Program-made: the position numbers and the translations under genes
NCBI RefSeq assembly: GCF_963678975.1
Contig: NC_089278.1
Span: 15,481,959-15,545,958, forward strand
Origin: Dysidea avara
Taxonomy: Eukaryota; Porifera; Demospongiae; Dictyoceratida; Dysideidae
Direction of reading: 5' to 3'
DNA: 64,000 bases
Shown here: positions 1 through 64,000 of the stretch, in pieces
Position numbering within the stretch: position 1 is the stretch's first letter
Layout of the letters: every line of letters starts with the position of its first letter
The notes under the pieces: model-generated
The model's input: the letters and a program-made list of their open reading frames with translations, nothing else
The model's database searches: none
Told to the model about the DNA's origin: nothing

Positions 1-1
1 A

Positions 2-58
2 GACATTTCAGATACGGACGATGAGGACGAGTGGAATACTCCAGTCTCTGAGGTATAG
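2..58 (+). CDS. C-terminal codons of an unidentified gene (partial)
   Basis: From base 2 a reading frame runs to a TAG stop at 56-58 and ends with an acidic tail (DISDTDDEDEW, then NTPVSEV). An acidic end closed by a stop fits the last exon of a gene that lies to the left of the window. No domain can be seen in 18 residues, so no function is proposed. It could also be a chance open frame at the edge. Confidence 0.4.
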   Translation, partial: DISDTDDEDEWNTPVSEV

Positions 59-1240
59 TGTGCTGCTAATAGCTACATGGTAAGATATTGTCCCAATGTA
101 TGTGCAGTTTATCATGTCTCTTTGTGTTACAGATATTAGATCTTTTTGATATTTTCCTTTGTTAAAAAAAAAGTCAAAGGGAATTATATAAAAGAATAAT
201 ATAAATATTTATATTTGTATAACATTTTCTTAATATACTGAATTCATTTTGTACAAACGTGGAACTTACTGTAGCAACAGTTGCTAGGGTTAACATCTCA
301 ATACTGGTTTGTACTTGTGTATTTCTTTAGTTTAATATTGATGTGTTTTTATCCTTATTAGTGGCCACTAGCTGTGTCTGCCACTTTAGGGGTAGTAAGG
401 GTACGTGTTAGTGAGTAAGCAATAAAGTAGACTGCTCTAATAGATCAGTCATTTAGATGTTCCTTTTAACATCCTGTGTTAGTAATAAGTGCCTTTGTAC
501 TTTGGAAATGGCTATATAAAGTGTTGGTTCTGTGTGCAAATCCTTGTTTGCTATCATTGCCTGCATTGATTATTGTACATGGATAATATGAGCTCACCAT
601 TTTGTGGTAGAATAGTTGAGTGTTCAGGAAATGCATTAGGTGTGCAGTTTAATGTGACGTATGAGAGAATCCTTTACTAGTATTGATACAACATGCACAA
701 TCAACATATACCCAAATAGAGTAGTAATATACTCAGCATACAAGGAGCTTAGATCTGGGTTTAGAAAGTTTGAAGTCATGTCCTATGGATAAAAAGAATG
801 AGAAGAGGTCATTGACAGGTTTGAGTGTTGTGTTGGCACAATAACTTACCAGTTCAGCAAATGGGAATTTATACTGCCTCACCCTTCGTCTTGAAAACTA
901 TATCTATTCGACAAGGTTGTTTCAACTGATTTTATTGATTTCTCCACAGTTGATACCATCATAGCTAAGCCATGCCCCACACAAGAAAAAAAGTCTCGGG
1001 GATTTTTCGAGGGGTAGCCAGCGCCCACGCAAAAACCCAACATGGTGTACGAGAGTCCCAATATTTAAGTATTTCAACACGTATTTCTGCATTATTTCAA
1101 TAAATATTTTATGTATTTATAATTGGATTTCTCAGATAGTGTACGAGAGTCCCAAGACGTTAGCTACCCCTTGGGATTTTGACGGCGGCAGTTTGTACTG
1201 AACAAAAAACTATTTTAATAGGTAAATCAAATCTCCTTTA
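59..1240. other. AT-rich stretch without a recognised gene
   Basis: No coding exon is recognised here. One copy of the dispersed CTCTAATAGAG-type motif lies at 431-451. The stretch otherwise looks like ordinary intergenic DNA with runs of A and T. Confidence 0.5.
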
Positions 1241-1370
1241 GAAACCCCTCTATCGAGGTGGGGGTAGCGGGGTTTTGACAAGCTTCTTAGCCCCAGCACT
1301 GGGGAAGTTGACACTAGGCTTTGCCAAATCCCATGTATTTGGGGTGGGGCATGACATTGATAGGTGCATA
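1240..1370. repeat. Relic of a TIR element with a CCCCAGNACTGGGG core
   Basis: This stretch has a near-palindromic CCCCAGCACTGGGG followed by GGGGTGGGGCATGACATTGA and a GTGCAT end. It resembles the right part of the better preserved element at 32992-33381. A second relic sharing the CCCCAGTACTGGGG core and the word GCTAAGAAGCTTGTCAAATC lies near 2585-2625, so at least three copies of the family occur in the window. Confidence 0.5.
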
Positions 1371-1576
1371 AGGCCACTAATGCACCAGGCAAGCACAGGG
1401 AACAAAAAACAACATCAGACAAAGCATCAGAGATGCACAAAGAACACCATGGTGTTAGCTAGCAGGCTACCAAGACAGAAAGACACTGAGATTACCAGCT
1501 GCGTATCTCTGCAAAAGGGGCGATTTATCGATATCAATATCGATATAAAATAATTTTAATATAATCATCAAGAGTA

Positions 1577-4500
1577 ATGGCGAACGAGGCCGCCTACCTA
1601 AAGGCTTTCTACGACAATTATGAGGTGATCGTTAAAGGATTATCAGTAGACAACCTTTATCCCAAGTTGATGAGCAAGGGATTGTTGAGAGGGAAATTGT
1701 CGCAAGAGGTACGCGCCTGCAAGACGGACAATGATAAGGCGCAACTTTTACTGGACTCCATGAAAAATGGACTAGAAATAGGTGTCATCCAGGTCTTTGA
1801 AGATTTCTTGGTTGCTCTGAAGGAGTACGCTGAGGAAAATGATGATCAGATTGTAAAAAAATTAGAGACAGACGCGAGAAAATCCATTTCAGATGCGATT
1901 TCCTCAGGGTGGGCAGCAGCAGAAGCGGCGAAGCATAAAGCACCAAGTGGCCAGCTGCCAGGTGAGTAGATCCATTCTGGTAGGGTAGAAAATGCACGGT
2001 AGACCTAATTCCAATTGTGTGGAGTATAAACCCACAATCAAGGGTCTCGTATATATACTGAGCTGAGATATAGTATGCATAACCTGGAATGCATCTAATT
2101 GATATTGATTGATTTGTAAGGCCAACCTAATTAAGTTATGTACCTATCAATAGTTATGAGGCAATACAGGAGATCCTATAGACCTTATTCATTTAGAGCA
2201 GTAAGCGCCCTCTGATGTCACGCGAAGCCATACAAGGCACTCTATTTGCCATGGTGATGGTCTTTCGGACGCCATTTTGAGTTCTAAAACTGGGCGAGCA
2301 CAACGGTTGCTATCATGTTACCATAGTTATGGTACTGCAAATGGCGAATTTGGCGGAGAATTGTGATGTTACTATGGTTTTGGTATTGCAAATGGCGAAT
2401 ATTGGCGGACAACTCCTTCGCAACGGGTTATAAGCGCTATGAAATTAATTCAGTGAATAAGCTCTATATAGAGAAAGGTGACTTGCTTAAGACAGACTTC
2501 TAGATTCTTGCACAGAAATGTCCCTTTTCTTGCAAGAATCTTACACGCCATTTCTTCCTGGGATTAGACAAATTCTAATGTCTAATTCCCCAGTACTGGG
2601 GCTAAGAAGCTTGTCAAATCCCATTAATAATAATTTGTGCCTTATCAAACTACCATTGTCAAAAGCTCCAGGGGTGAGGCAATTTAAACATAGATGTCAG
2701 TTCTCTAGTTGGTATATGGGAATGGAGGACTTGGCATTTATAGGTCCGGTGTATAGATTATATGCACTGCCGAAAACATTATATGATATTTTAACATGTT
2801 TTGTTACGTTTTAATACGTCACGACGGTGAACAACTGCAATAAACATATGTAGAAAATAGACCACTTACCAGTACTTCCAAATCGATAGATTCCTCTACC
2901 TGTATAGAATAATAGCTGGAAAGAAGAGCCGACTCCGTAGTGTTAGTGGTGAGTATTAGCTCGAGCCACATTTGCTACCCGTATGTGGTTTGCAATAGTC
3001 GTCTGTCAAAAATGCTTGGTCACGCCGCTAATCACTGAAAATTAATTATGTTTCGTTGAATAAATAGACCACGCATATATTAAAAATGATGCAGGCAGGT
3101 GATTATAATTGTTATGGCTGAAAAATCTTGACTAAAACAATTACCTACTAATACAACAACAATGTGAAGAGTTGCTACAACTTGTACCACTCCAATTGAG
3201 AGTGTATATTCCTATCCTCTGCTTGTTCTAAATAAAATGCTCTAAATCACAGCAACAGCAAACTGGCTTTTTAAAAGTTAACTAAAAGCCTTGCCAAGCA
3301 GTTCTATGATGATATAACAATAGTCAATCTCCCCTCAGGCTACAGTGTTGTTAGCGTTGTACACACTTATTGTTCCTGTGATAGGATTGGATCATTTTAA
3401 TATTTTCAACAATCACGCACAGCAGCAAGTACAACAGTTCTTTAAAACTCAAAAGCCGATTACACACATGTCATACATTCCACACCTACTCATTGTCACA
3501 ATCAATTACATATAATCATATTACATAATAACTATATAGTCTGTTACGAGTGGCCTTTAGCGTAAACAACAAAAGTTGGACAGCAAATTGGCAATTTGGA
3601 GGGTACAATGGTTTAATTTACCATGTTGCCGATATTGAGGAACGTGCATTAGCTATAATTGCGAATAACAGTTGGTGAATTTTATTTCTCCTCTTACAGT
3701 TCCAAATGAGGCATAAAAGGTAATAAGACTTCACTATGACTGTTCTATTAGAGTATTTGACTGCTTCAATAGTCCAATAGAATATCCGCAGGTAGTGAGT
3801 GTAGTATACTAGCACATTATAAACTAGCCAAGAGCCAACATTTGCAAGATGGGATTTGCCCCCAATGCTACATGCTGGATTTGCCATTGCAATGGAATGA
3901 AAAGTGATGCAGGTAAAAATAATCTTGGCAGCATTAAAAGATTCCTCAGTTACTCTTGTAAACTATGCAAAAGTGTTGTCTATTGGTAATTGGTTATTCT
4001 TGGAGCTTTATATTTCACTTGTTGTAATTGATTCATGACCCATATACACTCATGGGCCCACACACACTGGGTACTACACAACAGACCCCAGTTATTTAAA
4101 TGATGACTATAATAGAGCAGTAATCTTGAACTTTTAAGGTGTGTGCACTACTTCACATTTTTGTTTTGCATCATGTTCACTGTCATTTTGCTCTACCATC
4201 TCATCAGTGTATAGGAGTCCGTATGTGTAACTTTAAATGTGAATGCCTTAAACTATGCTGTCCATCTCATAAGTAGTGGCCACCATCCAGTCTAGCCTAG
4301 CTGGCTCAAATGCTGGGACTCACTAAATTGTTCATAGGAAATAAATGCCTGGGACTCTATCAGGCCTTCATCTAGGAAATGTGTGTGTGCACGTGGGAGG
4401 GGGGGTTAGTATAAGCATTTCTATGCATGCCATGCTATGCCCACTAGACTGCTTCTGGTGCATTCTCAGGTACCTGAAAATTTGACATGCTACTCCAAAA

Positions 4501-5376
4501 TTTTTTGCAATTTAGACTCTTGCATCCTGAGGCACTTTTATTTAACAACTATTGCTTAAAATTTAGGGGGGGTGGGGGTGCAAGAATTTGGGTACCCCTC
4601 CTCCTTCAATGAAACCCTGTCTATATGAATAAAATTTATCAGAATGTTGTACTCTATGTGTGAGTGCACAGACATAAGTGTGTTGTTTTTGTGTTTGGTT
4701 CAGGTACAGCTTATTGTATTACCGCAGTGTCTTGATCTTGGTATTCAATTTGGCACATGGGATTAGCTACATAATGTTAAGCTACTGTAATATTATAACT
4801 CTATCTGACTGTCCAAACTATATTATAATGAAAGTGCTGGTCAGTTCATTCACGAAGTGTTTAGGGAAGCAACTCAGGCAGAGCTCCGTTAGAGCAATGG
4901 AATGCACACCTCTCATATCAAAACACCCTAATTAAAATCATTTTGCTGTTTGGTACCCTTGTAACATATGGGGTAGCCAAGTCCTCATGTTTGTGTATAT
5001 ACAGTGAGTTATGTTTAGGACCTACTTGACATGGTCATTATAATGGTCGTCTTATTAATGAGGTCATCATTTAGTGAGATATTATATTAGTATTACTGTT
5101 ACAGCTGTGACATTGCCTGCATTGACGATACGACTCAAGAAGTTAAACGATTGGAAAACATTTGGAATCTTTCTACTACCAGACACCAACAGTGATACGA
5201 TGGTTCAAAACATTGAAATGAGCAACCCTGGGGGCACTGTTAACAGGTGTAAAACAGCTTTGTTACAGCAGTACCTAAAAGCTGGAGAGGTGTCATGGCA
5301 ACGAGTCATCTATGCATTAGACGCGATGGGTGAGGATAATCTAGCTGCTGAACTGAAGAAAGAATTTAACATGTGA
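1577..5376 (+). CDS. CARD plus Death-domain adaptor (CRADD/RAIDD-like layout)
   Basis: Two exons, 1577-1961 and 5105-5376, join in phase (G|CT = Ala) across a 3.1-kb GT-AG intron and give 218 residues; human CRADD has 199. Residues about 7-85 have the hydrophobic pattern of a CARD (KAFYDNYEVIVKGL, then LLLDS and FEDFLVAL). The second exon ends in a Death-domain pattern (LNDW, then SWQRVIYALDAMGEDNLAAEL). In CRADD-type adaptors the CARD binds another CARD and the Death domain binds a Death-domain partner, linking receptors or scaffolds to caspases or NF-kappa-B signalling in the cytosol. Here the partners are unknown; NF-kappa-B in this window also carries a Death domain. The start codon is the first ATG of the exon. 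The adaptor call rests on domain order and length only; orthology to CRADD is not shown, and a further small exon inside the intron cannot be excluded. Confidence 0.82.
2181..2464. repeat. MITE-like element in the CARD-Death gene intron
   Basis: The left end GACCTTATTCATTTA and the right end, read on the other strand as GAGCTTATTCACTGA, form an imperfect terminal inverted repeat flanked by TA on both sides. The inside repeats ATGGCGAAT-type words (about 2340 and 2390). It has no coding capacity and is probably a mariner-like non-autonomous element. Confidence 0.55.
2585..2640. repeat. Second relic of the CCCCAGNACTGGGG family
   Basis: It contains CCCCAGTACTGGGG followed by GCTAAGAAGCTTGTCAAATC, matching the word order of the relic near 1270-1300 in the opposite sense. 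It lies inside the long intron of the CARD-Death gene. Confidence 0.45.
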
Positions 5377-6321
5377 CAGATTTACATATTTGTGCTATAT
5401 TTTTGTTCACTACACACATTTAGTTTTGTACTATAGTTTTTAATTGATTGCTAATACTTGCTACTTGGTAACACATAGCGATAATCAGGGTAGTGCTCCC
5501 TAATGACAGCCGTCTCATCCCAAAATTAAAGTTTGGCTGACAGTGATCTCTATTATTCCACACTAGAAAGTATAATTTTACCCTTCTGTATGTCACCCTC
5601 ACGACATGGTAGTAATGTTACAACTAATTTACAAAATGCGACAAAATACAGAAAATTAATTATTGTGCAAAAGCTTAATTGGTTTTTAAAAATACTAGCT
5701 ACTGGTATTGTGTAGTCATAGCAACAACTGTTGAAATTACAAAATGTGGTCAGTGTAGCTACAAGATGAAGGATCATGTGATGCATACAGTGGGAGGGGC
5801 TGCTAACCTGCAAACTGTCAGCCACACCATGCTGGCGTTTTGATAGTATCTCCAACCTGCAGGAGACAGGGATAGCAAATAGTGAAAACCAACTACTGAA
5901 CTTCACAGCAAACTTAACCACAAGTTGTTACAGACATCCATTATAAGGTAACTCACTTTCTCAAGAGGTCATTATTCATTGAGAGTATAGAATCATTTGT
6001 CTCCAGAGATACTTGCCTACAGAGGGAAGATGCATGTGTGTGACTTATAATACACAAAGTTGTTCAGTATAATATGTCACCTTTTAAATGTCTTTAAGGA
6101 ATTTTCAACTGAAGTACTCACACTAAAATGACCAAAAAACACCCTAATATAACACATGGTAAATATAATAAACACAAGTTTCCTAAGGCTATCGTGATAC
6201 AGATAATGTATGTCTGTCCATGTGTGAGTAGAATATAAACTAATACAATATACAAGATTGACATTATAGTTACTCTAATAAAACACACAATGGTTTGTTA
6301 AACTCTTAGTACACAAACTCC
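5377..6321. other. Tail-to-tail spacer between the CARD-Death gene and IKK
   Basis: About 945 bp separate the stop codons of two convergent genes. No exon or clear repeat is recognised. The 3' untranslated regions of both genes should lie here. Confidence 0.6.
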
Positions 6322-18710
<12,389 letters not shown>

Positions 18711-18885
18711 AACGGGCGGGTACTTCCCAAGGGAGTTTCTGCTGTAGTCACGGTGTAGGCGCGTCACTAATGGCGCTTATTGACTGTTAAATAAATAGTA
18801 TGCGCTTCTTATTTGAACTACTATGGCGGACCACTAATGATTTATTTAGGCTGAGTATTAAGGATAGATTACAAGAGAAGTAGAT
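18711..18885. promoter_or_regulatory. Shared bidirectional promoter of IKK and epsin
   Basis: Only 175 bp separate the start codons of the two divergent genes. The word TATGGCGGAC occurs at 18822-18831 on the plus strand and inverted at 18702-18711, where it covers the IKK start codon; ATGGCGG is the core of YY1-type sites in animals. On the plus strand this word starts a four-codon upstream ORF (18823-18837) before the epsin ATG. No TATA box is evident. Shared regulation is inferred from the spacing alone. Confidence 0.75.
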
Positions 18886-21800
18886 ATGACTACGTTTAGA
18901 CGACAAGTGTAAGTTCCTTTTAGTGATGATAATAAAGCGCGACGTATATCAGACACGTTGTCGCACATCAATCGCGCACACACTTGTACCACACACACCG
19001 AGTGTGGTGTGCCTGTTTTGTCAGATTATTGCCACCCACATGTTTCGGTAAGACGAGCAGTACATAGAGTATGACTTATTAATAACGGAGGGCATTGGTT
19101 ACACCTTAATGTAGTCGCTAATTCTTAACATAGTGTGGTTGATGTAGCCCTTATATAGGCAGTATGGTACTGCGTGTATTTGATGCTGTAAGGAGAGCTA
19201 CCTTAATGGATGAGGTGTTAATTATGATGTGTTCATCGGATGATTTCCTAACTAGCTCATTTCCTGTTTGTGTCATTTCCTGTAGAAAGAACATAGTGTA
19301 CAATTTCAGTGAAGCTGAGGTCAAAGTTCGTGAGGCTACCTCCAACGATGTCTGGGGACCTTCAGCAGTTGTGATGAGGGAAATTGCTGAATATACTTTT
19401 AATGTGTAAGTGTGTGTAGTGTACATGTGTCTGACTGACCTACACACATTTGAGCATTGAGTGCTTGTCTATTGAAAACAATTAAATTAAATGGTTCTAG
19501 TCATCATGTAGAAAGCATTTTATGTTTTCAGTTCTTTAAAGCCACAAAGCTCTTGGGCGGACTCTTATTAATTAAATTTTTAGGAGGAGAAATTATGTAC
19601 TGTACCAGCTAAACATTCACCCAGGCATCTTTGTATAGTGAGACTTGTTTTTCATCTGGTCAAGTTGACTCTTATCTGTATGTGTGACCCAGTCTGGGAA
19701 AACTGGTCTTGTTGCCTATTTTAAAGTATCGAGAAATGCCAGTTTTAAGTATTCAGTGTGTTGTAGCTCACCAATGGTTGAAGTTATGCATACCAAATTT
19801 TCACGTTTTATACCAATTCCTTACCTTTCAGCATCCACTATACAGGTAGCCAGCAGCTACTATATGTTTCCCACCATTTTAGATAGTTGACTGTATCAGG
19901 TGAGCTGCAAAAGGGGTGGGAAACATCGGCCTGGAGGAGGGTCAGAGGCTGTTTAAAAATCTTAAAGAGGATGGTGTATGAATTAGGCTAAGTTTTGGGC
20001 CATCCAGGTATCAAAACTGGCTAAAATGAAAGGACTTTTACGGTCTGTTTATACTACAGGTCGCTCTGGACGAGATCGCTTCAGTTCAATCCAGATCGAT
20101 TTTTAGCCCCGTTTATGCTACGAAGACCAAGCCCGCTCCAATCACCAAAAAAAAACTTAAACCCACAATCATAATTTCCATCGAAGTAGAGATTGTTGAT
20201 GGAGTTAAAGGATTTGTGTGCTCTGTTGTTCATAAGGTTAGTAGGCATGATAATGTTTTCAGCTTTGGCAACAACCTCTCAATTTTGTGGAGTTGGTTAA
20301 CTATTCATTCGCACGCGTACCTGTTTGTTTCAGAGTCCTTTTGTTGTTCTCCTTTTGTTGTTCTTGAGGCTGTCCTTCCTTATCATCCCCTAAATACTTC
20401 ACTGTTGTTTCATTTTGTCATTACAGTCACCATTTGAGCTTTAGTTCTCCGTATCCTTATTCCGTTTATTGTAGCCAAATCGAACTGCAGGTTCGCAACT
20501 GTTTATACTGGGTGAGTAGAGCGAACTAGATCAAACCAGACCCACATCCTTAGCAGGTCCATTTCAGAGCGGTTCGACACGGTTCGGTTCGATATGGTAC
20601 ATGTTTACACTGACTTGGAACACAGGTCTTTATTCAGCACCACGGCACTGTACAGCCACATACAGCCATCCCCAGGCTGGCCAGAGCTCCATTAGGGTCC
20701 AGGTCGTTCGTACAGATTGCCACTGTGCTTGCAGCAAAAGCAAACCACTCAAGTCTAGCTGATTTTGTTAATGAAATTTGATAGTTTATTCATGTAGCTT
20801 TGTATTCTTGATGAAAATCAAATCTGCTGTCATGGGTAATAAGACTGGTTTTCCCAGACCCAGTCACATATACTGTATGGCAGGAAAGCTTAGTGGGAGA
20901 AAACTTTGATGAATTGAATTTTCCACCATAGGATTTTGATGAAAAAAAGTTTGTCAGTAGCTAATACAGAATTCTATTGGACAAGCAATTTTGGCAGTTA
21001 GTTTGGCGAAACGCACACATAAATGTACGTATCTCATTTTTAATTCTGATTGGCTACACAGAGAGGCATACACACATGTGATGGGCATGATATGGAAACG
21101 ACTGAACGATCATGGCAAGAACTGGCGTCATGTTTACAAGGTGTTTATACACTGTTAACAACTGACTGTTATGCACACTTACCTTAGTCACTAGTGGTAG
21201 TGGATTATCTCGTGAAGAATGGTAGTGAACGGGTGGCCCAACAGTGCCGGGACAATATCTTCTCAATTCAGACACTTAAAGATTTTCAGTTCATCGACAA
21301 GGATGGCAAGGACCAAGGAGTTAATGGTAGTAGCCATGGCAATAGTGTTGCCATAGTGATAGTATGTGTTATTGCAGTAAGAGAGAAAGCCAAAGAGTTA
21401 GCAGCCCTAGTAAAGGATAAGGATCGTGTGAAGGAGGAGAGAGCACGAGCTAGAAGGGTTAGTTAGGACCTAGTCTTGTTACCAAGCTCTTTTTTTTTGT
21501 GTGGGAGTGGTAAAAGAACCTGTCTGCTAGCAAGAGTTCATATGAACTCCTGCAGCTAGATAACTCTTAGTAACACCCTTCTATCCTGACTGGAATTTAA
21601 TCCCCAATGTTTTTGATTGGCTTTGGCAGAAATTTGACAATGCCAACTGTCAAAAGTTACCAAATGATATCTCTTGTCCACCCAACACAAAAACTGACTG
21701 GTAGTTAGTAGCTAACATGTATGTAACTCCATCCCAATAGTCCAGGGATCACCTTGGTGATAATCCTCTACAAGGGATTAGTCATGATAGTAATGATGGA

Positions 21801-24800
21801 AGGTGAGAAGGTCATGTGATCCTTGTATGATGTCGTTATATAATTATCTTTTATAGTCCACCATCATCGTCACCGACGTGAGTGTATTTATGTGATTTGA
21901 TTGGCTATATTGTTGTGCAGTAGTAGATCGGCAACAGCAGAAGGTGGGCCTACTACGCAGAACATCAATCAAGCTCGTCCATCCAATCAGACAGAAGAAG
22001 ACATACAACTGCAGCTGGCACTTCAGATGTCAAAAGAACATCAAGACGAGCTGGACAGATTAAGGTATGGGGTAGTCTTGTTCCTTTTCTCCCTGAAGGA
22101 CTACAAGTGCTCAAGCTCCTTTGATTTGGTCTAAATCCTATAATATCTGTGTGAGTGTAATCAAAAATAATATACACCCATATATGGGGTATTGTACTTG
22201 TGAACTCTGACATTATTGACAGTGTGGCTTGATGTGCTTCGCTAAGTTGAATGTTTGTTATTTAGTTACTCTCAATGCTTAATAAATTATGAATGAAGAT
22301 TTCATACTTATGAAAAAAAATGAAGATCTATTTTACATGATCCGCACATTGGGTGATCTGTGTAAGGTCCAAATTTTGCAGAACAGCTTCCAGCATAATT
22401 TTCTGCAATAAAATTTCTATACAAGTGAAGCTTCAATTATCAAATTTTACATTAAGTTTGAACCTTTCACACATATAGGAGTCTTCCTGGATTTATTCCT
22501 TTTTTACAGAATGCATTAAATTTGTTATTTGTTGATTAGTGTTTAATGGCTATACAAGAGGTGACAATTATAAGAGACTTTTTAGTAGCTTGCTATCGTA
22601 TCATTATTATTATGAAACTCCCTCATCATCAATAAATGCACACAATACAGTTTACACATTTCTTGGACTTTATCCACAATGATGTCACGAGCACAAGATG
22701 GCCGTGTTATTTGGGGGACTAATGTACAGGCACCTATGGAGAAATTTTTTTGATCCATCATATTTCACTCATGAAGCAAGATACGGACCAGTAGCCAACA
22801 GGTATGGGTTAGGCCTAGTATGGGTATAACATGACAAAAACCATTGCAAACAAGCGTTATCTCAAAATTTTCCAGCATGCAATACAAATAGTTTATTGTG
22901 TTGTCTTGTAACCATACCTGTTACTTAGAGCTCGATATCTTCCTGGCTGGAGAGAGGTCACAGAACCATAAGTTCCACCACTAACCGAGACAAGGACAGT
23001 TGGGCATTTGCTTCCCCAGTAAACACCATGTACCCATTGATGTTACAGCTGGGTGGGCTGCTTCCCCAGATGACACTGGCTACCAGGTCAGCTGGGTAGA
23101 CTGGAGCAATGTGAGTAGAGTTTCTTGCTCCTCCATAGGCACCTGTACATTGGTCCCCTAAATAATGCAGCCATCTTGTGCTCGTGACGTCATTGTGGAT
23201 AAAGTCCATAAGGGGAAACTAATCAATGAGCCTTATCCAAAATTACGTCACAAACATAAAAATGGCCGCTGTAGTGTGGGGATGTTCATAAAATTGTATG
23301 GGCGACTATGGGAAGAAAAGTTTTGAATGGCAATATCTCAGCCAAGAAGGAAGATATTGAACTCTAACTAGCAGGTATGGCTACAAGATGTTACAATAAG
23401 TACATAAAAGCGATTTTCAGTTGATTTTCAAAACAACGCTAGGTTAGTATTCTTTCAGCTAATTTATAACCATACCTGCTGGTTAGAGCTCGATATCTTC
23501 CTTCTTGGCTGAGATATTGCCATTCAAAATTTTTCTTCCCATAGTCACCCATACAAATTTTACGAACATCCCCACACTACAGCAGCCATTTTTATGTCTG
23601 TGACGTAATTTCGGATAAAGCCCATAAACATCATCCCTGAGGGGGGCATCATTTAGATAGTCACACTGTGAATCATGTGATACAATGATCATGTGATCCA
23701 CACAGGCAAGAGGAGGAGGATAGTCTTCGGCTAGCTATTGAACTGAGCAAGACTGAGGATGATAATCAGGACGATAATAACACTGCTGAATCATCTCAAC
23801 CCCAATCAACAGGTCTACTAGGTGTGTTCTATTTAGTGCTCATCATCTTTTAACAATTCCAGTAGATTTCTCAGACCCATGGGGAGACAAGACAGAGCAA
23901 CAACAACCACCAATATATGCTACTGTTGTTAAGAAGAAGTTTGCTGCTACTGATCCCTGGGGAGACCCCCTATTTGATAGTAGTGAACCACAGGTCACTG
24001 AGCCTGTTGCCCCCACTACTGATCCCTGGGGGTCGTCTGTCACTGCACCTAGTTTGCAACAGCAGCCTATAGCAGAGTGAGTGATTTATGATTGGAGTCC
24101 ATTTGTGCCCAGTTATTGTCACATTACATAATTCATTGTTATCAAGGTCACCAGTAACTGGTGTCCTTATAATGAACTTTGTGTATACTACTACTAGTTG
24201 TTTATCAACCGGATCATGGAGCTTACAGGGGTTGATGGGATTATCCTAAGCATTTTGTATGGTTATCACCCAGTAACAACTAAGTTATCACCTTGTAACA
24301 GAGCCACTCAGTCTAGTTTGTGACATCATATCAACTGTGAATGACCAATGGATCAAATATGGGAATATTAATACAAAAACACCAGTACAGCACTTATACC
24401 TGCTAGTAGGGCTGGGAGATAATTTAGATAAAAAGATTATCTAGATACCTAAATCACATATCGTAAATTAGATAACAAATTTGTTTATCAAGATAATAGT
24501 AAATCTCTGTAATCTGTTGTAAATCAACCACAGTCAGATGGGAAAGGTGTCAAACTAGTTGGGGAAGTGGTAAAATTTCTGGCTTAACAACCACTACTTG
24601 TCAAAAAATGTGGCTCTATGATGTCACATATTATCTAGATAATATCAATTATCGAGCTGTCACTTATTGAGGTATAGGTTTTACCATTGTCGCACAGTCC
24701 TACCTGCTAGATCTTAATAAAGTGGTTACTTCTTCACTATACTATTGCAATGGATTAAACGAATGTCAAGAAAAAGTCTGCATATATTTTTAGTTGCTCC

Positions 24801-26483
24801 AGCAATCAGTACAAGCAGAGTAACTTAAATAGAACCTCACTTTAATATCCGTAAACTGTCATGCACTCCTGTATACTCAGATGATCTCATAACAGGATTT
24901 AAAATAACGCATAAACATACTATTAATTTACTGAGAGAGGGACAAAAACTGTGTAGCCTGCTGCCCCTCCCCTCTGAGTTGGAGGCACTATTTCCCAAGT
25001 TTGATGATACTAAAGACACTTCCTAACACATGAAGCTACAGTAGACCTGCCGCTAGAAAACTCAGTAGGAGTCTGAACTCTAGAGCATCCATTTCCTGAA
25101 CATAAGCCAACCTCATCAAAATGTGCACTTGATCTTGTAGGAGCAGACTAGTATAATGTATCAAACTTCGTGATATTTAGTTAGAATCATAACAAAGCAG
25201 CAAGCAGTCAAGCAAAAAAATGTTAACTACCACTCAAATAGATTGTACCATCCTCCTTATCACAGTGTCATATTATTAAGCTACTATTGTGTATATTAAA
25301 ATTGAATCCTATCACCCACTGTGCCACATTCAATATACTGCATGTACGTTATCACTCAGGGGAGTGAGATTAGGTTATATTGCAAGTTGTCGTGCACTTT
25401 AAGAAAACAGTCCAATTAGAATATTTTAACAGGTTTTTGTCCGATTTTCTCACAATGTACGCCTCACACAGATTCATACCAGAGTGCTTACTACTACTGG
25501 TCACTAACTTTTGTATAGTTAGATGTTTATGTGGAGGGTTATTTTTTGCGAAACTATCTAGACTTTATTTTCAGTGTTATTCACTGTTAGTTTAGTGGCT
25601 GCTTTGCAGAAGTGTTCAAGATTCATATACCTTTTGAAAATTGGATGCCCACAATAATGGCCTGCCATACAGTACTGGAAACTACCTTTTGTTTCAGAGA
25701 TCTTATACGCTGAACACAGCAGTTGTTCACTAATTTCTATATTGGTGTGCTTGTGACTTGCATAAGTTGTTGTGACAGTGTGCTGCAAGTGTGGCTTACA
25801 TTATGTTATTGTTCGCAGTCCGTGGGGATCCAGTGCTCCAGTTGCCACGACATCTCCTGATGACTTCACGTTTCCCCTGGAGGGCAATGATAATATAGGG
25901 GGAGTCCCTCCCACTACAGTGGACCACTCAAACCCATTCAACCTTACAGACCTGTCTGCTACCCTGCCACCACCCTTATCAACCGACATTAACAACGATG
26001 AGGTGGGTAGGCTTCATATAAAACCATGTTACCAGTGGCAACCACAGGACACACGGATCGAGGACAAGTTCCTGGGAGAGAATGGAGCTCTGGTTGACCT
26101 TGATGCTTTACTGGCTCAACCTTTACCCTTTGCCACTAATAATCCATTTGGTGTCACCACTAGCAACCCACCAGTAATGACTGCTACAACTACAAAACCA
26201 GCTAACCCATTTGGAACACCAAAACAATCACGTCCTACACTCAATGAACTGATCAACAAACCCATGATGGAACAACAGCAAGTGATTTCTGGAGGAGGTA
26301 CAGTCAGTGTTATATAGAGTGTAGTGTTTGTATGGTACCTGTGTGTGTGCGTGCGTGCATGCGTGTGGTGGTGTTTATAGTGTCCCCAGATGTCATAACA
26401 GTTCTGTTGTTACAGATTTCCTGCCACCCCCACTTATTCCTGATTCATCCAATCAGCAGTCATCGCTCAATCCTTTCAGCTGA
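18886..26483 (+). CDS. EPN: Epsin, clathrin-adaptor endocytic protein, complete, 13 exons
   Basis: Exons 18886-18908, 19286-19405, 21062-21140, 21188-21326, 21378-21457, 21741-21802, 21857-21877, 21921-22064, 23706-23821, 23863-24076, 25819-26002, 26048-26297 and 26416-26483 join in phase to 499 residues. Seen in order: an ENTH domain from the start (MTTFRRQVKNIVYNFSEAEV, REATSNDVWGPS, WKRLNDHGKNWRHVYK, LKDFQFIDKDGKDQGVN, VREKAK), two ubiquitin-interacting motifs (EEDIQLQLALQMSKE and EEEDSLRLAIELSK), four DPW motifs for the AP-2 appendage, a clathrin box LVDLD, and NPF motifs for EH-domain proteins including the C-terminal NPFS. Known role: binds phosphoinositide at the plasma membrane and couples ubiquitylated cargo to clathrin and AP-2. 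The 45-bp intron 26003-26047 keeps frame if retained, so a form with 15 extra residues is possible. It is divergent from IKK on a shared promoter. Confidence 0.97.
19677..20876. repeat. TIR DNA element in epsin intron 2
   Basis: The left end has CAGTCTGGGAAAACTGGTCT (about 19690) and the right end, read in reverse, has GGTCTGGGAAAACCAGTCTT (about 20850). The ends are flanked by TA. Inside, GTTTATAC-type words recur near 20047, 20500 and 20604, which suggests a second, nested element. No transposase frame is seen. Confidence 0.6.
22663..23209. repeat. TIR element with arms of about 80 bp in epsin intron 8
   Basis: GGACTTTATCCACAATGATG at the left and its near-exact reverse complement at about 23188-23207 start arms of about 80 bp. 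The arms share CACGAGCACAAGATGGC and CCTATGGAG. No coding frame is seen. Transcription of epsin would place a long hairpin in the pre-mRNA. Confidence 0.8.
23229..23625. repeat. Fold-back element with arms of about 155 bp in epsin intron 8
   Basis: The segments 23231-23390 and 23470-23622 are near-perfect reverse complements with a loop of about 80 bp. Shared words include AAAATGGCCGCTGTAGTGTG (one arm has a single difference) and CAGCCAAGAAGGAAGATAT. The element lies directly beside the TIR element at 22663-23209, and both start with a TTATCC-type end, so they may be related. Confidence 0.85.
24407..24702. repeat. hAT-like MITE with 8-bp target duplication in epsin intron 10
   Basis: The element starts TAGGGCTGGGAGATAAT and ends with the reverse complement of TAGGACTGTGCGACAAT. 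It is flanked by the identical 8-bp word CCTGCTAG (24399-24406 and 24703-24710), the duplication length of hAT transposons. The inside is rich in TTATCTAGATAA-type palindromes. No coding capacity is seen. Confidence 0.85.
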
Positions 26484-27820
26484 TAGGCTAACTTATTGTA
26501 AAATATTATTTCACAAAATGCTTGTAATTAGAGAATTATTGTGTGTTTCTAATTATTGTACAGTTTGCAGCATGTAACCAAGGTTACCACCCACAACAAG
26601 TGTGTCAATGAAACTTGCTAGCCATATATGGTGTTATATAAAGTGTTGTTTTTGCCAATAAGGTATTGTATAAACAAGGGGTTGTTTACCAAATATGGTA
26701 TTATCTAATAGCAATGTTGAATCCACATACTGGTAATCGTAATACATACAGCAAAACATTTTCCAGAGAAAGAATTAACATAAGATGTTCATATAGTGGA
26801 GTGTCAAGATTTACAGTTCAAGCAGCTAGTGCAAATTGTGTCCTTCCTAAATTTAAAAAAGATGGTACCATTAGACCTCGTATTGCACTATATTAATGAT
26901 GTTATAGATGACTCTCATAATGAAGGTTGGTTCTATCAGCAATCTGAAGTTTACAATATTTGTAAGAGTGAATGTCTTCCACAGTTATGTAGTGAGAGAT
27001 GTTCAGATGGTCAGCTGAACTTGTAAGTAGTTGTATTATTTTTTGTTGTTTTGACAGCATGCAAATTTGATGTGTTGTTTTGAAATCAAGAGAGTAGGTT
27101 ACAGCTAACTCTATAACATAGATAACAGTAGCTATTGGGTTATACAGTTTATTTGGCCCTATTGGAAAACCACATTTAAAAACGTCACCTCTCAAATTTG
27201 AAGTGTGAACTCAAGTTTTAAAATAATAATGATAGCTATTCAGTTTGAATTTCCCATAGTATATAGTGTGACCTGATTTTGGAACTGTCTATAACGAGGA
27301 ACTGGGTGTTTATCTGTTAGTTACAGTCTGTTACAAGTGTTAAAATTTTAGCTCCATATTTTGAAGCATTCCAGAGATATGTGGGTCAATGTCTGAATAC
27401 ATTAAATACTAACTTTTATAGTAAGTCATTGAGTTCTGTGAGTGATTAAGTGTGACAAATGGTGCGGACAAATCACAGCAGCTTTGTTGACAAATAGTTA
27501 TTTCCATTCTTACTGTAGAAAGGCTGCTAAAAAAATAAAGTGTTCTTGACTGATACTTTCTTCAAGTTAATCATGTATTAAGCCATTCGCTCAGTAATTG
27601 ATGTTAGCTACACACATGCCATGATGCCAACATGGTCTGATATACTTATCCATATAATCTCCTAGCAAATAAGAAGCTTTGGGTATAAAACTTCATAGCA
27701 AAACAGTTGAATAGTTGCTTTATGCAAATGTGCAAAAAAAATTTGAGTTTTCCTATGGCAACTTTTGCATGTACAAAAATAATGCTAAATTCAGGGCAAA
27801 CAGTTGAAAATTCCCTGTTG
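26484..27820. other. Spacer downstream of epsin
   Basis: No gene is recognised. A short plus-strand frame at 26666-26896 has no known motif and no clear splice context. The epsin 3' end should lie in the first few hundred bases. Confidence 0.45.
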
Positions 27821-28260
27821 CTACTGGAGATCTAGATTTTGTCCATGAAAATCCGATGAAAAATATTTTCAAGTAAAGTTTTCATTGGGTGGTCCAATCA
27901 TAGGTGAAAACCTAATGAAAATTACCAATGAAAACTCTGTGAAACTGCTTTTCATAGAATTTTCATTGGTACCGTATAGCCTAAATATTTCAAGGGGGAA
28001 ATTTTTGTTGGTTTTGTGGTTTTGGGGGTTAATAGCAAAAATTTTATCCTTGAAATATTTAGACCTCCACATAGTGCAAATCCGCAAGAAATTTAATTAG
28101 GTAATACTGCTCAACCTTGAAAAATTTGCCCCTCGAAATATTTAGGTTAGCTATATGGTAAGTTATAAAAATAAAATTTCATTGGGGCCACCGCCAATGA
28201 AAACTTTAGTTCAGGTTGAACATTTTTTTCATTGGATTTTCATGGACAAAATGTCCAGTA
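27821..28260. repeat. Outer MITE of a nested pair
   Basis: The ends CTACTGGA and TCCAGTAG are followed inward by ATTTTGTCCATGAAAATCC and its reverse complement, then by further inverted ATGAAAA and TTTTCATTGG words. A second element (27970-28160) interrupts it, so this one is the older of the two. Confidence 0.75.
27970..28160. repeat. Inner MITE with TACCGTATAG ends
   Basis: The left end TACCGTATAGCCTAAATATT and the right end, read in reverse as TACCATATAGCTAACCTAAA, form the terminal repeat with TA flanks. It shares its outermost ten bases with the element in IKK intron 2 (9925-10119). It is inserted in the MITE at 27821-28260. Confidence 0.8.
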
Positions 28261-28739
28261 GTGTACGTGTTATGAAATTCATCTCCGTTTTAATATCATT
28301 TTACTCCATGTAGTATTGGTTTTGTAACTCACTGTCAATCCAACTTCATAATAGCTATTTAGCTACTGAACTAGATTCACAAATACAAAATCATGAGACT
28401 AAACCAATAAACTAAAGCACTAAGTTTCATTGCATCGGAAGCACTAAATTAATTGTGATTTCTGCTATAGCTACAAATAGCTAACAGGAGTAAGTAAGTA
28501 CGAGTGTACTTAAGTAATTATGAGTGATGTGTCCTGCTTGTATATAGTGTAGTTATTATTTTAGAACTAGCTAATGTATTTTTTGTTCTGTCCGGCAGTG
28601 TTTGAGCTAGCTATTCAGTTCAGTGTTTGTGCCTTGTTCTTTGCGTTGTTGCAGTTGCTCTAGAGCCTCTGGTACGGAAGAACCGATTACCTAAACAATA
28701 AATCAAATAATTAATTGTACACCTGTTATACACCATAAA

Positions 28740-28930
28740 TTGTCAGTCAATGATTCATATAACGCGCACGCGCACCAGTTGGCTGTTTCTTTTCTGGAGG
28801 CGCTTAAAGAGAACAGAAGGGATTTTCCTGTATCACTCACGATCGTACACATCAAGGCTGCCTGAGCTACGCGTAAGTGATTAGTGTATCGTGCGACATC
28901 GCGCCGCTGTGTACTGTTCACTAAGCGCTA
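28740..28930. promoter_or_regulatory. CpG-rich island with possible first exon
   Basis: CG dinucleotides are dense here (ACGCGCACGCGCACC, GATCGTACAC, CGTGCGACATCGCGCCGC) against an AT-rich background. GTAAGT-type donor sites occur on both strands (plus strand about 28872; minus strand about 28850), so a non-coding first exon could start here, for instance for the CARD gene at 30021, which has an acceptor-like TTCGTTAG just upstream of its ATG. This is inference only. Confidence 0.35.
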
Positions 28931-29059
28931 GTGTAGTGGTTAAATTTTGCTAGTTTCCTACAATAATAATAACCATTTATTAAAATATAGTGAATGCCTC
29001 AAATCCAGACCACAAGACCCTTGTGGTCTGGGTTCGAGACTATATGGGCTCCCCTGTGG

Positions 29060-29890
29060 AGGTGTACCGATAATCGGATCGGCTAAAATATCGGCCATCG
29101 ATATGGCATTTTTTACCAATATCGGTATCGGTACAGAACAGTAGGAGGACCGATATCGCTACCGATTTTTAGACAGTAGCAATAGTTTGTACATAAATGG
29201 ATTATGCATTGGTTTTCTACGTTATCCATGTGACTGTTTAGTGCCAGTGGCTTATTCTTCTCTCTGAAACAAACGCTACGCTACGAGAAGCCATATAAAT
29301 ACACGCGAGTCTAGTGTTTGTTGCTGAAAAGCTTATCACAGTCTTTACAAATGAAGCAGCTATAAAGTACCTTGCAATAAAAGAAGGGTCACAGGATAAC
29401 CAAGGAAACTTGCTGTACCAGCTTTCTCACAAGCCATTAGAATACAGAGTAATGCAGAAATATCCGTTTAAGGTTTCATGGGAGTATACATAAAAATGTT
29501 TGTGAGTGCCTAATTGTCTGGATTGCACAATAAAATACCAAGCTGTATACCACCACAGGCAGAGTATTATTATTATTATTATTAATGTTTTACAGCACAA
29601 AGGTACTGAAAGCCAATGGAAAGTACTGCCAAAGGCTAAATTACACTAACATAAAATTAATTAACTACAAAACTTAAAGTACACTAGAAGATAGAATTAG
29701 ATAATTAATTAGTTACAGAACTGATTGGTTTCTTATAGGAAAAGTGTAGCATGCACATGTTATTGTAGGGTAGGTAAATGTACACTTTTAACTATAATGC
29801 AAATATCGGATCGTCTATCGGTTATCGGCTTCTTCTGGTGGCATCAATATCGGATATCGGTACATGCCAAAAACTCATATCGGTACACCT
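29060..29890. repeat. TIR element with AGGTGTACCGAT ends and ATCGG-rich termini
   Basis: The left end AGGTGTACCGATAATCGG and the right end ATATCGGTACACCT form the terminal repeat. The subterminal parts repeat ATCGG and ATATCGG many times, a style seen in hAT-like elements whose transposase binds such words. An (ATT)n run lies at about 29563-29585. No clear target duplication and no transposase are seen. It ends about 130 bp upstream of the CARD gene start. Confidence 0.75.
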
Positions 29891-30020
29891 CTACTCCCCG
29901 GAGTTTGTATGGTCCTTCTCCAGATCTTAAAATAAAATAGCCCTATTGGCCACTGTAGTGTTGATGCCATAGCATAGAGGGGTGTGGCTCATTGTGTATT
30001 TTCATTCGTTAGTGGATACC

Positions 30021-30314
30021 ATGGCAGCCCAAGCAGAGCTAGACTCGATCACTAAACACTATCATGACTTAGAGAGAGCACTTCCAGTTGATGCCCTCCT
30101 TGGAGAGTTTATATCCTCAGGTGTCATAGACTTCTACAGCCAAGAAGCCATTCAAGTAGAGCCAACTGAGACTCAAAGACGTCGACGATTCTTACGTCAC
30201 ATTATTGAGCCCTTAAGGACTGGCAATACAGAGCCATTTAACAAACTGATCAGAATACTACGAGGACACAGAACATATAGTTATCTTGCTGACATGTTGG
30301 AAAAAGAATTATAG
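30021..30314 (+). CDS. Stand-alone CARD protein, single coding exon
   Basis: The frame from ATG at 30021 encodes 97 residues, almost all in one helical domain with a CARD-like pattern: ITKHYHDLERALPVDALLGE, SSGVIDFYSQEAIQ, RRRRFLRHIIEPLRTG, PFNKLIRILRG and YLADMLEKEL. CARD-only proteins in animals usually act by pairing with the CARD of another protein, either as bridging partners or as decoys; which applies here cannot be told. An acceptor-like site (TTCGTTAG) 8 bp upstream of the ATG suggests a spliced 5' leader. The frame is intact and ends in TAG. The call rests on pattern only; a Death-fold domain of another subclass is the main alternative. Confidence 0.68.
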   Translation: MAAQAELDSITKHYHDLERALPVDALLGEFISSGVIDFYSQEAIQVEPTETQRRRRFLRHIIEPLRTGNTEPFNKLIRILRGHRTYSYLADMLEKEL

Positions 30315-30829
30315 CCAATCAAAGAAGAAGGGTTTGCATGCTGTACATTGTGATTGTGGGTTAGTATAAGATATTGTCGGCTATGACTGCTCGACTCACC
30401 ACTGGCAGTGCACACAAACACAGATCTAGGGCAAAAATCAATACTCTAATAGAACAATCAACAGTTAAATACTAAACATCATGAGATCATTCAATGTTGA
30501 TAGAGGTCTGTGTGTCCACATGTGTGAATGCCACATCCATACAACCACACACCTAATAGCATTGTAAAAGCACATTAGTGTACATTTTAGAATAATGGAT
30601 GTGATTACATTGACCCTGCAGCTACTTACATTGACCCTGCAGCTACTGCCCTGTGCACACCTGTCCTCAGTGATGTCGTGTCTTGCACAGTTTCCCTGCA
30701 GAGGTCACTGTTCACTAATATGTAGCAACGTAACTGGGGGATTTATGTTCATACCAAATATCTTTTTTTTTATTAAGGCTATTACAGCACAAGCGCTGAG
30801 GGTCTGTAGGTAACAACTTTGAACAGGCT

Positions 30830-31545
30830 GTGGGGCCAGGTGTCTCAGGCTGGACCGGGGTTGTCAGACCAGGGTGTCCTGGTCCTACAGCCTGTTCGAG
30901 GCTACCTAGGTCCTATCATGGATTTTTTCTCCTTTCTCCACCTTTTCAAGCACACTTTCTGTAATAACTTTCAACAGGCTGTAGCGCCAGGTGTCTCAGG
31001 CTCTAGAGCCAGGGCTGTCGGACTGGGGTGTCCAGTGTCCTGGTCCTAGGACCAGGGTTGTCCCTGGTCCTACAGCCTGTTCAAAGCTGTTACAGAAAGT
31101 GTGCTTGAAAAGGTGGAGAAAGGAGAAAAAATCCATGACAGGACCTAGGCAGCCTCGAACCTGCAGCCATTCGATTAACGCTCGAACGCTTATAGGAGTC
31201 TACCAAGCAGTCAGGATGTTTTTTCCTTGTCAATTTCATGTGTATATGTATCCAAGGAACTCTAGAGAGTGACATATTATCTCAAAGTACCCCATGTGGA
31301 ACCAAATGGATATTAGTTTATCTATTAAGGCTTTACAGCAGGTCTGTAGGACACCTGGTCCTACAGCTCCTACAGCCTATTCAAAGTTGTGTTTGAAAAG
31401 GTGGAGAAAGGAGAAAAAATCCATGACTGGACCTAGGTAACCTTGAACCTGCAGCCATCCGATCAATGCTCAAACGCTCACAGGAGCCAGCCAGGCGGTC
31501 AGGATGTTTTCTCCTTGTCAATTTCATGTATACGTATCATCTGAC
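30830..31545. repeat. Cluster of tRNA-derived SINE-like copies in both orientations
   Basis: Two minus-strand copies (about 31075-31250 and 31378-31535) contain, read on the minus strand, a pol III B-box-like GGTTCGAGGCTGCC followed by CTAGGTCC and a tail with TTTCTCCACCTTTTCAAGC. A partial plus-strand copy lies at about 30885-30985. GGTGTCCTGGTCCTAC words recur between them. The cluster is inferred to be SINE from the tRNA-like segment; the A box is less clear. Confidence 0.55.
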
Positions 31546-32133
31546 AGTCATAACAAGCAAAGCTAAAAGAATCTGCATGCATCAACACTGCTAATAGCCA
31601 CTTGTATACTAGCACTGGATTACCTGTACCGTTCAGGTAAAATCCTCCTGGAGCAGGACTAGCAACCTGCATGAGGACTGTACTATGACAAGTGCTTGTA
31701 CTTGTCTGTGTTCACACAGACAAATAGGCATGTAATACAGTTATGCCTATCCGGAGAACACTGGACCACCTGGGTGTTTAAGAGTCAATGCTGGCTACGT
31801 AAAGAGTTATATAGATTATAAAGCTATATAATAGCACATGTAGCAATAAACCCATGCATGCATGGTTACTACAATTACACACTTGTGCATGCATCAGTGT
31901 TGCAATGTTGTGTTTAAGATATGTATATATAATACAAAATTCGCCATCGATTGATAATAATATAATAATTATAGTAAAGATCTTCCAAAAATTGCAGAAT
32001 GCATGTATAATGATAATTACAATGCTTAATACCTTATGAATATTACTATACACACTTAAGTGATTACATTAAGGTTATAAGCATATGTATATTATATGGT
32101 TTTACAGTGTGTGATATACTTGTACACAGTACA
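31546..32133. other. AT-rich stretch without a recognised gene
   Basis: No exon or clear element is seen. CATGCATG words and ATA/TTA runs are common. Confidence 0.4.
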
Positions 32134-32625
32134 CAGTGGCGGATCCAGATGGCCCCTTTTAAATTTAGCTTAGTGGCATTCTCATTACATAAACATTGTT
32201 GTTTTGACAATTTGTCATAGCAAACAACTGTATACCACTGTATTTCAGTAGTATATATGCATGCAGTTGCGCCATTTATAGCTATTAAACCATCAGCAAC
32301 ACTTCATTTCTCATCTCCCACTGCCCACTGCATTAAAAACGCCGGATCGAGATACTCTAATAGAGCAGTCAAGTAACTACTCTAATAGAGCAATCACAGC
32401 CACAGCTTGTAGTCACCATATTAGTCCTATAGTTAGCTATAGTATTTAGTAATTATTTACAGTTTAAAGCATTGAATTTATTGTAATTGCTAACAAAAAA
32501 TAGCCTAAAATCCTATCTCAGAGCTTCTAAAATCTCAAAATTTTCCGGAGAATTGTTATCAGATGCCTTATTTAGCTATACCAATTTTCAGAAACCCCCT
32601 TTTAAAAATCCTAGATCCGCCACTG
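32134..32625. repeat. hAT-like element with CAGTGGCGGATC ends
   Basis: The left end CAGTGGCGGATCCAGATGG and the right end, read in reverse as CAGTGGCGGATCTAGGATT, form the terminal repeat; CCCCTTTTAAA-type words continue it inward. No matching 8-bp duplication was found at the flanks. It contains two copies of the dispersed CTCTAATAGAG motif (about 32349 and 32376). Confidence 0.7.
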
Positions 32626-32991
32626 GTCTGCTTCTAATGCTTTTGCTGTATCACCAGAGATGTGTCCATTTATTAAAAATAGAATAATACCATGATTTCA
32701 TTCACAATAACATTGTTAACGTACCCTCCAATAATATAACAAGGAGGTGGCACTCCAATACATCCTGTACTCCGATCTTCGTCCTCGATCAAAGTGGTCA
32801 AACTCGAAACACTTAGTCTTGACCTTTAAAAACCGCGCCTGACTCTTGACCTAATTCTAGTAATATTATAAAGTAGCACATATCATCACATCTAATATAC
32901 ACCCCAACACATTTTAAAAGAAAGTCTTCATAATATTACACAGTATCATCACATCAAAAATATGTCTAATACACATCCAAACAAGTGTTTA

Positions 32992-33381
32992 TGCACTTGT
33001 CAATTTCATGCCCCCCACCCCCGGGTGTCCCCACACCCCAGGTGGGGATTTGACATTGTTTCTTGTCCCCACCCCTGGGGCAATTGACAGTTGTCCAATT
33101 CACTGACCGATTTTCGATAGTTGTATTTCTAAACAATAAAATCATACTTGCTATAGTTTTACTAGCTACAGGTGTATACCAGATTTATTACTAGTCGCAT
33201 GCATGAAATATGCGCTTAGTCAACCTTGAGGTGTTGCCAAATCTCCTACTAGGGGGTGGGACATAGTGGGGATTTGACAGCTGATTTTGCCCCAGTAGTG
33301 GGGAATTTGACACCACGATTTGTCAAATCCCCTGTATTCCCCCACCCTCCCTGGGGGTGGGGCACGAAATTGACAAGTGCA
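32992..33381. repeat. PIF/Harbinger-like MITE with TTA target duplication
   Basis: The ends TGCACTTGTCAATTTCATGC and, in reverse, TGCACTTGTCAATTTCGTGC differ by one base. TTA flanks both sides (32989-32991 and 33382-33384), as expected for Harbinger-type elements. The inside is unusually GC-rich with runs of C or G and a CCCCAGTAGTGGGG core. Relics of the family lie at 1240-1370 and 2585-2640. Confidence 0.8.
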
Positions 33382-33384
33382 TTA

Positions 33385-33920
33385 CACATTTTAGAAGAAA
33401 AAGGTCACTACTATTGACACTGGTGAATACAAAAAGTTTTGTGACTGAGGCAAACCCAGGACCTGGACAGTGTTTAAACATCTCATCAGATCACAGAGTA
33501 AACCCATACAAGAATATATAGATAAGGGTACTGATAGTTGACCAGTTATCATTTCCACATTCATGCCGGGAGCATAAAATTATAATAAACAACATAAGTT
33601 ATAAAACTGCAGATTATCTACAGATAATATTGTAGTGTTCACGATGTAGTGTGCATTGATGTTATGTTCCGTTGGTTATATTCCAAATTTTGTAATAAAT
33701 TCTATTCAAACTAGATGCAAGAGCAGAGATATAAAGAATCATTTTCAACATGTCGGAGAGCAATTAATCTTTACTATAATAAAGTAGCTAAATTTCTCTT
33801 AGAAGTTTTTAACTATGCCAGTATGTGTGCAAAAGATTTGTGTTTGCCCAAAGTTGGTACTTGAGTTTTTTTACAATCACAAACTTCTTTTTTTTTCCTC
33901 AATTGAGAGAGAAACTAGCT
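33385..33920. other. Spacer without a recognised feature
   Basis: AT-rich sequence with no exon or clear repeat recognised. Confidence 0.4.
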
Positions 33921-34295
33921 TGGAGGCTCCTTGGAGTTATTAGCAGCCAAATTCTGATCAAGTCCATCTGCTGACGAAGTAGATGCAGTAGGTTACTCCT
34001 CACCAGTAGGCTGATCTTCAATAGTCTCTTCAGTCAGCTCTCCAATAGGCTGATCAGCAGGTGCAGCAGATGTACATACCACAAGAGGTGGTTCAACACA
34101 TTTTGTAACACACAAGTCACCACCCCCAGAAAACTGACAATAGTAATCATTATTAGGCTGTCTTGTACTACTCTAGTGGCGAACATTGTACTGATTCTTT
34201 CGAAGTGATTGGTGCAAAGCCTCTACCCGATCACCTTCTTCGTCAGGATATACATACACTGTAGTCATAAGGGGCATTTACAGCATGACCAATGT
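33921..34295 (-). pseudogene. Decayed open frame of unknown origin
   Basis: Read on the minus strand, one frame gives protein-like sequence across about 350 bp (VYVYPDEEGDRVEALHQSL, then SGGGDLCVTKCVEPPL, then GELTEETIEDQPTGEE), but it is interrupted by stops. A single frame staying protein-like across the interruptions suggests a former coding region. No family is recognised; it could be the end of an old mobile-element protein or of a host gene. Confidence 0.35.
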
Positions 34296-34565
34296 CGTTG
34301 TGTTCGACTACAAAAAAATGGCAAACTAACAGTTCCATTGGAACATGGCTTTGTTAACTCATCTGCTTAATAGCATTGCATTTCCTGACTGCTGTATTAG
34401 AGTAAATGACTTCTCTATTAGAATATATTTTTAGATTATCCAAGGACGTGCATGTGTGGCTGCTGTACAGCGTCATTTAATTGAAGCAAATGTTAGATTG
34501 TTAATTATATATATGGATTTTATGCAAATAAAAAGCAAAAGTTAAAATGTCCGTTTATAACACTG

Positions 34566-36315
34566 TTACTCATCCCCGTCTGCTTCTTGTATATCCATTT
34601 CATCTAAAGATACGCCACTAAAAATATAGTCAATGTTTTAATAATCACATTCTTACCCTGTCCACACTTCATGGTGCCATTAAATATTAGTGGTACTTGT
34701 GTTTCTCACGTTCCAAATGGACCACATCTAAAAAGTAGACCAGTTAAATTTAGTTCTAAAACTGTTCCTTAAAGGTGCTTTTTGCCGTGCAAGATATTTC
34801 TAGGATCCTCTGTATAAGCTTTTTTGAAGGGAGGGGGGTGCGGCACTATAGGGTGGATCCCTAATAAACAGTACCACTGTACTGTTTGATAATAGAATTA
34901 AGCATATCTCTTAGCTAAAGGTTTTGTTGCTTCTCCCCATTTTTTTTTTCTGAAGGATTGACTATTTCCACTAAGAAAGTGTTTAAAGCAAACAATTGCA
35001 GACACTATCCTACAAACAATTGCAGGCAGACACTATCCTAGTAAACCTGCTAAACTACTTTACAATACCACTTTATGTACCTGAGCTATAGCTGTAGTGA
35101 AGACACACCTGACACTGTCTATTAGCAACACCATCATTCTCTGCATGTATAATAAAATAAATCACCACAGTATGACTGACACTATATGTGGTGTCAAATC
35201 GCCACTATAGATACAGTACATTGATAGACACAGCATACACCCCCCTCCCCCAACTCACACACCCCACATAACTACACACGTACATCATCACTAGGAGGTG
35301 GTTCACAGTTTTGGATATCAGCCTCATACATCTGAAAAACTTGTAGTATTAACCAGAACTGCCATAACACAACTTAAACCATTGTGCAAATGTTGAGCCC
35401 TGGCAAGGCTTATGCTATTTAAAAATCAGTCTGGGGAGGCTCTGGAGTTAAAAAAAAAAAATCTGTATGAGCAGGACATGGCAATATGAGCAATCTCTTC
35501 AAACAGTCATCTATAACATAATCTTCAAATTCAAATTTGGAGAGGGAAATTTTGAGGATGAATGTTTTCCCAACACTTCAATAATGTCACTATGTTCCGA
35601 CAGTTGTACTGAATTGAGGGAAGATTATCGCAGAGGGCTGTCGCTCCACAAAACCAAACTCTTGTTTTCAACCCTTCAAACAATCAAAAGATCAAAAAGG
35701 CTATTGGAGTTACACCAGACCCTTTTTTCCAACCCAAATACAAAAGCAAAGCAAGCAAAAAAAAAAAAAAAAACAAAAAAAAAAAAACTGTCTAGCAAGA
35801 GATTGGTTTATGATTGATTGAATGATTTATTCCTTGCCAGAGTAGCACACAAAACAGACAACACACATAGCTACCTAACAAGTACACAACTAAAACAACA
35901 ACATGGACATGGTTAGTTACAAAACAAATACACAACTCTTAAGACATCTTACAAACATGATCAGTAAGTTGCCTCTGTCTTCATAATTTGGCAGACTGGC
36001 CCTCTGTCCAAAACACAATTGTTACACGTTAGATGCTGTAACAGCTTACCTGTTATTTGATTTGGCATACACCATAATACGTGTGCCTTTTGTGTGACGA
36101 CAGACTAGTCGAGTCTCTTCGGAAAGTTGTAGCTACAGTGTACACAGAAATTTTGTTAACTAGCCTAGCTAAGTGCATGTCTTGTGGTACAAGTTTCTTT
36201 GGTGGCTCTCAACTAGTCTCCACCATAAAGGTTTAAAGAAACAAACAACAGACAAGCATACAAAACACATCACTACAACAACAGCTTAACTGCTTACTTG
36301 TTGAATTGTTGTCAT
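34566..36315 (-). CDS. Possible small four-exon gene, function unknown
   Basis: Minus-strand segments with good splice borders join in phase: about 36298-36315 (MTTIQQ, donor GTAAGC), about 36050-36132 (LQLSEETRLVCRHTKG and TRIMVYAKSNN), about 35285-35332, and 34566-34618 ending in an acidic tail (SLDEMDIQEADGDE) and a TAA stop. The exon at 35285 is open in two frames (the second reads MYEADIQNCEPPPSDD), so its reading is uncertain and an exon may be missing. The predicted product is under 80 residues and is not recognised. The first exon starts beside an E-box-rich promoter. Treat as a hypothesis. Confidence 0.35.
35755..35790. repeat. Poly-A rich tract
   Basis: A run of about 30 A broken by single C bases lies in an intron of the possible small gene. 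The plus-strand open frame crossing it (35467-35817) owes its length to this tract and is not called a gene. Confidence 0.7.
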
Positions 36316-36438
36316 GGTTTAGTCCAATTAACGCGCACCATAATACAAGGTGCAACAATGTGGAATCTCGTTAGTACAGATTTGCACAGGCACGTGAGCC
36401 GACTCACGTGACTTTATAAGGTGCGCTCGGCAGCAATC
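36316..36438. promoter_or_regulatory. Putative bidirectional promoter with paired E-boxes
   Basis: CACGTGAGCCGACTCACGTG (about 36390-36410) is an inverted pair of CACGTG E-boxes, the site of MYC/USF/MITF-type bHLH-zip factors. It is followed on the plus strand by a TATA-like CTTTATAAGG. Possible first exons start on either side: minus at 36315 and plus at 36439. Confidence 0.55.
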
Positions 36439-36475
36439 ATGACGTCTTACTCCTCAAGCTGGTTGCCTATCATCA
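36439..36475 (+). CDS. Possible first coding exon of an unidentified plus-strand gene
   Basis: An ATG 26 bp downstream of a TATA-like box starts MTSYSSSWLPII and ends at a perfect GTGAGT donor. No following exon was found with confidence. It may equally be a non-gene segment beside the E-box promoter. Confidence 0.3.
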
Positions 36476-37860
36476 GTGAGTTACTAATATATACTATAAT
36501 TTAGTGTTTCGTATACACTGACTCGTGTTGGTTGATTTTCTCCCTACTGTACTCACCATAATCCTGCACCCATCAGGGTGCATGGTCAAAGGGGGCTCTT
36601 GACCCCTCCTCCAAAATGTTTAGTATACCAAGATCGAGATACTCTAATAGAGCAGTCACTCTAATAAAGTAGTCACAGTAGTAGAACAGTGTGTAGTGAG
36701 CTATTTAAGGATTTTTATGTACTTTATCAGCTATAAATGCGTAGTTGGTGAGGTGGGCAGCTATTGTCAGCTGGCTGTGATTTTTTTTTTTCCTTTTTTT
36801 TTGGTCTCACCTTATCAAACCAGAGACGGTGTAGTGCCTCAGTTCATTTTTTACCCCCCTCCCTTTCTATAAGTCTGGATCCGCCCTTGTAACATGTAGC
36901 AGGGTAGATGAATCCTATTTTCTGTGCCAAGAAACAGAGAATTAACCAAATATGGAGGAGACTGAGTGTGGTGCTTGACTAGACATTGGGTAGCCTGTAG
37001 TTTAAATCCTGGGGTAGGAGGGATTTTCCTTTCTTTGGCCCATTTTCTGTTCATCTTATTGGATGTGTTATAAGTATGTCAAGGTCTACATGTTTTAGCT
37101 CAAAGGCTGCAGCCACACTAGTTGCTATTAGATCTTCATGCTGGATACTGTAAAGTAAAAGTAAAAAGTTAAATTGCTTCATCAAGAATGTAAAATGTAC
37201 AATCAATTTAATATATTGACATAGTTATAAACAAATGTCAATGACTTTCGGTTTCAGCTATACAATATAAACAAAACACCAGTAGTAGTTAAGCAGTATA
37301 GCAACAGTAGCAACTGCAGTAACAGCAAGCATGTATAGCTAGTGTAATAGTAGCAATAGCATCTAGCAGTATAAGCAGCAGCTAGTAGCCGCATGTAGGT
37401 AGTAACTATAAAAATTGAGTATATATAATAAATCTATAGCTACAGCTAGTAGCAGTAGAGGCAGTAAGCAGTGACTGCAGTGTATAGTAACAGTATAGTA
37501 GCAGTAGCATGCAGCTATAGAATAGCACTAGCAGCAGTATTATTATTATTATTTTGGGGAAAAGGGCAGACAGCAAAGCTGATTAAGCCCAAACAATCAC
37601 AAATTATAAGTGCTGTTCAATCAAGTTTGAAAATGTAGCTAGAGTGTTCAGTTCAATTAGGTGCGGTGGCAGTGAATTCCATTCCCGGATGGTTCTTGGA
37701 AAGTAGCTTGTCATGCAAGCAGTAGTTAGTACTGTGACGCGTGCTATAGAGCAGCAATAGCTAGCTAGTCGACTCGTAATATATCATGCAGCGGCAGGAT
37801 TTAAACGCGGGTGTTGGGCGTGGTAGCTATAAAAACTGAGAAACTGGCAGGGAAACCTAT
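36476..37860. repeat. Repeat-rich spacer with AGT/CAG-like triplets
   Basis: Copies of the dispersed CTCTAATAGAG motif lie at 36631-36676. A degenerate stretch rich in AGTAGC/AGCAGT words spans about 37276-37535, followed by (ATT)n near 37540. A GGATCCGCC word near 36890 resembles the end of the hAT-like element at 32134. No gene is recognised. Confidence 0.5.
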
Positions 37861-37872
37861 CACTTGCGCCTT

Positions 37873-37953
37873 TGTCGGGGAAACACGCATCCCGATATGT
37901 GTGCGGGGAAACACGGATCCCTAGTAATATGTGTGCGGGGAAACACATATCAC
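37873..37953. repeat. Three-copy tandem of GTGTGCGGGGAAACAC
   Basis: CGGGGAAACAC occurs three times at a spacing of about 32 bp, twice preceded by ATATGTGTG, with variable GATCC/ATCCC links. It is isolated and has no coding sense that can be defended. Confidence 0.75.
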
Positions 37954-38168
37954 TGTGACAACGGCACTTTAATCCCTTTTTTTGAGGTGTCTAAATTTAA
38001 TAATTTGAACGAATTTAATTCGTTGTTTCAATCATTAGCACATGACGCGCGAATATGATGTAGTTAACACGCAAGACGCTATTACATGACAACAAGCCTC
38101 CCTAGCAAATGTGATATCTTCTTGGGCCGAATCTGAGTATTATAAACTTTATCGTCCACGTTTCGTAA

Positions 38169-38550
38169 GGCCACTCCAATTGGTAATTATGTTTCTGGTC
38201 CTCCGCCCGCATCCTATTTTGGAGAATGTGAAATTTCAGAAATACATGGGTAAAATACCCGCATCAGCCTTTTGGAAAACCTGGATTTCAGAAACAATTG
38301 TTGGGCTGCAACAAGTATGCTAAATCTAACTATCTAAGGTGTCATAATTTGTATTTTATCAGTGAAAACCTACAAGAAATGGGCAGAGTGCATAGTACGG
38401 ATCGATATACTCTAATAGAACAGTCAGTAAATCACAAAAAAACTCTATTTGAGCAGTCACTTCATTGTTGCTTTGTTGCTGAATTCTGCCTGCCCACGCC
38501 TAAAACTGATTTTCAAAGGATCAGAAACATAATTACCAATTGGAGTGGCC
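38169..38550. repeat. PIF/Harbinger-like MITE with TAA target duplication
   Basis: The ends GGCCACTCCAATTGGTAATT and its exact reverse complement continue as inverted repeats for about 33 bp with one mismatch. TAA flanks both sides, the TWA duplication expected of Harbinger elements. It carries two copies of the dispersed CTCTAATAGAG-type motif (about 38400 and 38442). Confidence 0.85.
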
Positions 38551-38894
38551 TAATAAATCTTTGACGCTGACGGTCACTGATGGGGCGAGTGGACAGAAGC
38601 CCGAGTCCTGAAGGACTGCGGATTGCTGCTAAAGAGTCGGGACCTGGCCCAGCTAAATACTACTAACCGGGGACATGTGGACACAGAGAACATGACTCCA
38701 CAAAGCATCATAGCCCTGCATTTTCATTTGGAAAGAAACACCAACATCACCGTACTTATGTGTCCAGTCCAGGGCCAGCCTATTTTGTTGATCTCGGTGT
38801 GACGCGGTTCAGAAAGAAAGGCAGTCCAATATACTCGCTGTATGGGAGGCCTAAGAAGTCTGTTATATTCATAACACCGGGCCCTGGATAGTTT

Positions 38895-38925
38895 GTGTGT
38901 GTGTGTGTGTGTGTGTGCGTGCTTG
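38895..38925. repeat. (GT)n microsatellite
   Basis: TG dinucleotides run for about 30 bases in otherwise unassigned sequence. Confidence 0.9.
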
Positions 38926-39429
38926 TGTGGTCTGATTGGGGGATGTGGAGAAATTAGTGGTAGCATATGATAAGTGTGACTCATTGAAAGCTGTATACAT
39001 TTAAATAAAGTATCCATTATAGTTTGTCAAATGAAAAATACATAGGCTGACTGCTGATTCTGCATGTATATAGCCAGGAGTGTACGAGTATGGGGGAGGG
39101 GGGGTGGGTGGTGTAGTTAGGTATATCCAGAAAATGACATGCTTAGTGTGCAACACAATCCAGAAGGGTGAATTCCCCCCTCCCCCTCAGGAAATTTTAA
39201 ATGTTACACTTTCTGATATTGAATCTGAGAGTGACTTTAGTAATTTCAGAATAGTAGACTTTAGTATTAGGGTGACTGCTCTATTAGGGTATCTTGATCA
39301 CAGTATCCAGTTGTATCTAGGATCTAGGGGCATTCCCCTCTTCCTCTAGGAAATTTTGTGATTTAGACCCTTGAAAATTAAGTCTGAAATTTCAGTGGTT
39401 ACCATTTGTTGACTGTTGTATTTAGGGTA

Positions 39430-39740
39430 CTGAAGGGCTTGCTGAAAGCCTGCCATGTAATGCCTGGTCTGGTTGCAACATTATTTGTGACTGGATTTGA
39501 TACAACTGCATTTCTCCGACTTTGATTCTTATCATAGTACTATTTATGTAGAGATCATCCCTAAAATGATGCACACTACCTAAAATGCCACCTTTAATAA
39601 TCATCCTACTGACATCTTCTGTGAGAATAATATTAGTCCATCTAACATTGAATACAGCATTAAAATTAAGAAACACTTACAGGCTACTGGATATAGAATT
39701 TTTAAGAATCTCATTCCAAACTTGGAGTTTTAGTCTGCCT
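39430..39740. repeat. Interspersed repeat shared with 61262-61470
   Basis: Words in the same order occur in both places: AAATGATGC, CACTGCC or CACTACC, AACACT followed by ACAG, CTGGA, then TTTGGTCTGCCT or TTAGTCTGCCTGCC. The copies are diverged and no ends are clear. The stretch before it (39080-39400) holds GGAAATTTT and TTTAGACCC words found again near 60110. Confidence 0.5.
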
Positions 39741-40046
39741 GCCTGCCTGCCTCTTCTCACTAAATAATTTTTTTATATCACGATGTAGATTTTTCTCTAT
39801 CATGATTATTGCGATATATGATATATCATGGCATCACTAACAGGAATAATGACCACGCCTCTTGGTAAGCTATTGAGATGCTCTAATACAGCAGTCACCC
39901 TAACTGCATACTATAATTAAATATATATATATAATAATATATATTTAATATATATTAAATCCTCCCACACTTGCCACCTCGAAATTCACTCAATTAAAAT
40001 TCAAAATTTTAAAAAGAAGTAAAAAAAATAACACTCAATCATCCAA

Positions 40047-43000
40047 TCAGTAACCAGCATACATTTGTTCAGCGTTCTTTTTCTTCCGTGATGGTATTAA
40101 CGGCATGATCTCCATCTTGGGTAGCTTCCGACGACTGTGTAGTAGCAACTGTGTAACCATGGTGATCACCAATGATATTAGCTCACCATATGTTCCAGTA
40201 ACACGTGACCCCAACAATCAATACCAGGATTACCACAACTACGATGTTGACAAACAAATAACATCAACATCAGTTACTGTCAACAACTTACATAATGACA
40301 CTAAAGCAATAGTGATGTAGAAGGTTGCTTCAGGTACACAATGCTGTCAATTAAATATTCCAATTAATGAACACTATGCAATATAATCAAGCAAAGGAGG
40401 GTGGTCACTATGACAGCAAACACACATGGTTAAGGCTTGCTCATTAGCAGCTTGGAATGCCAACATAATTATTGTGTTTAGTACCTGTTTGTGAGATGTA
40501 AATGAGGGGATAGATATTATACAAAATTCACTAAGTAATAATATTATTATTTGGTATGTCAATTAGTTCAAGACCAAACTCCTCTAATTGAGGAGGATTT
40601 TAATGGTTCGGCACTAAATGTGTCAACTCAACTATGTTGCTGGAAGGAGAAACAGATATTTTGGTGAACTTTCATCTTTCACTGGACTATATAACAAATA
40701 AGCACATTAAGCTCAATGGTCACTCTATCCAGAAATCATTTGTAAAGATCCCCAACCATACCCAGTTACTCACCGTTCGTTCATCATTGCTCTTAAACAG
40801 ACTGCTACATTCCTGGGGCTGAGAACTACCCACAGGACAATATGAACTAGAATGCTCAGGACAAGATTTGGGAGGTGAGAAGCGATCCTGCATTAATCAA
40901 TTAGAGTCATATAATTACCACAGCAGTAGCAACACTTACAGGACAGTAGTATCCAGCAGGACATATTATACATGACTGCTGGCCAGTATCTGGTTGGTAA
41001 TATCCACTGGAACATGCTACACACTTGGTCTGATCCCCATTACGGTAATGTCCTACAATAAATAAATATACAGTGGTTCAACACATCACTCAGTACTATC
41101 CCATGTATAACCAACACATTCTAATCCTGTTAACAGGTGCTGGAATTGGTCTCAGAAAACAATAAATGTTCGTTTGTTGTGGACATTGAATAGTTGAAAT
41201 ATTTTTGTGCACTATATAATAGCATACTGACCTTTACTACAATTGACACAGTTAGAAGCAAAAGCATCTGCCTCTTTTCCGAGAGGACATGGTTCACACT
41301 CCGAACAACCCACCTCCCTGACCAGATCACATGAGCTAGTGATGTTATTATGAAGGTGTGACTTACATGCATACTTTGGGTGGCTTACAATCCAGACACT
41401 TAACGGCACCTTTTCCTGGGGAGTATGTCCCTGTATGACATCATAATTAATGATGTGATGATATGCCAGTAGTACTCACCTAGTCTGCACTCAACACAGT
41501 CAGTTTGATTAGAAATAGGGACTTCCCCAGGATCACATACATCACAATCAGTACAACCATACTCACTATAACAAAATATTATCATGACCAAATTAGGAAG
41601 CTACAACACTACACAAAATACAATGTAACAAGTACAAGGAAAAATTTTCTACACCTGTAGTGGAGACTTCAGTTATACAAACCTGACAATAATATAGCCA
41701 ATATAGCCAATATAGCCATTATACTGAAGTACCACTGAGTAAGTAGCAGATGTAGATGACCTCCCTTGTTGTTGTTGTTGTTGTTTTTTTTTTTGTTTTT
41801 TATTTCTGTAATCCCTAGAATTTTTTTTCATATACAATGTTTTTTTATTACTGGTGAACCATTACCCCACAGAAAATGGTGGCAGATAAGTTATAAAAAC
41901 TAATTGAGTGACCGAATGCATGTCCTGACTATCAGTACCTCCTTGTTAAAATAACAATTTAAACAGTTGACCAGTGTGCAAGTTGTTAGCAGCATCGCAA
42001 ATATCAACAGACGGCTTTATTCACTCTAGCAAGGTGTTGATGAAGTATTGAATGCCATACAAGGGTGTCAAATACTGTATGTGCAGATCGAGACCTTTCA
42101 ACCTCACATATCTCAAAAAAAGGAAGCAGTAGGAAGCAGTAGTGTTCTAGAATGCCTGTTAAAGGGTTACGCCAACCCACCATGGTGCCTGGTGGGATGA
42201 GTGTTGAATAAGGTGATAACTCTCTCCATTTAGGAAGAGAGGCTGGACCTTCTGTAATAACTCTCTCCATTTAGGAAGAGAGGCTGGACCTTCTCTCTTG
42301 GAAATGTTGAACCCCTACTATCTCAAGAGGCCCTAATGCAGAGGCTTCTTCTGAAGACAAATGATATGCTCAACTACAAATCAGGGGCTTCCCTAAAGAC
42401 AGCACCGCTCTACTTTACTCAAAACTCTTATTTATAGTAACATATAATTTAAATTTTTGACTTTGATGTTGGTAGCAAATTGACAGTTTTACCACTCTAC
42501 TTTTGTTTGCTAGGAAAAGTTCTGCATATAATCCCAAATAGCATGCAATTACTTTGTGATCTAAGCCATTTGAAAATTAAAGCAAAGACCACACTCATGG
42601 AGCAAACTGATCCATATAACACTTAAGGCAGGCCCATTCTCAGCTCACAAGGGTCTGATAAGGGCCTATACTACTGATGTGTTTCAAACTGTTTAGCAGT
42701 AGCAACAGCGGCGACGACAACGGCAGCAGTAGTACCACCACCACCACCACCAAGTTGATCAGCTACAGGGATAGACCCTCTGAAGCATGCAGTATACGGA
42801 TAGACAATGTGCTCACTCTCCAATGTAGCCAGGTAAAACAAACACAACAGAAAATAACTGCATTATGTATTCACACAAATACACATCTGGACATACATAC
42901 CTACACTGGTGCCCAGCCTCGCATGTAGCACACACTGTTGCTCCTTGGGTGCTACTATGGCTACCAGGCTCACACTCGTCACACTCAGCCTGACCAGTGT

Positions 43001-44734
43001 CACCTTGGTAACTGCCTGGATCACACAATTTACAGGAAGAACACTGTTCAACACTAAACAAAGCCATACAATTACCACATACTAGTCTTATTGTATGGGT
43101 TACCTGCAGTGGCTACCTTTATCACAAGGTATACATGATGTCTGGTTGGTATGAGGTTGATGGGAGCCAGGTAAACAATTCTTACATATCTGAGAACCAT
43201 TTCCGGGAGCATATGTACCTGTAAGGTAAAGAGGGGAGTGAATTGCATGGTGAAACAACAGAGGAGCAAATAATTGTGTTTAACTTTAAAAATAGGAAGA
43301 AAAAATATTATTGCATTGAGCCATTTTCACAACCTTAAATAAGCCAATTTTCACAGCTTTTATCATGGTATTCATATGTATACAGAGTTGCTTTTATTGT
43401 TATAGCAAAACTAGCTATGCATCATTTATTATCAATTTGCAATAATTGTTAAATACTGTACAACAGTTATATTAGAATACTATGATTGTAAGCTTGCCCA
43501 AACATTTGGACATCGTAACTTTAATTTCCATTGCCTTAATGAAGGGCCGTACCTGAGACATGTAGGAAAATTCAACTAAACAAATTGGCAGGTAATTGTG
43601 CTGCAATGTGAGGACTGATCTTTCAACCTCCCCGTTGAAATGAATCAAATAGAGAAGTGCAGTAGATTTAAGAAAACTAAAAATTAAAAACACAAAAAGA
43701 TAAATTTTGAAGGGACACATTTCGGGATGGCTGAACTGAAAATTTGGTATGGAAGGTCTCCCCACTCAAGGGATTTAGCAATGAAAAAGGTCTGTTTCTG
43801 TCAAGAAATGTTCACAAGTTATGGATGTGTGAAAATTGTGCCTCTTTGGCTTGGCTGTCAAGATCCTTGGTCACACAACACACTATGACCTGTGACCATA
43901 CTACATTCTGTTTAAAACACACACATGCGCACGCACGCGTGCGCACACACACACACACTCCCCAGGGGTCTGACACTTTGAGAAATCTCACACACTCATG
44001 GTAGAAATCACATCAGAAATCAAGTAAAGATGTCAGCAAGTCAGTAGAAAATTAACACGAAAATCAGAAATCATGGTGCAAATCAGGAAGTCCCATATGC
44101 AAATTGTCAGACCCCTCACACACTCCCCCAACAACCACTTAGTCACACACAATACATGTCAGAACTTACCATTACTGCAAGCTGTACACAAGATTGCACC
44201 TTTGTCTTTACTATAACTTCCTGGATGACACAGTGTACATGACTCCTGTCCCAGTTTACTGAAACCATAACTATGACAGCTGCTGTGTTCTAACATATTC
44301 ACTCACTCATTATAGCTCCCAGGGTCACACTGTGTACAATTGTTCTTCCTAGGAACATTGTTATAATACCCCTTGGGGCATGCTGAACAGTCGTCTGGTG
44401 TTTCACATTTACCAGCTTCGATACATTTACTACATTTTGGTGTATCTATGGTACAACACGTAGTGAAACAACAGTATTTCTATATAATGCTCACCTTGGT
44501 TAGCATAAGTCCCAGCGGGGCATTCTACGCAGGCTACCAAAGACACAAGCATATTAATAATTACAATGCTGTTAATTCTTCACTATTACACACGCTGTCA
44601 CATGACTACGTACAACGTATTAACCTGGTCAACGTACCGTGATAGACAGGCAGTGACAATAATATGAGGTGTAGAATGATGACAATCCAGCCCCACGGTG
44701 GCCAGCCTGCTACTGTATTGATTAGTAACCGCAT
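40047..44734 (-). CDS. Type I membrane protein with ephrin-receptor/TNFR-like cysteine-rich repeats
   Basis: Fourteen phase-compatible exons (first 44638-44734, last 40047-40134) give 434 residues. Residues 1-32 form a signal peptide with a hydrophobic core (WIVIILHLILLSLPVY). About 340 residues follow with repeated C-x-x-C-x-P-G-(S/T)-Y units such as CTQCDPGSYN, CTLCHPGSYSKD, CKLCDPGSYQGD, CDECEPGSHSS and CIICPAGYYCP, the pattern of ephrin-receptor-like (GCC2/GCC3) modules, which resemble TNFR cysteine-rich domains. One transmembrane helix (FYITIALVSLFVVILVLIVG) is split by two introns and followed by the stop-transfer CRRK. The cytoplasmic tail has about 28 residues, ends NAEQMYAGY, and lacks a Death domain. 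Known for such modules: extracellular protein binding. The ligand and signalling route are unknown. The upstream region has CACGTG and a TATA-like ATATATAC. Confidence 0.87.
42216..42294. repeat. Two-copy tandem repeat, 41-bp unit
   Basis: ATAACTCTCTCCATTTAGGA and the 18 bases after it occur twice at a spacing of 41 bp, in an intron of the cysteine-rich receptor gene. Confidence 0.85.
43917..43962. repeat. Alternating purine-pyrimidine (CA/CG) tract
   Basis: CACACA runs flank a GCGCACGCACGCGTGCGCAC core in an intron of the receptor gene. Such tracts can adopt left-handed DNA and are unstable in length. Confidence 0.8.
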
Positions 44735-47700
44735 CTCTAAACTAACGATATAACATCTTTAGATACCTTTTCTATAGTCACGTGACAGTACAAATTCTCC
44801 GTATATATACTCTTTGATCGTGAGCCGCCACCGGCGGGATGGTGTGTTTTGCAGGACTCCTGCACTATACATGCACAGCTACACATGAATACTAAGTGAT
44901 TTGTTGCATTTCATGATTCTTGCGTGTGAACCTTCAAGAGTAGTTTGCTAACTACTCTAATAAAACAGTCATCATAGTACACCTTGTTACTAGCTAGTAC
45001 ATGACCTGTTCTCTTCTTTTGTTTGTTTGTACTTGTCTTTTGCGGACTGTTTGATTGTAGCTCTATTTTGGATTTTTGTATGCATATAGCTAACTTATAG
45101 CTAGCTAAGTTTAATCCTTTTGGTGCTGGCAACTCTGAGCCTAATAAGTTCAGTTAATGAACTTAGTAAATAACATGACCTTGCGATATGGTTGCTAAGG
45201 CAGGTCCATCAAGGAAGGGGCTCAGTATAAGATGTAGGGAGATAGACTACAGGGTTAACATGTTATAAGCTCTTAAATATTGTTTAATTTTATTTATTGA
45301 TCTGTACAGTTCTGTAAAGTATTAATAATAATAATAACATATAATGATATAGTCCAAATGTCATCACTGGTCGCCCGACAACAGAATGCGAATGTTCATA
45401 GAATAGGTTATGCATGCTTGTGAATAGTGATCTTGTTCAGTACCATGCTGGTTACTTGCAATTCAATGACTTATCCTTGACTGCTCTGTTAGAGAGCATT
45501 TGGTCCTTACTATTATTGTACTACAGTTGTGTGACTTAGCTGTGAGAAAAGGCTTAATGCTTGTACAATAAGAATTCCCTTCTGTATGCAGATAATTCCT
45601 GAGGCAGGCATTTGTCCCAATCTATAAAATTAGCTGTTTGAAAGGACGTGTCCATACAATAAAAGTAATTGATGACTAAAAGAGCAGCTGATGTGTCCAA
45701 AACATATAGTTAACATGAGATTTAATTTTGACTTGTGTTCTACATTCAGCTTGCATTCTTAATTATTAGTCTTTCAAATTCTAATTGGCTATAGTATAAC
45801 CTTTTTCTGTATTAAGTGTATAGAAAGACAACAAATTAGAGTTTTAAAAGATTAAATGTAGTTATATACTCTACCTGTCCTCTTAGGCTCTCTGACATTG
45901 TGTGCATTTGATTTATCAAACCAAAGGCATAAAATGGTAACAGAGCTGATATCTGGTGCATCCAAAGATGAATGCTAATAGCACAGTCCCTATATAGCAG
46001 TTATATAACAAAGTTTTGACATTGCCAGAACCTTTATCATTGACTCGTGTTCTGTATGTGTTACATTTTTGTATGCTTGCTTGTGCACACATGCATGGGC
46101 TTTCACTTCAATAGTTGCAAGTTACAAGAAAGACGTAACTATATAAGAAAGTTAATATGGCTTATGTGTTTGAGAGCACATGCATTGCGACTTACATTCA
46201 TAAGCACAACATCTTGCTCTGGGCTCATGCTATAGAGCCATACACACTTTATATAATATGATATAGCTATTCTTTTGGTCATGAGACATTGTCTGAATGT
46301 CTCACTAGTAAATCTAAATAATGTAACTTGACTGAACTGAGCTATGGGATCTGCAATTAATAGCTGACAGCACTGCATATTAATTAACTATTAAAGACAC
46401 CAAATAGACAAAAAGCTATATAGCATGACTACAACAGGTGTGGCAGGGAGCAAGCGTATATGCATTGTAACATAAACAGTCTGTCCGCATGGGTCATACC
46501 AAAAGTGTGCAATTGAGCTCTCACCAATGCTTCTGGATGTAGCAATATGAAAATGTTGCATGGCTAACATCTTAATCAATGGAATTGGTTGGTGATGACC
46601 CAACACACTGTCTCCATCATAGCTACAAGTGTGTATTGTATATAGAAATAATCATTACATGCTGCATGCATACACAGTTTTTAGTCATGTTTTTGCATGT
46701 CTATATACTATTAAAATGTACTACACTATACAGCATTGTGTAGTTAAGCTATAGCTACTGGAATACCAGTTATTATATCATGATCATTTGCAAATTCGTG
46801 TAGAGTATTGCCATGCCACAATTTTCAGTCCTTATAAACATTTAATTGGCTATATACAAAAGTAACAGACTGCAAATATTCTATTCAAGTACTGAGATAA
46901 AACCTATTGTATGATGGGGTGTAGTTTGTTCCCATATGCATGCCGTATTTTTGCAGGTCCGGTCACATATAAACATTCTTCATTGTTACTCTGCAGCCTA
47001 TACAACCAACATGAGTGCTGCATGCTATCATGCATAACGTATAACACTGTCTGCTATGTGCATATGGAGTGCCGTTTGTCCCAACACACTGAATTGCAGC
47101 AGTGAAACACCAACTGCAGATTATAAACACTGCATGCTACAGAGGTTTATTAAATACTGAATGTTACAGATTTAATACTGCACAGGATAATTATTATTAT
47201 GATAAATTCTCCAGTATAGGCAGTTAATCAGAAATACACTATGATGCTTTACTGGTGTTAGCTACCCACTATATATGCAACTATATATTAGGCCATACCT
47301 ATTAGAAGTTGTTGCTCAGATAACAAAATGGGTCAGTTAATAAATCATTACAAAACTCAGTAGTGTACGTCATCGTGGGTATAAAAGAAGCAATAGCAGA
47401 TATTTATGCCACACTTTCTGCAGACATAGCTAACTATCATAGCTAGTAGCTAGCTACATATATAGCTTATCAATTTTGTTGTGTGCAAAGCTCTAAATGG
47501 TATCACACTATAATTTACAAAAACAAATCAAAGCAAATTTACTACAAAACCTCTATATAGTTATGTTATCTAGAATAAGAATAAGTTATACGAAAGTCTA
47601 GTTTGAGTAGGAAAGAGTAGAGGAGCAATTTTGTTCTTGAGTAGGGTCTTAGCAGTAGCTGGATGGAGTAACTGGCCTTGCATGGTAATCCCACTTGGAA

Positions 47701-48400
47701 CATTATACTGGTATACATATTCATGAGGGATCATATAAAATGAGTTGCTTATAGAAGTTTAAATAGTAACAGCAAGTGTTCTTCTGTCTCTATACACTAC
47801 TTTAGTAGATAGCATTGCATGATACTATCAGGAGAACTTCTTGACAGGGACAGTTTAGCATGAAGTGTGCTGCCCTGTACTACACCATTTATAATTGGTG
47901 GTTTGATAAGGGTCCCATATGGGTGCACAGTACTCTAGCACAAGGTGCCTGTAAGCCAAATCGGGGGGGGGGGGGGGGGGGGGGAGATTTCTCTGAAGGA
48001 ATCCTACGTCATTCTATACACATCACAGGTGGTGTTGATGTGGGATCTCCAGGACAACTTATGATGATGTAGTTGCAAACCCGATTACCAACTGATTCTA
48101 CCATTCATGCTGTAAGAGCAAAACTGATTTGCATTTAGAAGCATTCATTGATGCGCTCATGCAGCAAGAGTGTTAAGTCATCTTGAAGGACTGTTAGTCA
48201 GGGGTAGGGGCTCTGGTTTTAACTAAAGATCTGCACCTATACAGATAACGTTACCTTTTAAGATCAAAAATTTTACCCACTGACTGTTCTATTAGAGTAC
48301 CTCACAAATTAATCCTAAGTATCACATGACCTTACTGGGTTAGGGTCCGAGCTTATTATTATTAGTAATAATTAGCCATGTAAGGGTAACACGCTAATGT
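44735..48400. other. Long spacer upstream of the receptor gene
   Basis: No gene is recognised on either strand. Copies of the dispersed CTCTAATAGAG-type motif lie at about 44951, 45478 and 48281. A run of 22 G occurs at 47961-47983. The first 100 bp contain CACGTGAC and a TATATATACT word that may be the receptor promoter. Confidence 0.5.
47961..47983. repeat. Homopolymer G run
   Basis: About 22 consecutive G occur in an AT-rich spacer. Its exact length may be a sequencing estimate. Confidence 0.8.
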
Positions 48401-48403
48401 ACA

Positions 48404-49850
48404 ATTATTATTATTATTATTTGGTGTACTGTGCAGAAATCAAGGTGATTATAATGCACATGCAGGTATGATTATCTAAGAGGGTACAAAACTGATCGTG
48501 TGTGTGGGGGAGTTTATATAAGGGGGGATTGAGTTCCACAGTTTTATGTCGATGGGAATAAAGAAACTTTAAAACTGTCAACTCTAGTGTCAAGTTGGTT
48601 GAAGTAGCCTAGAAGGGTGGGATAGGAATCAGACATCATGTGGTACACTGCCAAGATTATTAATTATTTTATACATCATTTCTAATTTCGCTCTGATTCT
48701 TCTGGTTTCCAGGGAAGGTAAATTAAGATTAGTTAACATTGATGAGACACTTGAGAATCTATCATAGTCCTTAATTAAAGCATAGTCTTGCTGCTGATCT
48801 CTGAACTGATTCTAGAAGATCAATGTTTGCAGCTGTGTGGGGGTCCCAAACAGGAGAGGCATATTCTATTACAGGTCTTACCATGGCTTTATAGCAGTTA
48901 AGTTTCATATTGATGGGACAGTGGTATAAGTTACGATACTAAAGGCATTGGCTTTGGTGGCTTTATTTGCAATCTGTTCATTCCAATCTATTGTTACTCC
49001 AAGATATTTAGCATGTGTAACTTCATTTATTGGTTGGTTGTCAATATCATAATAGATATGAGGTATGATGTTCCTTTTGTTAGAGATTCTTAAAAATTCA
49101 CGGGTTAAATATCATCTGCCATTTTTGTGTGAGGAGGTTGAGATCTCTCTGTAAATCAAGGCAGTCTTCTACAGAATGGATATTACGGTAAAGAATAACA
49201 TCGTCAGCGTATAATTTGATCTTGCTTTGTACATGTAAAGAATGTCATTAATGAATATTTAAAACAACAAAGGAGCTAGTACCCTGTGGAACACCAGAGA
49301 GAACATCAGATGGAGAGCTTTGCTTGTTATCAAGAATTACTCTTTGTGAACGGCTACAAACAAAATTCTCAATCCATGTGAGGAGGGAGCCTCTGATATC
49401 ATCAGTAGTGATATAACTTGTAAAAGAGTCAGGAATTGGGAACTTTATTGAATGCTTTGCAAAAGTCTAACAGTAGCACATCACATTGTCCTTTTCCATT
49501 CAAACACTGAGCAAAGTCATGTATTGTGGTAATAAGTTGGGTTACACAGCTTCTACATTGCTGGAATCCGTGTTGAAAACTTGGTGGAAATCTAGATGTT
49601 CAATTATACAGGAGTAAATAATGTTCCGATATTTTGGAACAGATACAGGTTGGTGAGATTGGACGGTAGCTAGTTGCTAGGATCATCCTTTTTACCTTTT
49701 TTGTATATGGGGACAACTGAGGCAGATTTCCAAATGACAGGTAACATCCCCTGGTTAAGTGAAGCTTGGAAAATCAAACACAGGGAAGGAGCAATCTCAT
49801 TGGCAACCTCTTTAAATATTATTATTATTATATTATTATATTTGTTACTG
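48404..49850 (-). mobile_element. 5'-truncated LINE copy A (reverse transcriptase core to 3' end)
   Basis: Read on the minus strand, reverse-transcriptase motifs appear in order: GMLPVIWKSASVVPIYKKG, FCKAFNKV, a SGVPQGT-like segment, YADDVILYRN, then RPVIEYASPVWDPHT. The frame is interrupted by stops and shifts. The 3' end is an (AAT)n run preceded by a TTTCTGCACAGTA word shared with copy B. The motif set fits Jockey/CR1-type non-LTR elements; the endonuclease end is absent. Confidence 0.8.
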
Positions 49851-50640
49851 TGCAGAAATCAAAAAGATTGTTGTGCACAGGTGTGATCATAATGAATGTT
49901 CAGGTTAGTACAAAACTCATCTAAGGTAGGGGAGTGAATTACAAAGGGGGGGAGTGTGTTCCAGAGTCTGATTGTAGAAGGGAAAAAGGAAAATTTATAA
50001 GAATCGATCATAGTGTCAAGCTGTTTATAATAACCTTCCCTTGATGGACGATGATTAGGTATTAGATCATTTGTGGGTATACTTAGATTGCCATTAATTA
50101 TCTTATACATTGTAGTTATCTTAGACTTGTTTCTTCTTTCTTCGAGGGTAGGTAAATTTAATGATGACATCATTCTTGTTACACTACTAAATCCAGAAAA
50201 ATCATTGTAGCAAAATCTAGCTGCTCTCCTTTGGATGGACTCAAGTTGGTTTATGTTGGTGTGGGTGTGGGGGGCCCAGACAGAGGATGCATATTCAACA
50301 ATGGGACGGACCATCATCTTATAACAATTGCTCTTAACAGAAACAGGGCATTGGTGAAGGTTACGGCGCAAGAATCCATTAACCTGGTTTGCTTTGCTAG
50401 TGACTCTTTGAATGTGTTCATTCCATGATAGTTTCTGGTCAATGGTGACCCCGAGATATTTCATGTGAGGAACCTCAGAGATGATAGAATTCTCCAGATG
50501 ATAGCTATGAATGATGGGATTTCTTTTATTGGTAATTCTCAAGTGTTCGCATTTCTTAATGTTAAATTCCATCATCCAAGTACGAAATACAATTAGCATC
50601 TGTGATGTAACTTTACAACTACAACTTTTCAAGTAGGTAT
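49817..50640 (-). mobile_element. 5'-truncated LINE copy B with open 257-codon frame
   Basis: One uninterrupted frame covers the C-terminal third of a non-LTR reverse transcriptase: MKYLGVTIDQKLSWNEHI, MVRPIVEYASSVWAPHT, QLESIQRRAARFCYN, and RLWNTLPPFVI near the end. The same 3' end as copy A is followed by an ATT/TTA-rich run at 49817-49850. It is less decayed than copy A. Because it lacks the catalytic core, it cannot work alone. Confidence 0.85.
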
Positions 50641-50710
50641 GGCCTTAGATCCACTGCATGATTACCTAGAGAGAGAACCATCATTGATGATACATACAAT
50701 ACATTATTAG

Positions 50711-51236
50711 CAGTGTTGGGAGTAACGCGCTACTTATGTAACGCGTTACGTAATATTATTACTTTTGTGGTAACAAAGTAATATAACGAAATACGCTATA
50801 AAAACAGGTAATATAATGCAAGCTACTTTACTTACAAATGTAACGCGTTACCTAAGTAATATAGTTACTGTAACGAATCTAATATTACGTAATATTATTA
50901 CTACAAGTAACGAAGTTACTAATCTCGTTAGTTATCCTCTGAGTAATGCCTAGCCACAGCGAAGTAACGAGGCCTACTGAATGAAGCTTATTCACCAGCT
51001 TCTTACTTATAACCAAAATTTGCATATTGTCCAACAGCGCAATCATGTCACGTGATAAGGTGGTAGTTTCACACGTGACAGTTTAAGGCTGTGGACACAA
51101 AGTAATATAATATGTAATATTATTACAGTTACTTTATTTTATGGGTAATATGTAACTGTAACTAAATAGTTCAGTTGCAAGTAATATGTAATATTATGTA
51201 ACTAGTTACTTTTACAAAGTAACTTGCCCAACACTG
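50711..51236. repeat. hAT-like element, copy 1, with 8-bp duplication ATTATTAG
   Basis: The ends CAGTGTTGGGAGTAACGCG and GTAACTTGCCCAACACTG form the terminal repeat. ATTATTAG lies exactly on both sides (50703-50710 and 51237-51244). The inside is built of GTAATATTATTAC and ACGCGTTACGTAA words and includes ATGTCACGTGATAAGGTGG. No transposase is seen. Copy 2 lies at 55800-56291. Confidence 0.93.
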
Positions 51237-51456
51237 ATTATTAGTCCTCGGTCTCGTGCGACCACAGTCAGATCAAGCAATATGAGATCTTGTGGGCACG
51301 GCAAGGAGTGTGTACATGTAAAAAAAAAAGACTGACAACAACAGCAACAACAATAATAATCACAAGACAAAAATTAAGTTAAGTGCTCGGTTGACCAATC
51401 TATACAGTCATTAAGCATAATTGAGCCACTCCCACTCCTAGCAGTTTTAGTGTAGG

Positions 51457-51504
<48 letters not shown>

Positions 51505-51522
51505 AGATATATATATATAGTA
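51457..51522. repeat. (TA)n / (GATATA)n microsatellite
   Basis: A long TA run grades into AGATAT repeats, about 270 bp downstream of hAT copy 1 and 100 bp before the ZCCHC24 promoter. Confidence 0.9.
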
Positions 51523-51539
51523 ACTGAAATGTGCCACGA

Positions 51540-51818
51540 CTGCAATGCTCAGCCACGCCCCCACCTGTGTGCGGTATTGCATGACGTCACGTGTGGTTTT
51601 GCGGTATCATTTCTCGCTAAGGGGTGACGCCAGCCGAAGTACTGGGAAGCAGAACTCGCTGTAATAACTTGTGGACAGATAATATAACCAAATGTAAACG
51701 GATACAGTATGCCTCCAGGGGTAGTGGGCCGGGTTTTACCACGAGTACTATGTCATCACTCTGCATGAGGCATATTGCTCAGTTTGGGGTAAGGCACGAT
51801 CGCAGTTGTTTAGCTCAG
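51540..51818 (+). promoter_or_regulatory. ZCCHC24 promoter and first exon region
   Basis: The stretch is GC-richer than its surroundings and contains a CRE-like TGACGTCACGTG at about 51580. A GTAAGC donor at 51819 and an acceptor at 52004 outline a first exon and intron. From the ATG at 51750 a frame (MSSLCMRHIAQFG...) runs to the donor and joins in phase with the next exon, so the protein may start here. Confidence 0.55.
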
Positions 51819-52010
51819 GTAAGCAGTTTTGAGTTATCTGTAGATTGTAGTTGTATTTGTTTTGAAATTGGGCATCGACCGGTACTGCAGCAGTGTGCTT
51901 GTTAGCTATAAATGTCAACTAGTTAACTAGCTGTATAGTAGACAAAGAAGGGTAGCTATATATATGACTCCGCTAATACCTATAGTTTACCATTTTTGTT
52001 GCAGGTGAAC

Positions 52011-53211
<1,201 letters not shown>

Positions 53212-55020
53212 ACTAAATGTTGTGTGCTGTATACAATTGTGTAAATATGTGGTATAGATAATTCTATATTCTGTAAATATGTATGTAGATAGTAATTCAC
53301 ACTATTAGTCTATACAAGTACTGGAGAGCATATTAAACAAACAGTAGTGAAGTTCTTAGAAAACAAGTTCTATTGCACTCAACAGTAGTACTAGTTCCTG
53401 ATAGGAACTAATATATGTTATACCATGGCTGTGAGGGATTTTGCTGATATATACACGAGGACTGTATGGCCCTCATGCTTTGGTCAGTCATGGTACAAGT
53501 GATATATATCACTCTAGGAACATACTCACTTGATAGATGAAAGAACTACAGGGCACTCACCCTGTTCCTTTTATACATCAGTATCTGATGATCAATAGTG
53601 GTTGAATAGCTGTTAGAACATTGTTCATATGTAAAACTGTGCTACCATTATTGCCTGGGCAATATCACAAATATGCGAGTTAAACCCCAAGTGGCACCTT
53701 TGAACACCCACGCTAAATTGTACATACTTAAGATATGGGTAAACATTTAGACATAGAAAGTTGGTATTCAAACAGTTAAGATCATGTGATCCATGCTGTG
53801 CCAGCTCACTTGTCATCAAGAAATGAAATCATGAAAAGTTGTGGGGTTTAATTTAACGGAATACTTCTGAAATGACACAACTCTAAAATGGCAACCTTTA
53901 TTTGGGGACACTAACATTTTGAAGCATTGGTCCTATGGAGAAATGATTTCATTTCATTTGATTAGCTTCCCAGCAAGTTCCTAGTGGAATAGCACTTCCA
54001 ATTAGCTGGCAATGTTCATGTTGCAGGCAGAGAAAATTCCAATTCCCAAGCTCTTTTGGGATTCTTTCTCTATTCAATGATAATTCTGATTCCCTGTATA
54101 TTTATAGCCTTCCCTAGTGAGATAGTAACAGTGAAAATATTTATAACCATCTGGTATGAGGGCTGGCATGGGCTCTGGGATGCATGTAGCATGGACATAC
54201 AATTTGTCCTTCAGAGCATTTGGGAGGTGTTCATGATGAAAATGAGATGACAATGTGTGACTGACTTTCTCTGCTGTCAGTAATAACTACACTACATATT
54301 CTAATAGAACGAGGTAAACTGCACTTATTATTTAATAAAAACAAATATTGTTTACTGATCATTTGTGGGTGTGTCATTAAATCACATGACATCATGTGAT
54401 GTACATACACTAACAACAAATATGACATGGATACATGTTACTCTATTTAGCTACAAATACAAATGTTGTCGATGTAGTGCATGGGTATGCTGCATGTGTG
54501 AGAGTTGCTAAGTAACAAGTCTAGTTGTCATGCCAACCGTCGTCATATGTTATCAACTATATCTCCAGCTGTAATGACATCACCGTAGTAACAACTGTAT
54601 CACTACGGAAACAGTTACTCATTTGGAGCCAAACAGTGAAATATAGGGTTCCCAAAATATTGAACCCCCCAAGCACCGATTGCCCCTAACTGAACACATC
54701 ACATACAAACTAATATAATATAACACTTTCACACCTCGCTTAAAAGGGAAGAGAAAGTATATAAATGCCATATAGCACTATTAGTTGTAACATGGGACTT
54801 ATGATTTGTCTGATACATGAGTAAGCACTGAAATCTTTGTTGGGCAGTAAGATGAAGCATGAGAGCTATTTCTATCTCTTAAATATTTCAGTATGAATAT
54901 GTCACTTAGTTTACAATCTGGCTTTATTCATCTGTCACAGTTTACTAAAAGTGCTAACGAATATTCAAATAGCATTAATCGAATAATGTCATGTCGACTG
55001 AATAGCTTCTATCTGAACGA
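53212..55020. other. Spacer between ZCCHC24 and NF-kappa-B (tail to tail)
   Basis: No exon is recognised. At about 53425-53520 lie words of the palindromic GATATATA/CCATGGC family seen at 16471 and 16800. The 3' untranslated regions of both genes should lie here. Confidence 0.5.
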
Positions 55021-58000
55021 TTACTTTGGCACTGCCCATGTTACAATGATTACATATGAAACACACTGCTTACAGTGGTGAGTAACCATTCCACCTTGAG
55101 GCCCAGAGCTGATCCCCGAGTCATACGTCACTTTTGAAGATTCACCACCTGTGCCATGACATGTACACAATACACAGGTACTATACCACTAACCACTCTT
55201 GTTGCTAGGTTGTTGCGTGTTGGTAGGGAGGGGTAGACGGCCTGTGTCCCGGTCAATAACAGTGACACAATCATTACGAGACATTTCAATTAGACTGGAT
55301 CGTAGCTTGCTAATAGTGCCACCACTGGCCTGTATAGAGGTGCAATTACAATTTACTACAATTTACTACAATAACAAAGGAAAAATATGTATGTCAAACA
55401 TTTCGGCAGACAAAAATTTCATTATGTAGTCATGATCAGGTTGATTCCCCTAAATAGGTTGCAATTATGAGTTCTTGGAAAAGGATCATAGTTAAAATTT
55501 TCTGCTTATGTGGAAGCAGACAGACAGACAGACAGACATAGTTTACAAAGTAATATAAGTGTACCACACGTGAATTCCAGGAAACTACATGGCTGGCTAG
55601 GGAAGTGCACCTGTTTGTTTGACAAGCAAGCTTCATTGAAAATTTTAAAAAGAAAAACAATACATCATTGTACCTAGGCAGTTTTTGGACAGAAAAAAAA
55701 ATGCTGCAATTACAATTCATTTGCTTGAACATACACAACTACATGCAATCACAAGATACACCACTGGGGGGGAGGCGATAGTTACAAACAATATACAACC
55801 AGTGTTGGGAGTAACGCATTACGTAATATTATTACTTTTGTGGTAACTAAGCAATATAACGAAATATGCTATAAAAACTCAAGTTAGTTTACTTTACTTA
55901 CAAATGTAACGCGTTACCTAAGTAATATAGTTACTGTAATGAGTATGTAATATTATTACTACAAATAGCGAAGTTACTAATCTCGTTAGTTATCCTCTGA
56001 GCAATGCCTAGCCACAATGAAGTAACGAAGCTTACTGGATGAAGCTTATTCACCAGCTTCTTACATATAACCAAGATTTGCATATTGTCCAACAACGCAA
56101 TCATGTCACGTGATAAGGTGGTAGTTTCACACGTGACAGCTTAAGGCTGTGGACACAAAGTAATATAATATGTAATATTATTATAGTTACTTTATTTTAT
56201 GAGTAATATGTAACTGTAACTAAATAGTTCAGTTGCAAGTAATATATAATATGTAATTAGTTACTTTTACAAAGTAACTTTCCCAACACTGTATACAACA
56301 ATGCACTAATTACAGCTCACTCACCTCATAGTAATTCAGCAGCTCCCTGGTGGGGCTGCTCATGGTCTTGAAGGCATCCAGTAATGGCACCAAATCTAAC
56401 AGAGCACACAACTTCTTCCAATCTTTTCCTTCATTGGACACGTCCAATAACAACGACAACTTCATTCTTGTCATGTAGTCTAGGTCGTCCATGTCACCTG
56501 TAATTACATCATGTAATGAGGAACATCCCCTAATGATTAACTAGTACTCTGTGTGTGTGTATGTGTGAGTGTGTATGTGTGTGTGTGCATGTTTATAACC
56601 ATTTGGTTGTGCTACCTTACAGCAAAGTGGTTGCATCAGCTTGCACACATTTATAATACAAACTGTTCTAGGTTTGTCTTGGTATGTGTGTGTACGTGTG
56701 TAGTGTAGTGCACAGGTAGGTACACATATATAACAAAATGCAAAAAAATTTTCCCTGCACAAAGTGTGTGCATCTAATGTGGTACAGCCATGGACTAATA
56801 ACAAACATTACACAGTAACATAGTCCACGATGAAGAACTAACTTTCAATCTTGATAATGGATGATGCGTTCACTTCATCACCGGATGAATTAGATGAGTG
56901 AGTTAATGAGATACCTTCCAATTGATGACGTATTTCTTGATCTGTAAGAATCCATACAACTGAGTACTGTAAACAATATAGTGGTTACCATGGAAATCTT
57001 CACTGGTAATATTCTCCAGAACACGTACTGCCTGTAAATACAGCAGTAACCATAGAAAAATATCACAATTGATAGCCCACCTCAGTATGCTGCCTTATCC
57101 TAGCGAGGTCTAATGGAGTCTCCTCTTCAAGGTTCTTTATTGTGCAATCTGCTCCCCCACTCACTAGTAAGTTGATCAGTTGAGCATTACCAAGACTAGC
57201 GGCTAGGTGTAGGGGGGTGTTGCCAGCAAAGTCTGCTTGATCTGGGTCACTACCCGCCTGTCATAACACAGCTGTATCCTTGACAACATCAATAACACCA
57301 TAGTGACTCACATCTACTAACAGATAACCACACAATGCAATGTCACCCTTCTCTACAGCATAGTGAAGTGGTGTTCGTCCAGACTTGCCATCCTATTTAG
57401 TATAGTAATAGTCTACTCTACTACTTTGATAACCAAGTACCTGTATACTCAAGTTAGCTCCAGCACGGTGTAATAATTTCAGACAATCAATACTGCCACA
57501 GAGTGCAGCCAAGTGTGCCGGTGTGTGTCCTGTGTATGTATTGTCATTGGTTTACAATGGACTCTAATAAGAGCTCACCATTAACATTCATTATCAACAT
57601 GTCAGAATAGACAGTAACTGGAGCAAGATGTGTCTTGCGATTGAGCAGACACTTTATAGCCTCAGGGTAGCCCATGTGAGCTGCCAGATGCATGGCAGTG
57701 TTGCCATTACGGTCACACACTAGAGGGTTTGCTCCTGCCACTAACAGGTGCTCCATGACAGCATGTTGTCTGGTGATAACCGACAAGTGAAGTGGAGACT
57801 GAAGGAATAACATAATGTAATGGTTGCGCATATGGTGACATGTGGTCACCTGTTTGAAGTTGTTCAGGCAGTCAACAATTGGGGTCTCTGATGCTGGGAG
57901 GGTGGGTAGTATGTCCAGTAACGTCACAACAACATCTTCTTGGTGGTTGATAATGGCAACATGAATCACCCTAGTAACATACACACACTAGGTCACTATT

Positions 58001-61000
58001 TAGACTTTTGCACAAACTATTGGTGGTCACTAATAAGAGTTCATGTTAGTCACTATTAAGAGTAAAACACTTACGTATCTCCATCACTGTTTTGTACAGC
58101 TGTAAGGCTTCTCTGTGCAGCAAGCAAGTATCGTACATCCTTGGTCCTAGCCCAGTGCATAAGAGCATCAAACATTCTCTCACACAACTGATAAGCTGCC
58201 ATTTGTCGTTGTTGTAGTGACTGGAGGACTGCATCATCTGTTACAATGGTGGTAATATTGAGTACTTAATACAATGCCCACTAACAATGACCATACCTTC
58301 TTGACTTGACCCCTCCATGAAACCTGACTCTTCTTCTTTATCTTGATGTCCTGGTAACACCATGACAATCACTAACATTGCCATGACAACCACTGTACTC
58401 ACCTTTCAGTTGAGTTGCCTTAGAAATACCTGGACAATGAATTGTACTGTTATATTCCAACAGTACTTCACCAACTCACCCTTTCCTCCTGCAGTGGGGT
58501 CACTTTCCTTCTTAACTGAAGGGGGTCCTGCTCCACGATGTCTGAAACCTCCCATTCCCATCATTGGTGGGTAGGATTGGGGTGGGGGATAAGGGTAATT
58601 CCCTTGTTGTGGTTCAAACATGCTAGCCACAGGTGGCAGTGGTTGGTGGGTGGGGTCTGCAGCAAATGGGTTGTTCCCTCCCATGTGATGATAACGTTGT
58701 TGTTGATCACCATAGCTACCACTGCTGCTACCTGCTCCTCCACCAAAACTGTGCATGTTGCCATGGCCACCACCTGCACCAGTAGCTCCACCCATTCCAA
58801 AGCTCCACCCGCCAGATGCACTATCTCCAAAGGCACTGAAGAATCCTCCTCCTCCACCACCACCACCGCCCCTACCTGGGGGATTCCCTCCAGACCCATC
58901 AAAGAACTGGTTAAAATGGTTGATCTTTTTGCGCCGTTTCTGACCAATCTTTTCTTCGTCTGTAAAAAACAACAACAACAACAATGTGACTACCACAATA
59001 AAAGCCCTCAGGACAAATAAACTATGAATGTAGTGAGGCTCCAAATATTAACATCAACATTATATACTCCTGTAATATATATTTTTACAAGTTTACTGTA
59101 AATGTAGAATAACAATTATATCCAGGTTGTGTAATAGTCCTGGCATGAAGGTTTGTACCAACCCCAAAGGAGTTTTGGTTATCAAACTTCCAGCCCCAAC
59201 ACCTCACTACTAATACCAAGTATTCTTAATTGATTAGAATGCACCAGCAAGGTTTCTATGCTATTTAGAGATCTGACGATAATGTGGGCGAGGGCTACCC
59301 ACAAATTAATCTTCTTCTTGTCTCTACTGACTGGTTGAACCAGTGAAGTTTTGAACATGTCTCAACATAATGTCTCTGACCTCTTGACTCCCTGGCCTTG
59401 ACACAGATCATATTAACTAACCAGTCAACATCTACCAAGATGACAGTGATAAATATGACAACTCCACAGACAATGTTGTTGAGTCTTACACTTACCCCCT
59501 GCCATCACCATCAGTCACAACGTAAGTTTTCATTTGAGTGAGTCGTACGGGTATATGGAAGTACTACAAACTTGACAGGTCCTCTCCTAGTTCTTTTTTT
59601 TTTTCTAGTCTGGTCTGTTACAGTTTTGATCATGACATAGCAGTCCAAAGCACCAAACTTGGTACAGTCACTCTTTATAATAACATACTAAGCGATTTCA
59701 GAAGAAGTCCCCACCATGAAGTCACCTACCACTCCTTAATCATTTTGTCACCCACAGAATTAAAAACCCATGATAATCAATCTTCCCAAGTATACAAGGA
59801 GTACTACTACTATTTGTAATGGAGTAATCCATGATCTTTTGTGGGTAGTTTACTGACAAAGTTATTATTAGATAAATTGCACCCAAATTATAGCTCTTTT
59901 GTACAAAAGGCTGTCTTTTAAACTCATTACAGATGTTATTAAACAGTACAGTAGCAGAGCCGGAGGAGGGAAAATTGAGTTGGTCAGGCCATTGACTATA
60001 ATGTTGAAATTGCTACTACATGTCAATGAGAGAGGAGCTGTTGCACAGTGTGCGAAGTGCGAAGCACAAGCATTCTAGGGGGGTCTGGGGGCATGCATGC
60101 CCCCACAGGAAATTTTTGAAACTTAGACACTCAGATATACAATTTTAATGAATTTCACTGCTAGCTAGCTATATAAATATGCTCAAGCCTATCTGTTGTT
60201 CTTCAGACTTTCTATACTATGTATAATTGTAGACCTGACATACAGGGGACACAGCATGAAACTTGCTGTATGGTTCATTTAGTTATAGCTAGAAATTAGA
60301 AGTTCAAGGGGGGTCTGGGGGTGCAACCCCCAGGAGCTGCAGAATTTTTGCAATTTAAAGGCTTGAAAATGCCTTAAAATTTAAAATTGATGCTAATTTT
60401 TAAAGTAAAACTAGCTAGCAATTTGCAACTTTCCCCCCAAATTTCACAGGGAACCCATGCAGCATGGCCCCCTTTAGCTGGGATATAATTACTATACAGT
60501 GAATTCACACAGCTACAATAAAAGGCTACACAGCTACAAAAATACAGTATACTACTATACTGGTTTGTATGAAGTGAACGGATCATCACGTAAATATACT
60601 GGTAGACAGTCACGAGACCAATCAGTATTCGAAAATGGTGCGATGTGGGTGAGACTGAGAGTTTGCTCAGTATCTCGACAGGACGAGTGGGTAGTTGAAG
60701 AGGAGTGATTTCTACTCAACATCTCATCCAGATGGCCACCATGTAATGTATGGGTGTACAGCTTCTTGCCGCGGAATGAGTCATCTGGTTTGTCACTGCC
60801 AGCCCTTCGCCCAGTAAAAGAAGCCAAGAGAGACAAGCCAAGGAATGCTAATGATTATTTTATGAAGATTGAATTGTGATATAAGTGTGCTGGTTTAGAA
60901 TCAAAGAAGGCACCTGCCTTACACGTGATAAATGCCAACTGTCAGCATAAGTGATACTGTACGTAGAACCCACAATCATTTCTGTACAGAACGATACGAA

Positions 61001-63706
61001 TGCTATGCTGTACTGTAAGGTAATTGGAAGTACTATACGTGTAGTTCTGTGCTTTAGTTAGGCTGAGAAACTAGGTAACTACTCGTGTCATGCATTTTCA
61101 ATAACATCTGTAAAATGTACGTAGCTACATGTAGATGTGATCGTCCAAAGGTTGCATGAGAGTAATGTAGTTCGAGCTGGTCAGCTAGTTGGTTCAACTC
61201 CAGATTATTGGTCCGGCTCGGGCCTGACCAGCCGGACCGTCTCCTCCGGCCTTGAGTAGTACTGGTCAGTAGGATCCCCCCCCAAATGATGCGCACTGCC
61301 AAAAATACTGTGTTAAAAACATCATACATGACAAAAAAATCACTTGTACAGAATAGTCTTAGTACATCTATCTATTAAAAAACAAGAAAACACTCACAGA
61401 CAGCTGGACACCGAATATTTAAAAAATGCCAAAACCCAAATTTTGGTCTGCCTACTTGCCTCCAAACAAAGCAGTGCATGGCCACCATTTTACACAATAA
61501 CAAACTCACTGGTGGCATCATGTGCCTTTTCTGGTTCCAATGGATATGTGCCTTCTGTGGTTTACCTTTCCTTTTATCTTCAATTACATGGTTGTGTTCT
61601 TCTTCATGCAAGGAAACCATACAAGACATATATTTTCTGAATCAACACTTTTCTTAGAGGAGTGTATTTAGAAGCCGCAAAACTATTTGAAGTGTTTTAG
61701 TGACTGTGCAGTAAGTGGAGTTATAAAACAATCACATGGACCGACACACATGCTAAACAATCAATACATGCTGCCTTGCTCTTAACGACCAGAACATGCC
61801 ATGACCACACTCCTCTGCGATCTAGCTGCAGTTTTGCTGTAGAAAACTAGACATGGCAAACCACGCCCCTTAATATATTTCATAACTTGCTCAAGACAAT
61901 CAAGGAGATTGAGATACTCTAATAAAGCAGTCACAGCCATACGTGTGTGTAACATACTAGAGCAAAGTAAACAAACTAGTACAATTAAAAATGAAAAGAA
62001 GTAGGGTTCTACTTCTAGTGATAAAAAGTAGTGAAACAAGATATACGAATGAAGGTTGCTATTACAACATAGCTACACTGTATGTGGGAAATCCCTACTT
62101 TGGCATTGAACAGGTAGTAGTAACATGCCAATGCAGGGATTTTCCAGCATACTGCAGCCATGTTGCAGTAGCTACCATCATTCATATTTTGTTCCACTAC
62201 ATTTCATTGCTGGAACCCTACATGTTGCATGATCACATAGTAGCATACAGAATGTCCTTCATTTCAGAAGTCTGATACACCATTAAACTGTGAGGTAGCC
62301 TGCAAAAGCATGAAGGGCACTTGAGGGATTCAAGGACAACTTAGCGGTGAAGTACCTCCTCCCTGACAAGCTCACAAAATATGCTGTCAGTGGAGTCCCA
62401 CAAAGATGTAGTTAGTAGTATCTCTACCTACCTCAAGATGGAGTTGCAGGTGGGCTGCTTGAATGCAAAGAGTTGAAGGTGAATATTAGCCCCTTCAGGG
62501 TAATCCCCAAAAGGGTAGGCCCAAATGTGGGTGGATACAGAGACAAAAGTGTAAATGACAAGATCCCCAAGGTATGGTGCAGCCTTTCAGTATAAGACGT
62601 AGTGGAGCAGATACCAGAGTAAAGCCCCAGCATCCTAAATGGATATCCATCAAGTCTACCGTAAGTTCCCCTCCCCACAACATGACACTAACACACTTCA
62701 TCGTGCACACATTACCCCCCCTCCCCATGATATAACACACTACTTACCAAATTCTTGTGGTAGGTACGTGAACTGGCGAGGGTCACTCATTTCCCGATCA
62801 GACGGACGCCTCAAGGCCACATTAACCACAACTTGCCGCTCAATAACTCTGTTGAAGTATGCTGGAGTGCGAAACACTATTGCATATTGGTGGTGTACAT
62901 CATGAGGTCCAAACTCTGCCTTAGCCTCCCACCGGTCGTAATTGTTTACTGTAGTATGCAGTGATGAAGCCATACAACTCATACAAGAGTGAGGCTCACC
63001 TGATCCTTCTACTTTCATTGGCACATCTTCATAAAACACCACCTCAACATCATCTGGATAATAATAACATTGTCATAAGTGACATGTAATGTATTATATG
63101 ACAAATTTTGATCAAGACTGTAGTGCGGCCCACGAAGTCAGCACACAACACCGTAAGTATTACAGTGTAATAATGACATCATGGTTCAAGCTAGCCACTC
63201 ACTTTTCTGAACTTTATCACACAATAGAAATACTTCATCTCCTCCATTAACACTACCACTGTGCCTATCCAGTCTGCTGATCTTTAGTGTGGCTGCTGAA
63301 GGTGCCTCTGTAGTCATGATGGTGTATGCTACACTGTATTCTAACAACTTGACTACTCACTGCTATCGTACACCTTCTGAGAGAAGACAGGCTCCAGTGG
63401 AATAGTAAAACGACCATTTTCATCTGGCAAGAAGGCCTGAAAGCATAATCTGACAACACTAAGATTCATATTCTTGCCGATACGATCTGCTTCACTTCGG
63501 ATCATTTCCTGGTCATCTAACAACACCAAACAACAATCCTTTTATACATTCTGTAGTGATCAATACCTTCAGTAAGTTGTGGCTGCTCCCCAGTTACTGC
63601 TGACTCGCTGCGTTTTTCTTGCAGTAAGAGTTGTTGAGTGAATCGATCAACTAAAACATCTACAACCTTCTTACGTGTCACGTGTAGTATACCAAGATTT
63701 GGAAAC
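55021..63706 (-). CDS. NFKB: NF-kappa-B (p105/p100 class), 5' end outside the window
   Basis: Nineteen phase-compatible exons give 877 residues; the N-terminal part of the Rel homology domain lies beyond base 64000. Seen in order: Rel domain from [14 protein letters not shown] (63706) through [56 protein letters not shown] to QFTYLPQEF (62748); then one exon (58480-58959) with the nuclear localisation signal KRRKK and a long Gly-rich region; then six to seven ankyrin repeats (58237-57081; for example [19 protein letters not shown]); a Death domain (56497-55194; [12 protein letters not shown], then [15 protein letters not shown]); and a last exon with DSGISS. Known role: the Rel part binds DNA as a dimer, the ankyrin part holds it in the cytosol, and IKK triggers processing or decay. 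The domain order matches vertebrate p105. The final exon depends on a 45-bp intron (55149-55193); without it the protein stops at 55189. Confidence 0.96.
55800..56291. repeat. hAT-like element, copy 2, with 8-bp duplication TATACAAC
   Basis: It has the same ends and inside as copy 1 at 50711, with scattered differences. TATACAAC flanks both sides (55792-55799 and 56292-56299). It sits in the NF-kappa-B intron between the two Death-domain exons, 33 bp from the splice donor of the upstream exon. Confidence 0.93.
56551..56590. repeat. (GT)n microsatellite
   Basis: A TG-rich run lies in an NF-kappa-B intron. Confidence 0.85.
60555..60836 (-). other. Orphan open frame inside the NF-kappa-B intron
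   Basis: On the minus strand about 93 codons read [20 protein letters not shown], then [14 protein letters not shown], then [14 protein letters not shown] and [14 protein letters not shown], ending at a stop. The composition is protein-like and CpG-richer than the intron around it. No ATG opens the frame, so it would be the last exon of something spliced, perhaps a nested gene or an alternative NF-kappa-B exon. No family is recognised. Confidence 0.35.
61262..61470. repeat. Interspersed repeat shared with 39430-39740
   Basis: This is the second copy of the repeat described at 39430, in the same orientation, and it ends in a TTTTGGTCTGCCT word. Confidence 0.5.
62047..62184. repeat. Fold-back element in the NF-kappa-B intron
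   Basis: GAATGAAGGTTGCTATTACA at the left pairs with its near reverse complement at the right, with arms of about 60 bp sharing AAATCCCT and TTGGCAT words. The loop is short. It is an old, imperfect copy. Confidence 0.65.
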
Positions 63707-64000
63707 CTGAGTGACATTACATCATTAATAACAACGTGTAGTAATGTTGTATCTGAAAGGATTAATCAGCACTTTTTATTGTAATGGCCTTGAATATGAA
63801 ATTTCTAATTTTCTCCCTACACCAGTTTGCCTTTTTGTAACAATTCATCACTAGTTAACTTCTATAACACCACATCAAAGGAGAGAATGGCACCAGATGC
63901 ATGGGGCTATGAATTGCACCAAGACAGGGGCTTGAGCTCCTAATACATACCTAAATACTGGAAAGAAGTAAATGTTTTATGTAGATCTTACAACACTACA
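63707..64000. other. NF-kappa-B intron running off the window
   Basis: No further Rel-domain exon is recognised before the window edge. The exons for the N-terminal DNA-binding part must lie to the right. Confidence 0.6.

What the first reader, a model, noticed from the sequence alone, without database searches (positions are those of the whole stretch)
1577..63706. Cluster of NF-kappa-B pathway genes within 64 kb
IKK, NF-kappa-B, a CARD plus Death-domain adaptor, a stand-alone CARD protein and a cysteine-rich surface receptor lie in one window with only epsin and ZCCHC24 as other clear genes. The domain calls come from the sequence. A functional cluster is inference: these genes share no single orientation, and chance linkage is possible. 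If conserved, it would be a physical grouping of kinase, substrate and adaptor-type genes at the base of animals.
Basis: partly seen in the sequence, partly recalled or inferred. Interest (0 to 1): 0.85.

Follow-up and report, generated by a model that had tools for sequence, protein, structure and literature searches.

The report
IKK and NF-kappa-B genes lying nearby
One 64-kb stretch of an animal genome holds both the kinase (IKK) and its target (NF-kappa-B) of a central immune pathway, with two CARD genes and a receptor-like gene nearby; the genes are real, but nothing here shows that being neighbours has a function.

Summary
The gene calls are mostly right; the "functional cluster" is not supported. 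I identified seven animal genes. IKK (minus, ATG 18710) is of the canonical alpha/beta type: 272 bits to IKK-beta, 103 to TBK1. NF-kappa-B (minus, from beyond 64000 to about 55.0 kb) is p100/p105-like, with RHD, glycine-rich region, ankyrins, Death domain and a C-terminal DSGISS motif. Epsin and ZCCHC24 are clear. One CARD gene passes Pfam's cut-off; the small CARD protein does not, but its predicted fold matches Apaf-1 CARD. The cysteine-rich gene has ephrin-receptor-like modules and an in-phase membrane span, so "surface receptor" is reasonable, though not TNF-receptor-like. The "Death" half of the CARD adaptor gets no support from any test made.

IKK and NF-kappa-B are 36 kb and four genes apart. 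The tightest arrangement is IKK head-to-head with epsin, 175 bp between start codons. Chance of IKK within five genes of NF-kappa-B is about 4e-4 if named in advance, but 1-4% for some pathway pair per window. NFKB2 and CHUK share human band 10q24, so a relic of ancient linkage stays possible. No animal genomes were available: conservation, species and co-expression are untested. Most likely: pathway partners acting in trans, incidentally linked.

The parts
1577..5376 (+).
   Evidence: gene finder, Pfam CARD 1.6e-5, splice sites; no Death match
6426..18710 (-). IKK alpha/beta-type kinase, start codon 18710-18708, last exon that I could place ends at 6426; 8416-nt intron 9807-18222
   Evidence: (IKK-beta 272-281 bits), splice sites; activation loop [12 protein letters not shown] aligns with DQGSLCTSFVGT of 4kik
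18711..18885 (.). 175-nt spacer between the IKK and epsin start codons, putative divergent promoter; holds GGGTACTTCCC at 18718 (loose kB pattern, not the strict one)
18886..26317 (+). epsin: exon 1 18886-18908 (MTTFRRQ), exon 2 from 19286, further ENTH exons about 21.1-21.5 kb, C-terminal tail with NPF and DPW motifs to 26317
   Evidence: 1h0a 227 bits
30021..30314 (+). 97-aa CARD-fold protein, single exon
   Evidence: Pfam CARD 0.004, below cut-off; AF2 pLDDT 80.5; Foldseek Apaf-1 CARD TM 0.78
40063..44552 (-). cysteine-rich protein with Ephrin_rec_like modules, membrane span and start of a basic cytoplasmic tail; further exons towards 34 kb are low-scoring and uncertain
40187..40343 (-). 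two exons (40343-40292, 40238-40187) coding the membrane span FYITIALVSLFVVILVLIVGVTCYW; exon 40134-40063 follows with RRK
   Evidence: in-phase join with GT..AG ends, hydropathy 3.2
52005..53211 (+). ZCCHC24 orthologue (exons 52005-52379 and 52927-53211)
   Evidence: Pfam Zn_ribbon_3CxxC_2 3.3e-23, ZCCHC24_C 2.3e-17, zf-CCHC_2 4.4e-10
55021..64000 (-). NF-kappa-B p100/p105-type gene; 5' part beyond the window; first exon seen 63706-63567; glycine-rich exon 58959-58480; ankyrins about 58.0-57.0 kb; Death domain in exons 56497-56325 and 55329-55194
55105..55122 (-). DSGISS, an IKK/beta-TrCP-type phosphodegron-like motif C-terminal to the Death domain
   Evidence: one of 3 matches to DSG-x(1-3)-S in all six frames of the window

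Best explanation
This is a stretch of animal chromosome on which I identified seven protein-coding genes, six of them spliced, among them a canonical IKK and a p100/p105-type NF-kappa-B. The two proteins most likely work together in trans as kinase and substrate: upstream adaptors activate IKK on its activation-loop serines, IKK phosphorylates the C-terminal DSGISS of NF-kappa-B, ubiquitination and the proteasome then remove the ankyrin half, with the glycine-rich region as the stop, and the RHD part enters the nucleus. SHOWN: the domains, the aligned activation-loop serines, the DSGISS motif, the gene order. INFERRED: the signalling steps and any part played by the CARD proteins and the receptor-like protein. 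Physical neighbourhood is most likely incidental to this mechanism. The arrangement here that best predicts shared transcription is the IKK-epsin pair, read outward from a 175-nt spacer.
For: IKK identity; NF-kappa-B architecture; DSGISS at (-)55122; mixed strands and four genes between IKK and NF-kappa-B; 175 nt between IKK and epsin start codons; chance of some pathway pair per 7-gene window 0.8-4%. [quoted passage not shown] serines also PMC8677719, passages).
Against: For a pair named in advance, linkage within five genes has only about a 4e-4 chance. Two CARD genes in the same stretch add to that (P of two or more among five 4e-5 to 2.5e-3 for 25,000 genes and 50-400 such genes), although CARD genes are numerous in some sponges (recalled) and may cluster by duplication. 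NFKB2 (10q24) and CHUK (10q24-q25) share a human band (PMC2267801 Table 1, passage).
Confidence: 0.71

Rival explanations
1. Relic of an ancestral linkage: IKK and NF-kappa-B sat on the same chromosome of the animal ancestor and have stayed linked by slow rearrangement, with no selection on proximity as such.
For: Human NFKB2 10q24 and CHUK 10q24-q25 share a band; the other copies are NFKB1 4q24 and IKBKB 8p11.2 (PMC2267801 Table 1, passage). Chromosomes 4, 5, 8 and 10 form a known vertebrate paralogon, and chromosome-scale linkage groups shared between sponges and bilaterians are known (both recalled).
Against: NFKB1 and IKBKB lie on different chromosomes from each other; the human NFKB2-CHUK distance is about 2 Mb (recalled). 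No invertebrate location was tested. No row listed in 10 paper searches was about this linkage (several lists were cut).
Confidence: 0.2
2. A selected immune gene cluster: kinase, substrate, CARD adaptors and a surface receptor are kept together for co-regulation.
For: Five of the seven genes can be tied to innate immunity if both CARD genes and the cysteine-rich membrane protein are counted. In A. queenslandica NF-kappa-B is among the most connected transcription factors of a co-expressed module in bacteria-exposure data (PMC13372038, passages). Raised from 0.05 to 0.06 because the membrane span was found on re-checking.
Against: Mixed orientation, four genes between kinase and substrate, two unrelated genes (epsin, ZCCHC24) interspersed. 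kB-like sites (16 strict against 3.7 expected) include several inside exons and none of the strict ones lies between the IKK and epsin start codons. In the paper named, the string IKK does not occur.
Confidence: 0.06
3. Assembly artefact: the linkage is produced by a mis-join.
For: Single window, no read data.
Against: No N in 64,000 bases; G+C stays at 37-42% in 4-kb steps. Neither excludes a mis-join between genes.
Confidence: 0.03

Closest known systems
NF-kappa-B p100/p105-type proteins of sponges (Amphimedon queenslandica) and anthozoans
   Same: RHD, glycine-rich region and ankyrins, with C-terminal serines as candidate IKK sites (PMC13042239 section 6); here also a Death domain and DSGISS
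   Different: N-terminal half of the RHD lies outside the window; the published A. queenslandica antibody epitope is not found in the part seen, so same species is not shown
IKK-alpha/beta (PDB 4kik, 5ebz)
   Same: Kinase domain at 265-270 bits as a domain, both activation-loop serines, collinear C-terminal region
   Different: C-terminal half strongly diverged; NEMO-binding segment not located
Human 10q24 NFKB2-CHUK neighbourhood
   Same: NF-kappa-B and IKK genes in one chromosome band
   Different: Megabase distance in human (recalled) against 36 kb here; no other shared neighbour was tested
RAIDD/CRADD-type CARD plus Death adaptors
   Same: N-terminal CARD, small two-exon protein (architecture of RAIDD recalled)
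   Different: Second half not recognised as Death by any test made
Surface proteins with ephrin-receptor-like cysteine modules
   Same: Repeated Ephrin_rec_like modules and a single membrane span
   Different: Cytoplasmic part beyond about 25 residues not resolved; no TNFR module above cut-off

Membership tests
IKK alpha/beta (canonical IKK) | Kinase domain closer to IKK-alpha/beta than to TBK1 | tested here: met
   272 against 103 bits
IKK alpha/beta (canonical IKK) | SxxxS activation loop | tested here: met
   SSMCTS aligned with GSLCTS of 4kik
IKK alpha/beta (canonical IKK) | Ubiquitin-like and scaffold-dimerisation regions | tested here: inconclusive
   collinear alignment to residue 657 of the assembled protein but i-Evalue 0.13; no relevant match when searched alone
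IKK alpha/beta (canonical IKK) | NEMO-binding segment | not tested
   last exons not resolved
NF-kappa-B p100/p105 class | RHD with dimerisation domain, closer to p100/p105 than to Rel | tested here: met
   188.6 bits to p100 (3do7_B) against 157.8 or less for p65/Rel chains
NF-kappa-B p100/p105 class | Ankyrin repeats and Death domain | tested here: met
NF-kappa-B p100/p105 class | RHD N-terminal DNA-recognition loop | not testable with these tools
   beyond base 64000
NF-kappa-B p100/p105 class | C-terminal IKK-type phosphodegron | tested here: met
   DSGISS by motif only; phosphorylation not tested
CARD plus Death adaptor (RAIDD-like) | CARD | tested here: met
   PF00619 1.6e-5
CARD plus Death adaptor (RAIDD-like) | Death domain | tested here: not met
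   no match; low-confidence single-sequence model without Death fold
Stand-alone CARD protein | CARD fold | tested here: met
   fold match to Apaf-1 CARD TM 0.78, but Pfam below cut-off and no Foldseek E under 0.001
TNF-receptor-like surface receptor | TNFR cysteine-rich domains | tested here: not met
   TNFR_c6 E 0.6, below cut-off; Ephrin_rec_like instead
TNF-receptor-like surface receptor | Single membrane span | tested here: met
   in-phase three-exon join, hydropathy 3.2, followed by RRK; no cDNA
Conserved co-regulated gene cluster | Same grouping in related species | not testable with these tools
   no animal genomes available; searches found no relatives in prokaryote and viral contigs
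Conserved co-regulated gene cluster | Co-expression of members | not testable with these tools
   no expression data

The most novel reading that the evidence does not exclude
IKK and NF-kappa-B were linked in the last common ancestor of animals and the linkage persists from this animal (36 kb) to human 10q24 (CHUK and NFKB2), making kinase and substrate an ancient physical pair.
Probability: 0.15. Interest if true: 0.6.

Novelty: new member of a known kind. Interest (0 to 1): 0.33.

Why it matters
If the linkage proved ancient, it would tie the physical history of IKK to that of its substrate. Passages in PMC8677719 say that Capsaspora has NF-kappa-B but no IKK-like gene, so where IKK arose relative to NF-kappa-B is a question that gene order could inform. 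As it stands, the window adds one more gene pair in which the kinase has both loop serines and the substrate has a degron-like motif, which fits an early origin of IKK-driven NF-kappa-B processing, already proposed in print (PMC13042239 section 6).

Tried and rejected
Whole genome of the window: not held. Relatives: RHD in prokaryote genome contigs (72 stretches matched a pattern, none a relative) and viral contigs, IKK in viral contigs: nothing. A repeat-derived 22-mer, tried in the hope of finding host DNA in records of named origin: 0 matches in both collections. Rfam: 0 matches at gathering score. tRNA: none.

Gene finder: the first run was badly over-fitted (two giant chains) and was discarded as a model, though some of its fragments served as leads; the stricter runs were kept and corrected by hand. 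They also list a few short low-scoring models that I did not pursue, so further genes are not excluded. The exon 20060-20236 that searches gave to epsin was rejected: the ENTH continuation [22 protein letters not shown] lies near 21.1 kb. The epsin protein still held that false exon, and the cysteine-rich protein held low-scoring exons. In one search, 31 of 34 listed introns run GT..AG; the other 3 rows (63565, 55197, 8050) had boundaries that I set 1-4 bases off. One search shows GT..AG for the first two once corrected; for the third its row was still off, and the sequence has GT at 8049.

Membrane span of the cysteine-rich gene: I first judged that one search showed none. On re-checking, its highest-scoring stretch (40263-40207) led to an in-phase exon join, so that judgement was withdrawn.

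Death domain in the CARD adaptor: by eye the exon has a Death-like pattern (W-K-x-F-G ... NPGG ... ALLQQYL ... SWQRVIYAL), which is my own reading; no test supported it, so it is left open rather than excluded. Both AlphaFold2 models were made from single sequences, which lowers their weight.

kB-site enrichment (16 strict sites against 3.7 expected from a first-order Markov model, 30 runs) was set aside: several sites fall in exons and the control is crude.

Conserved linkage in print: ten searches (two found no paper). No listed row was about it, but several lists were cut (for example 30 of 164) and I opened only eight papers. The library lacks most subscription journals; Gauthier and Degnan 2008 and Williams et al. 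2020 I did not see.

Full report
WHAT IS THERE. The window has no tRNA, no N and no Rfam match at gathering score. Its genes are split by introns, 18 of the 34 listed being 47-60 nt long; 31 of the 34 have GT..AG ends as typed, and the other three rows had boundaries that I set 1-4 bases off. The animal origin follows from these gene families; that it is a sponge is not tested.

IKK. The kinase domain scores 272 bits to IKK-beta and 267 to IKK-alpha, but 103 to TBK1, so this is the canonical type. Both activation-loop serines align (SSMCTS against GSLCTS). The 660-residue protein that I assembled runs collinearly with 4kik to [13 protein letters not shown]. That second stretch is weak (i-Evalue 0.13), and the region alone found nothing relevant. 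A 51-nt GT..AG intron in the kinase domain, once removed, reads [11 protein letters not shown], a better fit than the version searched. The gene has an 8.4-kb intron.

NF-kappa-B. The first exon in the window starts at 63706, the finding's own end coordinate; the rest of the RHD is outside. The protein has RHD, dimerisation domain, a glycine-rich exon, ankyrins and a Death domain, is nearest to p100, and carries DSGISS after the Death domain. The pattern DSG-x(1-3)-S occurs three times in all six frames of the window, so its place in the tail is unlikely to be accidental, but this is a motif match only.

THE OTHER GENES. Epsin is certain (227 bits to 1h0a), and so is ZCCHC24. The CARD at 1577-1961 passes Pfam's cut-off. 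The 97-aa protein at 30021 is under Pfam's cut-off, but nine of its ten best fold matches are CARD entries, mostly Apaf-1, and the tenth is a designed protein. The cysteine-rich gene has ephrin-receptor-like modules. Downstream of them three exons join in phase into HCVPEATFYITIALVSLFVVILVLIVGVTCYWNICRRKLPKMEIMPLIPSRKKKNAEQ, a membrane span with a basic stop-transfer stretch.

IS THE LINKAGE MORE THAN CHANCE? Between IKK's start (18710) and NF-kappa-B's end (about 55.0 kb) lie 36 kb and four genes. If the pair is named in advance, the chance is 2.5e-4 to 5.6e-4. If any pathway pair would have caught the eye, it is 0.8-4% per seven-gene window. A scan that reads many windows will meet such cases. 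Of interest is that human NFKB2 is listed at 10q24 and CHUK at 10q24-q25, with NFKB1 at 4q24 and IKBKB at 8p11.2 (PMC2267801 Table 1, passage). Chromosomes 4, 8 and 10 belong to one vertebrate paralogon (recalled), which would fit an ancestral chromosome that held both genes. I could not test this further.

WHAT THE ANATOMY SAYS ABOUT REGULATION. The strands are mixed, so no operon-like reading is possible. The closest pair is IKK and epsin: 175 nt lie between their start codons, 18710 (-) and 18886 (+), and the epsin first exon is supported by the ENTH N-terminus aligning from residue 3. A GGGTACTTCCC, a match to the loose kB pattern only, lies in that spacer. With 36 loose sites in the window against 16.6 expected, finding one there is weak evidence of an IKK feedback loop, and I do not claim one.

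LITERATURE. PMC13042239 (section 6 read) and PMC8677719 (passages) state that sponge NF-kappa-B has C-terminal serines usable by IKK; the latter also that Capsaspora has NF-kappa-B without an IKK homologue. PMC13372038 (passages) reports NF-kappa-B among the most connected transcription factors of a module in A. queenslandica juveniles exposed to bacteria; the string IKK does not occur there. PMC6321704 (passages) reports three clustered NF-kappa-B/Rel-type genes in placozoans, a different kind of clustering. Passages of PMC9621439, PMC6429132 and PMC8851819 added nothing on linkage. No listed row of ten searches was about IKK-NF-kappa-B linkage.

VERDICT. A correct and skilled reading of gene content, with one over-call (the adaptor's Death domain), and a cluster interpretation that remains untested and is less likely than incidental or inherited linkage.

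Noticed in passing
18711-18885: IKK and epsin are head-to-head with 175 nt between start codons, a compact putative divergent promoter with a loose kB-like GGGTACTTCCC.
   Followed up: partly
13219-14204 (+), inside the 8.4-kb IKK intron: Broken open frames that look like a BEL/Pao-type retroelement polyprotein (likeness recalled; no Pfam or NCBIfam match above cut-off).
   Followed up: partly
49859-50644 (-): 261-aa open frame that looks like the tail of a LINE-type reverse transcriptase (likeness recalled; no Pfam match at E 1, no NCBIfam match).
   Followed up: partly
50738-51236 and 55811-56291: Two copies, 93-98% alike in four pieces, of a repeat of about 500 nt containing GTAACGCGTTAC, probably a small mobile element.
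   Followed up: partly
30894-31160, 23290-23560: Long inverted repeats (92-93% over 97-98 nt) that could form hairpins.
   Followed up: no
whole window: Strict kB motif GGGRNNYYCC occurs 16 times against 3.7 expected from a first-order Markov model; several lie in exons.
   Followed up: no
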